This document shows, in pieces, positions 1-64,000 of a DNA stretch of 64,000 bases. The translations under genes were made by a program, and so were the position numbers. Position 1 is the first letter of the stretch; each line of letters begins with the position of its first letter. The notes beneath the pieces are model-generated. The model was given only the letters and a program-made list of their open reading frames with translations. It was not told where the DNA came from and did not search any database. Source of the stretch: Candidatus Stahliibacteriota bacterium (GTDB lineage: Bacteria > Hydrothermota > Tepidihabitantia > B3-TA06); assembly GCA_004375895.1 (NCBI GenBank), contig SOJW01000059.1, forward strand, positions 1 through 64,000. Direction: 5' to 3'.

Positions 1-162
1 TGGACAAGCCTGCAAAATTTAAGTTGGTCAAAAGGTGGACAAAAGCTGGTCAAAAGATGGTCAAAAGGGGGACAAAAGTAGGACACGCCAAAGAAATTAT
101 GCTGGTCAAAAACTGGTCAGAAGTTACCCGAAAGCTGGACACGAGGAATGTATGCCGGGTTG
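1..162. repeat. Left copy of an exact 162-bp direct repeat (may extend beyond the window edge); contains 11-nt periodic TGG(T/A)CAAAAGN units
   Basis: Bases 1-162 are repeated at 1184-1345 by eye. Confidence 0.95.
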
Positions 163-319
163 TACTGGTGACGCTTATTAATATCTTCACGAGTCCCAAA
201 ACGTACATATGGGGTAAGGTCGCGGTTTTGGGGATTGCGTTTTTTACCCTCATTGCCTGGATGGTGGTTACGGTTTTCTTTAAGCCGGCTATTTTTCGAT
301 AGGTTCTTTTTCCCTTGGG

Positions 320-348
320 TTGACACGTAGTCAGTCTCATGCTACAAT
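320..348 (+). promoter_or_regulatory. Sigma70-like promoter TTGACA-N17-TACAAT
   Basis: TTGACA 320-325, TACAAT 343-348. Confidence 0.7.
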
Positions 349-371
349 CGTTTAGTTAAAAGAGAGGTGAC

Positions 372-554
372 ATGACAAGAAAATTCACAGCCATCGTGGT
401 GAAGCAAGCCTGGATTACTCCTGGGATAGCGGTGTTAAATCCGTTTCAGCATCTGTGTAATCAGGGGCTTCGTTTGAGGCAAATTCCTGGTTACTATCTC
501 CCAGATAATACTTACGTCAATTCCAAAGTATTCGTGGATTACAATATTACGTAA
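372..554 (+). pseudogene. Possible truncated hicB-like remnant (MTRKFTAIVVKQ...) running into the 3' end of the HEPN gene
   Basis: Promoter plus AGAGAGGTGAC RBS; first ~11 residues resemble HicB N-termini, the rest does not. Confidence 0.35.
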
Positions 555-776
555 GCCGATCATCCTTTTCCAAGGAATGTCAGGATACCCTTCTCTCACC
601 TCTGGTGGTATGCCCTTTGAAGCTTCGCCGATAACTTCCAGGTTTCTTAGGACTGCATCTATTGCCATGTCGTTATCCTTGAAGACCTCGAAGGTCAGAC
701 CATGGGTGTAGCGTTCAACCTTGTCGATAGCTTCGGCTATCTCCTCGACAAGGATCTTGCAAGACCTTCCTTTCAC
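435..776 (-). CDS. hepT: HepT-like HEPN (DUF86) ribonuclease toxin
   Basis: RNIVIHEY matches the R-X4-H-X-Y HEPN motif; 4-nt overlap with upstream MNT gene. Confidence 0.88.
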   Translation of the reverse strand: MKGRSCKILVEEIAEAIDKVERYTHGLTFEVFKDNDMAIDAVLRNLEVIGEASKGIPPEVREGYPDIPWKRMIGLRNIVIHEYFGIDVSIIWEIVTRNLPQTKPLITQMLKRI

Positions 777-1063
777 GCGTAGCGTACCTCTTTCAGGATA
801 TTTCCCCTTAGCGAAGCTCGCAAGGCTTTAACCGTGACGAGGTCCACACCCTGGCCCAGAATCTCTTCGAGGAACTCCTTCAGGTCAACAAACTCCCAGC
901 CGATAGGTTGATTGAATTCTACCAGTATATCCACGTCACTTGCCTGGGATTCCTCACCCTTGGCGTATGAGCCAAAAACCCCAATCTGGTTTACCTTGAA
1001 CTTCTCCCTGAGAAGGGGTTTATGCCTCCTTAACGTCGCCTTTATCTCTTCGAGGGTTTTCAT
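773..1063 (-). CDS. mntA: MntA-like minimal nucleotidyltransferase antitoxin
   Basis: GSYAKGEESQASDVDILVEF = GS-x10-DxD MNT motif. Confidence 0.88.
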   Translation of the reverse strand: MKTLEEIKATLRRHKPLLREKFKVNQIGVFGSYAKGEESQASDVDILVEFNQPIGWEFVDLKEFLEEILGQGVDLVTVKALRASLRGNILKEVRYA

Positions 1064-1183
1064 AACTTCACCTATGCTAAGTTTACTCAGATTGTGGCTT
1101 AAGGCAAGCCTTGGGACGCATCTTTCCCTTCATATTTGAACCCAACACGTCACCAGATGCCTTCAAAAAAACTCCCCAAAAGC

Positions 1184-1345
1184 TGGACAAGCCTGCAAAA
1201 TTTAAGTTGGTCAAAAGGTGGACAAAAGCTGGTCAAAAGATGGTCAAAAGGGGGACAAAAGTAGGACACGCCAAAGAAATTATGCTGGTCAAAAACTGGT
1301 CAGAAGTTACCCGAAAGCTGGACACGAGGAATGTATGCCGGGTTG
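1184..1345. repeat. Right copy of the 162-bp direct repeat flanking the MNT/HEPN module
   Basis: Identical by eye to 1-162; sequence diverges after ...GCCGGGTTG. Confidence 0.95.
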
Positions 1346-1379
1346 GACGTAAAGGTGACGGGGCAAGCACTTCTTTATT

Positions 1380-1612
1380 GTCATTGCGAGGGTGTCGGGG
1401 ACACCCGAAGTACGCTGGCGACGACGCTTGCGGAGTTCCGGAGGGCGAACGAAGGGAGCAATCTCATATACTAGCCGTGCTTGCTTGGAGACGACCTTTG
1501 ATCACCCTAGATGCGGATAGGTGGGTGATGAGGGGTTAGTAATAATCCTCGCATTGTGCCATCTATGAGATTGCCGCGTCGTAACGTCTGCGACGCTACT
1601 CCTCGCAATGAC
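1380..1612. repeat. MITE/REP-like dispersed element with nested inverted repeats
   Basis: GTCATTGCGAGG (1380-1391) / CCTCGCAATGAC (1601-1612), plus internal GCAATCTCATA (1458-1468) / TATGAGATTGC (1564-1574). Confidence 0.7.
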
Positions 1613-1625
1613 GGAGTAAGAAGAC

Positions 1626-1653
1626 TTGACAACGCCCAATAAGATAATATTAT
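1626..1653 (+). promoter_or_regulatory. Orphan promoter TTGACA-N16-TATTAT
   Basis: No supported ORF for >450 nt downstream. Confidence 0.5.
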
Positions 1654-1674
1654 AACGTGATTTGGAATTCGTAG

Positions 1675-1735
1675 GGGCCGACCTTAAGGTCGGCCCGATT
1701 CATTGAAATTTGGCGGGCCGGTTTAAAACCGGCCC
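1675..1735. repeat. Twin GC-rich hairpins (GGGCCGACC-TTAA-GGTCGGCCC and GGGCCGGTTT-A-AAACCGGCCC)
   Basis: Inverted repeats read directly; resembles common dispersed intergenic hairpin repeats. Confidence 0.7.
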
Positions 1736-2005
1736 CTTCCTCAGAGTTCAGTCCAGCGCGTCACCCGAGACGTATAAGGTGGTGCTGGTAAAGTAAGGAG
1801 CATTCCCTTCGGGAATAGATCGCCACGGTCGCCTTCGGCTCCCTCGCGATGACATCTATCCAATCGGCGATCCGAAGGAGAACGACTCTCAGGAGTTCTC
1901 ATCTGCGGTTAGTTCCCCCTGCGATCTTTTTGCGTTAGCGAAAAGGAGCATAGTCTATCCTCCCTCTTGATGGGGGAGGATAGAGATGGGGGTGCAAAAT
2001 TACCC

Positions 2006-2033
2006 TTGACAAGCAATGTAACGAGAATATCAT
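2006..2033 (+). promoter_or_regulatory. Promoter TTGACA-N16-TATCAT upstream of the methyltransferase gene
   Basis: Hexamers and spacing; ~85-nt leader ending in GGAGG. Confidence 0.6.
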
Positions 2034-2122
2034 TAGAATGGTCTTTCGATCCTGCGGGATAGGATTCAAGTAAGAACTATCGTAGTGTTGCTCTGTTTGG
2101 GCTTAAGATTGGAGGTTAGTAT

Positions 2123-2830
2123 ATGGAACGTCAAAAACGCCCAAAAGTAACTACGCGAGGGATAATCGGTGCCTTAATGCCGCTGCGGGCGGCGATCATT
2201 GGTGGAGCTTGTTTCTTTCTTGCGGCATGGAAACTCAACATCGTTAGAGGGTGGATATATTTCGGGATGGCTCTTGTGGGGGCGCTGGCGGGAGCGATTA
2301 TTATGATTACGTGTATACCGGGGCTTGCACACGAGAGGGCGAAAGCAAAGGAAGGAACAAAGACCTGGGATAAGATATTGTTGCTCATCTATTTCATATT
2401 AGGACTTATCGTTATGCCGGTTGTGGCCGGGTTGGATGTAGGCAAGTTTTGCTGGACGCTGCTGCCTGCCTATTTCGTAGTTATTGGTATAGCCGTTTAC
2501 GTGTTTGCTTTTGCGCTCACCCTATGGGCGATGCTGTCAAATCCCTTCTTTGAGAGTACGGTGCGTATCCAGAAAGATAGGGACCAGAAAGTTATAAGCA
2601 CCGGTCCTTACAGGTTTGTGCGACATCCGGGTTACGTAGGGATGCTGATAGGTTCGCTTCACCTTCCTTTCGTAATCGGTTCAATGTATGCGCTGATTCC
2701 GGCAGGTGTGATGATAATCCTCGCACTAATAAGAACCTATCTGGAAGACAAGACACTGCAGGAAGAGTTGAATGGATACAAAGAGTATGCTGCGAAGGTT
2801 AAGTACAGGTTGTTTCCAGGGATATGGTAG
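2123..2830 (+). CDS. Isoprenylcysteine carboxyl methyltransferase (ICMT/PEMT)-family membrane methyltransferase
   Basis: GPYRFVRHPGYVGMLIG and RTYLEDKTLQEELNGYKEYAAKVKYRLFPGIW motifs; multiple TM segments. Confidence 0.75.
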   Translation: MERQKRPKVTTRGIIGALMPLRAAIIGGACFFLAAWKLNIVRGWIYFGMALVGALAGAIIMITCIPGLAHERAKAKEGTKTWDKILLLIYFILGLIVMPVVAGLDVGKFCWTLLPAYFVVIGIAVYVFAFALTLWAMLSNPFFESTVRIQKDRDQKVISTGPYRFVRHPGYVGMLIGSLHLPFVIGSMYALIPAGVMIILALIRTYLEDKTLQEELNGYKEYAAKVKYRLFPGIW

Positions 2831-3059
2831 AAGGACAGATACTTGGACTCTCTCTCAAAACCGATTTCCTTGGGTTTTTAATGCTCCTTTCGTCCTTCGG
2901 ACGAAAGATCGCAGTGGTGTGGCCTGCGGCCGCTATGGGGTCCCCGCACGGATGCGCCTGCGCCCCAGTCGGGTGAAGCAGACGTGTGGGGTGAATATCC
3001 TTGACAATCCAAAGCCAGTGGAGATAATTAAGAAATGAAAGGGAAAAAAGCAGCGTAAC

Positions 3060-4136
3060 ATGCTGAAGCAAGATAACCTGGTGTTCCGCTTCCACGGGAA
3101 ACCTACCACTTCTCTTGATACCCTTGCACAAAAGCTCAGGAAGGTCCTTGAGGCACACGGCTACCATTATAGCCGGATTTCACGCTCCCCTCGGCTGGTG
3201 CTCAACTTCATCTCCAATGACGCTGTCAAGTCATACCGACGTAAGGCACAGGCCACATTCGTGCTCTCGCTGTTGGAGGCATCCGAGGTTTCCCAAGACC
3301 CCATCCGGGCATGGTACCCCTACCTGGTGCGGGCGCTTTCCAACATGCTTCTGGTTTATATCCCTGGCAGCCAGGCCCACTTTTTGACCCTGGATCTGGG
3401 GCACTTTGTGGAGTCGGAAGGGGAAGGGTTCGCAGAAAGACTGTTTAAGCGGATTAACCCCATGGCCTCTTCGGTTCTCGTGGTTAACAACCGATTCGAG
3501 CAAGACCTCGAGCCCGAGCTTTGGGAAGGGGATGAGCTTACCCGCGCGCTTTCTGTGGCAGGGTGCAAGCTGGGCGAATGGAGCCTTTTGCCCGCCGCCT
3601 TTCCAATCGAAGAGATCCTTTCGGCGGAGGATTTTCGCCATGTCAAGCGCCTCTACGGGATCGGAGGACTCTCCTACGGGAACCTTTCGGTGCGCGAGGA
3701 TGGGAGCCGTTTCTGGATGAGCGCCTCCGGAGTGGACAAGTCGAAGCTCTCTGAGATCGGCAGGGATATCCTTCTGGTTAAGGATTACGACGCGACAGCG
3801 AACGCCATCGTCCTTTCCGTGCCGCCGAACGTTGAGCCACGCAGGGTCTCGGTGGACGCCATCGAACACTGGCTTATATACCGTGAGCACCCGGAGGTGG
3901 GAGCCATCATCCACGTTCACGCCTGGATGCAGGGGGTGCCCACCACCCAATTCCAGTACCCCTGTGGAACCTATCAGCTTGGCCAGGCGGTTGCAGAAAA
4001 GGTGCGCCAAAGCCCTGATCCAGCCAGCGCGGTGGTAGGGCTCAAAAACCACGGACTGACCGTTACCGGACGAAACCTTGCCCACATCCTCGATCGTATC
4101 GACGGGAAGCTCATCAAGCAAGTCCCTATGGAATGA
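3060..4136 (+). CDS. Class II aldolase/adducin-family protein with an extra ~190-aa N-terminal domain
   Basis: C-terminal GLSYGNLSVR, IIHVHAW, GLKNHGLTVTG motifs. Confidence 0.75.
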   Translation: MLKQDNLVFRFHGKPTTSLDTLAQKLRKVLEAHGYHYSRISRSPRLVLNFISNDAVKSYRRKAQATFVLSLLEASEVSQDPIRAWYPYLVRALSNMLLVYIPGSQAHFLTLDLGHFVESEGEGFAERLFKRINPMASSVLVVNNRFEQDLEPELWEGDELTRALSVAGCKLGEWSLLPAAFPIEEILSAEDFRHVKRLYGIGGLSYGNLSVREDGSRFWMSASGVDKSKLSEIGRDILLVKDYDATANAIVLSVPPNVEPRRVSVDAIEHWLIYREHPEVGAIIHVHAWMQGVPTTQFQYPCGTYQLGQAVAEKVRQSPDPASAVVGLKNHGLTVTGRNLAHILDRIDGKLIKQVPME

Positions 4137-5245
4137 AGGCGCTGCGCTGCCGTGTCTCTATACCTCGATATCTCTTAGCCAAGGTCCTGGGCAAACGTTA
4201 CCCGATCCCCTTTCTTCCTCTCCGTTTAGTTGATATTTCTGAACCTTCTGCTCCTCCGGGTTGGGTGAAGGTAAAGGTACGTCTTTGCGGTATCTGCGGT
4301 TCGGATATCGCCCTGCTTTACGGGAAGAACTCACCGCGATTGTCGCCTTTCTTTTCCTTTCCGGCTGTCCTTGGTCATGAGATATTTGGCGAGTTGGACG
4401 GCAAGCGGGTGGTGGTGAATCCAAATCTCGCCTGTAGAGAACGGGGGTTAGAGCTGTGTGCTGCGTGCGCAAGAGGCGAGGAAGGTATCTGCCAGAATAC
4501 TGCGGAGGGGGCTTTTGCCCCGGGGATGCTTGGCTTCTGCCGCGATCTCGTGGGTGGATGGGGTGAGTGGATTTGGGCTCATCCAGATAAGGTTCATCCC
4601 GTCCCTGAGAGGGTACCGGACGAGCGGGCGGTTTTAACCGAACCCCTGGCTGTGGTGCTGCGGGGACTGCGGAACTTTGATCTGTCAAATGACGGAAAGG
4701 CGCTTGTTATCGGCGCAGGAACCATAGGCCTGATTACAATAAGACTGTTACGGATACTCGGCTATAAAGCTGAGATTCATGTGGCGGCACGGTATCCTAA
4801 ACAGGCTGAACTGGCAATAGAGCTTGGGGCGGATAGAGTATACTCTGATGTTTGGGACGCACCGCGCCTGGTAGGCGCCAAATCCTACAGGGCTATAATC
4901 GGGCCGCCGGCGTGGCGGGGTGGTTTTGATGTGGTGGTAGACGCCGCCGGAAGCAAAACCAGTCTGGAACAGGCCTCGTGGGCGACAAGGGAAGGCGGGA
5001 AGGTATTGCTGTTAGGCTCACCAGGTCAGATGAAACATGATTTCTCTCCCCATTGGTTCCGTGAGGTGAAGCTTCTGGGGACCTACATCTACTCAAATGC
5101 CGACTTCAGGCGGGCAGTAGACCTTCTTCCCAAAATGGAGGGCATCGAGAAGCTCGTCACTCACAAGTTTCTGTTGTCCGATTGGCGCAAGGCCATCCGC
5201 ACGGTTATCCACCGCCGCGGCATCAAGGTTGTGTTCAAACCGTAA
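4133..5245 (+). CDS. Zinc-dependent MDR alcohol/sugar dehydrogenase
   Basis: CGICGSDIAL, GHEIFGEL, structural-zinc Cys cluster, ALVIGAGTIGLI; ATGA overlap with the aldolase. Confidence 0.85.
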   Translation: MKALRCRVSIPRYLLAKVLGKRYPIPFLPLRLVDISEPSAPPGWVKVKVRLCGICGSDIALLYGKNSPRLSPFFSFPAVLGHEIFGELDGKRVVVNPNLACRERGLELCAACARGEEGICQNTAEGAFAPGMLGFCRDLVGGWGEWIWAHPDKVHPVPERVPDERAVLTEPLAVVLRGLRNFDLSNDGKALVIGAGTIGLITIRLLRILGYKAEIHVAARYPKQAELAIELGADRVYSDVWDAPRLVGAKSYRAIIGPPAWRGGFDVVVDAAGSKTSLEQASWATREGGKVLLLGSPGQMKHDFSPHWFREVKLLGTYIYSNADFRRAVDLLPKMEGIEKLVTHKFLLSDWRKAIRTVIHRRGIKVVFKP

Positions 5246-5272
5246 CCCAGTTGCTTCAGCCTGTGAAAACCC

Positions 5273-5300
5273 TTGACAAGCCTCAATACTAAGGTATTAT
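5273..5300 (+). promoter_or_regulatory. Promoter TTGACA-N16-TATTAT
   Basis: Hexamers and spacing upstream of 5326. Confidence 0.7.
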
Positions 5301-5325
5301 TGATAAATAACTTGGAGGTGCAAAG

Positions 5326-7122
5326 ATGAAAAGGTTTACCTTGCTGCTGGTCATGGTCGCAGTCCTTATATCTACCACAGCCCACGCAGGCTGGACTAAG
5401 ACTTACGGAGGAGCGGGGGGGGAATGGGGGAATTCGGTCCAAGAGACCACAGACGGTGGCTATATTATAGTGGGAACAGATTTCGCAGGGACAGGTAGGG
5501 AGTACGACCTATGGCTTCTCAAAACTAACTCGGAGGGAGATACCTTATGGACTCGTACCTACGGGAAAGCTGACTGGATTAATGATTTTGGCGGGTGCGT
5601 GCGGGAAACCAGTGATGGTGGTTACATCATTCTGGGCTCCACCCAAAACTCTCGCACACTCCCCCCTGACTTGTGGCTAATTAAAACGGACGAAATGGGG
5701 GACACTTTGTGGACACAGACCCATGGAGGGGTTTTCCAAGATTGGGGTGGGGGGGTGCAAGAGACGGGTGATGGAGGCTACATAATTGTGGGTTATACGG
5801 ACCTGGATCCCTATAACCCCGTTTACCACGGAGATCTCTGGCTTGTTAAGACTGATGCCCTGGGCGACACCTTGTGGACACGCACCTATGGAGGTGATCT
5901 CACCGATGTGGGGGACTGGGTGCAAGAAACCTCGGATGGGGGATATATAATCACCGGCTTTACCGCTTCCTTCAGCGAGGAACAGGGACCGAGACAACTC
6001 TGGTTACTGAAGACCGATAAGTATGGCGATACCTTGTGGACGCGGCGCTACGGCGCCGGTAATCAACTTGACGAAGAAGGTTACTGTGTTCGTGAAACCA
6101 GCGGCGGTGGATACATTATTTCAGGGAGTATAGGATACAACATCTGGTTGCTCAAAACCGATGAAGATGGTGATACCCTTTGGACGCGGACCTATGGCAG
6201 GAATTTCTGGGATGAAGGGAGACGCGTGGAGGAAACAAAGGATGGCGGTTACATAGTCGTTGGTTGGTCGTGGTTTTATGTCAGGGGAGAAAATGATGTA
6301 TGGTTACTTAAAACTGACGAGAACGGTGACACGCTGTGGACACAGCTTTACGGGGGAGGCGGAGAGGATTTCGGCTACGAGTTGGACCAGACCTCGGATG
6401 GCGGCTACATTATCGTGGGTTCGACAGAATCCTTTGGGGGAGGAAGCAGGGACCTCTGGCTTATCAAGACAGATTCCCTCGGGAATATGCCTCTCGAGAT
6501 ATCTTGTTCCAAAATAATTGTTCCGAAAGAAGGGGCAGACATTGACAGCATGATTCCTCATGCTCATTTTACGAATCTTAGCACTAAAAATTACCCCAAG
6601 CCCTTCTACTGCCACTGTAAGATTACAGATTTTTCGTTCCACAGTGAGGTTTATCACGATAGTGTGCTTATCCAGAAAGGGCTTAACCCCTGGGAAACAG
6701 TGGAGAAAATAGAGTATACGGGTGTGAAGTTTGCTGAATGGAAAGCGGAGGGTATCTCAGATTACGAGGCTGTGTTTTACGCGACAAGTGCTGGTGAGGA
6801 TTCTTTGCCTTCCAGGCCGAGGTCGGTTACTTTCCGTTGCACTTCTGTGAGAGAGCAGCCGGTTGCTGAGCCTGCGGCGGATTGGGAGGTAGTTAGCTCT
6901 ATCGGTCCTCAGATTATCCTGCGTTACGCGGATCAACCCCAAGGCTTCCACGCTTCAGTGTTCAATGCCGCAGGTCAAAAAGTAGGAGAGATGCATTCTG
7001 CAAGTCCATCCGGCACAATCACCTGGCCCGTAACACACCATGACTTCTCACCCGGAGTTTACTTCTTCAGACTTGAGTCCGGCGCGGCACACAAAACTCA
7101 GAAGGTGATTCTGATTCGGTAG
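5326..7122 (+). CDS. Secreted protein with about seven tandem ~60-aa blade repeats and a T9SS-like C-terminal sorting domain
   Basis: Signal peptide; repeated (E)T(S/T)DGGYII(V/I)G...DLWLLKTD..GDTLWTRTYGG; C-terminal FSPGVYFFRLESG...KVILIR. Confidence 0.85.
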   Translation: MKRFTLLLVMVAVLISTTAHAGWTKTYGGAGGEWGNSVQETTDGGYIIVGTDFAGTGREYDLWLLKTNSEGDTLWTRTYGKADWINDFGGCVRETSDGGYIILGSTQNSRTLPPDLWLIKTDEMGDTLWTQTHGGVFQDWGGGVQETGDGGYIIVGYTDLDPYNPVYHGDLWLVKTDALGDTLWTRTYGGDLTDVGDWVQETSDGGYIITGFTASFSEEQGPRQLWLLKTDKYGDTLWTRRYGAGNQLDEEGYCVRETSGGGYIISGSIGYNIWLLKTDEDGDTLWTRTYGRNFWDEGRRVEETKDGGYIVVGWSWFYVRGENDVWLLKTDENGDTLWTQLYGGGGEDFGYELDQTSDGGYIIVGSTESFGGGSRDLWLIKTDSLGNMPLEISCSKIIVPKEGADIDSMIPHAHFTNLSTKNYPKPFYCHCKITDFSFHSEVYHDSVLIQKGLNPWETVEKIEYTGVKFAEWKAEGISDYEAVFYATSAGEDSLPSRPRSVTFRCTSVREQPVAEPAADWEVVSSIGPQIILRYADQPQGFHASVFNAAGQKVGEMHSASPSGTITWPVTHHDFSPGVYFFRLESGAAHKTQKVILIR

Positions 7123-7130
7123 CCACCTTA

Positions 7131-7275
7131 TTGTCGTTGCGAGGCCTGTAGACCGAAGGGATGCAGGACGAAGCAATCTCATAGCAGAGACCTTTGATTC
7201 ATAGCATCAACCCTTATGCTTATAGGATGGTGCTAGGAGATCGCCACCCTCCCTTCGTTCACTCGCGATGACATC
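7131..7275. repeat. Dispersed element related to 1380-1612 (GTCGTTGCGAGG...GAAGCAATCTCATAG...CTCGCGATGACATC)
   Basis: Shared sequence blocks with 1380-1612 and 1800-1860. Confidence 0.6.
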
Positions 7276-7320
7276 TTATTTAATCTGTGCAATCTGCGAA
7301 ATCTGTGGTTGGTTCTGACA

Positions 7321-7349
7321 TTGACATCTCAGTATTCTCCCGTTAAAAT
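7321..7349 (+). promoter_or_regulatory. Promoter TTGACA-N17-TAAAAT for tRNA-Leu (and rnc)
   Basis: -10 ends 9 nt before the tRNA 5' end. Confidence 0.7.
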
Positions 7350-7358
7350 CAACCTTAG

Positions 7359-7442
7359 GCCGGGATGGTGAAATTGGCAGACACAAGGGACTTAAAATCC
7401 CTCGGAGGAAACTCCGTGCCGGTTCGAATCCGGCTCCCGGCA
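7359..7442 (+). tRNA. tRNA-Leu (anticodon UAA); CCA not encoded
   Basis: GCCGGGA/TCCCGGC acceptor, AGGGA-CTTAAAA-TCCCT anticodon arm, long variable arm, CCGG-TTCGAAT-CCGG T arm. Confidence 0.95.
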
Positions 7443-7443
7443 T

Positions 7444-8109
7444 GTGCGAGAACTTCAAAAAAAGCTCAAGATGTCCTTTCGACGTAAGGATCTTCTGGAG
7501 AGGGCGTTAACTCATCCCTCCTACGCTCATGAGCAGACAGGGGATCGCCGCATGTCTTATGAGCGGCTTGAGTTTCTGGGCGATGCGGTTTATGAGATGC
7601 TTCTGCGCGAATACTTCTATGAAGCTTTGGATCAAGCAGATGAAGGGATGCTTTCCAAGCTCAAGAACCGCTATTCGTCCGGGGCATTCATGGCCGAGCT
7701 TGCACGTAAGTTGGGGCTAGACAGAGCGTTGCGTCTTGGCCACAGCGAGGAGAGTGAGGGGCGGGCAAAGACTTCTATACTGGCAAGCACCTTTGAGGCG
7801 CTTATGGGAGCTCTTTACCTTGACCGTGGATTACGCAGATGTCGGCGTTGGTTTCACATTCATGTGGCCCCACAAATCGATCTTTCGAAAATTCCTTTCG
7901 ATGCAAAGTCCAGACTCAACATCCGTCTTTCAGGGCAATCCTTCGAGTATAGGATTCTTGCCAAGGAGGGTGAAGACCACCGTCCTTGCTTTCGTGTGGG
8001 ACTCTATGTGGAGGGGGAACTTGTTGCATCGGGCGAAGCAGGAAGCAAGAAACGTGCTGAGGTGCGGGCAGCAGAGGCCTATCTGGAGGCACTTAAGAAG
8101 AAGTCATGA
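7444..8109 (+). CDS. rnc: Ribonuclease III
   Basis: ALTHPSYAHE, ERLEFLGDAVYEMLL, C-terminal dsRBD GEAGSKKRAEVRAAEAYLE. Confidence 0.93.
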   Translation: MRELQKKLKMSFRRKDLLERALTHPSYAHEQTGDRRMSYERLEFLGDAVYEMLLREYFYEALDQADEGMLSKLKNRYSSGAFMAELARKLGLDRALRLGHSEESEGRAKTSILASTFEALMGALYLDRGLRRCRRWFHIHVAPQIDLSKIPFDAKSRLNIRLSGQSFEYRILAKEGEDHRPCFRVGLYVEGELVASGEAGSKKRAEVRAAEAYLEALKKKS

Positions 8110-9164
8110 ATATCTTTGCACTCGCTCTTGGCCCGGTGGTGGCGATTCTTTTCTTCTTATGGATTAAGGATCGTTATGAACGGGAACCACTCAAATACCT
8201 GCTTCTTACACTGTGTGCGGGGGTGGTCGCGGCCATCCCCGTTATAATAGTTGAGATTTTATGGGTGCATATATCGTATGACATCTCGGCACTTACCACA
8301 GGCGAACTTGCATTCATGACGTTCATAGAGATAGGACTGACCGAGGAGTTTTTCAAAGCGGTTGCATTCTTTGCCACGGCTTACTGGAGCAAGCACATGA
8401 ACGAACCTTACGACGGGATTATGTACGCGGTTGCTGCCGCCTTAGGGTTCGCAGCTATAGAGAATGTGATGTACGTGTTGATGGGAGGAGTCCCTGCCGC
8501 CTTTGTAAGGGCCCTCACAGCTGTGCCTGCTCACGCGATGTTTGGTCTTTTCATAGGCTACTTTGCCGGAAGGGCCAAGTTCGCAAAACGTAAATGGGTC
8601 AAGCCGTTTTTGATACTTACGGGGTTTTCCATCGCTGTGTTCTTACATGGACTTTACGATCTGATCGCGATGTGGCCCTATCACCGTTTTGCCTGGTTGT
8701 GGCTTTTCCCACTCCTGGGGGTTATGGTTGTTGCATCCCTTCTTTTCATACGTGATGCCCGAAATCGTTCACCATTCAAACCTGCGGTTGATGAATACGG
8801 TCGCTATACCGGCTACACCGTCTCAGGAGGGCCTCTTCCCCCCAAGGTCGCTGCCAAGCTTGGAGTGGAGCCTCGGCTTCCCCCGGAAGATTTTGTACCC
8901 ACGGAATCCGGGCAAAAACCTGTGCTACCCAAGCCTGAGGTGCGAAAGCAGCCTGCCAAGCCGGAGACCAAGGCCGCAGCCCCATACTTCCTTGACGAAT
9001 ACTTCAAGCCCGCGAGGAAGGAAGAATCCCCGCTTCCTGCACCGGAACCTCCAACCACTCCCACTGAACCCGGTTTTACCTATGAGAGTCCGAAGGAGCC
9101 GCCGGCTCAGAAAAAAGGCCCTGATACTCCAAAGGACTACTCGCGGCCGGAGAAGGATGAATGA
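8106..9164 (+). CDS. PrsW-family intramembrane protease with a Pro-rich cytoplasmic tail
   Basis: IGLTEEFFKAVAFF, GFAAIENVMYV, HAMFGLFIGY motifs; multiple TM helices. Confidence 0.8.
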   Translation: MNIFALALGPVVAILFFLWIKDRYEREPLKYLLLTLCAGVVAAIPVIIVEILWVHISYDISALTTGELAFMTFIEIGLTEEFFKAVAFFATAYWSKHMNEPYDGIMYAVAAALGFAAIENVMYVLMGGVPAAFVRALTAVPAHAMFGLFIGYFAGRAKFAKRKWVKPFLILTGFSIAVFLHGLYDLIAMWPYHRFAWLWLFPLLGVMVVASLLFIRDARNRSPFKPAVDEYGRYTGYTVSGGPLPPKVAAKLGVEPRLPPEDFVPTESGQKPVLPKPEVRKQPAKPETKAAAPYFLDEYFKPARKEESPLPAPEPPTTPTEPGFTYESPKEPPAQKKGPDTPKDYSRPEKDE

Positions 9165-9242
9165 GCGAAATCCTTGACGCTCAGGTATAGCTCAGCAGGG
9201 TAAGTATCTGGTACTCCCTGAAGATCCTTCGTTCCCTAAACG

Positions 9243-9270
9243 TTGACAAGCAGGCCCCTTTCCCTATTAT
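9243..9270 (+). promoter_or_regulatory. Promoter TTGACA-N16-TATTAT, -10 ends 7 nt before GTG 9278 (leaderless prediction)
   Basis: Hexamers and spacing. Confidence 0.7.
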
Positions 9271-9277
9271 TCACCTT

Positions 9278-10645
9278 GTGAGTCTAAAGATTAAGCTTCC
9301 GCTGATGGTGAGTCTTCTCGTTCTCCTAAGCGTTGCTGGGGTTAGCTACTTTCTCATCCGTTATGAACAAAAGGTGCTTGGAGAGGAGCTTACCCGCAGG
9401 GGTGAGTTGTTGGCCAAGCAGCTAGCCGGTGTTGATAGGGTGGCGTTTAATCTTATAGCACGTGATGCCGAATACCTGCGTTTTGGTGATTCGACCTTCT
9501 CGTTTGAACGTTCTTCATCGTCCTTTGAGAAGGAGCGCGTCCTGAGTGCCGCTTTAACCGAGGCTGTGGCGAGCTCCGGGGTTCTGCAAGCCGTTTTTTT
9601 CGATTGGGACGGCTTTCCAGTGCTCTACCTTGATACGGGTACTGCCGCAGAGCTGGAGGATGAAATCGAAGAGGACGTGGGTTCAGAAGGAGGGGGCTCC
9701 CTTTTTAAACATCCCGACTCCATCCTTTCAGTCTTGGGCGAACCTGCGGACGGATTTACGTTTACCTCGCCCCTGCTCATAGGTTCCGATACCCTGGGCT
9801 TCGCCCAGGTACGTATTGATCCCAGCGTTCTTGACCGCGCGATCCGCGACGCCTTGATTAAGGTTCTACCTGTGCTCGGCGGTATCCTTGGGGTAAGCGT
9901 GCTCTTATCCTTGTTATTCAGCATGTTTTTTACGGTGCCTGTATCAAGGTTAAAGAAGCATGCCCTTGAGCTCGCGAAAGGCGACCTTTCCGTCCGTGTC
10001 AAGGTGCGTTCACGGGACGAGTTGGGTCTCTTGGGTCGGGTTTTTAACAAGATGGCCCATAACCTTCAGCGCACCTACGGTGAAATCCAGGAGAAGCTGG
10101 TGGAGATAAGACGGCTCTTCAAGATGGCCACCGAGGACGGTCTGACCGGGCTTTACGTCAAACGCTACTTCCTTGAGCTCCTGGCAGGCGAGCTGCGCCG
10201 CTCCATACGCTACGAGAGGCCCCTCTCGCTTTTGATGTGCGACATAGATCACTTCAAACGAATCAATGACACCTACGGCCATCCCGCAGGTGACGTTGTG
10301 CTTCGTTCTATAGCTCGTCAACTCTCGGTCGCTACCCGCGAGGGTATAGATATTATAGGGCGTTACGGAGGCGAAGAGTTTGCGGTGATGCTGCCCGAGA
10401 CTGACGAGGAGACGGCGTGGGTTATCGCGGAGAGGGTGCGCAAAGCCGTGGGATCGGAGCCGATTTCTCTGAAGGGTATGGGTGGGGTGGGGGAGAACCA
10501 GATCACGGTAACCATCTCAGTTGGTGTAACGACCGCGAGGGAAACAACGAGTCTGGATCGTCTGATAGCCACCGCGGATCGCGCCCTTTATCTTGCAAAA
10601 GAAAACGGTCGTAACCGCTCGACTGCCCTTGCCTTAGAAAGATGA
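9278..10645 (+). CDS. Membrane HAMP-GGDEF diguanylate cyclase
   Basis: N-terminal TM, HAMP-like region, CDIDHFKRINDTYGHPAGD, RYGGEEF. Confidence 0.92.
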   Translation: MSLKIKLPLMVSLLVLLSVAGVSYFLIRYEQKVLGEELTRRGELLAKQLAGVDRVAFNLIARDAEYLRFGDSTFSFERSSSSFEKERVLSAALTEAVASSGVLQAVFFDWDGFPVLYLDTGTAAELEDEIEEDVGSEGGGSLFKHPDSILSVLGEPADGFTFTSPLLIGSDTLGFAQVRIDPSVLDRAIRDALIKVLPVLGGILGVSVLLSLLFSMFFTVPVSRLKKHALELAKGDLSVRVKVRSRDELGLLGRVFNKMAHNLQRTYGEIQEKLVEIRRLFKMATEDGLTGLYVKRYFLELLAGELRRSIRYERPLSLLMCDIDHFKRINDTYGHPAGDVVLRSIARQLSVATREGIDIIGRYGGEEFAVMLPETDEETAWVIAERVRKAVGSEPISLKGMGGVGENQITVTISVGVTTARETTSLDRLIATADRALYLAKENGRNRSTALALER

Positions 10646-11724
10646 GCAATCTCCTGGTGCTCCTGGTGATTACCTATCCCAACGGCTGGTTCGGAACCGG
10701 CCCTGCATCGGCGTCGGATGCCGGGATGATGCTTGAGCAGGGGGTCTTTGCAGTTGAGTATAACCCTGCCGGTTTGGCGTGGCTGGATTTGCTCCAGGTC
10801 GGTGTGGCGGCAGAGGGTTTGTTCCGTTACAATCTTGTAGGTGTTGCATACAAGTATCAAGACTGGCCCCTGGCTGCCTCGGTGCACAAGAATATCCATA
10901 GCTGGGGATTCTCGCTCGGTGCCGGTCATCTGACACGCCCACTTGCAATGGGAGGTGCCTTCAGCGCTTCCTTTGATACCCTGGGTCATGATCAGACGTT
11001 CTCGTTGCGTTTCGGGCTTCAGTGGCGTGAGTACGTGGGGCTATCTCTGGGGCCTGAGCTCTGGAATGCGCAGGATACCGGTCACTTGAGCGTTCTGGCC
11101 CAGGTGGGGGCGGCGGTGCCGATCCCGATTCCACAGGTTGAAGGATTGGATTTTCTTGTGGGGGCCGCGGCCGAGATCGGGCCTCCCCACTTCCGCATAG
11201 GCGGCGGGTTAGCTTACGAGCCATTTGGTGGGGTAAAGATACAGACTGTTGTTACAACCGAGGAGTGGGGGGCAGGTCTTCTTTTAGACAACGTAGATGA
11301 CCGCGGCGGTCTCTGGGTTCGCAAGGGCTTCATGGAGGAGACCTGGCAGTTCGGCATCGCATACGTGAGAAACGTACGCGCTCAAAGAACCAGGGAGGTG
11401 ATTGTATATCGCAATCTTCCCGGGCGTGTGGATACGGTCTATCTTACGCAGGCTGAACCACTTGATCAGGATACCACTACCCGTGTGGTTTCGCGTGAGG
11501 TTCGCAAGAAACAGGAGCGCCTTATGGGCAAGGCGAACCGTTACTACGCGGCCCAGCACTACGAGGATGCAATTGCGGCCTGGAGGGAGGTGATTCGGCT
11601 TGATCCTTCAAACGATCTTGCCGCACGCGCCAGGGAAGACGTAGAAGAGGTCACCGCTTTGATCGAAACCCTGGAGCGTATCCGCTCCAGCAGAGGGCGC
11701 ACCACCAGGAGTAAGCCCCAGTAA
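10642..11724 (+). CDS. Outer-membrane beta-barrel-like protein with C-terminal TPR-like segment
   Basis: N-terminal ASDAGMMLEQGVFAVEYNPAGLAWL (PorV/UPF0164-like); C-terminal ANRYYAAQHYEDAIAAWREVIRLDPSNDLA; ATGA overlap with GGDEF gene. Confidence 0.6.
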   Translation: MSNLLVLLVITYPNGWFGTGPASASDAGMMLEQGVFAVEYNPAGLAWLDLLQVGVAAEGLFRYNLVGVAYKYQDWPLAASVHKNIHSWGFSLGAGHLTRPLAMGGAFSASFDTLGHDQTFSLRFGLQWREYVGLSLGPELWNAQDTGHLSVLAQVGAAVPIPIPQVEGLDFLVGAAAEIGPPHFRIGGGLAYEPFGGVKIQTVVTTEEWGAGLLLDNVDDRGGLWVRKGFMEETWQFGIAYVRNVRAQRTREVIVYRNLPGRVDTVYLTQAEPLDQDTTTRVVSREVRKKQERLMGKANRYYAAQHYEDAIAAWREVIRLDPSNDLAARAREDVEEVTALIETLERIRSSRGRTTRSKPQ

Positions 11725-11975
11725 AACCTTAATCGATAAATAGCACGCCGACTACCCCAAAGTCCCTGGAGGTACACGAAGCAGGTTCAAGGGGTATTCA
11801 CGCGGTGTTTGTGTGAGGAATCGGATACACCTACTTCCTCAGACCGAGCCAGGCAATGAAATCTACCAACTTTTCCTCTGCTTTGCATACTTAAAAACAA
11901 GATAGTTGATGTCCTTCAGAGGGTAAAGAAAAGCGATGAAGAATGTAAGTTGTTTGTTAAATGGGGGTTAAAGAC

Positions 11976-12824
11976 TTAGTTACTGGATATTTCGGAGATC
12001 GGGAGAAAGGTCCTGCTATCGGTGGTTTCAAAGAACACGCCGTTGTTGTCGCTGGCCACATAGACGTTGCTGGCGTTGGGTGCTTTTATGTCCCAGTACC
12101 AGTCGCCGAAGTGGTTGTAGTAGCCTTCCCCTACGTGGTAGCCGCGGGGGATGGAGCCGATGTGAAAACCCACGCTGTCCCAAGGCGGCTTCTTTGGAAG
12201 CAGGGTGTCACCCAAGGCATACCAGCTCTCACCGTGGGTATTTGAGTACAGCACGTAACCGCATCCACAGCCTACGTAGCCGTGCATGTCGTCGTAGAAG
12301 TCCACGCTAAGGCAGGGGATGGGTCTCTTTCGAAAGGCTTCAGGCATATTTGCTGTTGACACCGTGTCCCATGTATTTCCGTAGTTGTGGCTGTACCATA
12401 TGTAGCCCTTACCAGGGACAGAGGGGCCGGTAGTTTCAACAGTATAACACGTATCGGTGTAGCCTACGATGTACCCGTACTGCTGACTGGGAAAGCACAC
12501 GTCGGACAGGGTGTATTGAGGCCCTAAGCTAAAACTCAAGGTATCCAGGGTATCCAGTTGCGGTATGTGATCGGCGTCTATCTCTACCTGATAGCGGCGC
12601 ACCTTACCGCTGTCGCCTACTACCCAGATAGTGTAGGGGTTATACGGATTGGTTGTTTTTACCTTGTACACCGCGTTCCAGTCGCCTTTATTGACCGATA
12701 CCGAGTCTATCAAACCAATGCGGCGGTATCGATACCGGGCCACTACAGTATCCTGGGCTTGTATCGTGCTTGCGAATGCAAGCGCCAGGAGCGCTGCAAA
12801 CACAGCGTATGATACGCGTTTCAT
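11976..12824 (-). CDS. Secreted BNR/YCF48-like beta-propeller protein
   Basis: Signal peptide; IWYSHNYGNTWDT, VLYSNTHGESWYALGD repeats. Confidence 0.6.
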   Translation of the reverse strand: MKRVSYAVFAALLALAFASTIQAQDTVVARYRYRRIGLIDSVSVNKGDWNAVYKVKTTNPYNPYTIWVVGDSGKVRRYQVEIDADHIPQLDTLDTLSFSLGPQYTLSDVCFPSQQYGYIVGYTDTCYTVETTGPSVPGKGYIWYSHNYGNTWDTVSTANMPEAFRKRPIPCLSVDFYDDMHGYVGCGCGYVLYSNTHGESWYALGDTLLPKKPPWDSVGFHIGSIPRGYHVGEGYYNHFGDWYWDIKAPNASNVYVASDNNGVFFETTDSRTFLPISEISSN

Positions 12825-12879
12825 CTCTTACTCCTTTCTTGGTTTTGCTGTCTGCAGACAAATGCGTTGTGGATTCTCC

Positions 12880-13030
12880 CCCTCCCCTTTATCCCCTCCC
12901 ACCAGGGGAGGGGTGACTCCAGGGTGAACACATCTCCTCTCACTTACCTCCCCCTTGATGGGGGAGGATTAAGGTGGGGGTGAAAGCTATTCACCCTCCC
13001 CCTACCCCCTCCCGTCAAGGGAGGGGTAAA
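12880..13030. repeat. Cluster of CCTCCCC/GGGGAGG dispersed hairpin repeats
   Basis: CTCCCCCTTGATGGGGGAGGATTAAGGTGGGGGTG and relatives; similar copy at 1960-1995. Confidence 0.75.
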
Positions 13031-13078
13031 GGAAAGTCCACCTTGTAGCGTATTTATCCGCATAGCACGTTTTTTGTT

Positions 13079-14665
13079 TCACCGCAGCACGACTACCTTT
13101 CTGGCAGTTGCGCCGCTGCCTGTGTCCAGACGTGCAGTGTAGACACCTGATGGGACTTTTCTTCCTAGCTCGTCTCTCAAGTCCCACTCCACGCTGGACT
13201 CTGTCAGGTCTCTATAGCGGCGCACCAGAGCGCCGCTGACGTCATAGATTGTTAAGCTTGCCTCCTTGCTTAAGGGTTTTTGATAATAGAACCGCACCGC
13301 TTCTCGCGTTACGGTAGCAGAAAGCTCTAACTGTAAGCCTTTATCAATATCCTCTTTTTCCTCCACCCCAGACCCGGTGAACTTGCACAACCATACACGT
13401 TCCAAGGTGACACCTGACCAGTTAGAAACCAGAAACTCACTCCTTCCGTCATCATCAAAGTCACCTGCAGGTGCAAAACTACACCCCACGTGCTCATTTA
13501 CTTCACCTTCCAGCCAACCGTCAAATACATCGTCTATCACGTTGCCGCCGCGATAGAAATACGCTGCTCCTTCCCACCACTCGTCACCTACGAGACGATC
13601 TTCGCTGGGAGCGCCAAGGATAAAGTCATCCCTGCCATCATGGTCCGCATCCCCAGTGCTCACAGTGCCTCCTATAGCGGTGAGGTAGGAGGAATCGGTA
13701 CGCCCGATGATCTCCAAGTCAGGGATATTATCGTAGTCTTTGCCTCCGAATAAAACGTATGCCTTGCCAGGTCTTGTTGTACCTTCACCCGGCCAGAGTT
13801 CTGAGCCAAACACCGCATGAGCACCGTTTTCCTTCGCTAAAAGATCAATGGGGTTGAATCCCAGAAAGGGAGCCTCTTCGTCATAAAAGGTCACGTCCTC
13901 TACCGTGTCCATTGGGTCGCCGCCGAAGTAGATGTACACCCCCACCTGAGCGGCACCCACTATTACATCGTCAAAGCCGTCTGCGTTGAAGTCGCCGCCA
14001 CCGCCCACCTGCCAGCCAAACCCCCCTCCGTGACCGGCAATGATCACGTCAGGGTCGTGCTCGCCAGACCCAAACCCAGGACCGCCAAAGTAAATGTAAG
14101 CCGCACCGCCCACGTCACCATACCGGCTATAAGGGGAACCTATAATGAGGTCTTCCCATCCGTCTGTATTCACGTCACCCGCATTGGCCAGAGAAGCCCC
14201 CATGCCCATGGTGCGCAACTCTTCATCTGTCATCCAGGCGTCAACTTCCTGGCTGTCCACTAGAGGACCAAAGTAGATCACAACCTTGCTTGCTCCCTGG
14301 TTCCCTGCCATAAGGTCGGCCACTCCGTCATCGTTGATATCCATTACCAGAATATGGGGGCTTCCACCTACCTGTTCGTGCGTCCAGATGGTTATGTCTG
14401 GCAAGGTGTCCATAACCTCACCGCCCAGAAAGATTAGTGCACCACCTACATATCTGTGTTCAATTACTGTATCAAGATAGTGAAAAGAGACCGCTATGTC
14501 TCTATACTCATCACCGCTTAAATCCCCCGCGTCAATTCCAAATCCGAAGTGAAATGATGAATCTTCGTGCAAGTACCCCTTCTCCCATACTACCTCAATG
14601 TCGTGGCCGATAGCACCGGAGCCGGCGGTAAACCAAAGAAGAATTGTTAAACCTATATGGATCAT
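13079..14665 (-). CDS. Secreted FG-GAP (integrin-alpha-like) repeat protein with T9SS-like sorting domain
   Basis: DINDDGVADLMAGN, DVNTDGWEDLIIGSPYSRYGDVGGAAYIYFGG; C-terminal LTIYDVSGALVRR...VPSGVYTARLDTG...KVVVLR; RBS GAAGAGGTGAA before ATG 14665. Confidence 0.85.
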   Translation of the reverse strand: MIHIGLTILLWFTAGSGAIGHDIEVVWEKGYLHEDSSFHFGFGIDAGDLSGDEYRDIAVSFHYLDTVIEHRYVGGALIFLGGEVMDTLPDITIWTHEQVGGSPHILVMDINDDGVADLMAGNQGASKVVIYFGPLVDSQEVDAWMTDEELRTMGMGASLANAGDVNTDGWEDLIIGSPYSRYGDVGGAAYIYFGGPGFGSGEHDPDVIIAGHGGGFGWQVGGGGDFNADGFDDVIVGAAQVGVYIYFGGDPMDTVEDVTFYDEEAPFLGFNPIDLLAKENGAHAVFGSELWPGEGTTRPGKAYVLFGGKDYDNIPDLEIIGRTDSSYLTAIGGTVSTGDADHDGRDDFILGAPSEDRLVGDEWWEGAAYFYRGGNVIDDVFDGWLEGEVNEHVGCSFAPAGDFDDDGRSEFLVSNWSGVTLERVWLCKFTGSGVEEKEDIDKGLQLELSATVTREAVRFYYQKPLSKEASLTIYDVSGALVRRYRDLTESSVEWDLRDELGRKVPSGVYTARLDTGSGATARKVVVLR

Positions 14666-14752
14666 TTCACCTCTTCCTGTATTACTATAATACATTTATT
14701 CCTTTTGTCAAGCGGCCTGGGTGAGGTATCTTTTGTCCATAATAAGTTTGGC

Positions 14753-14780
14753 TTGACACAAGCCCTAGATCGTGTAGACT
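14753..14780 (+). promoter_or_regulatory. Promoter TTGACA-N16-TAGACT, -10 ends 7 nt before thrS ATG
   Basis: Hexamers and spacing. Confidence 0.75.
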
Positions 14781-14787
14781 TACGTTA

Positions 14788-16683
14788 ATGGTTAAGATAA
14801 CGCTGGATGGCCGCTCTCGTGACGTTGAGGACGGGGTTCGTCTTCGCGATCTGGCCCCCGATGGGGCATTTGCCGCCCTGGCGAACGGTAAACCGGTGGG
14901 TCTTGCTACATCGCTTAAGGAAGATGCCGAGATTCGCTGGCTTACGTTTTCAGACGAGGAAGGACGTGAAATCTTCTGGCACTCCTCCTCGCATCTTCTG
15001 GCGCACGCGGTCAAGCGGCTTTTTCCAAGGGCTAAGCTTGCGATTGGACCTCCGATTGAAGAGGGATTCTACTACGACTTCCAGGTCGATCGTCCGTTCA
15101 CTGAGGAGGATCTTCGCAGGATCGAGAAGGAGATGCGCAAACTTGCCGCACAAGATTTGCCTATCCGGCGTCGTTTATTCCCCAAGGCAAAGCTTGAGCA
15201 CTACTACCGATTCGTGGGCGAAGACCTGAAGCTTGAGCTGCTTTCAGAGATCGCCGACGAGGAGGTAAGCCTCTACGAACAGGGTGAGTTCCTTGATCTC
15301 TGCCGGGGTCCGCATCTGGACGACACCTCCAAGATCGCCGCGTTCAAGCTCCTCTCGGTCGCGGGCGCTTACTGGCGGGGTGATGAGACAAAACAGATGC
15401 TTCAGCGCATCTACGGTATATCCTTCCCAACCCAGGAAGAACTGGATGCCTATCTTGCGCGTCTTGAGGAGGCCAAGGCGTCAGATCACCGTGTGCTTGG
15501 TCGTCAGCTTGGTCTTTACGAGATATTTGAAGAGGTGGGGCCTGGTCTGATCCTCTGGAAGCCAAAGGGAGCTATTATCCGTCGTGTTATCGAGGATTTC
15601 TGGACCGCTGAACACATCAAACGTGGTTACCAGCTGGTATCCACCCCTCACATCGCCCGTGCCGAGCTCTGGAAGATCTCAGGACACTATGATTACTACA
15701 AGAAAAACATGTTCTTTACCACTATCGAGGACCAGGAGTACGCCATCAAGCCGATGAACTGTCCGGCCCACATGATGCTTTACCTTGATTCCAAGCACAG
15801 CTACCGTGAGCTTCCCATACGCTACGCCGAGCTCGGCACCGTCTACCGCAACGAGCGCTCAGGGGTTCTGCACGGTATGCTGCGCGTGCGCGGTTTCACC
15901 ATCGACGACGGTCACATCTTCTGCACGCCCGAGCAGATTTCGGATGAGATCACCGGTGTCCTTGACTTTTGTTTGTATATGATCAGGGCGTTCGGGTACA
16001 AGGATATCAAGGTCGAGCTTTCGCTCTGGGAACCTGGGAAGCCGGGAAAGTACGCAGGCACACCTGAAAAGTGGGAAGAGGCGCAGGCGATCCTTGAGAA
16101 TGTGCTTAAGGACAATGAGGTTCCATACAAGAGAATGCCTGGTGAGGCTGTGTTCTACGGGCCGAAGATCGATATAAAGTTTGTAGATGCGCTGGGACGT
16201 CCATGGCAGGGATCGACCATCCAGTTCGATTTCAACCTGCCAGAGAGATTCGGCCTTCGCTACGTGGGAGAAGACGGTGCCGAACACGAGGTCAGGGTGA
16301 TCCATCGTGCGATACTGGGTGCCATGGAGCGCTTTGTGGGAGGTTTGATAGAGTTTTACAAAGGGAACTTTCCTCTCTGGCTCGCCCCGTATCAGGTAGC
16401 CGTTCTCACGGTTACAGATGCAGCCAAGGAATACGCATCCGAGGTGGCAGCCGAGCTTATAGACGAAGGGATCCGGGTAGTAACCGAGTTCTCGGCTGAG
16501 AAGATAGGTGCAAAGATACGGCGGTTTGAGATCGAGAAGGTTCCCTACATGATCGTGCTGGGAGCACGAGAGGCCAAAGAAGGTACCCTCACCCTGCGAA
16601 GGCACGGAGAGGGTGATCTGGGAGCGTTTTCGCTATCTGGAGCGATTAAACGCCTTAAGAAGGAAATCAAACAACGGAGGTGA
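14788..16683 (+). CDS. thrS: Threonyl-tRNA synthetase
   Basis: TGS domain, HSSSHLLAHAVKRLFP, class II motifs, KPMNCPAHMMLY. Confidence 0.97.
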   Translation: MVKITLDGRSRDVEDGVRLRDLAPDGAFAALANGKPVGLATSLKEDAEIRWLTFSDEEGREIFWHSSSHLLAHAVKRLFPRAKLAIGPPIEEGFYYDFQVDRPFTEEDLRRIEKEMRKLAAQDLPIRRRLFPKAKLEHYYRFVGEDLKLELLSEIADEEVSLYEQGEFLDLCRGPHLDDTSKIAAFKLLSVAGAYWRGDETKQMLQRIYGISFPTQEELDAYLARLEEAKASDHRVLGRQLGLYEIFEEVGPGLILWKPKGAIIRRVIEDFWTAEHIKRGYQLVSTPHIARAELWKISGHYDYYKKNMFFTTIEDQEYAIKPMNCPAHMMLYLDSKHSYRELPIRYAELGTVYRNERSGVLHGMLRVRGFTIDDGHIFCTPEQISDEITGVLDFCLYMIRAFGYKDIKVELSLWEPGKPGKYAGTPEKWEEAQAILENVLKDNEVPYKRMPGEAVFYGPKIDIKFVDALGRPWQGSTIQFDFNLPERFGLRYVGEDGAEHEVRVIHRAILGAMERFVGGLIEFYKGNFPLWLAPYQVAVLTVTDAAKEYASEVAAELIDEGIRVVTEFSAEKIGAKIRRFEIEKVPYMIVLGAREAKEGTLTLRRHGEGDLGAFSLSGAIKRLKKEIKQRR

Positions 16684-16686
16684 TAG

Positions 16687-17331
16687 ATTAGAAGACGTTT
16701 TACCGGGCCTCCGCCCAAACCAAGACGCCGTCACCGCATAAATCACGAGATCAGAGCCGACTACGTACGAGTAATCGGCATAGACAAGAAGATGATAGGC
16801 ATCCTTCCCATCAGGGAGGCGATGCGAATGGCCTCTGCTCAGGGATATGATCTGGTGGAGATGGCCTCCAACGCCGACCCTCCTGTTTGCCGGATCCTTG
16901 ATTATGGAAGGTTCCTCTACGAGGAGAAGGCCAAGCAACAGGAGGCTAAGAAACATCAGCATACCGTGTCCGTACGGCAGATGCGGCTCACATTAAAGAT
17001 AAGCGAACATGACTTCGGCACCAAGATACGCAAGATGAGTGAGTTCCTCGAGGCCAAGGATCGCGTTAAGGTAACGGTCAGGTTGCGAGGACGAGAGGTG
17101 GTTCACAAAGATCGCGGCCTGGAGATGATAGAGCGCATCCAGGAAAGGCTCTCAGACATCGCTATGCTTGAAGGGAAACCGTTCCTTGAAGGGACTACGA
17201 GGTTTTCATGGCAAGCCATGTTCGTTCCTATCAAGGGTTCGAAACGAGGAGCCAAGCAAAAAAGGCCTGAGAGCGAGGAGAATAGTTCCGAAAAGAAACT
17301 TACCACGGTGAGTGAAGAAGGGAAGAGCTAA
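16687..17331 (+). CDS. infC: Translation initiation factor IF-3, AUU start
   Basis: In-frame extension IRRRFTGPPPKPRRRHRINHEIRADYVRVIG upstream of the track's ATG; GGAGGTGA SD at 16676-16683. Confidence 0.93.
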   Translation: MRRRFTGPPPKPRRRHRINHEIRADYVRVIGIDKKMIGILPIREAMRMASAQGYDLVEMASNADPPVCRILDYGRFLYEEKAKQQEAKKHQHTVSVRQMRLTLKISEHDFGTKIRKMSEFLEAKDRVKVTVRLRGREVVHKDRGLEMIERIQERLSDIAMLEGKPFLEGTTRFSWQAMFVPIKGSKRGAKQKRPESEENSSEKKLTTVSEEGKS

Positions 17332-17361
17332 AGAAAGCAGAGATTATTAAGGAGAGATAGG

Positions 17362-17571
17362 ATGCCGAAGATGAAGACAAAGCGCTCATTGGCTAAACGT
17401 GTAAAGGTGACCGGCAGGGGTAAGTTGAAACGTTATAAATCTGGGCACAGTCACCTACTTACCTCAAAGAGCAAAACCCGTAAACGCAGACTTCGTCAGT
17501 CGACTACCGTGGAGGGTAGGAACGAGAGACGTATGAAGAAGCTTCTGCCTAAGGTAGGGCGGAGTAAGTGA
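17362..17571 (+). CDS. rpmI: 50S ribosomal protein L35
   Basis: [36 protein letters not shown]. Confidence 0.96.
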
Positions 17572-17597
17572 AAAGGATTTAGGAAGAAGGAGACGGA

Positions 17598-17975
17598 ATG
17601 CCACGAGTGAAAGGTGGACCTACAGGCCATGCTCGCATTAAGAAGTGGCGTCGCCATGCAAGAGGCTATTGGGGCGCGAGACACCGTCTGACCCGCACGA
17701 TACGCAATGCGGTTCAGAAGGCCTGGGAGACGAGCTATCGTGACCGCAGGCGCAAGAAGCGCCAGATGCGTGCACTTTGGAATATCCGCATCAACGCAGC
17801 CTTAAGGCCCTTAGGTCTTAACTACAGCCGCTTCATCTACGGTCTCAAGCAAGAGGGGATCGAGCTCTCCCGCAAGACCCTTGCCCAGCTTGCAGTTGAG
17901 AATCCGGAGGATTTCGGTGCTCTCGTCGGGAAGGTGAAGGAAGGTCTTGATGCAGGAAAGGCTAGCTCTTCTTAA
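17598..17975 (+). CDS. rplT: 50S ribosomal protein L20
   Basis: [31 protein letters not shown]... Confidence 0.96.
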
Positions 17976-18969
17976 AAAGCAGGCCCTTGCCGAGATAGCT
18001 GCGGCAAGTACCCCTGCCGAACTGGAGAGGCTGAGGATTCGCTATATGGGGCGTAAGGCGGGGGAACTTACCTTGGTGTTGCGTTCACTTGAAGGCTTAT
18101 CCGAGAAGGAACGCCGCAGCGTGGGTCAGACGGCAAACGCCCTGAAGAATGAGTTGGCTGAGGCCCTAGAGAAACGTCGAGCACAACTGGAGACTAAATC
18201 AGCGAGCGAGGCGATAGATCTAACCCTGCCGGGTCGCAAGCGTTTCATTGGGTATAGGCATCCCATTACCCTTGTGACCGATCGGATCGTAGAGATCTTC
18301 GTAGGTATGGGTTTTGAGGAGATACTCGGTCCCGAGATTGAAACTGACTGGTATAACTTCGAGGCGCTGAACATCCCCCAGGGCCATCCGGCTCGGGGCG
18401 AGATGTTCGGAAACTTCTATCTACCCGGAGGGCTACTTCTGCGTTCTCATACCTCCCCTGTGCAGATTCGCGTGATGGAGAATATGCCTCCTCCGGTCAG
18501 GGTAATCGCACCGGGTCGGGTTTACAGGCGCGATGCGTTCGATTCCTCGCACTCACCTGTTTTCTACCAGGTGGAAGGGCTCTATGTGGATGAGGGTGTG
18601 AGTCTTGCAGACCTAAAGGGTACCCTTGAGGTCTTCTCGCAGGAGATATTCGGCTCGGATATCGGGGTTCGGTTCTCGCCCTCCTACTTTCCCTTTACAG
18701 AACCTTCGGCTGAGCTTTCCATCTCCTGCGTTATCTGTGGCGGTGAAGGATGTAAGGTCTGTGCTCATACCGGCTGGGTTGAGATCCTTGGTTGCGGTAT
18801 GGTTCATCCTCAGGTGCTCAGAAACGTGGGCTATGATCCCGAGCGGGTCAGTGGTTTTGCCTTCGGTATGGGGGTAGAGCGGATCGCGATGATACATTAC
18901 CGTATAGATGATATCCGCCACTTCTACTCCAACGATCTTCGTTTCCTCAGACAGTTCCGTGAGACATGA
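17950..18969 (+). CDS. pheS: Phenylalanyl-tRNA synthetase alpha subunit
   Basis: [46 protein letters not shown]; overlaps rplT 3' end. Confidence 0.96.
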
Positions 18970-19072
18970 GCGGGTTTTCCTGTGAATTATTTCTCTGTTG
19001 GGAGTGGTTGGTTTCTCGGCCTGTTGTGGCGTCGGAACCTGAGGCTTTACTCGATAATCCTTCATTACCATA

Positions 19073-20398
19073 ATGATACGTTCAGGATTACGTAGGATTC
19101 TTCCCTTAATCATCTTGGTACTATCCTCAGGATGCGCTTACTTTAACACGTTTTACAACGCTAAGCGTTATTACAAGGAGGGGTTAAAGGATGAGGAGTC
19201 AAAAAAGGGCTCGGGTAAAGCCCAGTTCAAGAAATCGCTTGAGAAGGCGGTGATTGTGGCGCGTGATTATCCGGATTCGCGCTGGATAGACGATGCCTTC
19301 TTTCTCATCGCCATGAACTACTACTGGATGGAGAACTACGAGAAGGCTCGCAACCAGTTTGAGGGGTTCCTTGAACATTTCTCCGATAGTCCTTTTACTG
19401 AGGAAGCCCGTTACCATTACGCTTTGACGCTTACAGAACTTAAGCAGTACTCCGAGGGGCGCCTGGTTCTTCAACAGATGTTTGATTCGAAACGTTTCAG
19501 GCGAGGCGCTCGTTTCAGGTGGGCTTTGGCCTTTAAGGAGGAAGAGGATTGGGATGCAGCGCGTAGCGCATTCAAGGAGTTCCTCGATCGTTACCCGCAA
19601 GGTGATCTTGCCAGTGATACACGACTCCACCTTGCCGAGATAGAGCTTGCAGGCGGGGATACCCTTTCAGCTATCAATACCTATGAGCGCTATCTTAAGC
19701 GTGCAGAGACGTCCAAGGAGAACTTCGAACGTCTTCTTACCTTGGCTGAGCTTCACTATCTGCAGGAAGACTACGTCACGGCACGTCGAACCTTGAGGAA
19801 GATCAACGGGCGCTACAGGGATATCGACGAGAGAAGCGATCTCTTGACAGCCAAGATCGAATTAGCTGAAGGAGACAGCAGTCAGGCAGAGAAGCTTCTT
19901 GCCCAGATTCCTTCCGGTAACTCTAGGGCGGAGGCGTTTTTTATACTGGCAAATCTCTACGAGGTTCAGGGGGAATACGATCTTGCCCTTGCTTACTACG
20001 ATACCTTAACAAGCCGTGAGAGACGCTCGGACTACGCCGCGATTGCAGAACGTAAGAAGACGCTGCTCCAAGCGCGCGTTTTGGAGCCGGATTCCGCGGA
20101 TACCACCGAGGTTGATCCTGCAAAGGAACAGTTTCTTCTGGCGCAGACCTACCTTCTGAGTCTTGGGGATTTCGAGCGGGCCCTTGAGGAGTACGCAAAA
20201 GTTATTGATGAGTATCCTGAAAGCGAGTACGCTCCCAAGGCGCTTTACGGGATGGCCTGGTTACGCAGATATCGTTTGAACGATACGCTCTGGCATGAGG
20301 AGTTCGAGCGCCTGCTTGAGCTTTATCCGGAAAGTAAAGAGGCAAAGGACGCCCGCAACCTTCTTGGCGATGAAGAAGTATCAAGCGACTCTACTTGA
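19073..20398 (+). CDS. TPR lipoprotein
   Basis: Lipobox LSSGC; repeated TPR helices (YSEGRLVLQQMFDSKRFRRG, YDLALAYYDTL). Confidence 0.75.
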   Translation: MIRSGLRRILPLIILVLSSGCAYFNTFYNAKRYYKEGLKDEESKKGSGKAQFKKSLEKAVIVARDYPDSRWIDDAFFLIAMNYYWMENYEKARNQFEGFLEHFSDSPFTEEARYHYALTLTELKQYSEGRLVLQQMFDSKRFRRGARFRWALAFKEEEDWDAARSAFKEFLDRYPQGDLASDTRLHLAEIELAGGDTLSAINTYERYLKRAETSKENFERLLTLAELHYLQEDYVTARRTLRKINGRYRDIDERSDLLTAKIELAEGDSSQAEKLLAQIPSGNSRAEAFFILANLYEVQGEYDLALAYYDTLTSRERRSDYAAIAERKKTLLQARVLEPDSADTTEVDPAKEQFLLAQTYLLSLGDFERALEEYAKVIDEYPESEYAPKALYGMAWLRRYRLNDTLWHEEFERLLELYPESKEAKDARNLLGDEEVSSDST

Positions 20399-21116
20399 GA
20401 ACCGCCTGCTGGGTCCAGAAATCTACTCACTTTGGGTGAAGATTACAGATCTTGGAGAGGTTAAACCCGGGCAGTTCTTTGAGTTTGCTACCGACACAAG
20501 GTTCCTGCGCAGGGCTTTCTCTTTGTCGGATCGTGACGGTGATCGGCTGCGTTTCGTTGTGAAAGTTGTAGGTTCAGGAACCCGGTGGCTGGCAGGGTTA
20601 TCTGCGGGTAGCAAGCTTGACCTGCTTGGCCCGCTCGGAGAAGGAACAAGGATGCCTTCTTCTGGGCCGGTTATGCTTTTGGCCGGTGGTGTGGGGGCCG
20701 CGCCGCTTCTTTATCTGGCTCGAAAGCTCAACGAGCAAAGAGTAGAGGTTGATGCTTTGCTTGCCGCAGGAACCAAGGAGGAGCTTATACTTGCCGAGGA
20801 GTTCGGCTCCCTCTGCCGTGAGGTGATACTTGCGACAGACGACGGCTCGTGCGGGCACAAGGGATATCTTACCGATATCCTGCCTACTCTTCCAGGAACT
20901 AAGGATATCCAGTCATTCTACGCATGTGGTCCTGAGGCGATGTTTGTAGCACTTAAACGTCTGAATTTCAGAAAGCCTGTATACGCGTTTCTTGAATCGC
21001 GCATGGGATGTGGGACAGGTTTATGTATGGGGTGTGCTGTTCGTGGCCGAGACGGCCGCTATCGCAGGGTCTGTACCGATGGGCCTGTGTTTGACCTTGA
21101 GGAGATCGAGTTGTGA
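20370..21116 (+). CDS. pyrK: Dihydroorotate dehydrogenase B electron-transfer subunit
   Basis: VKPGQFFEF, RRAFSLSD, GGVGAAPLLYLA, CGTGLCMGCAV 2Fe-2S cysteines. Confidence 0.93.
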   Translation: MKKYQATLLENRLLGPEIYSLWVKITDLGEVKPGQFFEFATDTRFLRRAFSLSDRDGDRLRFVVKVVGSGTRWLAGLSAGSKLDLLGPLGEGTRMPSSGPVMLLAGGVGAAPLLYLARKLNEQRVEVDALLAAGTKEELILAEEFGSLCREVILATDDGSCGHKGYLTDILPTLPGTKDIQSFYACGPEAMFVALKRLNFRKPVYAFLESRMGCGTGLCMGCAVRGRDGRYRRVCTDGPVFDLEEIEL

Positions 21117-22015
21117 ACCTTGAGGTCTTTCTTGGCAAGTCCCGTTTCCGCAACCCCTTGGTTCTTGCATCCGGCACATTCGGCTATGGACTGACCTATA
21201 CCGATGTTATAGATCGGGTGGGTGCATTCGTTACTAAGGGGATCACCGTCCAGGAACGTGTTGGCAATCCTCCGCCCCGCATCTGGGACACCAAAGAGAC
21301 CGTGGTTAACTCCGTCGGACTTGAGAATGTCGGGCTAAAACGTTTCAAGGAAGAGATTCTTCCTGAGATTGATATCTCAACACCGCTTTACGTCAATCTC
21401 GCCGGGGTAACCATCGATGATTTCCGTATCCTGATTGAGGGCTTACGCGACGAAGAAAAGGTCGAAGGTTTCGAGCTTAACCTTTCGTGTCCTAACGTCA
21501 AGGAGGGTGGAGCGGCATTGGGACAATCGGCAGATCGAGTAAGAAAGGTTGCCTCACTTGCCCGATCCCTAACCACCAAGTCTATCTGGGTCAAGCTAAC
21601 CTCAAACTTCTGTGACGTTCGTGAGACGGCTGCGGCTGCGGCCGATGCCGGAGCAGACGCCGTAGTGATCGTAAATACCCTGAATGCATTGATCATAGAT
21701 TTAGCCAACCGGAAACCGTTCCTGGGTGGTGGTTCAGGCGGACTTTCCGGGCCGGCTATCAAACCTCACGTTCTCTACATGGTTCACCAGGTCTCAAAAC
21801 AGGTGGATATTCCGGTTATCGCCTCCGGAGGCGCCGGTTGCGGAACCGATGTGGTCGAGTATCTTCTGGCAGGGGCAAGCCTGGTACAGATAGGTAGTAT
21901 CAATCTGGTTGACCCCCAGGCTTCTCTGCGTATCCTTAAGGGGTTAGAGGGTTGGTTAAAGCGTGAAGGCATTGTTTGTGTTTCCGAACTTATCGGAAGA
22001 TTGGAGGGAATATGA
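21113..22015 (+). CDS. pyrD: Dihydroorotate dehydrogenase B catalytic subunit
   Basis: NPLVLASGTFGYG, ELNLSCPNVKEGG, VNTLNALIID, GGSGGLSGPAIKP. Confidence 0.95.
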   Translation: MNLEVFLGKSRFRNPLVLASGTFGYGLTYTDVIDRVGAFVTKGITVQERVGNPPPRIWDTKETVVNSVGLENVGLKRFKEEILPEIDISTPLYVNLAGVTIDDFRILIEGLRDEEKVEGFELNLSCPNVKEGGAALGQSADRVRKVASLARSLTTKSIWVKLTSNFCDVRETAAAAADAGADAVVIVNTLNALIIDLANRKPFLGGGSGGLSGPAIKPHVLYMVHQVSKQVDIPVIASGGAGCGTDVVEYLLAGASLVQIGSINLVDPQASLRILKGLEGWLKREGIVCVSELIGRLEGI

Positions 22016-22710
22016 CAGAGTTGATTGTTGCAGCTAACCTGCCATCTTTTGAGGAGTTGGCGGCTTTCGTTAAGAAAACAAAAGATCATGTCTCCTACTA
22101 CAAGATTGATTCAGGACTCTATACCAAAGCAGGCCCTGCTGCGGTGAAGCTCATAAGGGACGAGGGCAAGAAGGTATTTTTGGATCTTAAGTTTCACGAC
22201 ATCCCCTACACGGTCGCCCGCGCAGCGGCTTGTTGCATGGAGCTTGGGGTGGATATGTTCAACGTGCATGCCATGGGGGGCTTTGAGATGATGGAGGCTG
22301 CGGTGAAGGAGACCTGGAGTTTTCACAATGGCGTACCGCTTATCCTCGGTGTTACTATCCTTACCTCGATCGACGAGGCGGCGTTTCGAGATCTCTTTGG
22401 TTCGCCTTCCAATAGCCTGGAGGAACACGTTCTACTTCTGGCTCGGCTTGCCAAGAGTGCAGGGCTTTCCGGGGTGGTCGCCTCGGCTCAGGAGATCAAA
22501 AAGATCAAGGATGTATGCGGTGATGATTTCGTTGTCGTATCACCCGGGATAAGGCTGCCGGATGAGGATGTCGGTGATCAGATGCGTGTTGATACCCCGG
22601 CGGGTGCTGCTGCGGCAGGCGCGGACTTTATAGTGGTGGGACGCCCGATACTCCATGCCGACGATCCGGTGGCGGTGATTGAGCGATATAAAAAGGGGCT
22701 TAAGCAGTGA
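22012..22710 (+). CDS. pyrF: Orotidine 5'-phosphate decarboxylase
   Basis: VFLDLKFHDIPYTVARA; SPGIRLP; GADFIVVGRPI. Confidence 0.95.
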   Translation: MTELIVAANLPSFEELAAFVKKTKDHVSYYKIDSGLYTKAGPAAVKLIRDEGKKVFLDLKFHDIPYTVARAAACCMELGVDMFNVHAMGGFEMMEAAVKETWSFHNGVPLILGVTILTSIDEAAFRDLFGSPSNSLEEHVLLLARLAKSAGLSGVVASAQEIKKIKDVCGDDFVVVSPGIRLPDEDVGDQMRVDTPAGAAAAGADFIVVGRPILHADDPVAVIERYKKGLKQ

Positions 22711-23267
22711 CCTCGGCTGATCTTTTGATGCTTGCCAAAAAATGTGGGGCGGTGAAGGAGGGGCACTTCCTTCTTACATCCGGCCTGCACTCCGGGGTAT
22801 ACGTGGAAAAGTTTCATCTGCTGGAATATCCTGAAATACTCTCCGAGTTCGTTGAAGCCCTCCTGCCAAAACTTGAAGGACCATTTGACCGTGTGGTAGG
22901 TCCTGCGCTTGGTGGTATGATCGTGGCCTACGAGGTTGCCAGTCAGCTAGGAATACCTGCCAGTTATGCAGAGAAGGCTCGTGATGGCAGCTTCGTGTTG
23001 CGTCGAGGTCATGGGGTATCTAAAGGTGAGCGCGTACTGGTAGTAGATGATGTTATGACTACCGGGGGGTCGGTCAGAAAGACAATTGAGGCTGTTCGGG
23101 AACGCGGTGGTGAAGTTGTCCAGGTTGGTGTGTTGGTAGATAGGACTGCTGAGTCCCCTGCCGATTTCTCCTGTGTGTCAGCTCTGCGCTACGTCCTTCC
23201 CGCCTACAAACCTGAGGAATGCCCCTTGTGTGCCAAGGACTTGCCGTTACTACGTTTGGGCGGTTGA
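22707..23267 (+). CDS. pyrE: Orotate phosphoribosyltransferase
   Basis: GHFLLTSGLHSGVYVEK; VLVVDDVMTTGGSVR. Confidence 0.95.
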   Translation: MTSADLLMLAKKCGAVKEGHFLLTSGLHSGVYVEKFHLLEYPEILSEFVEALLPKLEGPFDRVVGPALGGMIVAYEVASQLGIPASYAEKARDGSFVLRRGHGVSKGERVLVVDDVMTTGGSVRKTIEAVRERGGEVVQVGVLVDRTAESPADFSCVSALRYVLPAYKPEECPLCAKDLPLLRLGG

Positions 23268-23281
23268 AGTCCAGGAAATTT

Positions 23282-23698
23282 CTACTTCGATCTGCTTTTT
23301 GTCCCGGTCTTGCCTTCCGAAGACTTTTTGCCGGAAGCCTTCTTTGTGGCCCTCTTCGAGGGGGTTTTCTTAGCGGTGGTTTTTCTCGTGGAGGATTTTC
23401 TAGAAGCCTTGGGTGTTTCTTTCTTTTGTTTACTGGCGCGCAGTTGAGCTTCCAACCTGGTTATCTCGGCTACCAGTTTCTTCACCTTGGCATTAGCCTT
23501 GATAGAGCTGCGTCCGCCCTTCTTGATTATCTCATAAACCACACCGCCTAAAGCCGCGAACTTGTCGCTCAACGCGGTATTGATTCCGAGGATCTCCATC
23601 TTTACGCGTCCACGCCGCGCAAGATCCTCTGTCTCCTTGATTGCTGACTTGGTAGTCTCCGAAAGCCAATTTGTAACTTCCTTCCATAAATCGCTCAT
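23282..23698 (-). CDS. Coiled-coil protein with a histone H1-like Lys/Ser/Thr-rich C-terminal tail
   Basis: KKETPKASRKSSTRKTTAKKTPSKRATKKASGKKSSEGKTGTKSRSK tail. Confidence 0.65.
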   Translation of the reverse strand: MSDLWKEVTNWLSETTKSAIKETEDLARRGRVKMEILGINTALSDKFAALGGVVYEIIKKGGRSSIKANAKVKKLVAEITRLEAQLRASKQKKETPKASRKSSTRKTTAKKTPSKRATKKASGKKSSEGKTGTKSRSK

Positions 23699-24264
23699 AA
23701 AACCTCCTTGTAAAGTTTCTCCTGCCTGATATAGGTCTCCACCATTGGCGGCACCCAGTTGTGTATGGATCTCCCCATCGCTATGCGTTTGCGGATGAGG
23801 GAAGAGGATATCTCAAGAAGCGGCAGGTCAGGAAAGTGGATGCCGGGCTTCGAGCTTCTGCCTCCCCTCATCCCTCTGGGCAAAACCACGAGCTCGGCCA
23901 TCTTCATAATCCGTTCCGGCTCATGCCAGGTGTTCAAGCACTCGTACTCGTCCAGGCCTATGATCAAGAAGAGTTGAGTTGGGGCAAAAAGCGCTTTCAA
24001 CCGGGCTAATGTGTCAACGGTGTAGGAAAGATCTTCCTTCCACTCGATATGGGACACCTCGAATGAGGCCTCGTCCCCGGTTGCCAGTCGCAGCATCTCG
24101 GCTCGATCACTGAAGGATGCGTATACTTCCCTGTGAGGCGGGTTCGCGGCCGGGACGAAGAGAACTTTATCAAGTTCAAACATCTCAAGCACCAGTCTCG
24201 CGTGTATCATGTGAGCCATGTGTGGTGGGTCGAAGCGACCCCCGAACACGCCCATACGTTTCAT
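23695..24264 (-). CDS. nadD: Nicotinate-nucleotide adenylyltransferase
   Basis: GVFGGRFDPPHMAHMIHARLV; SSSLIRKRIA. Confidence 0.92.
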   Translation of the reverse strand: MKRMGVFGGRFDPPHMAHMIHARLVLEMFELDKVLFVPAANPPHREVYASFSDRAEMLRLATGDEASFEVSHIEWKEDLSYTVDTLARLKALFAPTQLFLIIGLDEYECLNTWHEPERIMKMAELVVLPRGMRGGRSSKPGIHFPDLPLLEISSSLIRKRIAMGRSIHNWVPPMVETYIRQEKLYKEVL

Positions 24265-25010
24265 TATTTGTCTTTGACCAGCCTGGCCAGGATTTTTTGA
24301 GCCTTCTTACCCCAGCCGGGTTCGGTAAGCAGCTCTTCCAGTATGGCTTCTGCCTCTTCTTCTTCTCCGAGTCTGGCTTTGGAAAGGGCCAGGTAGTAGT
24401 TTATTTCGGCGTTCGTGGCGCGGGCAAGCGGATATGTACCGACGGTATATTCAAGCATCATTATGGCCGCCTCGTACTCCTTGAACTTGAAATACAGCTT
24501 GGCTGCTTCAAGTTCCTTGCGCGCAAGCTTGTTTTCAATCCGACCCAACAGGTTGCGTGCCTGGGAGGAAAACCCGGAGTTGGGATAACGCGAGAGGAAA
24601 TCTTCGGCCATGCGCCTTGAGTCCAGAGTGAGGTTTTGTTCGCGGTAGTATGGCTCTGATATCTCGAATGTGGCCTGTGCTGCTTTTAACTGGGCCTCCT
24701 CGGCAAAAGCAGAGTTGGAAAACTGCTTGTAGAGGAACTCGTACTCGACGGATGCCTCCTGGAAGCGCTTGAGTTTGTAGTAGCAGTCTGCGAGGTGATA
24801 TTGGGCCAGCGCTACTTCAGCCTTGAGCGGGTAGTTTAGGACGAAGTGGTTAAGATATTTGGTCGCCTTCCGGTATCTACCTTCATTATACAACGCTTCA
24901 CCGACGAGTAACACGCTGTCTGCTGGGAGCTTCTCAGGCTTGGTAGGTTTTGCGTATCCAATGACCAGCAGGAGAGCGATGGAAAGTATGACTAATCCTG
25001 TGCGTCTCAT
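24264..25010 (-). CDS. BamD/YfiO-like TPR protein
   Basis: N-terminal TM/signal, YNEGRYRKATKYLNHFVLNYP, YYKLKRFQEASVEYEFLYKQF. Confidence 0.7.
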   Translation of the reverse strand: MRRTGLVILSIALLLVIGYAKPTKPEKLPADSVLLVGEALYNEGRYRKATKYLNHFVLNYPLKAEVALAQYHLADCYYKLKRFQEASVEYEFLYKQFSNSAFAEEAQLKAAQATFEISEPYYREQNLTLDSRRMAEDFLSRYPNSGFSSQARNLLGRIENKLARKELEAAKLYFKFKEYEAAIMMLEYTVGTYPLARATNAEINYYLALSKARLGEEEEAEAILEELLTEPGWGKKAQKILARLVKDK

Positions 25011-25900
25011 GGTACTTCCTCGCCAAGCAGGGCAAGGCGCTCGCGTGCTCGTTGGACAAGGGCGCTGGACGCGTTCACGCTGAGTTTAAGAACCTCACGG
25101 TAAGCCGCCCGTGCACCTTCAATATCCCCATTCTTGAGTCTTATCTCACCTGCGATAAAGTAGATATCATCCCGAAGCAGAGGGGAGAGGGGTACTTGCA
25201 GGACCCGGGTGATAACGAGCTCGGCGCTGTCCAACTGGCCTCGATATAAGAGGTCCTTTGCGTAGAGATAGCCGTTTTGACAATAGCGGGGTTCAAGGTA
25301 GTAGTGGTGTTCATGCATGGCCTCTTCAGTAGCGATAAACGCATCTCCAGGATCGCCAAGTCGCTCAAGGATAAGTATCAACTTCTCCCACGTAAATGCA
25401 CGGGTAGTAGAGTCTGAGAGTGTGGCAAGTGTCTTGCGGTAGTAGTATACCGCACGACCAAGTTCACCGTATTTTGAGTAGAGCTCGCCCATAAGGGCGT
25501 AGGCATCGCTCATATCTATAGCAGTAGATGTTCGCATCGCCTCCTCAAAACACTCCAGTGCCAGCTCGCGTTCACCTACCTTGCCGAGCTCAAGCCCCCT
25601 CTGTTTGTAGGCCAAGGCGACGCTGTCCTCGTAGATGGTGTCTTCGGCCAATAGGGCCTTGAAGTGCATCTCGGTCTCGGGAAGGTCATTAAGCCCGAGG
25701 TATGCCCGGCCAAGCAGATATCTTGCCTCTGTGCTCAATTCTTCTTCGCTGTTGCGCAGGACCACTAGTTCAGCAAGGGCACGCGAGAAGTCACGTTTAT
25801 CCAAAGCCTCACGGGCCCTGTCCAGAGCTTGCTTGTTACTAGAGCCGCACGCAAGCAACAAAAGCAGTGCCGCGGGTAAGAGGGTCTTAAGCCCCTTCAT
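25007..25900 (-). CDS. TPR lipoprotein
   Basis: Lipobox LLLACGSS; TPR repeats. Confidence 0.75.
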   Translation of the reverse strand: MKGLKTLLPAALLLLLACGSSNKQALDRAREALDKRDFSRALAELVVLRNSEEELSTEARYLLGRAYLGLNDLPETEMHFKALLAEDTIYEDSVALAYKQRGLELGKVGERELALECFEEAMRTSTAIDMSDAYALMGELYSKYGELGRAVYYYRKTLATLSDSTTRAFTWEKLILILERLGDPGDAFIATEEAMHEHHYYLEPRYCQNGYLYAKDLLYRGQLDSAELVITRVLQVPLSPLLRDDIYFIAGEIRLKNGDIEGARAAYREVLKLSVNASSALVQRARERLALLGEEVP

Positions 25901-26720
25901 TCGCCAGTTCCTTGAAGAAGAGTTTAAATATACGCGCCAGAGAACTCGCGGCTTGTGTCGCTGTGGAGGTAATCTCTTCCAAAGTCTCGCCCTTAGTAGG
26001 CTGAGGAAGAAAGAGTGCTATGTTGGAGACAACGGAGATGCCAAGAACGCGAACGCCAAGTTGGGCTGCGACTATTGCCTCCGGAACGGTAGACATCCCG
26101 ACCAGATCACCTCCAATAGTGTGCAGGAACCGTAGCTCGGCAGGCGTTTCAAGGCTAGGGCCGGCAACTGCCACGTATACCCCGGAACGAGGGAGTATCT
26201 TCTTCTTAAGACATGCGGCGGTGAAGATATCCATAAGGCCCGGGTCGTAGGTTTGAGTCATTACAGGGAATCGTGATCTGCTATCCTCATGCATGAAGCC
26301 TCGCAAGGGATTCGCTCCCATGAGGTTGATGTGGTCGGATATGATTACGATATCTCCGACCTTGAAGTTGATGTTGAGTGCTCCGGCTGCGTTGGTTACG
26401 AGAAGTGTTCTTACTCCGAGGGTGTGCAACACACGCAGTGGATATGTGATCTCGGCCATTTGATAGCCTTCGTAGAAGTGTACCCTGCCACGCATCACGG
26501 CAAGTGGATAGTTGCCCATGCGACCGATCACAAGTTCGCCCGGGTGTGAGGGCACGGTCGGGGTGGGGAAGTGAGGGATGTGAGAGTAAGGGATTGTGAC
26601 CGCCTCGTCTAACTCGCCGATTGCGTCTCGCAATCCGGTGCCCAAAACTACCGCTCCTTTAGGGACAAGATCGGTTGTGGAACGGATAAACTTCAGGCTT
26701 TCTTCAATTTGCGGCTTCAT
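25887..26720 (-). CDS. punA: Purine nucleoside phosphorylase
   Basis: VVLGTGLRD, GRVHFYEGY, LVTNAAGALN, GPSLETPAE, GMSTVPE motifs. Confidence 0.92.
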   Translation of the reverse strand: MKPQIEESLKFIRSTTDLVPKGAVVLGTGLRDAIGELDEAVTIPYSHIPHFPTPTVPSHPGELVIGRMGNYPLAVMRGRVHFYEGYQMAEITYPLRVLHTLGVRTLLVTNAAGALNINFKVGDIVIISDHINLMGANPLRGFMHEDSRSRFPVMTQTYDPGLMDIFTAACLKKKILPRSGVYVAVAGPSLETPAELRFLHTIGGDLVGMSTVPEAIVAAQLGVRVLGISVVSNIALFLPQPTKGETLEEITSTATQAASSLARIFKLFFKELANEGA

Positions 26721-27177
26721 CGCTGAGGGTTTCCTTCTTCAATCTTTCAAGTATCCTTCTGTAACTGTCAAGTGTGGTCTCCATCTCTTCAAGGAATGCA
26801 AGCCTCTGGCCGTTGAGACTGCGGACAGCGGACTTGATTCCTTCAAATTCCTCCTTTGCGTGACTTAAGATTGTTTCTGCCTCCTGTTTGGCCTGTTCTT
26901 TAATTCGCTCAGCGTCCTCTTCGGCACTTTTTCGCAGTCGCTCGGCTGTCTCGTGGGCTTCTTCAAGTGTTTGCGTCAGCACTTGTTCCATCTGGCGGAA
27001 CTCGGTAGCCCGTTCCTCCAACTCGGAGACCTTGCTATTAAGAAGCTCTCTCTCGGTCTCAAGTCCCTCCAACACCGTTGCGACTTCGTAGAGAAACTCA
27101 CGTACCTCCTTGAGATCTGCACCACGCAACGCGGAACGGAACTGTTTTTTCCGTATCTCAGTCGGGGATATCTTCAT
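26704..27177 (-). CDS. divIVA: DivIVA-domain protein
   Basis: MKISPTEIRKKQFRSALRGADLKEVREFLYEVATVLE plus coiled coil. Confidence 0.85.
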   Translation of the reverse strand: MKISPTEIRKKQFRSALRGADLKEVREFLYEVATVLEGLETERELLNSKVSELEERATEFRQMEQVLTQTLEEAHETAERLRKSAEEDAERIKEQAKQEAETILSHAKEEFEGIKSAVRSLNGQRLAFLEEMETTLDSYRRILERLKKETLSDEAAN

Positions 27178-27183
27178 CTATAA

Positions 27184-27211
27184 AGTCTACCGACAAGAAG
27201 CTCGCTGTCAA
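27184..27211 (-). promoter_or_regulatory. Promoter TTGACA-N16-TAGACT, -10 ends 6 nt before divIVA ATG
   Basis: Reverse-complement hexamers at 27206-27211 and 27184-27189. Confidence 0.75.
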
Positions 27212-27552
27212 TGCCGTCTGGTCTGTGCGCCGACAGATAGTTACCAGGCGCAGACCGAAGGGATGGTGGCGATCTCATAGGGGGCAGTATCCGAAGGCTT
27301 ATCTCTAAGTGTTTATCACCCACCTCTCCGTATGCAAGGCGTTCAAAGCTCGAATGTGGCACGGACTCCCCACTCCGTTCAGATATGATTGCTCCGATCT
27401 TTAGGCTACGCTCACCTTGATGAAAGCTTTATCCACTCCCCCCTCCTTCTCGGCGACCTCAGCCCCCTACTACCTGGTAACGATGTGTTGACCCTGGACG
27501 ACTTTAGATAAGGCATTGCAGTTACGAAATAAGACTCGGTTAGGGCGTTATA

Positions 27553-28338
27553 TCAGTCCTCGTCCAGCCGGAAGAGGCGGATCGCGTTCGCGGTCGTCGC
27601 CTCTCGTAACTCCTCTGGGTCCATACCACGCACTTCGGCTATCCCTCTCATCACGTCCACCACCAAAGCCGGTTCGTTGGCTTCGTCCTTGTGATGCTTG
27701 GGTGGCGCCAACATAGGGGAGTCTGTCTCCACAAGTACACTCTCAAGCGGCACGATGCGAACAAGTTCTGCAAGCGGCTTGGCATAGGTATGTGGGCCAC
27801 CGAAAGAGATGAAGAAACCCAGCTCAATAGCGCGCTGAGCCTGTCTGGGGGTACCGGTGAAGAAATGAATCATCCCTCCCACATCACTCGCCGCCTCTTC
27901 ATCCAGGATCTTAAGGACGTCGTTGGTGGCTTTACCGTCGTGGATCACAATGGGCAGGTTAACCTCCCGTGCAATCTGGATGTGCTCGCAAAGTTGATCC
28001 TTACGCCTGGCAAGATCCGGAGGTTTGCCTTGCCGGTAATCGAGACCGATCTCTCCTATACCTACAACACGCGGTTCATCCCTGCATAAGCGAACCAGGC
28101 ACTCAAAGGTCTCGGTCATTGAATCATCAGGATGTGCGGCAGCCAAGACAACAAACAGATTGTCATGTTTTTCTGCCAGCTTAAGGGTCGCCTCCCAGAA
28201 CCTCGGAACCTGCGCGATTGCGATTATCGTAACCCCCAACTCGGCCGCACGACCTATGCGCAGCTGAGCATCGTTGATGTCTTCTCTATCCCTTCCAAAA
28301 AGATGAGCATGTGCGTCTATATAGCGGATACCAACCAC
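27553..28338 (-). CDS. TatD-family metal-dependent hydrolase
   Basis: YIDAHAHLFG, GEIGLDYR, VIHDGKA, ETDSPMLAP. Confidence 0.9.
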   Translation of the reverse strand: MVGIRYIDAHAHLFGRDREDINDAQLRIGRAAELGVTIIAIAQVPRFWEATLKLAEKHDNLFVVLAAAHPDDSMTETFECLVRLCRDEPRVVGIGEIGLDYRQGKPPDLARRKDQLCEHIQIAREVNLPIVIHDGKATNDVLKILDEEAASDVGGMIHFFTGTPRQAQRAIELGFFISFGGPHTYAKPLAELVRIVPLESVLVETDSPMLAPPKHHKDEANEPALVVDVMRGIAEVRGMDPEELREATTANAIRLFRLDED

Positions 28339-28404
28339 TTATCTCTCCAATCGTTTTTGCCCTCCAATTCCTCTGATCCATGAGAAAGGGGACTCAAGAA
28401 AATT

Positions 28405-28432
28405 ATTCTAACGAGGATAACGAATGTGTCAA
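28405..28432 (-). promoter_or_regulatory. Promoter TTGACA-N16-TAGAAT upstream of the TatD gene
   Basis: Reverse-complement hexamers. Confidence 0.6.
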
Positions 28433-28548
28433 GTTAAAAACAATCCCCACCCTGGAAGAGTCCACCAACCGAGATGGTGAATTTTATTGCTGATAACGCT
28501 GGGGGTGAGCTTTCCCTGCGTGAACGTAACGAATGGGTTGTAAATTCC

Positions 28549-29346
28549 TCACTCCAGGGTTACTACGAATATCACGTCGGTTTTACGCTGGAGCCTGTAG
28601 GAGGGCTTGAATCGCCACTGAAGCATGGCTTTCTCAAGTTCCGAATCCCAGGCAGTTCTCCCGCTTGATTGGATAACCGTGACATCCTCGATTAGACCTT
28701 TATCGTTCACCACTATCGCAAAACGTGCGGTGACATAGGCGATGCCCTTCTCCTTCATGTTTTCTTCAAGATCAGGCATGACGTGGCTCTCCAGATCGTT
28801 AAACCCTAAATCTCCTGAGAGGGTGAAGTTGATGCCCATTGGAGCGGTGCTGTCACGAGGAGGAGGCATTTTCGCCTGGTTAGCCAGGATCTCATCCACC
28901 GAGGTGAAGGCGGCTGGGTGGAAGTCTTCTCGTCCCTTAGCTTTGATAATGGAGGTGCCGCCCTTCCCTGGTTTGCGCGCTATGTAGCGGAACTCGACCG
29001 TATCCCGGCGCAGGCTGTCGCGAGATGATCTAAACAACCAGCCGCGTAAGGTCGTGATAATCGTTGTGTCCCATTCAGGGACTTTGCTCTCCTCTAAAAG
29101 CACCGGCTCCTTTACGATCGCTCCTGAGCGATCTATCTGTATAAAAGCAACTGCGCTGAAGGTTCGGGAGGTATCAGCTTTCATCCCTTCTGTTACCGCA
29201 GGGAAGATTGTTGTAATCAGCTCGTCGGATGCGGCATCACCCCAGAGGATGAACCCGCTGCCTTGGGCTCCCCCAAGATAGGGGATAAGCTCACGGGTGC
29301 TGTCCTTCTCAGAACCCATGAGTGTTAATAAAATCAATGCAATCAC
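28549..29346 (-). CDS. TonB C-terminal-domain protein (energy transducer-like)
   Basis: VTARFAIVVNDKGLIEDVTVIQSSGRTAWDSELEKAMLQWRFKPS. Confidence 0.75.
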   Translation of the reverse strand: MIALILLTLMGSEKDSTRELIPYLGGAQGSGFILWGDAASDELITTIFPAVTEGMKADTSRTFSAVAFIQIDRSGAIVKEPVLLEESKVPEWDTTIITTLRGWLFRSSRDSLRRDTVEFRYIARKPGKGGTSIIKAKGREDFHPAAFTSVDEILANQAKMPPPRDSTAPMGINFTLSGDLGFNDLESHVMPDLEENMKEKGIAYVTARFAIVVNDKGLIEDVTVIQSSGRTAWDSELEKAMLQWRFKPSYRLQRKTDVIFVVTLE

Positions 29347-29352
29347 GATGGA

Positions 29353-29381
29353 ATAATAACGTCCTTAGCCCCTTCTGTCAA
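29353..29381 (-). promoter_or_regulatory. Promoter TTGACA-N17-TATTAT, -10 ends 6 nt before GTG 29346
   Basis: Reverse-complement hexamers. Confidence 0.7.
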
Positions 29382-29418
29382 GTGCGAGGGAATCTTCTAT
29401 CCTCATGGTTGGGTAAGT

Positions 29419-29447
29419 TTGACATAGCTGGGGGTATTGACTAGAAT
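29419..29447 (+). promoter_or_regulatory. Promoter TTGACA-N17-TAGAAT, -10 ends 6 nt before recJ ATG 29454
   Basis: Hexamers and spacing. Confidence 0.75.
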
Positions 29448-29453
29448 TCATTG

Positions 29454-31196
29454 ATGTCCCCATCTATCTACAAGACACGGCGCTGGATCAGTGAGTCTGT
29501 GGACGATCGGCTGGTGAGAGATTTTGCTTCCCACCAGGGTATTCCATATCTGCCTGCATTGGTTTTGTGGAAGCGCGGCTACAGGGATGAGGATGCGGTT
29601 ACTAGGTTTCTGAATCCATCTTTAGAGCATCTGCACGATCCCTTTGGGTTGCCCGATATGGAGCGAGGGGTTGAGAGATTGCTTGATGCGCGGCGCAGGC
29701 AAGAGAAGGTTCTTGTCCACGGTGACTACGACGTTGACGGTGTTACAGGGACTGCCCTTCTGGTGCGTGGACTTGCCAGGTTAGGGATCGGGGCTGATTT
29801 CTATCTTCCTCACCGGATGCGCGAGGGCTACGGGCTCTCTGCCAAGGCGATAGATGCAGCCAAAGAACACCAGACATCGGTGATTCTCACGGTGGACTGT
29901 GGTATCACGGCGATCGAGGAAGCACTGCTGGCAAAAGAGGCCGGGATCGATCTTGTGATCACCGATCATCACGAGCCCGGCGAGGAATGGCCCGAAGCCC
30001 TTGCTGTGGTTGATCCCAAGAGAGCGGACTCAACCTATCCCTTTGCAGAGCTTGCCGGAGTCGGGGTAGCCTACAAGCTACTTGAAGCACTTTCCCGGCG
30101 TCTTGGCGAGTCCTTGGAGCCGCTTCAAGCCGATCTCGATCTTGTTGCCATTGGCACCATCGCCGATGTCGCTCCTTTGATCGACGAGAATCGGGTCTTT
30201 GCAAGCTTCGGACTCCAACATATCCCAAAAACCGATAAGGTGGGTGTTAAAGCGCTTCTTGACGTCTCCAGACTTTCCGGTAAGCCTATAGCCGCATCCA
30301 ACGTTGCCTTCGGCCTGGCACCTCGCTTGAACGCCTCAGGCCGTATGGCCGATTCAAAGCAGGCTCTTAAGCTTTTGCTTTCAACCGACCTGGAAGAGGC
30401 AAGGAGCCTGGCCGTAAAGCTTGATCAACACAACCGCAACCGCAGACAGACCGAGGATTTGATCCTTGAAGAGGCTCGGATTCTCGCCGAACACCAGATC
30501 AGGGAAACTGATCCACGCGTGCTTGTTTGCTATCGTCCCAACTGGCATGAGGGTGTCATCGGGATAGTCGCCTCTCGTCTGGTGGATGATTTCTACCGAC
30601 CAACCATCATGTTTGCGGAAAAAGAAGGTAGGCTTAAGGGATCAGCTAGAAGTGTACATGGATTTCACCTTTATGATGCCCTGGTTGCGGTGCGCGAGCA
30701 TCTGGTTACCTTCGGCGGGCACGAGGCCGCGGCAGGGCTGGTTCTGGAAAAGGCAAAACTTGCCCGCTTCACCCAGGCGATAAACGAACATGCCATGGGT
30801 TACCCTTCGGAGGTTTTCGAACCAAGGCTCTATCTTGAGGCCGAGGTCCAGCTTGACGATCTTGATGCTGAAACCACCGCCTGTTTCGAGCGCTTTCGTC
30901 CTTTCGGTGTGGGTAATCCTGGGCCTTCTTTTGCCACTCGTGGGCTGGAGGTGGTTGGGACTCCACGGGTGTTTGGGCGTAACCATCTCAAGTTTACCGT
31001 GCGCAAGGACAAAACCACCATGCCCGTTCTTGCGTTCGGTAAATCCGACCTTATCCTTAAGCTCGAGGCAGGACGCAAGGAAGCAGTGGATCTTGCCTAC
31101 CGGATCGCTGAAGATAGTTACTGGGGAAAGAAAAGAATGCAGCTTATAGCTCAAGACCTCAAGCTACGTTACGAGCCGGAGGATTTTGATGCCTGA
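29454..31196 (+). CDS. recJ: Single-stranded-DNA-specific exonuclease RecJ
   Basis: VLVHGDYDVDGVTGTALL, TVDCGI, VITDHHEPG, ASGRMADS, GGHEAAAG. Confidence 0.95.
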   Translation: MSPSIYKTRRWISESVDDRLVRDFASHQGIPYLPALVLWKRGYRDEDAVTRFLNPSLEHLHDPFGLPDMERGVERLLDARRRQEKVLVHGDYDVDGVTGTALLVRGLARLGIGADFYLPHRMREGYGLSAKAIDAAKEHQTSVILTVDCGITAIEEALLAKEAGIDLVITDHHEPGEEWPEALAVVDPKRADSTYPFAELAGVGVAYKLLEALSRRLGESLEPLQADLDLVAIGTIADVAPLIDENRVFASFGLQHIPKTDKVGVKALLDVSRLSGKPIAASNVAFGLAPRLNASGRMADSKQALKLLLSTDLEEARSLAVKLDQHNRNRRQTEDLILEEARILAEHQIRETDPRVLVCYRPNWHEGVIGIVASRLVDDFYRPTIMFAEKEGRLKGSARSVHGFHLYDALVAVREHLVTFGGHEAAAGLVLEKAKLARFTQAINEHAMGYPSEVFEPRLYLEAEVQLDDLDAETTACFERFRPFGVGNPGPSFATRGLEVVGTPRVFGRNHLKFTVRKDKTTMPVLAFGKSDLILKLEAGRKEAVDLAYRIAEDSYWGKKRMQLIAQDLKLRYEPEDFDA

Positions 31197-31911
31197 GAAG
31201 GCGTGGCGTTTGATCTTGAAGGACGGATTGAGGTTCTACCTTCTTGATCCTTCACCGGACGTAAAACTTTTGTTCACGACGCGCCGGAGCAGAGACAACG
31301 ACCCGGATCATAACCTTGATGTGAGAAACCAGCTTGTGCCTTTCAGATTGGATGGCTCTCTTGTTACCATGAATCAGACCCATTCCAATAGCGTAGTTCA
31401 TGTGGATGGCCCTGGCGAGATCAAGGCTGATGGATGTTTTACCACCCAGGAAAACCTTGCACTCTCGGTCCGGGTTGCGGATTGTGTGCCAATCTTCGTA
31501 TGGAGCGAGAAGAGATCACTGATCGGGGTGATGCATGCCGGTCGGCGAGGGACGCTTTCAAAGATAGCCCTGCGGTTCGTTGAGAAGATCCAGAAGGAGG
31601 GCATATCTTCCCATCGTCTACGCTACTCACTTGGTCCTTCAATCGGTAAGTGCTGTTATGAGGTTGGTGAGGACGTTTTGAGTGAATTCAGAGAAGCCTG
31701 GCCCGAAGCTATGGGGTTTTTCTCAAGAAAGAAAGAAGGGGTCTATCTTGATCTTAGGGCGGCGAACCGGTTCCTCTTGAGGTCAGTTGGAGCGGTTGAA
31801 GGTGCGTCTTTGGATCTTTGCACCTACTGCAATTCGAAGCGGTTCTACTCTCACCGCCGCGAACATGGAGCCGGCCGTAACTGGGGCATCATCGTCCGCC
31901 GATCGAGCTAA
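31189..31911 (+). CDS. pgeF: PgeF/YfiH-family (laccase-domain) protein
   Basis: NQTHSNSVVHVDG, ADGCFTTQENLALSVRVADCVPIF, VMHAGRRG, GPSIGKCCYEVG. Confidence 0.9.
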   Translation: MPEKAWRLILKDGLRFYLLDPSPDVKLLFTTRRSRDNDPDHNLDVRNQLVPFRLDGSLVTMNQTHSNSVVHVDGPGEIKADGCFTTQENLALSVRVADCVPIFVWSEKRSLIGVMHAGRRGTLSKIALRFVEKIQKEGISSHRLRYSLGPSIGKCCYEVGEDVLSEFREAWPEAMGFFSRKKEGVYLDLRAANRFLLRSVGAVEGASLDLCTYCNSKRFYSHRREHGAGRNWGIIVRRSS

Positions 31912-31923
31912 TGATCAATCTTG

Positions 31924-31951
31924 TTGACATCCGTTCCGCTTTCCCTATCCT
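31924..31951 (+). promoter_or_regulatory. Promoter TTGACA-N16-TATCCT, -10 ends 6 nt before ATG 31958
   Basis: Hexamers and spacing. Confidence 0.75.
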
Positions 31952-31957
31952 CGACCT

Positions 31958-32575
31958 ATGACACCCAACCGAGGGCTGCTTTCGCGAATCTCACCGGTGA
32001 TGCTTATCGCTGTCACGATTTTGTTTATAACCATCGTGCCCTTTTTATCCCGGTGGGAGGAGTTTGCCGGAGCCGGTGCGCTCTGCGTCGTGCTTGCATT
32101 TTTAGGCCGCGCAGGATGGCGATTCTGGGGAAGATACCTCAAGATATCACTTCCCCTGATCGTCCTCAGCGTTTTCTTCAACTGGTTTCTCAACCGCTCC
32201 CAGGGTGCAGACGCGGTTTGGACTGCGTCAATAATAGGCGCTCGTTTCGCTTTGGCGCTTTTCTTCTCCTTGCTCCTCGTTTACGTCTGTACCCGCGAAG
32301 AGCTGGTCTGGGGTCTGGCCAGGCTCTCTGAGAAGCTTTTTCGCCGCCCCGTCATCGGTGAAGTTCTTGCTTTGGCGCTTCTCTCCATACCGTTCTTTCT
32401 TGAGTCTTTATCCAAGGTCAGGAGATGGAAGGAGATTCCCGAAGCCGTCGCGGGTGTCTTCGGGGATGCACAGGGTATCGTTACCCATCCTATCGAGATC
32501 AAAGGCAAGCAGCCCGGATGGGTGCTGTTTTCAGCGAGTGTGGTTCTTCTGGCTGTAGCCGTGGTGGTAAGATGA
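31958..32575 (+). CDS. Integral membrane protein, CbiQ/ECF T-component-like
   Basis: Multiple TM helices; weak resemblance only. Confidence 0.45.
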   Translation: MTPNRGLLSRISPVMLIAVTILFITIVPFLSRWEEFAGAGALCVVLAFLGRAGWRFWGRYLKISLPLIVLSVFFNWFLNRSQGADAVWTASIIGARFALALFFSLLLVYVCTREELVWGLARLSEKLFRRPVIGEVLALALLSIPFFLESLSKVRRWKEIPEAVAGVFGDAQGIVTHPIEIKGKQPGWVLFSASVVLLAVAVVVR

Positions 32576-33300
32576 GGCTTGCGGCTGTTATAGAATACGA
32601 CGGCACAAACCTCTTCGGCTGGCAGATTCAGCCGGAGCGGGTAACGGTGCAGGGCGAGATCGAGAACGCCCTTAAGCAGATCACAGGAGAAGAGATTCGA
32701 ATAACCGGCGCCGGACGCACCGATGCCGGGGTACACGCCCTGGCTCAGGTGGCGTCTTTCGATTACAAGGAATCTCTTCCTCCTGATCGCCTCCAGATAG
32801 CATTGAACTCGGTTTTACCCAGATCGATCTTCATCAAATCTATTGAGGAGGTTTCGGATTCCTTTGATGCGAAGCGGGATGCTGCATCTAAACTCTATCG
32901 CTACCGTATCATCCGTGCTCGCTCGCCTTTGCGGAGAGCCGCCGCCTGGGAGTATCACTACCCTCTGGATATATCCAGGATGCGAGCCGCGGCCGATCTC
33001 TTGGTCGGGACACACGACTACGCGGCACTCTGTGAGGTCGAGGATCCACGCCCTTCTATCACCGTAGACTCAGTGGATATCAGGGAGGAGGGCGATGAGA
33101 TAATCATAGAGGTGAAGGGGAGATCCTTCCTTTACAAGATGGTTCGAAGGATGGTGGGTGTTATGACCGAGTGTGGACGCGGTATGATAGAACCGCAAAC
33201 TGTCCTGAAGTTACTCAACCGCGCCAAGCCGGTGCAGACCATCACAGCTCCTGCAAACGGCCTGGTGCTTGTGAAAGTAGTCTATCCTAAGGAGGCGTAA
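32572..33300 (+). CDS. truA: tRNA pseudouridine synthase A
   Basis: IEYDGTNLFGWQIQPE, GAGRTDAGVHALAQ; start trimmed from the track ORF. Confidence 0.95.
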   Translation: MRLAAVIEYDGTNLFGWQIQPERVTVQGEIENALKQITGEEIRITGAGRTDAGVHALAQVASFDYKESLPPDRLQIALNSVLPRSIFIKSIEEVSDSFDAKRDAASKLYRYRIIRARSPLRRAAAWEYHYPLDISRMRAAADLLVGTHDYAALCEVEDPRPSITVDSVDIREEGDEIIIEVKGRSFLYKMVRRMVGVMTECGRGMIEPQTVLKLLNRAKPVQTITAPANGLVLVKVVYPKEA

Positions 33301-33959
33301 TGGAACTTTACCTTGACACAGGAAACATAGACGAGATAAAAGAGATAGCCGGTTGGGGGGTGGTTGATGGGGTAACCACCAACCCTACGTTGCTTTCCAG
33401 GGAGCGCGACCGCGGCGACTACCGCGCGTTACTTAAAGAGATATGTGACGTGGTTCAGGGCCCTGTATCCGCAGAGGTCACCGCTCTCGATGCCGAAGGT
33501 ATGGTGAGGCAGGCACAATCACTTTCAAAGATATCAGAACACATAGTGGTCAAGATCCCCTGCATCCCTGAAGGACTTAAGGCGACAGGTGTGCTCTTCG
33601 AGGAAGGAATCCACGTGAACATGACCCTTACCTTCTCTCCGCTTCAGGCGATCCTTGCAGCCAACGCCGGTGCCGCATACGTTTCGCCTTTTGTGGGTCG
33701 CCTCGACGACATAGGCCATGAGGGCATCAATCAGGTGGCTCGCATAAGAGAGATATTTGACAACTACGGCATCGATACCCAGATCATCTTTGCCAGCACC
33801 CGTCATCCCGAGCACGTGATGCAAGCGGCACTGATCGGTGCGGATATCTGCACCATGCCTGCCAGGGTTTTCCGTCAGATGGTAAAGCACCCACTAACCG
33901 ACATCGGTCTCAAACGGTTTCTAGATGACTGGGAGAAGACCGGTTTCTCGATAGAGTGA
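33300..33959 (+). CDS. fsa: Transaldolase / fructose-6-phosphate aldolase-like
   Basis: MELYLDTGNIDEIKEIAGWGVVDGVTTNPTLLSRE; VVKIPC; NMTLTFSPLQA. Confidence 0.9.
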   Translation: MELYLDTGNIDEIKEIAGWGVVDGVTTNPTLLSRERDRGDYRALLKEICDVVQGPVSAEVTALDAEGMVRQAQSLSKISEHIVVKIPCIPEGLKATGVLFEEGIHVNMTLTFSPLQAILAANAGAAYVSPFVGRLDDIGHEGINQVARIREIFDNYGIDTQIIFASTRHPEHVMQAALIGADICTMPARVFRQMVKHPLTDIGLKRFLDDWEKTGFSIE

Positions 33960-33984
33960 TTTTGCCCGAAGGCAAAATCACTCT
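33953..33984 (+). promoter_or_regulatory. 14-bp perfect-stem hairpin (CGAA loop) spanning the fsa stop codon
   Basis: AGAGTGATTTTGCC-CGAA-GGCAAAATCACTCT; no T-tract follows. Confidence 0.85.
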
Positions 33985-34005
33985 AAATATCTTGAGGAGA
34001 ACAGG

Positions 34006-35193
34006 TTGAGAAGGGTGCTTTCCATATCTCCCTGGCCGTCAGTATGGTCACAGGGTGAAGGCGGGGGATCGCCCTCAGAGAGCTACGCTATCCAGGCTTT
34101 ATGCAGGGCAGGTTTCAAGGTAACCCATCTCTCGCCTGCCGCACGAGCTCTGCCTGTAAAGGAGGAACGGGAAGGTATCCTTTTTGTTCGAATCAAGGCT
34201 TCCTTCGAGCGTCTTCGGCCGCTGCTTAAAACCGGCATTGCCATTTCCTATCGCTTGCCTGCCATCGTCCAGTGGTCGAATTCGGTTTCTCGCTGGCTCA
34301 AGAGATCGGGCGGACGTTTCGATCTTGTCTTAGGTCACTCATCCGAGACCGTCTACGCCATGCGCCGCGCAGCCTCATATCTAGGCACACCTGCAATCTC
34401 CCGTCTCTACGGCATTAGCGTGCCGATCGATCGACTTCGTAGAGGTTTACGTCGCGAGCTGTGCTTCGACCTCATCTCACTTTTGCGTCATCCGCCGGAT
34501 CACCTCGTGATTACCGACGACGGAACCTGCGGCGATGAGGCGGCCGGGATATTCGGGATTGAACCGGAACGTTACCATTTCCTCCGTAACGGCTATGATC
34601 CCTCCCTTTTATCAATGAGGTGTGAGGAATCCTCTCCTGCCTATGTACTTACCGCCTGTCGCCTAGTTGACTGGAAGCGGGTTGATAGGGTTATACGTAT
34701 CGCGGCCTTATGCAAAGAATCACTCCCTGAACTTCAATTCTTCATCCTTGGAGAGGGACCTCTGAGATCATCCATTGAAAAACTCATAGATAGATTGGGT
34801 GTTTCATCAACCGTTCATCTTACAGGAATGCTACCTAGATATAGGATGTATGATCTCATGTCAGGTGCGAGCGTTGTTCTTGCCACTCAGGAACTCTCCA
34901 ATCTGAACAACACCGTGCTTGAAGCGATGGTCCTTGGCAAGCCGGTCGTTGTCCTGGACGCAGGCTGCACCCGCAAGTTTATCCGTCACGGCCAGACCGG
35001 GCTGCTCTATAAACCCTATGACCTCGAAGGCGCGGCGCGAGGGATCGAGCGGCTCATGCGCGAGAAATCCTTCAGAAAAGACCTGGGCAGACGGGCAAAA
35101 GAATTCTCCCGTAGGATTCTTCTAACCTGGCCCGAAAGGCTAAACCAGGAGGTTGCTATCTACCGGCGATTTATCAGTTCTTCCTCGGTATAA
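34006..35193 (+). CDS. GT4-type glycosyltransferase
   Basis: FILGEGPLRSSIEKLIDRLGVSSTVHLTGMLPRYRMYDLMSGASVVLATQELSNLNNTVLEAMVLGKPVV. Confidence 0.88.
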   Translation: MRRVLSISPWPSVWSQGEGGGSPSESYAIQALCRAGFKVTHLSPAARALPVKEEREGILFVRIKASFERLRPLLKTGIAISYRLPAIVQWSNSVSRWLKRSGGRFDLVLGHSSETVYAMRRAASYLGTPAISRLYGISVPIDRLRRGLRRELCFDLISLLRHPPDHLVITDDGTCGDEAAGIFGIEPERYHFLRNGYDPSLLSMRCEESSPAYVLTACRLVDWKRVDRVIRIAALCKESLPELQFFILGEGPLRSSIEKLIDRLGVSSTVHLTGMLPRYRMYDLMSGASVVLATQELSNLNNTVLEAMVLGKPVVVLDAGCTRKFIRHGQTGLLYKPYDLEGAARGIERLMREKSFRKDLGRRAKEFSRRILLTWPERLNQEVAIYRRFISSSSV

Positions 35194-35207
35194 GCCGAGA
35201 CTCCGGT

Positions 35208-36506
35208 TTAGGGTTTAAAGAAAGACTTGAGGCGTCTTAACAGAAAGCGGAAATCCTCTCCAGAGGGCAGCAGTAGCCCTCTTATACTTATTCCAGTCTG
35301 CTTTTTAAGGAATACGACATAGTAAAGAGCCATCGCGATGCTGGCGGCGTCGAAGGCGATAACGGTAGCCCAAGCTCCTAGGTGAGGAATGAGTAAAAGG
35401 TTCCCCGCCGCATTTAACGTAAGTCCCAATGCGCCTGCTCCAAAAACATGCCAGGGCTTGCCCCAGCTTGCGATTATGAATGAGGCGTAAAGCTGAGGCA
35501 GGGCGTAGATCACCACGCCGGGTAGAAGCCCCCAGAGATATGGAACGCTTGGAGTAAACTTTTCGGTAAACAGGGCGGGGATAAGCCAGGGGGCGATCAA
35601 AGCTACAATCCCAGAGAGCACAAGCAGAGAAAAAATCGACAGCCTTACGATTCTTGCAGTGAACTCCTCTTTGCCCCGTTCCCCTACCACCGCTCCGTAA
35701 AGGGCAAAGGAGAGCGCCTGGGGTAGAAGAAGCAGGAGGTTGGCAAAGGTTTGTGCCTGTGCGTAGAGACCGGTTTCCTCCACCGATCTAAGCATCTTGA
35801 GAATCAGCACCCCTATCTGCCGGTTGGCTTGGGTGGTAAGCGAGGCCAAGAAAACCGCCACTCCGAATCCTACCGCTCTGCTGAGAAACGAGAGGTCTAT
35901 CTTGGCACCGATAATCCCTACTTCTCTAAAGGCAAAGACGGTTACAAGGATTGCGTTCAGAGCCTGAGCGATCATATATGCGAAGGCAAACCCCTCTATC
36001 GTCGGCCACAGGGAATAAAGGAAAAGCGTCGCCAGGATGGTTCTTAAGAGATCCGAAGCCACTCGTCCAAGATTTATGAGACCGAGTCGGTTGCGTCCCA
36101 GAAGACCGCTGTGGGATATGTTGTAGATAACGGTGAAGAAGACGCCGCCCGCAAAGAACAGGCGGGTTAGCGAGGTGGCTTCCGGGATTACATACTCAAG
36201 TGCCAGGAGTATACCCAGGGACGCCAGAGCGCCTGATATGATAGCAAACAGAAAAGAGGTCAGGAGTACATCCTTCGCCCTGAAAGGTTTCTTGTCCAGG
36301 AAGTAGGCTGCGGAGTGATCGAGGCCGAGCGAGGCTATGGTTATTGCGATGGTCGCCGCCGACAGGGCCGGTGCTATTACTCCCTTGCCGGCCGGGCCTA
36401 AGACACGAGCCAGGATCAGGTTCACGATGAAACCTAAACACGTGCTGAATCCCATTGTCAGGAACGTTCCTGTGGCTTTGGCCAGGAAACCGCCTTTGCG
36501 TTTCAT
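35208..36506 (-). CDS. Oligosaccharide flippase (Wzx/MATE-like)
   Basis: 12-14 TM pattern; LARVLGPAGKGVIA. Confidence 0.8.
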   Translation of the reverse strand: MKRKGGFLAKATGTFLTMGFSTCLGFIVNLILARVLGPAGKGVIAPALSAATIAITIASLGLDHSAAYFLDKKPFRAKDVLLTSFLFAIISGALASLGILLALEYVIPEATSLTRLFFAGGVFFTVIYNISHSGLLGRNRLGLINLGRVASDLLRTILATLFLYSLWPTIEGFAFAYMIAQALNAILVTVFAFREVGIIGAKIDLSFLSRAVGFGVAVFLASLTTQANRQIGVLILKMLRSVEETGLYAQAQTFANLLLLLPQALSFALYGAVVGERGKEEFTARIVRLSIFSLLVLSGIVALIAPWLIPALFTEKFTPSVPYLWGLLPGVVIYALPQLYASFIIASWGKPWHVFGAGALGLTLNAAGNLLLIPHLGAWATVIAFDAASIAMALYYVVFLKKQTGISIRGLLLPSGEDFRFLLRRLKSFFKP

Positions 36507-36507
36507 C

Positions 36508-37641
36508 CTACCGGACTCGTTTGGTTAAAAGGCGGTCGTAGTGCTTCTCTAGCGATTGAGTGGTAACCTTAAGATCGTGGAAACGTTCCACGTGCTTGCG
36601 GTTTTTTCGTGCGATTTGGGGCCAGTGGTTCGCGTTATCAAACAGGTTCTTGATAGCGCGGGCAAGATCTGCGGGATCGGCTTCGTTGGCTAGATAGGGG
36701 TAATTCTGGGGTAGGATAAATGGGATGTCGGCATGACGGGTGGCTACGACCGGCAGGCCGCGTGCTTGGGCTTCCAGTATGGTGGTAGGCGCTCCGCCTT
36801 CGGTTTCACCCTTGCTTGATGTCCTGCTTGGGGCGATGAGGAAATCCGCCTGCTTGAGCTCTCTAAGATAGCCTTGGTAATCAAGAAAGCCCAGAAACCT
36901 CACTTTATCCTCAAGTCCTTTCTCTTGAACAAATCTTTCCGCCTTGGCTCTTTCCTGGCCGTCTCCTATCACCCGCAGATCGAGACCGATCCCTTTATTG
37001 CTCAGTATCCCTACCGCTTTGAGAGCATCCATCAGTCCTTTCTTTTCAACCATGCGGCCTGCCCATAGGGCGGTAGGTGGCCTCGTGCTTTTCGTTGCAG
37101 GAGGACGGAAGCCTATCTTGGATACCGGAACCCCGATGCGCTGGAGAGCTACCTTTTCTCGAGGAGCGCCGAGTTTAATGAGTTCCGCCGTCATATGCGG
37201 ACCTTCGACAAGAAACAGGTCTCCCTTCTTCCATAACTTCTGGAACCGATTTCGCCATATTGTCCTTTTAGGGAGCAGGGATACATCCTGGCCGTAGAAG
37301 GTAACCACCATCGGCACGCGCAGGCTTTTTTGCAAAGGCAGGGCGTAGGCCCCCCATGTTCCGAAGTGAGCATGAATCAACGCGACGCCTTCTCTCTTAA
37401 AAAGCTCCGCTGCCAGCTTAAGTGAGCCGTACCGGAATGGCTCGATGAACTGAAGTCCTGGTCTGGAAAGTTCGAGGCCCACATCGTAGTGAACCCCATT
37501 GGAAAGTGGAAATTCATCCAGGTTCCGAGATATCAAAGATATAGCCACCGGTCGGTAGCGTTTTAAGGACGCAAGCTGATGGTGGATGAACGTCTCGGAA
37601 CGTTCAAAGAAACAGTAGTGGAAATGCCCTATCGATATCAT
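36508..37641 (-). CDS. GT4-type glycosyltransferase
   Basis: HAHFGTWGAYALPL; LWAGRMVEKKGLMDALKAVG; EGGAPTTILEAQARGLPVVAT. Confidence 0.88.
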   Translation of the reverse strand: MISIGHFHYCFFERSETFIHHQLASLKRYRPVAISLISRNLDEFPLSNGVHYDVGLELSRPGLQFIEPFRYGSLKLAAELFKREGVALIHAHFGTWGAYALPLQKSLRVPMVVTFYGQDVSLLPKRTIWRNRFQKLWKKGDLFLVEGPHMTAELIKLGAPREKVALQRIGVPVSKIGFRPPATKSTRPPTALWAGRMVEKKGLMDALKAVGILSNKGIGLDLRVIGDGQERAKAERFVQEKGLEDKVRFLGFLDYQGYLRELKQADFLIAPSRTSSKGETEGGAPTTILEAQARGLPVVATRHADIPFILPQNYPYLANEADPADLARAIKNLFDNANHWPQIARKNRKHVERFHDLKVTTQSLEKHYDRLLTKRVR

Positions 37642-38552
37642 TGTCTTGCTCTGCGTAGAAAGTAGGAGGAAAATAAACGGGCAGGTCCTACTATCGTTAT
37701 TTGAGATTCCAGCTCAGCGCCGAATCTCTCTTTGAATTTCGCTACCCCCTCCATTCTAGGGCTTGGTCCGAAGTCGAATTCGGTTATCCCCCGTTTTGCC
37801 GCTTGTTCCATAATCGTCCAGTTCAGGAGTTGATTTGCACCCCGCGCAGAGTCATCGGCCCTTACCGTATGCCAGGATACCGCTCTTTTATGCCCGTAAA
37901 GCACAAGGGATCCTGCCTGGGGTTTCATGTCTTTCCATGCCATAAAGAAACCTGCCGAGTCAGCCGGCACAAGCACCTCGCGTACCCGCTGGAAGAAGTC
38001 TTGTGGATATATCCTTGCAGGTCTGGTTTTCCATCGTTGCAGCGACGCGTTATACATATCCATGTAGGCCTCAAAGTCCTCATCACGCAGGCCGGGGGTT
38101 ACATATACCCCTGCCTTTTGGGCTTTTTTCATTCGATCCCTATGGTGTTTGGACATCTTTTTGTCCTTCTCAGAGATATTAAGAATATGAGTATAGATCT
38201 CTGTTTTTCTGAAGACAGCGTTGATGAATGGAGAGTTTGGCGGAAGGTGGATAAGGAACTTGCCACCTGTTCTACGTAGTAGTTCTTGCCAGTAGGCCTC
38301 GATCGTGGCGGCATCGGGTACTTTAAGAGCGATGGGTCCTGCCGGGACTCCTGGTACGGAAGATTCATATCCGGAGAGCAGCCCTTTGGCCAGTTTGATC
38401 TTACGTAATGGGGTAATGATCCCCTTCCACTCAAAACTTGCGTCCTGGGGTTCTATCTCCTCAGTTACTGCGTGCCAGAGAGGGGAGGCGAAAGCCGTAG
38501 CCCAGGGACAGGCGTCCCAGATTCTTTTCCAGGGTTTGAAATCAACGGGCAT
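37638..38552 (-). CDS. FemAB/GNAT-like acyltransferase
   Basis: ARGANQLLNWTIMEQAAKRGITEFDFGPSPRMEGVAKFKERFGAEL. Confidence 0.75.
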   Translation of the reverse strand: MPVDFKPWKRIWDACPWATAFASPLWHAVTEEIEPQDASFEWKGIITPLRKIKLAKGLLSGYESSVPGVPAGPIALKVPDAATIEAYWQELLRRTGGKFLIHLPPNSPFINAVFRKTEIYTHILNISEKDKKMSKHHRDRMKKAQKAGVYVTPGLRDEDFEAYMDMYNASLQRWKTRPARIYPQDFFQRVREVLVPADSAGFFMAWKDMKPQAGSLVLYGHKRAVSWHTVRADDSARGANQLLNWTIMEQAAKRGITEFDFGPSPRMEGVAKFKERFGAELESQITIVGPARLFSSYFLRRARQ

Positions 38553-39732
38553 AGTAGGAGAGAAGTTTTCCTACGGCGTTTATCACGTCCTCCACATCTT
38601 TATCAGTCAGAGCAGGGGAGAGGGGCAGGGAAAGGGTGCGCTGTGATATCCTTGCCGCTACCGGGAAATCATCCGGCTTAAATCCGAAGGTGTTTTTGTA
38701 GAAGCTGTGCAGATGAAGGGAGATGAAATGTATGCCTGCACCGATGCCTTCCGCCTTCAGCGCCTCGAGAAACTCGTCCCTTGTTATACTCAGTTTCTCC
38801 AATTCCAATCTCACCGGATAGAGGTGGCGGGCGTGACGGCCTTCTCCAGGCTCAGGCGGGGTTTCTATTCCTTTCATCTGGCTGAGCGCGGCGTCGTATG
38901 CCTTCCACACCTCAGTCCGCCTCTTCCAGCTATCCTCGATTCTCTCCATCTGGTGAATGGCCATCGCGGACTGCAGGTCGGTCAGGTTCAACTTGTAGCC
39001 AGGGGCAACGGTATCGTAAAACTTGAAACCCTTTTCGCGGAAGCGATTCCACGCGGTTCTGGTTATTCCGTGCATCCTTAGAAGCTTGAATCGCTTGGCC
39101 CAGTCGTCGCGGTTGGTAGCAATCATACCGCCATCGGCAGTGGTGATGTTCTTGGTGGCGTAGAAGCTGAAGCAGGCCGCATCCCCCAGCACCCCAACGT
39201 GCTTGTCCATGTAACGAGCCTCGATCGCATGTGCCGCGTCAACTATGACGGCAATGCTGGCATACTCTGCCAGATAGAGTATCGCCTCCATGTCAACGGG
39301 GTAGCCATGAAGATGCACTGGAATAACCGCCCTGGTTTTGGTGGTGATTTGCTCCTGGACATTAACTGGATCAATATTTCCGCTTCGTTCATCAACATCC
39401 GCGAAGCGAACCTTTGCCCCGTGGTGAAGGATCACGTTGGCGGTTGATGGATAGGTCATGGGAGATGTTATGACCTCGTCTTCAGGTCCCAGCTCAAGCA
39501 TACCAAGCGAGAGGTAAAGCGCGGCGGTGCAAGAGTTGACCGCGATAGCATTTTTGGCTCCGGTATATTCGGCAAACATCTGCTCGAAGCGCTCGGTTTT
39601 CGGGCCATGGCCGATCCAGCCTGAGCGAAGGGTATCGGCCACCTCGGCTATGTCCTCTTCCCTGATGTCAGGCTTACCGAAGACAAGGAACTCTTCACGT
39701 ACGGGCTTCCCGCCCTCAATCGCTGGCTTCAT
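38542..39732 (-). CDS. DegT/DnrJ/EryC1/StrS-family aminotransferase
   Basis: VNSCTAALYLSLGMLELGPEDEVITSPMTY; CFSFYATKNITTADGGMI. Confidence 0.93.
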   Translation of the reverse strand: MKPAIEGGKPVREEFLVFGKPDIREEDIAEVADTLRSGWIGHGPKTERFEQMFAEYTGAKNAIAVNSCTAALYLSLGMLELGPEDEVITSPMTYPSTANVILHHGAKVRFADVDERSGNIDPVNVQEQITTKTRAVIPVHLHGYPVDMEAILYLAEYASIAVIVDAAHAIEARYMDKHVGVLGDAACFSFYATKNITTADGGMIATNRDDWAKRFKLLRMHGITRTAWNRFREKGFKFYDTVAPGYKLNLTDLQSAMAIHQMERIEDSWKRRTEVWKAYDAALSQMKGIETPPEPGEGRHARHLYPVRLELEKLSITRDEFLEALKAEGIGAGIHFISLHLHSFYKNTFGFKPDDFPVAARISQRTLSLPLSPALTDKDVEDVINAVGKLLSYYAR

Positions 39733-39738
39733 TAAGCC

Positions 39739-39766
39739 ATTTTAGCCGAATTTGACCGTCAGTCAA
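39739..39766 (-). promoter_or_regulatory. Promoter TTGACT-N16-TAAAAT, -10 ends 6 nt before ATG 39732
   Basis: Reverse-complement hexamers. Confidence 0.65.
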
Positions 39767-39792
39767 CGACTTGAGGGGGTTGCCGCAGCGTC

Positions 39793-39820
39793 TTGACAAA
39801 CTTCCAAATCGGCTTAAGCT
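39793..39820 (+). promoter_or_regulatory. Promoter TTGACA-N16-TAAGCT (leadered; AAGGAGG before ATG 39838)
   Basis: Hexamers and SD. Confidence 0.6.
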
Positions 39821-39837
39821 TTTCAAGGAGGTTATGT

Positions 39838-40803
39838 ATGAGAAAGCTTTGGAAGCTTGCGTTGAGCTTGGGGGTTTTGACCCTTGCCATAGTTGGATGT
39901 AACCAGGATACTGATGGTGCAAATGCCCCGGATTTGCTTGAGCCTGCTGATGGTGCGGTAATAAGTGAAGCCCCAACCTTTGTGTGGAGTTCGGTTCCCT
40001 TGATTGATGACTACCGCATCGTGATAGACAGCGGTTCATATACTCCTCCTTTTAAACTAAGCGGGATAAGTTTTGACGACCCTATTATCGAAAAGGACCT
40101 TTACGATACCTTCTACACCATGTCAGGGGCTGATTTCGATAATCTGGAAGAGGGTACTTACTACTGGAAGGTGGCATCTTTGAAATATCCTTCGGGCGGA
40201 AGTGCACCTGATGTTAACTGGAGCGAGGTTCGAAGCTTTGCAATAGAGAAACCGGAGCCTTCCGGCCTTGACACCACCTACTTCCCGTTCGGGATGGATT
40301 ACGAGTGGACTTATGAGAAGCATTGCTGGGACTATTATGGCGACGAGAGAACCGATTCTTACTATACGATTACCATTCGGGTCGTAGATTCAAACATTGC
40401 TCCTGGCGGTTATACTTTTGTTTTGGAGGGAGGATGTTTCTATGACTTGGATTGCGACACGATAAAAATCGTGGATGAGAAGATAACGGCCTTTCCAAAC
40501 GACCCCTGTGGAACATCAATTGTTTCTCTTATTCCCGATACGAGTGAGGCGAGGAATCTTTTATCGATTCGGTATCGAGGTGACACTTTGAATATGGGAT
40601 ACCATTTTGAGATGTATCCTCCAGATCAGCATTCGTACGATAACACAGATTGTTATACCTTTAGGCTTAGAGGAGTAGGATTAATAGATCAGACCTATTT
40701 CTGTTCCTGGTGGGATGGAATGGGTTGGGATCCTGGGGGGTATGGTAGTCATTATACCCTCCTTTCCTTCCGCAAGGGTGGGAAGGTGGTGTGGCGGCGC
40801 TAA
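39838..40803 (+). CDS. Secreted lipoprotein of unknown function
   Basis: Lipobox LAIVGC; Fn3-like segment; start trimmed from track ORF. Confidence 0.7.
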   Translation: MRKLWKLALSLGVLTLAIVGCNQDTDGANAPDLLEPADGAVISEAPTFVWSSVPLIDDYRIVIDSGSYTPPFKLSGISFDDPIIEKDLYDTFYTMSGADFDNLEEGTYYWKVASLKYPSGGSAPDVNWSEVRSFAIEKPEPSGLDTTYFPFGMDYEWTYEKHCWDYYGDERTDSYYTITIRVVDSNIAPGGYTFVLEGGCFYDLDCDTIKIVDEKITAFPNDPCGTSIVSLIPDTSEARNLLSIRYRGDTLNMGYHFEMYPPDQHSYDNTDCYTFRLRGVGLIDQTYFCSWWDGMGWDPGGYGSHYTLLSFRKGGKVVWRR

Positions 40804-40829
40804 ATAGTAGGACCCGTTTTCAATAAAAG

Positions 40830-40857
40830 TTGACAAGATCAGGTTAGCTACTAGGAT
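40830..40857 (+). promoter_or_regulatory. Promoter TTGACA-N16-TAGGAT, -10 ends 6 nt before ATG 40864
   Basis: Hexamers and spacing. Confidence 0.75.
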
Positions 40858-40863
40858 TGTACT

Positions 40864-42957
40864 ATGATAACTTTGTTGCTGTCGCTCCTTGCTTCGTGGG
40901 GACAAGGTTTATACGAGGTTCCGGATATGCCTGTTACTCCTTTCACCTCCTCCGACTACAACTTCGAGGTTCTCGATCACTGGCCTTACGGGTCGGGGTT
41001 CTCGGTGCTGCGCGATAGTGACTACCTCTTCTACACCAACGGTGCGGTGCTGCAGATAGGAGAGGTAAACTCTTCAGGTGAAGTTAGCTGGTTCTCAGAG
41101 CTTAGATTTTCAGGCATGGCCTATACCATGGTGCGCTTCGAGGATCGGCTCTACGTTGCAATTGACGATCAGGGTGTGGCTATCGTGGATATCTCCTTAC
41201 TTGATGATCCACAGCTTATTAACCTGTTTCCTGCCGGCGGGCGGGTCTTCGGTCTTGAGGTCCGAGGTGATACACTCTACACGGCGATGGGTTCAGAAGG
41301 TCTTGAGATATACGACTGCCGCAACCCGTCTAATCCCCAGCTCCTGGGTTCTCTTTTCGGTTTTAATCTTCGTTCGCTTGAGCTTTACGGCGATCTACTC
41401 TACGCCACAGATGTATCAACTGGCCTTTTGGTGCTGGATGTCTCCGATCCCACCAATCCGGTTGCTATCGGAGAACTTGGTCTTACAGGCCAGCACTACG
41501 GGCTTGCACTCGATTCATTGCGCGATAAGGCGGTGGTGTGTTCGTTCGACGGAGGTATGCATGTTGTTGACGTTTCAATGCCTTACGATCCTGTTCTTTT
41601 CGCTTCGATACCGATATTCGTGGCGTGGGATGTTGATCTGGACGATACGCTCGCCTACGTGGCTTCATGGGATGACTCTCTGCACATAATCAACATCCTT
41701 TCAGGGGAAGGGATTGGCGGGCTGGGTTTTGATACCCTGGGTGTTACGGGTGTGTGGCCTTATGATGTCTCGGTAGAAGGTGATTACGGTGCGGTGGCCG
41801 GTTTTTTGGGTTCGTGGTGGGTGTTTGAGGTATCCGATCCGGAAAATCCTTTTGTGACCGACGGCGAGGCGCGGGGCGGGGTCTCGGACGTTGTCGTTGC
41901 AAACGATCGCTGGATTGTTCTGGGAATGCATGGTTCAAAGCTTGTGTTCTTTGAACGTTCAGACTCGCTTATACCCGTGGGTTCAATCTCTTCCGCCGAT
42001 TGGCCCAGGGATCTTGAGATTCGCGGCGACACACTATACGTTGCCGAGAGTTGGGCCGGGCTTGGACTTTATCATATGGATGATCCGGTAAGCGGGGTCA
42101 ACTTGATCTCTCGCCTTAGTATGGATGGGGTCCATGTCTGGGCTTTGGAAGTTGATTCAAGTTTTGCCTATCTTGCCTGCGGCGATTCCGGCCTTATTGT
42201 GGTTGACCTTTCCAATCCGTCCTTTCCAAGCGAGGCGGCGCGTATTCACCTGGATGCTCGCGCGCTTTCGGTATTCAAGCGCGGGGATACAGCCTATGTA
42301 GGCTTCGAGGAATCAGGCATAGGCCTGGTTGATGTCAGCGTACCGGACTCCCCGTTTTTCTTAGAAACCAAACCTACTGCAGGCGGTGTGCTTGATATGG
42401 CCTTGCAGGACTCGCTACTTTTCGTAGCCCAGGCAACCGAAGGTGCGGCTATCTACGACATCTCTGGATTGGATTGGCAACTGCTATCTACCATCCCGAC
42501 CGAGCACGTTAACTTTTCCCTTGTCCTGGAGGCTGGCAATCTTTTTTTAGCACATGGAGCGGCCGGAATCTACGCATACGACGTAGCCAACCCATCCTTT
42601 CCGCATCTTGTTGGGAGTTTGAACACCGGCGGGGAGTCGCGAGACATTGCTTCTCTCGGCGATACCCTCCTGGTTGCAGACGGATATGACGGGTTGCTGC
42701 GTGTGCTTTTCCTTGGATTAGGGATAGATGAATCCTCGGCGTTGCCTGCCTCTGTATTAGATGTATGGCCAAATCCCTTTAGTTCCGTTTTGTATTTCAG
42801 CAGACCGGTCCAGGCCCGGCTCTACGACGCCTCGGGTAGACTTCAGGCGAACATTCATGGGGCCAGATTTGACGCCTCCGAGCTGCTTGCTGGGGTGTAT
42901 TTTATTCGGGGCAAGAACTGGTACTGCAAGGTCGTGAAAGCTCCTTCCTCTCGATGA
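40864..42957 (+). CDS. LVIVD-repeat beta-propeller secreted protein with C-terminal sorting-like domain
   Basis: LLVLDVSDPTNPVAIGEL-type repeats; C-terminal VWPNPFSSVLYFSRPVQARLYDASGRL...GVYFIRG. Confidence 0.85.
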   Translation: MITLLLSLLASWGQGLYEVPDMPVTPFTSSDYNFEVLDHWPYGSGFSVLRDSDYLFYTNGAVLQIGEVNSSGEVSWFSELRFSGMAYTMVRFEDRLYVAIDDQGVAIVDISLLDDPQLINLFPAGGRVFGLEVRGDTLYTAMGSEGLEIYDCRNPSNPQLLGSLFGFNLRSLELYGDLLYATDVSTGLLVLDVSDPTNPVAIGELGLTGQHYGLALDSLRDKAVVCSFDGGMHVVDVSMPYDPVLFASIPIFVAWDVDLDDTLAYVASWDDSLHIINILSGEGIGGLGFDTLGVTGVWPYDVSVEGDYGAVAGFLGSWWVFEVSDPENPFVTDGEARGGVSDVVVANDRWIVLGMHGSKLVFFERSDSLIPVGSISSADWPRDLEIRGDTLYVAESWAGLGLYHMDDPVSGVNLISRLSMDGVHVWALEVDSSFAYLACGDSGLIVVDLSNPSFPSEAARIHLDARALSVFKRGDTAYVGFEESGIGLVDVSVPDSPFFLETKPTAGGVLDMALQDSLLFVAQATEGAAIYDISGLDWQLLSTIPTEHVNFSLVLEAGNLFLAHGAAGIYAYDVANPSFPHLVGSLNTGGESRDIASLGDTLLVADGYDGLLRVLFLGLGIDESSALPASVLDVWPNPFSSVLYFSRPVQARLYDASGRLQANIHGARFDASELLAGVYFIRGKNWYCKVVKAPSSR

Positions 42958-43020
42958 AGTCCCTTGTCTTCTGCGGCACGAGTGGATTTTTTTAGAGCGG
43001 TTCTTTATTAACCTTACCAC

Positions 43021-43048
43021 TTGACAAACGCCCTAAAATCCTTACGAT
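43021..43048 (+). promoter_or_regulatory. Promoter TTGACA-N16-TACGAT (leadered)
   Basis: Hexamers; AAGGAGG before ATG 43099. Confidence 0.6.
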
Positions 43049-43098
43049 TATACGGATATATGGAGTTGTTACGAACATCTAAACCCAAGGAGGTCTTT

Positions 43099-44817
43099 AT
43101 GAAGAAATGGATAAGTGTGCTTCTCGTAATAGGGGTGGTTAGTGCCTTCGGGCAAGCGTGGGACATCAAGGCAGTGGATACCACCGGCAACGTCGGGCTA
43201 TTTACCTCACTGGCGATCGACTCGGAGAATAACCCACACATCGCCTACTTATACGCGGACAGTGCGTTTCTCAAGTATGCCGCCTGGAACGGTACGGATT
43301 GGGATATAGAGGTTGTCGACGATAACGGCGGCCTGGGCGGAGTCGGTTTCTTCGCCTCACTGGCTCTTGGTCCGCTGACCGACCTGCCTCAGATCGCATA
43401 CTACGACGTGGCGAACGCCAATCTCAAATGGGCGAGCCTTGATGGTTCAGGACACTGGATTGTCGGCACTCCGGATCCCAGCGACAACGATGTAGGCCAG
43501 GGATGCGATATAGCGGTGGATCAAGACGATTATGCCCATATATGCTACTATGATGCTACCACGAACTATCTCCTCTACGTTCGATCCTCGGCTACAGGAT
43601 GGGTGCGCGATACAGTGGACAGCGTAGGGCCGCTTCCTATCTTTGGAACCGATATATCCGGCACCTCGATCACTCTTGATTCCATCGGCACCCCCTACAT
43701 CGCCTACTACGCCTGGGACGGCGACCCCTTGACCGGCACCGGTTACCTGAAGTATGCGTATCTTGTTTCAGGTAACTGGATGATAGATACCGTTGAGATG
43801 GTTCCCGGTGATAACATAGGAGCCTGGCCGGATATCCTCATCAACGAAAATGCAGGCAGCTTTCCCTACATCAGCTACTTCAATGCTACAAACGGATACT
43901 TCACGTATGCTCGTTGGACCGGCTCGGCATGGGCAATCGATGTAATAGATCAAGGGTCATACGGATCTCAGGCGCTTGGTTCTACCCACGCCAGCTACTA
44001 CAGTGAAGCGAATGGCGATCTCAAGTACGCCTACTCCGAGAACTACCTCGGCTGGCATACCGAGAAGGTGGATACCACAGGTGACGTTGGAAAGTATACA
44101 TCTATTGCCCTCAGCTATCAAGGTGAGGTCAGCTTCCCTCACATCTCCTACTATGACGCGACCAACGGCGATCTAAAATACGTCACCAAGATCATCAAGG
44201 ACGTCTTACCCATAACGTGGTGGTTCCAAGGTCACCCGCCGGATTTCCGACAGATCCATCCCGACTCGATATACACCCCTATGGCAACGGTTCGCAATCA
44301 GAGCAACACGCCGGCTACGTTTAATGTGGAGTTCAAGATCTTCTACTCCGGGTTTCAGGACTACTCAAGCACGAAGACCGTTGGCCCGCTGGGTGTGGAC
44401 GAGGAAGCAGAGGTTACCTTTAATGGGTGGCTGAACATTCCTCATCACGATAGTGCCTGGTACGACATACGGGTTTACACATTACTTGCTGGCGACTCGG
44501 TACCGGACAACGATACCATCTACGATTCGGTCTACTGCACTTCTGCGGCTGTAAAAGAGAAGGAGATTGCCCCGACTACTTATGAACTTTCAGTTACCGG
44601 TGGAGCGGTTATGCTTGCGTTACCTGTACTTACCGATGGAGAGCTTTACGTGCTCGACATTGCCGGCCGCCGCAGGCTGACCCTTCACGAGGGTATGCTT
44701 GCAGCTGGCGTACACGAGTTCAAACTTGACGAAAGCGCGCTTCCTAACGGTGTTTACTTCATCAAGTTCTCTTCGCCTGCAGCCAACCTGACGCGTAAGA
44801 CAGTACTCGTGCGTTAA
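43099..44817 (+). CDS. Secreted repeat protein (HISYYDATNGDLKYV-type repeats) with C-terminal sorting-like domain
   Basis: Signal peptide; repeats; C-terminal LYVLDIAGRRRLTL...LPNGVYFIKFSS...RKTVLVR. Confidence 0.82.
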   Translation: MKKWISVLLVIGVVSAFGQAWDIKAVDTTGNVGLFTSLAIDSENNPHIAYLYADSAFLKYAAWNGTDWDIEVVDDNGGLGGVGFFASLALGPLTDLPQIAYYDVANANLKWASLDGSGHWIVGTPDPSDNDVGQGCDIAVDQDDYAHICYYDATTNYLLYVRSSATGWVRDTVDSVGPLPIFGTDISGTSITLDSIGTPYIAYYAWDGDPLTGTGYLKYAYLVSGNWMIDTVEMVPGDNIGAWPDILINENAGSFPYISYFNATNGYFTYARWTGSAWAIDVIDQGSYGSQALGSTHASYYSEANGDLKYAYSENYLGWHTEKVDTTGDVGKYTSIALSYQGEVSFPHISYYDATNGDLKYVTKIIKDVLPITWWFQGHPPDFRQIHPDSIYTPMATVRNQSNTPATFNVEFKIFYSGFQDYSSTKTVGPLGVDEEAEVTFNGWLNIPHHDSAWYDIRVYTLLAGDSVPDNDTIYDSVYCTSAAVKEKEIAPTTYELSVTGGAVMLALPVLTDGELYVLDIAGRRRLTLHEGMLAAGVHEFKLDESALPNGVYFIKFSSPAANLTRKTVLVR

Positions 44818-44840
44818 GCACATAACTTCTTAACCATTTG

Positions 44841-44867
44841 CCGCCCCGAAAGGGGCGGCTTTTTTTA
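44841..44867 (+). terminator. Rho-independent terminator CCGCCCCGAAAGGGGCGG-C-T7
   Basis: GC hairpin followed by T-tract. Confidence 0.9.
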
Positions 44868-44874
44868 ATTGATC

Positions 44875-44902
44875 TTGACATAGTGGGTGAGAGGAGTAGG
44901 AT
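44875..44902 (+). promoter_or_regulatory. Promoter TTGACA-N16-TAGGAT for the AAA-TOPRIM gene (34-nt leader with AAGGAGG)
   Basis: Hexamers and SD. Confidence 0.7.
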
Positions 44903-44936
44903 TGGGTTATTATCAACTTACCGAAGGAGGGATTGT

Positions 44937-46682
44937 ATGTTGACTCGATTCAAGATAAAGAACTTCAAGAAACTGGATGACGTTGATATCGAGCTAGGTA
45001 AATCCGTAGTGCTAATAGGCCCGAACAATTCAGGTAAGACCGCCGCACTGCAGGCCTTAGCGTTGTGGGATATAGGCGTTAAACGATGGAATGAAAAGCG
45101 GGAGGGGAAAACATCCCCTGAGAAGCGTCCAGGTGTTACCATTAACCGCCGGGATCTGAATTCAATACCTACGCCTAAAGCCAACTTGCTCTGGCACGAT
45201 TTGCATACGAGAGATGTAAGGAGGATTGCGGGAAAGCAAAAGACAGATCATGTTTTCATAGATATAGTCGTAGACGGGGTGACAAATGATAAGGAATGGA
45301 CTTGCGGAGTGGAATTCTATTACTCCAACGATGAGTCTTTTTACTGCCGCCCCCTTCGCGTAAGCAACGGTAAGTCTTCGGAAAGGATGCCCATCCCACC
45401 GGAAGCTGGCGGTGTGAAGGTAGCCTTTCTTCCGCCTATGTCCGGGTTGGCCGCTGTTGAACCTAAGTTGGAACCGGGTAGAGTGAACGTCCTCATGGGC
45501 GAGGGGCAGACCGCGCAGGTATTGCGAAATCTATGTTATCAGATTTTTGAAGAATCTCCTGATGATAAGTGGAAAGAGCTGATCGCCGAGGTCGAAAAGC
45601 TGTTCGGAGTTATACTCCTTCCTCCCAAATACATAGAGGCACGGGGAGAATTCACCATGTCTTACAAGGAACCGAGGTCTTACAAAAAATCAAGTGGCAT
45701 CGAATTGGATTTGTCTTCTGCAGGAACAGGATTGCTGCAAACCCTTCTTTTGCTGGCGTATCTATACGCTAATCCCGGTGCTGTCTTTTTGCTGGACGAG
45801 CCGGACGCTCATTTAGAGGTATTACGCCAACAACAGACATACCAGTTAATTACCGAGATAGCTGAAAAGCAGGGATCGCAAATCGTTGCAGCGAGTCATT
45901 CCGAGGTTGTACTTCGCGAAGCCGCTGGTAAAGATATGGTTGTCGCTTTCGTAGGTAAACCTCATCGCATTGATGATAGAGGCAGTCAGGTTCTGAAGGC
46001 GCTTAAAGAGATTGGTTTTGATCAGTATTACCAGGCGGAACAAACGGGTTGGGTGTTATACCTTGAAGGCTCAACAGACTTAGCCATCTTGCAGGCTTTT
46101 GCCGAAACACTTAAGCACAAAGCGTCTGAATATCTCGAGCGTCCTTTTGTGCATTACGTTGGCAATCAGCCCGGCGCTGTAAAGAATCACTTTTGGGGTT
46201 TAAAAGAGGCTAAGGCTGATCTTGGAGGCATTGCAATCTTTGATCGTCTTGAGCGGGGGATACCTGACGATTTGGGAACCGTAGGACTCCAATGGAAACG
46301 CCGTGAGTTGGAAAACTATCTCTGCACAGAGGAGGTTTTACTTGCTTACGCAAGGCAAGACCAGCCGTACGATCTTTTTGGACAAGCCGAGGCTGATCAT
46401 CGCGAGATAGTTATGCGCGAGACAATCGAAGAACTTTCAAAAGCCCTTGAGGCGTTGGGTAAATCTAGTCCATGGTCACCAGACATTAAAGTCACCGACG
46501 ATTTTCTTGATCCACTCTTTAAGAAGTACTTTGAGAAGCTGAGGCTTCCGAATCTCATTTGGAAGTCGGGTTACCATATCTTAGCCAGATTGGTGCTTAA
46601 AGATAGGATAGATACTGAGATTGTTGAGAAACTTGATGCTATAGTTGAAGTGGCAAACCAGGCAAGACCCAGAGAAGATTGA
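44937..46682 (+). CDS. AAA (SMC/OLD-type) ATPase fused to TOPRIM-like domain; OLD / fused-PARIS-like
   Basis: GPNNSGKT Walker A, DLSSAGTGLLQTLLL signature, VFLLDEPDAH Walker B, AASHSEVVL switch; C-terminal VLYLEGSTDLAIL, IAIFDRLE, RRELENYLC. Confidence 0.8.
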   Translation: MLTRFKIKNFKKLDDVDIELGKSVVLIGPNNSGKTAALQALALWDIGVKRWNEKREGKTSPEKRPGVTINRRDLNSIPTPKANLLWHDLHTRDVRRIAGKQKTDHVFIDIVVDGVTNDKEWTCGVEFYYSNDESFYCRPLRVSNGKSSERMPIPPEAGGVKVAFLPPMSGLAAVEPKLEPGRVNVLMGEGQTAQVLRNLCYQIFEESPDDKWKELIAEVEKLFGVILLPPKYIEARGEFTMSYKEPRSYKKSSGIELDLSSAGTGLLQTLLLLAYLYANPGAVFLLDEPDAHLEVLRQQQTYQLITEIAEKQGSQIVAASHSEVVLREAAGKDMVVAFVGKPHRIDDRGSQVLKALKEIGFDQYYQAEQTGWVLYLEGSTDLAILQAFAETLKHKASEYLERPFVHYVGNQPGAVKNHFWGLKEAKADLGGIAIFDRLERGIPDDLGTVGLQWKRRELENYLCTEEVLLAYARQDQPYDLFGQAEADHREIVMRETIEELSKALEALGKSSPWSPDIKVTDDFLDPLFKKYFEKLRLPNLIWKSGYHILARLVLKDRIDTEIVEKLDAIVEVANQARPRED

Positions 46683-46691
46683 GCGATAGGA

Positions 46692-47378
46692 TTACCACCA
46701 GAAGAGGTAGCGGAAGCAGAGCCTTATGAAACGCATGGTATCCAGGAATGGATTGATGTGTGAGCGTGGCGAGGTGTAGAGTGTGGTGATGGGTACCTCG
46801 GCTATCCTATAACCTGCCCGTAAAGCCCGGGCCACAAGCTCGGACTCGGTGTCGAAGTGGTTCGTCCTTAGAGGTACTTTCCGCAGGACTTCTGCTGAGA
46901 TGAGCCTGTATCCGCACTGAGAATCGGTGATCGGTTTATGTGCCCCAAAGATCGAGAGTACCATCGATGTCAGACGGTTAATGAACCAGCGGTCGAAGGG
47001 CATACCCTTCATGTTGTGGCGTCGCGTGCCTATCGCCATGTCGAATTCTGCCGGGTTCAGGGCAAGAAACCTTGAGGCCTCCCCTACGTCGTGTTGGGTA
47101 TCCGCGTCAATGGTCATGATCCATTCATAGCCTGCTTTGATTGCCGCAGCGAACCCTGTCTTGTGTGCCGCTCCTTTGCCCCGGTTTTTCTTATGGTTCA
47201 AAACGCCTACCCCCATACATCGCGCCGCATCGCCGGTTCCATCAGGTGAGCCGTCGTCAACCACCCAGATCTGATAAGACACAGCACCGAAGCGAAACCA
47301 ATCGGAAAGAACCTTGGCAAGCGTATCAGCCGCCTCGTAGGCGGGAATGACGATGGCTACATCTTTGAGCGGAATCAA
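46692..47378 (-). CDS. GT2-family glycosyltransferase (dolichyl-phosphate mannosyltransferase-like)
   Basis: VIPAYEAADTLAKVL; VVDDGSPDGTGD; MTIDADTQHD. Confidence 0.9.
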   Translation of the reverse strand: MIPLKDVAIVIPAYEAADTLAKVLSDWFRFGAVSYQIWVVDDGSPDGTGDAARCMGVGVLNHKKNRGKGAAHKTGFAAAIKAGYEWIMTIDADTQHDVGEASRFLALNPAEFDMAIGTRRHNMKGMPFDRWFINRLTSMVLSIFGAHKPITDSQCGYRLISAEVLRKVPLRTNHFDTESELVARALRAGYRIAEVPITTLYTSPRSHINPFLDTMRFIRLCFRYLFWW

Positions 47379-48220
47379 CCTTCTTCTCTCAATTTCTTGA
47401 CCATAGCCATGTTGCGGACGTCGCCGCCTGGTGCGCTTGGGGTCTCCATGACCGCAGGGAGGTGCTTAAGTTTAGGATGATTTATGATACGTCTGAACGC
47501 TTCAAGCCCCATCTGGCCTTTACCTATGTCCCAGTGGCGGTCGTTGTGACTGCCTAATGGGGTCTTGGAATCATTCAGGTGGAGTAGTAGAAGTTTCTCA
47601 AGACCTATCAGGTGATCTATCTGGGCCAGGGTTTCTTCCAATCCCTTGCTGGTATGCAGGGGGTAACCTGCCTGGAAGGCGTGAGCGGTATCAAGGCAGA
47701 TACCCACGGAATCCTTCTTCCCAACCCCCTCTATTATCCTTGCCAGATCATCAAAACTTCCCCCAAGGCGAGTGCCGCCGCCAGAGGTATTCTCGACAAC
47801 TATCTTTACCTTCTTTGTGGTGGCAGAAGAGATAGCCTGATTAAGTGAGGTTGCAACCCGACTTATCCCTTCATCCATGTTGGAGTTCTTGAATGCGCCG
47901 GGATGAAGAACCAGGAAATCAGCACCCAGGATGGATGAGCGCCCAAGCTCTGCTGAAAGCGCCTGCCGCGAACGTTCGAGCAGCTCTTCGTCAGGCGTTG
48001 CAAGGTTAGGGAGATAAAACAGGTGAACGGTTAGCGGATGGAGTTGAGCCTCTTTCAGTGATGCCCGAAAACCAGCGACCACATCAGGATCAAGAGGGGT
48101 GCGCTTCCACTGCTTGTTGGAGGCGGTAAATATCTGCACCGTCTCACACCCCAGACGGTTTGCACGCTCGATAACGTTGGTAAAACCTCCGGCGATGCTT
48201 ACGTGGAAGCCGAACCTCAA
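47375..48220 (-). CDS. nfo: Deoxyribonuclease IV (endonuclease IV)
   Basis: GFHVSIAGGF; VENTSGGGTRLG; CLDTAHAFQAGY; HLNDSKTPLGSHNDRHWDIGKG. Confidence 0.94.
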   Translation of the reverse strand: MRFGFHVSIAGGFTNVIERANRLGCETVQIFTASNKQWKRTPLDPDVVAGFRASLKEAQLHPLTVHLFYLPNLATPDEELLERSRQALSAELGRSSILGADFLVLHPGAFKNSNMDEGISRVATSLNQAISSATTKKVKIVVENTSGGGTRLGGSFDDLARIIEGVGKKDSVGICLDTAHAFQAGYPLHTSKGLEETLAQIDHLIGLEKLLLLHLNDSKTPLGSHNDRHWDIGKGQMGLEAFRRIINHPKLKHLPAVMETPSAPGGDVRNMAMVKKLREEG

Positions 48221-48822
48221 GTCCGCTCTCCGCTGTCCAGGCTTTCACGACCGCGAATAGCCTTGCTGATAGTAACCTCGTCTGCGAGTCCAAGGTCCGC
48301 ACCTACTGGGATGCCCCTTGCGATTCTTGATACGCGTATACCCATGCCCTTAAGTTGTCCGGCCACGTAAAGGGCGGTGGTTTCTCCCTCGGTTGTCGCC
48401 GAGGTTGCAAGTATCACCTCCTTTGTCCCTTCATTCTTGACACGTTCTACGAGTTCAGTGATACGCAGCTCGTCTGCAGATACATCCTCCATAGGGGAAA
48501 GCACCCCGCCAAGCACGTGATAAAGTCCTTGGTAGGCCCCGGCACGCTCGATCAGCGGTATATCAAAAGCCTCCTCTACAACGCAGATCTCGGTCTGTAC
48601 GCGTGAGGGGTCTTTGCAGATTTCACAAAACTCATCTTCTGTCAGGTTGCCGCAGCGCCTACAGGTACGGGTCCGGCTGCGCGCCTCAAGTATCGCTTCG
48701 CTGAGCCTAGCGGCATCTTCATGCTCAATACGCAAGATGTAGCGCGCGATACGCTGGGCGCTTTTTTCGCCTATACCGGGCAGTTGCTTAAAGCGTTGGA
48801 TCAGCCTGGCTAATGCAGTCAT
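48217..48822 (-). CDS. recR: Recombination protein RecR
   Basis: LPGIGEKSAQRIARYIL; CRRCGNLTEDEFCEIC; TOPRIM region; RIARGIPVGADLGLADEVTISKAIRGR. Confidence 0.96.
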   Translation of the reverse strand: MTALARLIQRFKQLPGIGEKSAQRIARYILRIEHEDAARLSEAILEARSRTRTCRRCGNLTEDEFCEICKDPSRVQTEICVVEEAFDIPLIERAGAYQGLYHVLGGVLSPMEDVSADELRITELVERVKNEGTKEVILATSATTEGETTALYVAGQLKGMGIRVSRIARGIPVGADLGLADEVTISKAIRGRESLDSGERT

Positions 48823-48828
48823 TCGGAA

Positions 48829-49125
48829 TCAGAAAAGACCTGGAAAAGGAATGCCTATAACCTTTTGGACCTCGGCTTGTGCTGCCTGTTTTGCCTTGCG
48901 TCGCGCTTCGTTGACTGCAGCGATCACGAGGTCCTCAAGCATCTGGCTTTCTTCTGGATCGATTACTTCCCGCTCTATCTTAAGCTCAAGTATGGTGCCG
49001 TTTCCGTCGGCCACGGCTTTGACCATCCCCCCGCCAGAGGCTGCCTGGCCTCGTGCCGCAGCCATGATATCGGCCATTTTCTTCTGGATCTCCTGGGCTT
49101 TGCGTAATAAGTCGGCTTGTCTCAT
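48829..49125 (-). CDS. YbaB/EbfC-family nucleoid-associated protein
   Basis: GGGMVKAVADGNGTILELKIEREVIDPEESQMLEDLVIAAVNEA. Confidence 0.92.
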   Translation of the reverse strand: MRQADLLRKAQEIQKKMADIMAAARGQAASGGGMVKAVADGNGTILELKIEREVIDPEESQMLEDLVIAAVNEARRKAKQAAQAEVQKVIGIPFPGLF

Positions 49126-50666
49126 CGAACTATCTCTCCTTTGAAGATATCCAGCACATCCTCAACCGCAGAGCGAGGTTTGGATTTAGAACCCCGGCTT
49201 TCTGATTTTTGGGGCTTGTTTGCCTTAAACTCCAGCCGTAGCTTTTGCCCTGCGAGCTTTGAAAGCCTTTCCTCGAGGTGTTCCTGTTCCGCTTTAAGAC
49301 GGCCTATATTGAGCTCCGGGTTGTTGTTTATCCCTATCGTTAAAAGGTTGTCTTGAGCCTCTATGATTCCTGATTCCTGAAGCGCCAGGGTTACAAAGGA
49401 TTCCTCTGTTTCTATCTCTTCCATAAAGCGTTTCCATACCTGTTTAAGGGATGCGGCTTGTACCGGTTCTTCCGCTTCCTTCAGCTTTTCATCCGCCTTT
49501 TCTTTCCCATTTGCAAGGGTTGGTTTTGAGGTCAGGGAGGATGGGCAGGTTTTTGGTGATCGGGAGGATTCTTTAGGAACCGGTTGCTTTTCTCCCATAT
49601 CCAGTAATGAAAGTGCCATGGTTTCTATGAAGATAACCTTCTCGCGGCTGCGCTTGAAGGCCTCTTCGGCTTTGAGAAAACGCTCAAGTATCCGTACCAG
49701 CTGCTTTGGGGTATAATGTTGGGTTTCGCTCAAGGCGCTTTCAGGGAAGGCTGATCTATCCGCCGTCATGCCCAAACTGGTAAATAGAAGGACGCGTAGA
49801 AAACCTATCATCCCGAAGTAGAACTCGGCCACGTCGTATCCTGCTGAAAAGGTCTGCTCCAGGAACGCAAGCAGCGCGGCCTCGTCTTTCTCTTCAACCA
49901 GCTTGAGAAGATGGGAGAAACGTTCATATGGGACTATCCCTAAAAGCTCGGTTACGTCGTTTGCAGCAACCTTCCCTTGCTTGAAGGTGGTTATCTGCTC
50001 AAGCACGCCTTCTGCGTCGCGCAGGCCGCCGTCGGCAATATCCGCGATCAATCGTATGGCATCCTCCTCGACGTCCAGCTTCTCATTCTCGATTATCATC
50101 TTAAGGCGCTTGGTTATAACGTCAGGCGCTATGCGTTTGAAGTCGAACCGCTGGCAGCGCGAGAGGATGGTTGCAGGAACCTTGTGAGGTTGGGTGGTAG
50201 CAAAGATGAAGATTACATGCCGAGGAGGCTCCTCCAGGGTTTTAAGAAGCGCGTTGAACGCCTCGGTAGTCAGCATGTGAACCTCATCAATAATATAGAT
50301 GCGGTAGCGCCCACTTGTAGGTCTGTAGCGGACGTTCTCCCTCAGCTCCCTTATCTGGTCTATCCCTCGGTTGGATGCTCCGTCTATCTCAAGCACGTCA
50401 AAGCTCTTGGAGCCAGCTATCTCCAGGCACGTCGAGCACTTGTTGCACGGATGTATCGTTGGCCCTTCTACGCAGTTCAGACTCTTGGCAAGTATTCTTG
50501 CCGTTGTCGTCTTACCAACACCTCTTGGGCCTGCGAAAAGATAGGCATGTGCGAGCCGGTTGCGCTGGATGGCGTTTATTAGGGTGCGCTTGATGTGCTT
50601 CTGGTCGAATAATTCATCAAAGGTCTGGGGGCGGTAGCGCAGAGAGAATGTGCGAGGTTTCATCAT
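49122..50666 (-). CDS. dnaX: DNA polymerase III gamma/tau subunit
   Basis: LRYRPQTFDELFDQKHIKRTL; FAGPRGVGKTTTARILAKSLNC; zinc-binding cysteines; IDEVHMLTTEAFNALLKTLEEPP. Confidence 0.96.
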   Translation of the reverse strand: MMKPRTFSLRYRPQTFDELFDQKHIKRTLINAIQRNRLAHAYLFAGPRGVGKTTTARILAKSLNCVEGPTIHPCNKCSTCLEIAGSKSFDVLEIDGASNRGIDQIRELRENVRYRPTSGRYRIYIIDEVHMLTTEAFNALLKTLEEPPRHVIFIFATTQPHKVPATILSRCQRFDFKRIAPDVITKRLKMIIENEKLDVEEDAIRLIADIADGGLRDAEGVLEQITTFKQGKVAANDVTELLGIVPYERFSHLLKLVEEKDEAALLAFLEQTFSAGYDVAEFYFGMIGFLRVLLFTSLGMTADRSAFPESALSETQHYTPKQLVRILERFLKAEEAFKRSREKVIFIETMALSLLDMGEKQPVPKESSRSPKTCPSSLTSKPTLANGKEKADEKLKEAEEPVQAASLKQVWKRFMEEIETEESFVTLALQESGIIEAQDNLLTIGINNNPELNIGRLKAEQEHLEERLSKLAGQKLRLEFKANKPQKSESRGSKSKPRSAVEDVLDIFKGEIVR

Positions 50667-50698
50667 TTTTTGACTAGAGGGTTCCTTGGTTTAAAAGT

Positions 50699-50974
50699 GT
50701 TCGGCCGTGCGGCACCTTCGTCCGGGGCGGCAAGGACTGCAAAAACGAGGCGACTCCAACCAGGCTTACTTTGCACCGTAACAGCGTCCGCGTACCGTTG
50801 CTTCCTTCCGGACCTGGCGGGGTTGGCGGGGCGTTGCGAGCAAAGACCCGATCTTCATCATCGTCCGCTCCCGCAGTGGCCCCAGCTCTCCCGGCCTCAT
50901 GATGTCTTTCAGCCTCGCATATGGCGGGTTTCGAGTAGAGGAGACCGCCAGCCTCCCGCCTAGCACGGCCGAAC
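50699..50974 (-). ncRNA. ffs: Long-form SRP RNA with Alu-like domain
   Basis: Reverse complement contains CCAGGTCCGGAAGGAAGCAAC; terminal helix GTTCGGCCGTGC/GCACGGCCGAAC; 5' GCCGTGCTAGGCGGGAGG. Confidence 0.93.
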
Positions 50975-50978
50975 CTCA

Positions 50979-51971
50979 CTAGTCTCGAAGGTCCTCTTTA
51001 GGGATAACTACCTTCATATCCATGGTATTCAATCCCTTCGGGATAGCCCCGTATATCTCAAGCTTATCGGCCAGTTCCTGTATCGCGTTTTGGTCGATCT
51101 CGTGGGTCCGCTGGAAGCCGGGTAGATTCAGACGTTCGATCAGCTGTTCGTCTTCGATTCCGAAAGCACGTGCAAGGACCGCACGGGTGGTATCCTGATT
51201 TTTGGCCATCTCCAGATACGTAAGCTCCATGGCCTTGTTCATTCGTTTCACAGCAAGTTCATTGTCATGAAAGTACTCGGTGGTTACGAAAAGACCGGAG
51301 CCCAGATAGGGAGAGTTGATCCACTTGAGGAACATGGCACCTTCTGCAAATGGTTCGCTCAGATGGACCTTGGCTAAGGTGAAGTAGGGTTCAAGCGGCA
51401 GGATAAGATCCACCTCTTCAGACTCAAGTGCTGCAAGGAGCTTCTCTGAAGGATAGACCTTGATTGTGACCGTGGCTGGATCTACCTCTGTGGAGGTCAC
51501 AATAGCCTGCATCGCCGTTTTGGTTCCCGCGGTCACCCCTACAGTCTTTCCTTCGAGGTCACTTATCTTATCGAATCTCAGTCCCTTGCGGGGAAAGAGC
51601 CCCTCCTGGGGTGTTGCTACCTTGAACTCCACCGCAAAGAAGCAAAGCAAGGTATCACCCCGCTCGCTCATCCAGCGCAACGCCTCTGGCCAGGGGACTA
51701 AAGCAAAGTCGGCTTGGCCTGCAACCAAAGCCTCAAGCGCCTTTTGGGGATCCTCGACCCGCTCTATCGTTGCTTCAACCTTTACTGCTTTATCTTCAAA
51801 GATACCCTTTTCCTGAGCGTAGTATACAGGAACGGAGGAAACAGAAGGTTCTACAAGCACCTTCACCTGAACCGGACGTGAGAGCTTGACCAGAGGTATA
51901 ATGAGTATAGCTCCAAGTGCAGCTGCAAGGAGGATGATTACAACAGTGAGGATGTGTTTTAACTTCATCAA
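50979..51971 (-). CDS. Membrane-anchored NMT1/SsuA-type substrate-binding protein
   Basis: SVPVYYAQEKGIFEDKAVKVEATI; GKTVGVTAGTKTAMQAIV. Confidence 0.82.
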   Translation of the reverse strand: MMKLKHILTVVIILLAAALGAILIIPLVKLSRPVQVKVLVEPSVSSVPVYYAQEKGIFEDKAVKVEATIERVEDPQKALEALVAGQADFALVPWPEALRWMSERGDTLLCFFAVEFKVATPQEGLFPRKGLRFDKISDLEGKTVGVTAGTKTAMQAIVTSTEVDPATVTIKVYPSEKLLAALESEEVDLILPLEPYFTLAKVHLSEPFAEGAMFLKWINSPYLGSGLFVTTEYFHDNELAVKRMNKAMELTYLEMAKNQDTTRAVLARAFGIEDEQLIERLNLPGFQRTHEIDQNAIQELADKLEIYGAIPKGLNTMDMKVVIPKEDLRD

Positions 51972-53227
51972 TTTCCTCCTTCTTTTTTGATCAACTCGTC
52001 GTATTTCTTTAACAGTTCACTGGCTTTTTTGATCTCCCCTCGCTCCCTTGCTATGACGGCCAGGTTGCGGTAAGCATCTGCTAGGTTTTCGTCTATTTCA
52101 ATCACTTTTTCCAGATGCTTTTCTGCTTCATCGAGTTCCTTAGGATCGAACTTCAGGTAGCATATGCCAAGCCACAGGTGGACGTAGTAATCTTCCTCAG
52201 CCTCGGCTTCAATCTTCTTAAGCAACTCCACGGCCTGTGAATATCCCCCTGTGTAATAAGAAGAAAAGACCTTATCCCACATCACGTTGATGTTTTCTGG
52301 ATCAAGCTGGAGAGCCAGCGCGAGAGCGGAATCGGCTTCCGGGTATTTTTTGCTTTCCATGTAGCTTTTCCCCAGCCAATTATAGGCATCGCTGAGTTGA
52401 CGTTTCTTGCCCACATAGCCGCTTTGCCAGCGCAGGAACGCTGCGGCTTCGGCAGGGATGAGGCCGTAGTTCGTAATAAGCATATCTTGCTTCTCATCCA
52501 TGGTGACACTGTCGCTTGATTCCTCCAACTCTTCTATCGAAGCGAGCATCTCGGTAATATCTTCGTTCTCAAGGCCCAGCTGCGTTCCTATGCCTTCTTT
52601 AAGTTTCTCAAGCTCGGTGTTGAACCTATCGGTTGATGTCTTGAACAACTCGACGGCCTCTTCCTTGTTTCCTTTAATCAGATTTACCCTGCCTTTAAGA
52701 TACGCTACGTCAGGGGACTCCGGGTTTATCTTCTCCAGTTCTGCAGCCACGTCCAGGGCTTCATCCAGCTGGCGGTTCTGCAGGTGGAAACGGCCCAGGA
52801 GCACGTAGTTTTGTTCGCGTTTGGGGTCGAGCTTGATGCCCATTCGCAGGAACAGAATCAGGGTATCTGCTTTTGAAGGCTCATAGAGCATCTTTTGCGC
52901 GCCGTAGTAGAGTGCAATCTGGGCAAGATCATGGGCTTCCTCGTCTTTCTTTATTATCTCTGCGGTTGTGTCGCGTTTAAGCACCTCAAGGAACGCCCTG
53001 GCCGCTTCAATTAGATCCGGCTCCTTCATTCTTATGCTTGCCTTCCCGTGCCACATATACGACTCGGTGACGGCCAGGCCCTTTTCTATGGATTTTAGGA
53101 AAAGAGTGTCTGCCTTTTCGTAACGTCCGTCCCGATAGTGGACCTTCCCACCTTCCAGGAGATGGCTTCCTTTTGCGGCAAAGGCGAGCGTAACCATAAC
53201 TCCTAAAAGACCAGCAAGGCGTCTCAT
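51968..53227 (-). CDS. Secreted TPR-repeat protein
   Basis: Signal peptide; many TPR motifs (AYNWLGKSYMESKKYPEADSALALALQLDPEN). Confidence 0.8.
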   Translation of the reverse strand: MRRLAGLLGVMVTLAFAAKGSHLLEGGKVHYRDGRYEKADTLFLKSIEKGLAVTESYMWHGKASIRMKEPDLIEAARAFLEVLKRDTTAEIIKKDEEAHDLAQIALYYGAQKMLYEPSKADTLILFLRMGIKLDPKREQNYVLLGRFHLQNRQLDEALDVAAELEKINPESPDVAYLKGRVNLIKGNKEEAVELFKTSTDRFNTELEKLKEGIGTQLGLENEDITEMLASIEELEESSDSVTMDEKQDMLITNYGLIPAEAAAFLRWQSGYVGKKRQLSDAYNWLGKSYMESKKYPEADSALALALQLDPENINVMWDKVFSSYYTGGYSQAVELLKKIEAEAEEDYYVHLWLGICYLKFDPKELDEAEKHLEKVIEIDENLADAYRNLAVIARERGEIKKASELLKKYDELIKKEGGN

Positions 53228-53280
53228 CTCTTTCCTCCTTCGTCTAAGCCTTTAGCGGCCCAATGCTCTTTCTTTACCGA

Positions 53281-54141
53281 TTATATGGAACTTTCCTCAT
53301 CTTGCAAGCTTAGTCTATTGCCCGCAGGTGAATTGTCAATGGTTTGTTGTGCGTTCGATGCATCAGGGTTGTGTTCTGCAATCTCTGCGAAGGCCAGGTA
53401 GGCGGTATGCGAGATCATCCTTTCCCTCGGTCGTGCCCCCTGCGGACGGATCAGCATCTCTCGCAGCATTACCTCCCAGACCTCGAACCGGGTGAACCCA
53501 TGCTTTCCTAAAGCCTTGCGGGTTTCTTGCAGCTGTTCTGTTGTAGGGCTCAGGGATACCCACCGGCCTGCACATACGAGGGCCTTGGCAGCGTGAGGAA
53601 CGATACCCCATGGTTCCGGCACGTCCACAACGCACACGTCAATCCCTCTTACCCCGAATCCTTGTTTTTCTACGTCGCGCAGCTCGAAGGTTACGAATTC
53701 TTCCATACCCAGTCTGGCAACGTTGGCCATGGCTACCTCAAGGAACTCCGGACGGCGCTCAAAGGAATATACGTGGCCTTGAGGCTGCACGTAGCGTGCA
53801 AGGATGAAGGTTAAAGCGCCTGAGCCGGAACCAACCTCTGCTACGCGAACCCCAGGGGCTATGGATGCCCTCAAAAGCATGTAGCCGACGTCCTTTGGAT
53901 AGGCTATGGTTGTTCGTCGCTTGACCCCTATCATCAGGTCGGCTAAGGACGGGCTCAGAAGTGTGAAGCTAACCCCCATGTGGGTTTTTACTACTTCTCC
54001 GTAGTTGCATCCTATGATCTGGCCCCAGGGGATGCGTCCCTTGTGGCACTCGAAGTCGCCTTTTTCGAGCACCCTCCTCAGGTAGTGAAGGCGTTCATCG
54101 TGGTAGAAGAAGACCTGCTCGCCAGGCGTTATTCCTGCCAT
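53281..54141 (-). CDS. trmI: tRNA (adenine-N1)-methyltransferase, TrmI family
   Basis: IIGCNYGEVVKTHMGVSFTLLSPSLADLM; VAEVGSGSGALTFILAR. Confidence 0.88.
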   Translation of the reverse strand: MAGITPGEQVFFYHDERLHYLRRVLEKGDFECHKGRIPWGQIIGCNYGEVVKTHMGVSFTLLSPSLADLMIGVKRRTTIAYPKDVGYMLLRASIAPGVRVAEVGSGSGALTFILARYVQPQGHVYSFERRPEFLEVAMANVARLGMEEFVTFELRDVEKQGFGVRGIDVCVVDVPEPWGIVPHAAKALVCAGRWVSLSPTTEQLQETRKALGKHGFTRFEVWEVMLREMLIRPQGARPRERMISHTAYLAFAEIAEHNPDASNAQQTIDNSPAGNRLSLQDEESSI

Positions 54142-55319
54142 ATTCGCAGCAAGATGGATAAAACGGTTTTGCCCGGCCGCGAGGATTTCACCCTGAGCTT
54201 GCCGTGGTGAAGCTGTTGGATAACGCGGCGGGAGAGCGCAAGGCCGATCCCCCAGCCGTGCTTCTTGGTGGAGAATCCGGTTCTGAAGAGATCCCGGGTG
54301 TGTTTTACCTGGATTCCCGCTCCGGTGTCGGTTATCGTTATCTCGTAGCAGTTGCTCTTTTCTGCCTTCTTGCCTGCTACGGCTATCTTCCCCGACTTGC
54401 GTCCTATGGCGTCGATGGAGTTGCGGATAAGGTTCTCAAGCGTCCAGGAGATGAGTGTAGGATCAATGAGCAGGCGCGCATTCTCAGAGACCTTCACCTC
54501 AAAGTTGATGCGAGAGGGGGCGCGGTGCTGCATGAAGCGAACCGTCTTCCTTATTATCGGTTCAATCTCATGGGGCTCAAGACGCGGCTTGTCTCCGATG
54601 CGTGCAAAGCGATCCAGGATCCCCTTGATGCGTTCAAGATCGGCTCCTATCTCTTTCGATGCCTCTGCGTCCAGCTTGGGGCGAATCAGTTCACTCCACC
54701 CCAGGAGCGAGGAGACCGGGGTTCCCAGTTGATGGGCGGTCTCACGTGCGAGAGCCACCCATAGCTTTTCCTGTTCCCGACGTGCTGAGGCCACAATGAA
54801 TACGAATCCTAAGATAACAAACAAAACGATGAAGGATATCTGAATAAGGGGGAAATACTGCAACATGGTCCATGATTTAGGCAACCCGTAGTGCAGCACA
54901 CTTAAGGTAAGGGTGTCTAACCCCAGGGTGTCTAGTGTCAGTGGGTCCGTAACAGGTACTACTGCCCGAATAGGGATAGGCTCATGTTCGCGGTCGAGTT
55001 TTTGTATGAATCGAGGCAGTGCATCGGGGATGGTATCGCGGTGAGGGACGTTTCGAAAGCTCTGAGGGTTGCCGGCGCTGTCCGTTATCACCACCGGGAA
55101 GTCTACCTGACTCACTATCTCTTCAAACAGGAGATTTTCAAGGAGCATCTGGGTTTCTGGTGATGCCAGTGAGCGTATGTAGCTTGCATAGAGTCTTGAA
55201 CGGAAAAGGGTTTCTTCTTCGAGTTTCTTGAGGAGCCGCTGAGAGTAAAAGGCCCAGAATACCGCTAAGGCCAGGAGTCCGGCCACGGCGTATATCTGAA
55301 TGAATCTACGCAGGTTCAA
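54129..55319 (-). CDS. Sensor histidine kinase
   Basis: ALARETAHQLGTPVSSLLGW H-box; LENLIRNSIDAIGR N-box; DTGAGI, GWGIGLALSRRV. Confidence 0.9.
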   Translation of the reverse strand: MNLRRFIQIYAVAGLLALAVFWAFYSQRLLKKLEEETLFRSRLYASYIRSLASPETQMLLENLLFEEIVSQVDFPVVITDSAGNPQSFRNVPHRDTIPDALPRFIQKLDREHEPIPIRAVVPVTDPLTLDTLGLDTLTLSVLHYGLPKSWTMLQYFPLIQISFIVLFVILGFVFIVASARREQEKLWVALARETAHQLGTPVSSLLGWSELIRPKLDAEASKEIGADLERIKGILDRFARIGDKPRLEPHEIEPIIRKTVRFMQHRAPSRINFEVKVSENARLLIDPTLISWTLENLIRNSIDAIGRKSGKIAVAGKKAEKSNCYEITITDTGAGIQVKHTRDLFRTGFSTKKHGWGIGLALSRRVIQQLHHGKLRVKSSRPGKTVLSILLRIWQE

Positions 55320-56245
55320 AGCGAAAGGCTTACTAGAGCTTCTTCGATTGCCTCAAGCAGAGGTGTTCCTTTAGGGGGATGTGTAATTACCTTGATGCAG
55401 GGTGAGGAAGGCAGATTGAGGCGGGCCTTATCTGGCAGGATAACAACGGACGGTGTTCCTAAAAGGTAGGCTAGCTCGAAGCTGCGATCCGGTTTACCTA
55501 TGTAGGCAGAGGCTGATGCAAGTAAACTTACCTTTATCTGCGGTTCTTCTTCCATCCATGTCTCGGCTCCGAAGACCTTCATCCCGCCGAGGCGTTCAGC
55601 ATCAATGGAGATTGATGAGAGAAGGTAGGGGGTTTTGTTCCCGGATCTATGTCCATGTTTCTTTAGCCACTCGTTGGCCCTTTGTTGGACAACTTGAAGA
55701 CGGGGGAGGCTTTCCTCGATCTTTCCTCCGCACGCCAGATACCTGCTCATAAACTGGGCCCGCTTTCGAAGATCCGCTTCCTTGTCCGGCACGAACAGGA
55801 TATTAAAGTAGGGGAAGAGTCCTTCGGCCTGGTAGGTGATTCGTAGTTTGGCCTCAGAAAGGATGGCAAGCTCAGGTAAAGGGGATGGGTCAAGATCCAC
55901 GAATAAATCGAAGGAGGATTTAGCGAACCTTTCTTTCAGGGCTTTGAAGGCCTTTGAGCCGTGAGAAGGTGTCTCTGTGAGATCAATCTTTTCCTGAAAT
56001 ATGGTGTTGAGCCCCGAAAAAAGCAGCTCTGCGTCCAGCGGCGAAAGCACAGTAATCTTGCGCCCCTTTTTAGCTTTTTTCAGAGCACCTGTAATATAAA
56101 GCGAGAAGAGCGTATGTGGTGCTCGCTCTGCAAGACGCACAAGCACATTCCTGGCTCCGTGCAACTCGGCATGGAAGGAAATCTCTTTCCTGGCAAGACG
56201 CGACTTACTCCACGCAAGGTATATTGCTCTTGTCAGTGCTGTCAT
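55316..56245 (-). CDS. GT9/heptosyltransferase-like protein
   Basis: Fold-level resemblance only; start set at ATG 56245. Confidence 0.45.
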   Translation of the reverse strand: MTALTRAIYLAWSKSRLARKEISFHAELHGARNVLVRLAERAPHTLFSLYITGALKKAKKGRKITVLSPLDAELLFSGLNTIFQEKIDLTETPSHGSKAFKALKERFAKSSFDLFVDLDPSPLPELAILSEAKLRITYQAEGLFPYFNILFVPDKEADLRKRAQFMSRYLACGGKIEESLPRLQVVQQRANEWLKKHGHRSGNKTPYLLSSISIDAERLGGMKVFGAETWMEEEPQIKVSLLASASAYIGKPDRSFELAYLLGTPSVVILPDKARLNLPSSPCIKVITHPPKGTPLLEAIEEALVSLSL

Positions 56246-56250
56246 ACTCA

Positions 56251-56278
56251 AGTCTAGACAGAATCTGGGTTATGTCAA
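56251..56278 (-). promoter_or_regulatory. Promoter TTGACA-N16-TAGACT, -10 ends 5 nt before ATG 56245
   Basis: Reverse-complement hexamers. Confidence 0.7.
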
Positions 56279-56351
56279 GAACAACAGATGCCTCGATTAC
56301 TTTCCAGACATTATAGTGTTTATAACTTGTCCATCGCATCCGAGGAAGAGG

Positions 56352-57209
56352 TTAAGGCTTAATCGCGGTAATCTCCAAGGAGATATCCAACGCCTTTGCG
56401 GAGTGGGTGAGTGCACCTACTGAGATGTAGGCAACCCCTGTGAGTGCTATATCCCGGACGGTCTCAAGACTCACACCACCCGAGGCCTCAAGCTCCACCT
56501 TTCCCTTGACAAGCTGGACCGCCTCACGCATCATATCCAGGCTCATGTTGTCGAGCATAATACGGTCAATACCGTCTATCTCGAGAGCCTCGCTGACCTG
56601 ATCCAGGGTCGCACACTCAACCTCGATCTTTAAATCTCCGTGGGAGTTCTGTGCAGATTTAACCGCGGCCGCAAGCGAACCGCAAGCCGCGATGTGGTTA
56701 TCCTTGATAAGAATCATATCGTAGAGCCCCATGCGATGATTGTAGCCCCAGCCACATCGGACAGCCGCCTTCTCAAGCACACGCAGACCAGGCGTTGTCT
56801 TTCGGGTATCAAGGATTTTCGCACGGGTACCGTCCACAGCGGCTACAAAGCGAAAGGTGAGGGTAGCGATGCCGGAGAGGTGTTGAAGGAAGTTAAGTGC
56901 TGTCCGTTCGGCCACAAGGATTCCTCTGGCAGGCCCTGAAACCTTGGCTAACTCATCACCTACGTTTATCCTCTCCCCATTGTTAAACAAGAAGGTTACT
57001 TCAACCCGATCCTCTACCTGACGAAACGCCTCCTTGGCCACCTGGGTCCCTGCCAGCACCCCTTCCTCCTTGCAGAGTATAATGGCTTCGGCCTGAGCTC
57101 CTGCAGGTACCGTGGCAAGAGTTGTAACATCGCCGATTCCTATATCCTCAGCAAGCGCTCTTCTAACGCTGTCCTTTACCGCGTCTTCGTAGGAATAACG
57201 ACTATTCAT
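56352..57209 (-). CDS. nadC: Nicotinate-nucleotide pyrophosphorylase
   Basis: ERTALNFLQHLSGIATLT; DTRKTTPGLRVLEKAAVRCGWGYNHRMGLYDMILIKDNH. Confidence 0.96.
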   Translation of the reverse strand: MNSRYSYEDAVKDSVRRALAEDIGIGDVTTLATVPAGAQAEAIILCKEEGVLAGTQVAKEAFRQVEDRVEVTFLFNNGERINVGDELAKVSGPARGILVAERTALNFLQHLSGIATLTFRFVAAVDGTRAKILDTRKTTPGLRVLEKAAVRCGWGYNHRMGLYDMILIKDNHIAACGSLAAAVKSAQNSHGDLKIEVECATLDQVSEALEIDGIDRIMLDNMSLDMMREAVQLVKGKVELEASGGVSLETVRDIALTGVAYISVGALTHSAKALDISLEITAIKP

Positions 57210-57215
57210 CTCGTT

Positions 57216-57243
57216 ATTGTAGCCGAATAACTAAAGAGGTCAA
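57216..57243 (-). promoter_or_regulatory. Promoter TTGACC-N16-TACAAT, -10 ends 6 nt before nadC ATG
   Basis: Reverse-complement hexamers. Confidence 0.65.
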
Positions 57244-57295
57244 CTAATCTAAGCGATTCATTCATGATAAGTTCAAGATTCTCTCCTCCTTCAGG

Positions 57296-57323
57296 TTGAC
57301 GAAGCCTTGCTCAGAGCTATACT
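57296..57323 (+). promoter_or_regulatory. Promoter TTGACG-N16-TATACT, -10 ends 6 nt before hicB ATG
   Basis: Hexamers and spacing. Confidence 0.7.
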
Positions 57324-57329
57324 GAACGG

Positions 57330-57554
57330 ATGAAGAGATTCAAGGTACTGTTCAAACCCGAACCTGAGGGAGGATACACCGCATCTGTTCCCTCTCTGCC
57401 CGGATGCATCTCGTACGGTGAGACCTTGGAGGAAGCGAAGAAGATGGTTGCCGACGCCATATCCTGCTACCTGAAATGTATGAAAGAGCACGGGGAATGC
57501 TGTACGGATGATTCGATGTGTGTAATGGATGAAATCTCAATCGCAGATGAATAA
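57330..57554 (+). CDS. hicB: HicB-family antitoxin-like protein
   Basis: FKPEPEGGYTASVPSLPGCISYGETLEEAKKMVADAI. Confidence 0.9.
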   Translation: MKRFKVLFKPEPEGGYTASVPSLPGCISYGETLEEAKKMVADAISCYLKCMKEHGECCTDDSMCVMDEISIADE

Positions 57555-57777
57555 GGTCCCTGCGTTAAAATCCAAAGATCTGTTGCGCCTCCTGAAAGAC
57601 GCGGGATTCCACGAAGATCATCGTTCGGGAAGCCACGTTATCATGCACTCGGATTCCAGAGGGGCACGAGTAGCTGTCCCTTTCCACCAAAAGGACTTGC
57701 CAATGGGCACCATACAGGCTATCCTGCGGGCGGCCCACCTGGATAGAAGAGAAGTCATGGAACTACTCTATGCCTGA
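57547..57777 (+). CDS. hicA: HicA-family toxin-like protein
   Basis: [58 protein letters not shown]. Confidence 0.92.
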
Positions 57778-59776
57778 ATTCAAGCTGGTAACCGACATGA
57801 CGCCAGCCGGCGATCAGCCCCAGGCGATAAGGGAACTGGTCAATGGGATCAACAGAGGTGATAAGCATCAAACCCTTCTCGGGGTTACTGGATCGGGCAA
57901 GACGTTTGTGATGGCCAACGTTATTCAAGAGGTGCAGCGCCCAACACTTGTGATGAGCCCTAACAAGACCCTTGCCGCCCAGCTATACGGCGAGTATCGC
58001 CAGTTCTTCCCTCACAACGCGGTGGAGTACTTCATCTCTTACTATGACTACTACCAGCCCGAGGCCTACGTACCAGAGTACGACCTCTACATCGAGAAGG
58101 AAGCCGACATCAACGAGGAGATCGAGCGGCTGAGGCTGAGGGCGACCGCATCGCTTCTATCACGCAAAGACGTAATCATAGTTGCCTCTGTATCCTGCAT
58201 CTACAACATCGGCGAACCTCGTGAGTTCGCCGACCGGGTTAAGCTGGTAAAGGTAGGTGATGAGCTGGACAGAGAGGACCTTCTGGCTAATCTTGTTCGT
58301 GAGCAGTACTCGCGAAACGACTACGAGCTGAAGCGCTCGTCGTTCAGGGTTCGGGGCGACGTTGTGGAGATATGGCCGGCGCACGAGGATGTAGCTTTAC
58401 GCATCGAGTTCTTCGGCGAGGAGATAGAGTTCATCAAGCGCTTCAACTCGGTATCAGGCAAGGTGATAGATGAGCCGGAAAGTGTCATGATCTTCCCTGC
58501 GCGGCATTTTATGGTCTCCGAAACCACCCTCAAGGAGGCCTTAGAGAATATTCACGAAGAGATGATCGAACGGGTGGCAGAGTTGGAAGGCCAGGGTAAA
58601 CTTCTTGAGGCGCAGAGACTAAAGACCCGCACCAAGTATGACATCGAGATGCTGCGCGAGGTCGGTTACTGCCCGGGGATCGAGAATTATTCCCGACATC
58701 TTTCAGGCAGAGCCCCGGGTTCACGCCCGTGGTGCCTTCTGGACTACTTCCCCAAGGATTTTTTGACCATCATGGACGAATCGCACGTAGGCCTGCCTCA
58801 GGTCGACGGGATGTACAAGGGCGATCGCTTCCGCAAGGAGAACCTGGTAAATCACGGCTTCCGCCTGCCTTCGGCTTTGGATAACCGGCCCTTGAAGTTT
58901 GCAGAGTTCGAGTCACTGGTCGGACAGCGCATCTACACCTCGGCCACACCTGGAGCCTACGAGCTTATCAACTCCAAGGATCGGGTTATTGACCTGGTGG
59001 TACGGCCTACCGGTTTGGTTGATCCTCCCATGGAAATCCGACCTACTGCCAACCAGGTGGATGATTTAATCGAGGAGATACGAATACGCGCTGAACGCAA
59101 TGAGAGGACTCTAGTCACCACCCTTACCAAGCGCATGGCCGAGGATTTGGCAACCTACCTTGCTGAGATGGGGCTGCGGGTGCACTACATGCACTCGGAG
59201 ATCAACGCGCTTGAGCGTGTAGAGCTTCTGCGCGGGCTGCGATTAGGCGAGTTCGACGTGCTGGTAGGCATCAACCTGTTGCGTGAGGGGCTGGATCTGC
59301 CCGAGGTCTCGCTTGTGGCCATACTCGACGCGGACAAGGAGGGGTTCCTGCGCGATACACGCTCGCTCATCCAGACCTCAGGACGCGCCGCGCGCAATGT
59401 GGAAGGGCTGGTGCTCCTTTATGCGGACAGGGTTACAAACTCCATGCGGGCGGCGATTGACGAGTCCGAACGCCGACGCAAAAAACAGATCAGATACAAC
59501 ACCGAACACGGGATCACGCCGCAGACCATCAAAAAGTCCATTGAGCAGGTGATGGCCACCACAGGGGTTGCCGACGCCAGGAAGGTTGAGGAGCTTGACC
59601 TCGGGCACGAGCCCAAAGACGAGGAGGAGCGTCTGGCGACGATCGCCAGATTGCAGGAGGAGATGAAGGAAGCGGCGGATCAGTTGGATTTCGAGAAAGC
59701 AGTCATCTACCGCGACCGCATCTCAGAACTCAAGCTGAAGATCGACAAGGAGGTCTTGAAAAGAGGGCGTCGGTGA
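57770..59776 (+). CDS. uvrB: Excinuclease ABC subunit B
   Basis: [34 protein letters not shown]-terminal UVR motif. Confidence 0.97.
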
Positions 59777-59827
59777 ATATAATCACACGTAGAGGTGTAT
59801 AGATTGTAAACCTCAAAAGGAGAAGCA

Positions 59828-60973
59828 ATGCATTTAGAGGACAGACCTAAGAGAAGGCGGTTTTGGGGGACGTGGTGGTGGCCATTAGCAACTCTTGGGA
59901 TCGGAATAATCCTAAGTCTAGCTGCGGCAGCCTTCGTAGGCCCTTGGTTTAATCAACTATCAACCATAACTAGACCCGCAGGTTTCGTAAGTTACGAACC
60001 CGGAGGTAATGTACTTTCCGTCTTCAACGATCGTGGTGAATTAATGGCAAAAAACTGGTACATCCCCATGGGAATAGATACGGCTTTTGTCGTCAAGAAC
60101 AACTCTGAATCTAGGCCTAGAATCGCTATAGGTACAAATAACGGAAGAATACTCCAAATTCATCCCAACACAAGGAAGAGAAAACCCATTTCACCAAACG
60201 AAGGATTCGAACTCTACGTAGATTCGGTCATGCAACAGATAACGACTCAGAGTCATGCTTTTGATGTTGAAAGAATGGGAACACTCGATTGGAATGGAGA
60301 CGGAACCCCAGAAATATTCGCAATAGGAAACGACCTCCACTGGGGTATAGGTAGAGTAGTTGTGCTCGATGAGAACTTGAACCTCTTGTATGACTACTGG
60401 AATCCAGGAAAAATAAGGAACGCCATAGCCGTAAACATGGATGAAGACGGAGATGAAGAGTTAGCCGTCTACGGATTCAATAATAAAATGCCTCGAGATG
60501 TGCCTTGGGCAGGCACGAAACACTTCTATTACGGGTTAACTTACACACTGCTTGACAGAGAAAGACCCTGGGGACAAGCACCGGAGCCTTTTTCCGTAGC
60601 GCCCAAAGCTGGAAAACCTGGCGCACCCGTGTGGTTTTTAACCTGGATTGGACCTGCAGCTAAACAAAGCGGTATTGCCTACGGTTTTGAAATAGAAAGC
60701 TCTTCAGTAGAAGGAAAACCTATACCAACGGTTCGCTTCTTCCAAACTTTAGGACTCATAATCAACATAGACGCTAAAGGGGATATGGTGGCTTTACGCC
60801 CAGACAATACCTTACCTTGCCTTAAGGCCTATTTCTATTCGAATCAGTTTCCTGAGCCGTGGCTTCTAAAGTTTATGGAAAAAGACGGCAAATTAGTCGA
60901 AGATACAATCTTCTTAAAACAACCGGTGATTGACTCAGGCTGGTTGAAAAGAAAGTGTCCTCATGTCAGATAA
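59828..60973 (+). CDS. Membrane-anchored FG-GAP-like protein of unknown function
   Basis: N-terminal TM; DWNGDGTPEIFAIGN, NMDEDGDEELAVYGF calcium-binding-like motifs; AAAAGGAG RBS. Confidence 0.65.
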   Translation: MHLEDRPKRRRFWGTWWWPLATLGIGIILSLAAAAFVGPWFNQLSTITRPAGFVSYEPGGNVLSVFNDRGELMAKNWYIPMGIDTAFVVKNNSESRPRIAIGTNNGRILQIHPNTRKRKPISPNEGFELYVDSVMQQITTQSHAFDVERMGTLDWNGDGTPEIFAIGNDLHWGIGRVVVLDENLNLLYDYWNPGKIRNAIAVNMDEDGDEELAVYGFNNKMPRDVPWAGTKHFYYGLTYTLLDRERPWGQAPEPFSVAPKAGKPGAPVWFLTWIGPAAKQSGIAYGFEIESSSVEGKPIPTVRFFQTLGLIINIDAKGDMVALRPDNTLPCLKAYFYSNQFPEPWLLKFMEKDGKLVEDTIFLKQPVIDSGWLKRKCPHVR

Positions 60974-60988
60974 TTCTTAACCAACCCA

Positions 60989-61015
60989 GCGGGGCTTGCG
61001 CCCCGCATTCTTTTT
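60989..61015. terminator. Hairpin terminator GCGGGGC-TTGC-GCCCCGC followed by a T-rich tract, between convergent genes
   Basis: Inverted repeat and T-rich tail. Confidence 0.75.
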
Positions 61016-61295
61016 AACTAATCCTTTTCGCGAGTTCGCGGCCCAGATCGGTTAGCCCGAACTCTGCGCCGGATTTAGCAACCCAGCCTGAAGCCTTCAG
61101 CAGCTTGAGAGAGGCCCGAACCGCACCCTCAAGGGCATAATCCGGTATACGGTCAGCAACAAGTAAGCCCACCGCCTCCAATAATTGGTCGAACTTGATG
61201 GGTCCCTTGGAGTCGGAAAGGGTCTTTACGATCGCACAAGAAACGTTTGTGCGCTTGAAGAATTCAACTAAGGAATCTTCAAGGGACTGAGTCAT
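61014..61295 (-). CDS. Small protein, possible winged-helix domain
   Basis: ALEGAVRASLKLLKASGWVAKSGAEFGLTDLGRELAKRI; AAGGAGG RBS. Confidence 0.5.
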   Translation of the reverse strand: MTQSLEDSLVEFFKRTNVSCAIVKTLSDSKGPIKFDQLLEAVGLLVADRIPDYALEGAVRASLKLLKASGWVAKSGAEFGLTDLGRELAKRIS

Positions 61296-61329
61296 AATAC
61301 TTCCTCCTTAAGTTTGTCAAACCGCCCGA

Positions 61330-62175
61330 TCAATCAAGTGACGTCAACAACCCTGCGATCTCGGAGGCGTGGATCAAGCGATAGGCCGGCAAAACCCTCT
61401 CTCTATAGGATTTCGAGTGGTGAAACGGACCGTTAGTGACCATATCCGGTTCTATTCCAACCGACCGGGACTGGGGTAGTATGCGAGCCTCACGCCTTGC
61501 GCGATCCGCGGTAACGACCTCTGCTGAGCGCTTCACCGCTTCAAATAGTCTGTTTAGATCTATCCCAAGTTCCTTGCAGGGCCTCAGATTGATGCGGTAA
61601 AGGTCACCTTCAGGCGAGATTCGCTCTGCAAGCGGCTCACCCGTAACACCCGTACCCGTAACACACCCACCCGTAACACTCGTAACGCCCATAACACACT
61701 TCTCTCCTGCCTCGCTTTCCGGTTCTATGGAATCCCATTCGTTCTCTAGGCACTTCCACGCCGCTTCAGAATCGGATAAAAGATGCCCACCGCCGTAGAC
61801 CGCCTGGAAGATAAGCTTGAGTTTGTCGGCCTCCTCCAGCTTCCCATGGAGTAATTCCTGTTCTGCAATAATATCTGGAAAGGATGTTGCGGGTGAAAGA
61901 TCGTTCGGGGGTTTAGGAAAAGAATAGGGGGGGAAGGCTGAACCTACTATCTCGCGGGACAACCTGGAGTGCTTCACCCTGACATCACCTACAGCGAGCT
62001 CTTGGGATCGCTTAAGGATAACCTCAACAACCCTCCGGTAGGCTTTACTTCGTCTATCCACATCGAGATCACCCAGCACAAAGGTTGAAAGAACAAATCT
62101 ACCCGAAGCAAAGAAGATACTGGTAGGAGGCAGGCTGCCTTCCCGGGTAGGTTCAAGCCAGAGCAGTTCAGCCAC
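61330..62175 (-). CDS. Uncharacterised protein with an internal VTG-rich tract
   Basis: Open frame consistent with operon; no recognised family. Confidence 0.55.
   Translation of the reverse strand: MAELLWLEPTREGSLPPTSIFFASGRFVLSTFVLGDLDVDRRSKAYRRVVEVILKRSQELAVGDVRVKHSRLSREIVGSAFPPYSFPKPPNDLSPATSFPDIIAEQELLHGKLEEADKLKLIFQAVYGGGHLLSDSEAAWKCLENEWDSIEPESEAGEKCVMGVTSVTGGCVTGTGVTGEPLAERISPEGDLYRINLRPCKELGIDLNRLFEAVKRSAEVVTADRARREARILPQSRSVGIEPDMVTNGPFHHSKSYRERVLPAYRLIHASEIAGLLTSLD
61638..61699. repeat. Degenerate tandem CCCGTAACAC minisatellite, in frame in the 61330-62175 CDS
   Basis: Repeated (A)CCCGTAACAC units; encodes GVTSVTGGCVTGTGVTG. Confidence 0.8.
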
Positions 62176-62180
62176 TGCAG

Positions 62181-64000
62181 TTAATGAACGACGATGAACT
62201 TTCCGGTAACCGCGGTACGTGCGTTAGGAAGCAGCCGCGCGTCTTCGCTTTCTGCGCTCAAGCGGTAGATGTAGACCCCGTTAGGCAGCGCTCTGCCGGA
62301 AGCATCTAAACCATCCCAAGGATAGGTGCCGAATCCGGCAGGATAGGAGAACCCAGGCAACCGGCGCACCAGCCGACCGCTTACCGTGAAGATCTGTATC
62401 GTTACCCTTGAGGCGGCACTCAACTCGAACGTAAACTCAGCTGTAGTAGAAACAGGGTTGGGATAAACCAGTGGATCTTCGATCTTAAGCTCGCGAATAA
62501 AAGAGGTGTAGAGGGTAAGCTCATAGTCTTTTGTATTAAGCAGATTGTCAACCGCGTGCAGGGTAAGATCATTTTCTTCGCTGGTAAGATCAACAGGGAT
62601 ATCTGCAGCCCCTCTCGTTGCAAGACCATCGCCAGTCACCTCATACTCGAAATAGTTCGCCAGATCGATAACCTTATTATTGATCACAAGGCTAAGTGAG
62701 TCACCCTCCCAGCCGGCCAGGCCGGTAAGGTTTATCCCTGAGGGATCTTCAAGTTCAACTGTGAGAGTAAAGTATGGAGGCACCGTATCCCCGTCAACGA
62801 CTTCCACTTCATTTGCTAAGAAACGAGCCTTGGGACCTTCGTAGTCAGTTACTGTCCAGCCAACACTATCCACCTCGATCCCGTCGATAAGGTAGGTATA
62901 GATTGAGTCCTCGTCAGCACAGACCACGTGCCAGTAGGCGGAATCTCCTTTGCTTATACCAGCCGGCACGATAAACCGAAGTGTTCGCCCTCCAGCATCA
63001 AGCCCACCACGGGCGCGGTAAAGCAGCTCTCCCTTAGCGTAGTAAGTCTCCGTTATTCCAGAAGATGTCTTTCTCACCCAACTTCCGTAAGCAGAAGAAA
63101 ACCACTTCCCCGAAGTTACTGGTGGCTCAAATGAGATCACTGCGGTATCTCCTGTAATAAAGCTATCGACCTGTGAACTTAAACTGCGTGCAGTGGGAAA
63201 AAGCAATGGTGTACCAGGATCGCCGAACAGGACATACAGGCTACTCTGGGTAGCTATACTAAAAAAGAGATCGCCGGCATTCAAATCCTTTATGTTACGG
63301 AATGCGCGAACCAGGCTGTCCGCGAGTAGCTTGTTAGAACCGGCCCCGGTTCCCTTGGTAGCCGCAATGGCGGCGATCACGCCTCCTGCTTCGCTACGGA
63401 GAAGTTCCTCTGCAACACACTCCCAGCGGGTATCCTCGAAACGACCCACTCCGCACGAACAGAACAAGGCAAGTGGGAGTTTGTTACCGTTGCGTACCTT
63501 TGGAACGTCGGTATTCATGAACACCTTCTCATGGGTCAGCTGGCTTCCGTTACCATGTCCGAAGAAAAACCAAAGCAACGCCCCTTGATTCAACGCATCA
63601 ATCAGCGCCTTTTCGGCGTCGGGCTTCTTTCCACCGACGAGTGCGTAATCGGAAAGATAAACCTTGACTGGATCGAACTCCGGGGAAAGCAGTTTGGCAA
63701 TACTTTCGTTTGCAGGTATATGATTCATCCCTGAGTCTATCTCCGAAGGCGTGCCCTTGTAGTAATCGTCGGCAAGCAAGAGTACCCTGGTACTCCAAGC
63801 CTCGCGCGGGGCGGATTCGTAGGCCTTTATCTTATTGAGGGCGTCATAAGCCTCTCGAAGGTCGCGTGCGGTTATCCGCGCTATCGACATTTCAGGAAAA
63901 AACGTCCCTTCCTCGTCGAACTCCACAAACCAGCCTTCATTAGCGGCGGCCTGAGACGCGTAAACATTGGGATCGATCACGTAACCCGAGGTGTAGATTA
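62181..64000 (-). CDS. C25 (gingipain/PorU-type) cysteine peptidase with T9SS-like C-terminal sorting domain; 5' end outside window
   Basis: WFFFGHGNGSQ and LALFCSCGVGRFE catalytic His/Cys; C-terminal YPNPVSTTAEFTFELSAASRVTIQIFTVSGRLVRRL...LPNGVYIYRLSAE; frame stays open to the window edge (YTSGYVIDPN...). Confidence 0.88.
   Translation of the reverse strand, partial: IYTSGYVIDPNVYASQAAANEGWFVEFDEEGTFFPEMSIARITARDLREAYDALNKIKAYESAPREAWSTRVLLLADDYYKGTPSEIDSGMNHIPANESIAKLLSPEFDPVKVYLSDYALVGGKKPDAEKALIDALNQGALLWFFFGHGNGSQLTHEKVFMNTDVPKVRNGNKLPLALFCSCGVGRFEDTRWECVAEELLRSEAGGVIAAIAATKGTGAGSNKLLADSLVRAFRNIKDLNAGDLFFSIATQSSLYVLFGDPGTPLLFPTARSLSSQVDSFITGDTAVISFEPPVTSGKWFSSAYGSWVRKTSSGITETYYAKGELLYRARGGLDAGGRTLRFIVPAGISKGDSAYWHVVCADEDSIYTYLIDGIEVDSVGWTVTDYEGPKARFLANEVEVVDGDTVPPYFTLTVELEDPSGINLTGLAGWEGDSLSLVINNKVIDLANYFEYEVTGDGLATRGAADIPVDLTSEENDLTLHAVDNLLNTKDYELTLYTSFIRELKIEDPLVYPNPVSTTAEFTFELSAASRVTIQIFTVSGRLVRRLPGFSYPAGFGTYPWDGLDASGRALPNGVYIYRLSAESEDARLLPNARTAVTGKFIVVH

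Follow-up and report, generated by a model that had tools for sequence, protein, structure and literature searches.

Promoter-start units in the window

The window, a stretch of 64,000 nucleotides, belongs to a 2.2-Mb draft MAG of WOR-3, a phylum named Ca. Stahliibacteriota at NCBI. Its ThrS is 94% identical to that of the Ca. Stahlbacteria MAG CSMAG_1024 and 76% identical to that of a 'candidate division WOR-3' MAG. Eleven genes of the window have a start codon that lies only a few nucleotides after a promoter. These putative leaderless units are listed below, together with two contrasting sites at which a like promoter is followed by a leader with a Shine-Dalgarno (SD) sequence. Each entry gives the -35, the spacer in nt, the -10, the gap in nt (or the SD motif) and the start codon with its position.

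9243..9280, + strand: GGDEF/HAMP protein, putative leaderless unit, TTGACA-16-TATTAT-7-GTG 9278
14753..14790, + strand: thrS, putative leaderless unit, TTGACA-16-TAGACT-7-ATG 14788
27175..27211, - strand: divIVA, putative leaderless unit, TTGACA-16-TAGACT-6-ATG 27177
29344..29381, - strand: TonB C-terminal domain protein, putative leaderless unit, TTGACA-17-TATTAT-6-GTG 29346
29419..29456, + strand: recJ, putative leaderless unit, TTGACA-17-TAGAAT-6-ATG 29454
31924..31960, + strand: 205-aa ORF, putative leaderless unit, TTGACA-16-TATCCT-6-ATG 31958
39730..39766, - strand: DegT/DnrJ aminotransferase, putative leaderless unit, TTGACT-16-TAAAAT-6-ATG 39732
40830..40866, + strand: LVIVD-repeat protein, putative leaderless unit, TTGACA-16-TAGGAT-6-ATG 40864
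56243..56278, - strand: 309-aa ORF, putative leaderless unit, TTGACA-16-TAGACT-5-ATG 56245
57207..57243, - strand: nadC, putative leaderless unit, TTGACC-16-TACAAT-6-ATG 57209
57296..57332, + strand: hicB-like antitoxin (hicBA pair), putative leaderless unit, TTGACG-16-TATACT-6-ATG 57330
5273..5328, + strand: contrast, SD leader after a like promoter, TTGACA-16-TATTAT ... GGAGG ... ATG 5326
39793..39840, + strand: contrast, short SD leader, TTGACA-16-TAAGCT ... AAGGAGG ... ATG 39838

The eleven leaderless-type sites had been put forward in the original prediction, and all of them read letter for letter at these coordinates. Spacers had been described as mostly 16 nt and the -10 as ending 5-7 nt before the start codon; the spacer is indeed 16 nt at nine of the eleven sites and 17 nt at the other two (TonB, recJ), and a gap of 5-7 nt followed by ATG or GTG is present at every one. 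Searching both strands of the 64-kb window with the pattern TTGACN{17,18}TANNNTN{5,7}RTG returns exactly these 11 matches, each placed at a gene start as the head of its gene, and dinucleotide shuffles of the window (n=100) yield a mean of 0.25 matches and a maximum of 1. Pfam and NCBIfam confirm the identities of thrS, recJ, nadC, DivIVA, GGDEF, DegT, LVIVD, TonB C-terminal and HicB/HicA. Two gene labels had to be dropped, as neither gains support from Pfam at 1e-4 or from NCBIfam at 1e-5: 'CbiQ-like' for the 205-aa ORF (31958), which matches nothing in Pfam or NCBIfam, and 'GT9-like' for the 309-aa ORF (56245), which has no Pfam match. The six promoters that had been set apart as leadered (2006, 5273, that of the 14665 gene, 39793, 43021 and 44875) are present as well. 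SD-like sequences come after the promoters at 5273, 39793 and 44875 and that of the 13079-14665 gene.

Back-to-back leaderless-type promoters occupy the ~110-120 bp between two divergent pairs, TonB/recJ (29346-29454) and nadC/hicB (57209-57330). The hicB/hicA toxin-antitoxin pair, with its leaderless-type hicB, spans 57330-57777, and a uvrB-like gene lies directly downstream at 57770.

Genome-wide statistics

Across the genome from which the window derives, the pattern (ATG only) occurs at 251 sites. Reversing the pattern leaves 4 matches, and moving the ATG to 25-27 nt after the same promoter leaves 63. Site density is ~115 per Mb, compared to ~1 per Mb in genomes of other families. A genome-wide scan of the distance d from the -10 to the start codon found the enrichment at 5-8 nt that had been predicted. 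Among 199 promoter-like sites in a 456-kb sample of the genome, ATG stands at d=5, 6, 7 and 8 in 23, 25, 10 and 10 cases, over a background of ~3 per position outside this peak; GTG, TTG and CTG show no peak of this size at d=5-8. Few starts fall at d=9-14 and a second rise appears at 15-20 in the histogram of this sample; leaders too short for an SD seem to be avoided.

The promoters are of the sigma-70 type, with a TTGACA-like -35 and a TATAAT-like -10 at 16-18 nt, and RpoD is present with TRERIRQIE in its region 4.2. Spacers of 15, 16, 17 and 18 nt were counted 12, 152, 47 and 15 times, respectively, in the 456 kb. The spacer optimum of 16 nt is unlike that of E. coli, which is 17. In an unweighted logo built on codon-usage starts the -10 is blurred because its distance to the start varies.

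With genes called from codon usage only by a homemade caller, and operon heads separated from interior genes by distances only, the start codon lies 5-8 nt after a promoter -10 at 55 of 213 operon heads and at none of 121 interior genes in the 456-kb sample (Fisher, 1.3e-12). The 'genome-wide grammar' of the original prediction is thus present genome-wide, at a share of ~26% of operon heads and not at most genes. Samples of three other members of the window's class place leaderless heads at 17-28%. An SD-like 4-mer precedes only 3 of the 55 leaderless-type heads, as against 90 of the 158 other heads (1.2e-12), and it is found before 59 of the 121 operon-interior genes. Given that most of the 55 heads go without an SD, which is found at other heads and at interior genes, two start modes coexist in this genome, as had been proposed. 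Choosing starts by codon usage only gives the same start codon at nine of the ten window heads found by the caller; the exception is the 31958 ORF, the start of which is placed at 31997 instead.

The CCTCC tail of the 16S (anti-SD) is intact in all 13 complete 16S genes read from relatives, ruling out an altered anti-SD as the driver in these relatives; the 16S of the window's own genome is truncated, ending at nt 902. Loss of ribosomal protein S1 is likewise ruled out as the driver, as rpsA is present in this and in the compared genomes. With the anti-SD intact in relatives and rpsA present, we conclude that a mode was added and that SD initiation was not lost.

Conservation among orthologs

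Orthologs of the eleven genes from the same genus and family keep TTGAC/TANNNT and the start codon at d=5-8 in 37 of 39 cases. In units with the same spacer, substitutions amount to 0/120 in TTGAC and 0/72 at T1, A2 and T6 of the -10, under a search that required TANNNT and a match of 4/6 or better to TTGACA, so that the -10 zero is forced and the -35 zero partly favoured. In the same units, substitutions affect 119/411 spacer positions and, over the upstream 20 bases, 243/480. The GGDEF/HAMP unit (GTG 9278) is kept in relatives G001, G002, G005 and G006. The TonB protein, which starts with GTG in the window, starts with ATG at d=5-6 in G002, G003 and G004, while the LVIVD protein, with ATG in the window, has GTG in G001 and G004 at an unchanged distance. 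The nadC start of G005 is shifted by two codons, giving d=7 from the -10. The spacer of recJ changes from 17 to 16 in G003 and G004 with a constant -10-to-start gap, and in G005 the recJ unit is absent.

Of 30 thrS orthologs from across the class, nearly all have the unit, even at protein identities as low as ~52%, with the other upstream DNA being unrelated. Here too ATG and GTG swap at the same distance, and the proteins align from residue 1; the ortholog of G002 has d=9. For divIVA, the start codon at 27177 is supported by a DivIVA domain that sets in at residue 3.

Distribution in the phylum and a second promoter type

A survey of 147 genomes from the phylum shows the whole of the window's class to be rich in the pattern, at 58-306 per genome; several other families have it less strongly or lack it. 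The 38 comparison genomes, mostly from other phyla, have 0-32 matches each. Taking few matches as a loss of leaderless starts proved wrong for family f23, which uses another promoter; the samples of f17, f19, f21, f22 and f26 are small.

In f23 the TTGAC version is missing, and 70 of 129 heads (~54%, in a 309-kb sample of G123) carry TANAAT at 6-9 nt ahead of the start codon, with no -35 signal upstream of TANAAT. Counting upstream from the -10 box, a C is found at 6 nt and a T at 8 nt. The motif TTCN5TANAATN8ATG is specific to f23: it occurs 40-117 times per genome in all eight f23 genomes (G116-G123), and none of the remaining 139 genomes has more than 16 copies. A change in sigma-70 region 4.2 as the origin of the -35 loss is not supported, since the TRERVRQ recognition helix is kept (numbering after E. 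coli RpoD). The conserved TTC precedes the inferred start site by ~18-20 bases and TANAAT by 6-8 bases. At -17/-18 the beta' zipper makes contact with the Z-element (PMC5101437). The position of the f23 TTC fits such an element, which would be a beta' zipper/sigma region 3.0 contact. Tentatively, and at a likelihood we rate just short of even, leaderless transcription may have been kept within the phylum while the promoter was rebuilt, with the TTGAC-16-TANNNT class on one side and, in f23, a Z-element-like box replacing the -35 on the other.

Discussion

We consider it very probable that in these genomes sigma-70 promoters are fused to start codons, giving rise to leaderless mRNAs beside SD-led starts. 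The layout of the units, their statistics, the exclusion of the SD, the restriction to operon heads and the evolutionary conservation are all legible in the DNA. So are the features expected of leaderless genes: a fixed short distance between TANNNT and the start, beyond chance, without an SD and at first or single genes only. With only 5-8 nt between the -10 and the start codon, transcription should start at that codon or next to it. The 5-8 nt enrichment, the SD exclusion, the head restriction and the promoter-start spacing conserved in orthologs support leaderless initiation, the reading put forward in the original prediction. In the mechanism that we propose, a promoter of the housekeeping sigma-70 type, with a -35 TTGAC, a preferred spacer of 16 nt and a -10 TANNNT ending 5-8 nt before the start codon, would direct RNA polymerase to initiate at the first base of AUG or GUG, or a base or two upstream. 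The resulting leaderless mRNA would be translated independently of an SD, presumably by 70S binding at the 5'-terminal AUG. The leaderless mode would serve about a quarter of operon heads, with SD-led translation from farther-upstream promoters and at interior genes. The interpretive part of this scheme comprises the exact transcription start, an mRNA with AUG at its 5' end and the binding of 70S ribosomes.

Could the promoters be genuine and the true starts lie farther downstream behind an SD, the ATG or GTG by the -10 being a chance triplet? Raw sequence leaves gene starts ambiguous, and codon usage did call the 31958 ORF from a downstream position. Nonetheless, we regard this as quite improbable: the ATG peak at d=5-8 rises far over background, to an extent that GTG, TTG and CTG do not reach; orthologs hold the start and its distance through an ATG to GTG change or a two-codon shift; SDs are depleted at promoter-adjacent starts; and the proteins themselves point to these starts, with the DivIVA domain from residue 3 and thrS orthologs aligning from residue 1. 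That the pattern is a chance or compositional artefact, common in the DNA and beside ATG at random, has no finding in its favour and next to no probability in view of 11 matches in the window against 0.25 in shuffles, of 251 in the genome against 4 reversed and 63 displaced, and of the mere 0-32 matches in the 38 comparison genomes.

A closer contender is that the mRNAs are near-leaderless, with transcription setting in 1-4 nt ahead of the start codon and leaving a very short, non-SD leader; a shift of 1-3 nt upstream would give such mRNAs. The choice of start by RNA polymerase is flexible by a few bases, and both the spread of d over 5-8 and the d=9 of one thrS ortholog speak for such a leader. 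However, with a modal d of 5-6 the canonical start site falls at about the A of ATG, and strictly leaderless transcription is the simplest reading for most sites, so that we consider a short leader unlikely, if clearly less so than the two explanations above.

Leaderless initiation of the kind proposed here has known counterparts. Of 953 bacterial genomes, 207 were predicted to have leaderless genes with TANNNT ~12 nt ahead of the start, with a concentration among Actinobacteria (~20% of genes) and Deinococcus-Thermus (~40%), and WOR-3 is not named among the phyla with leaderless genes in that 2011 list (Zheng et al., 2011; PMC3160421). Those TA-led genes (PMC3160421) resemble ours in having TANNNT ~12 bp upstream of the start and in being leaderless when operon-proximal and SD-led when distal, whereas a strong -35 TTGAC with an optimum spacer of 16 nt goes with the -10 here. 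In Deinococcus radiodurans the -10-adjacent leaderless mode was tested by reporter experiments (PMC12340547). As in our case, the -10 TANNNT of Deinococcus-Thermus lies close to the start codon, at a set distance, and the mode coexists with classical promoters and RBS; however, the -10 alone suffices there and a -35 only boosts, while TTGAC is conserved in the window's class (0/120 substitutions, as above). Family f23 is nearer than the window's class to this -35-independent type. Mycobacterium tuberculosis, from an unrelated phylum, also has extensive leaderless mRNAs (PMC3898074), with proof from RNA-seq there as opposed to DNA evidence in WOR-3. Toxin-antitoxin transcripts are often leaderless in that species (PMC8485053), similar to the leaderless-type hicB of the window. 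In the literature searched, no paper connects 'leaderless' to WOR-3 or brings up Shine-Dalgarno together with Stahlbacteria. The mode is known in bacteria (Actinobacteria, Deinococcus-Thermus) and, as far as the literature searched shows, appears to be undescribed before in WOR-3/Stahliibacteriota.

A deep uncultured lineage hereby joins the short list of bacterial groups rich in leaderless genes. The comparative evidence is unusually clean. Throughout the class, a start codon and its promoter evolve together as a single unit. Gene callers that depend on SDs only will misplace starts in WOR-3 genomes. Moreover, the sharp contrasts between families of one phylum make the gain, loss and rebuilding of the start mode directly testable. 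Finally, recJ switches mode within the class, being leaderless in the window's own genus and some families and SD-led in others, which makes it useful for dating the changes between leaderless and SD-led starts.
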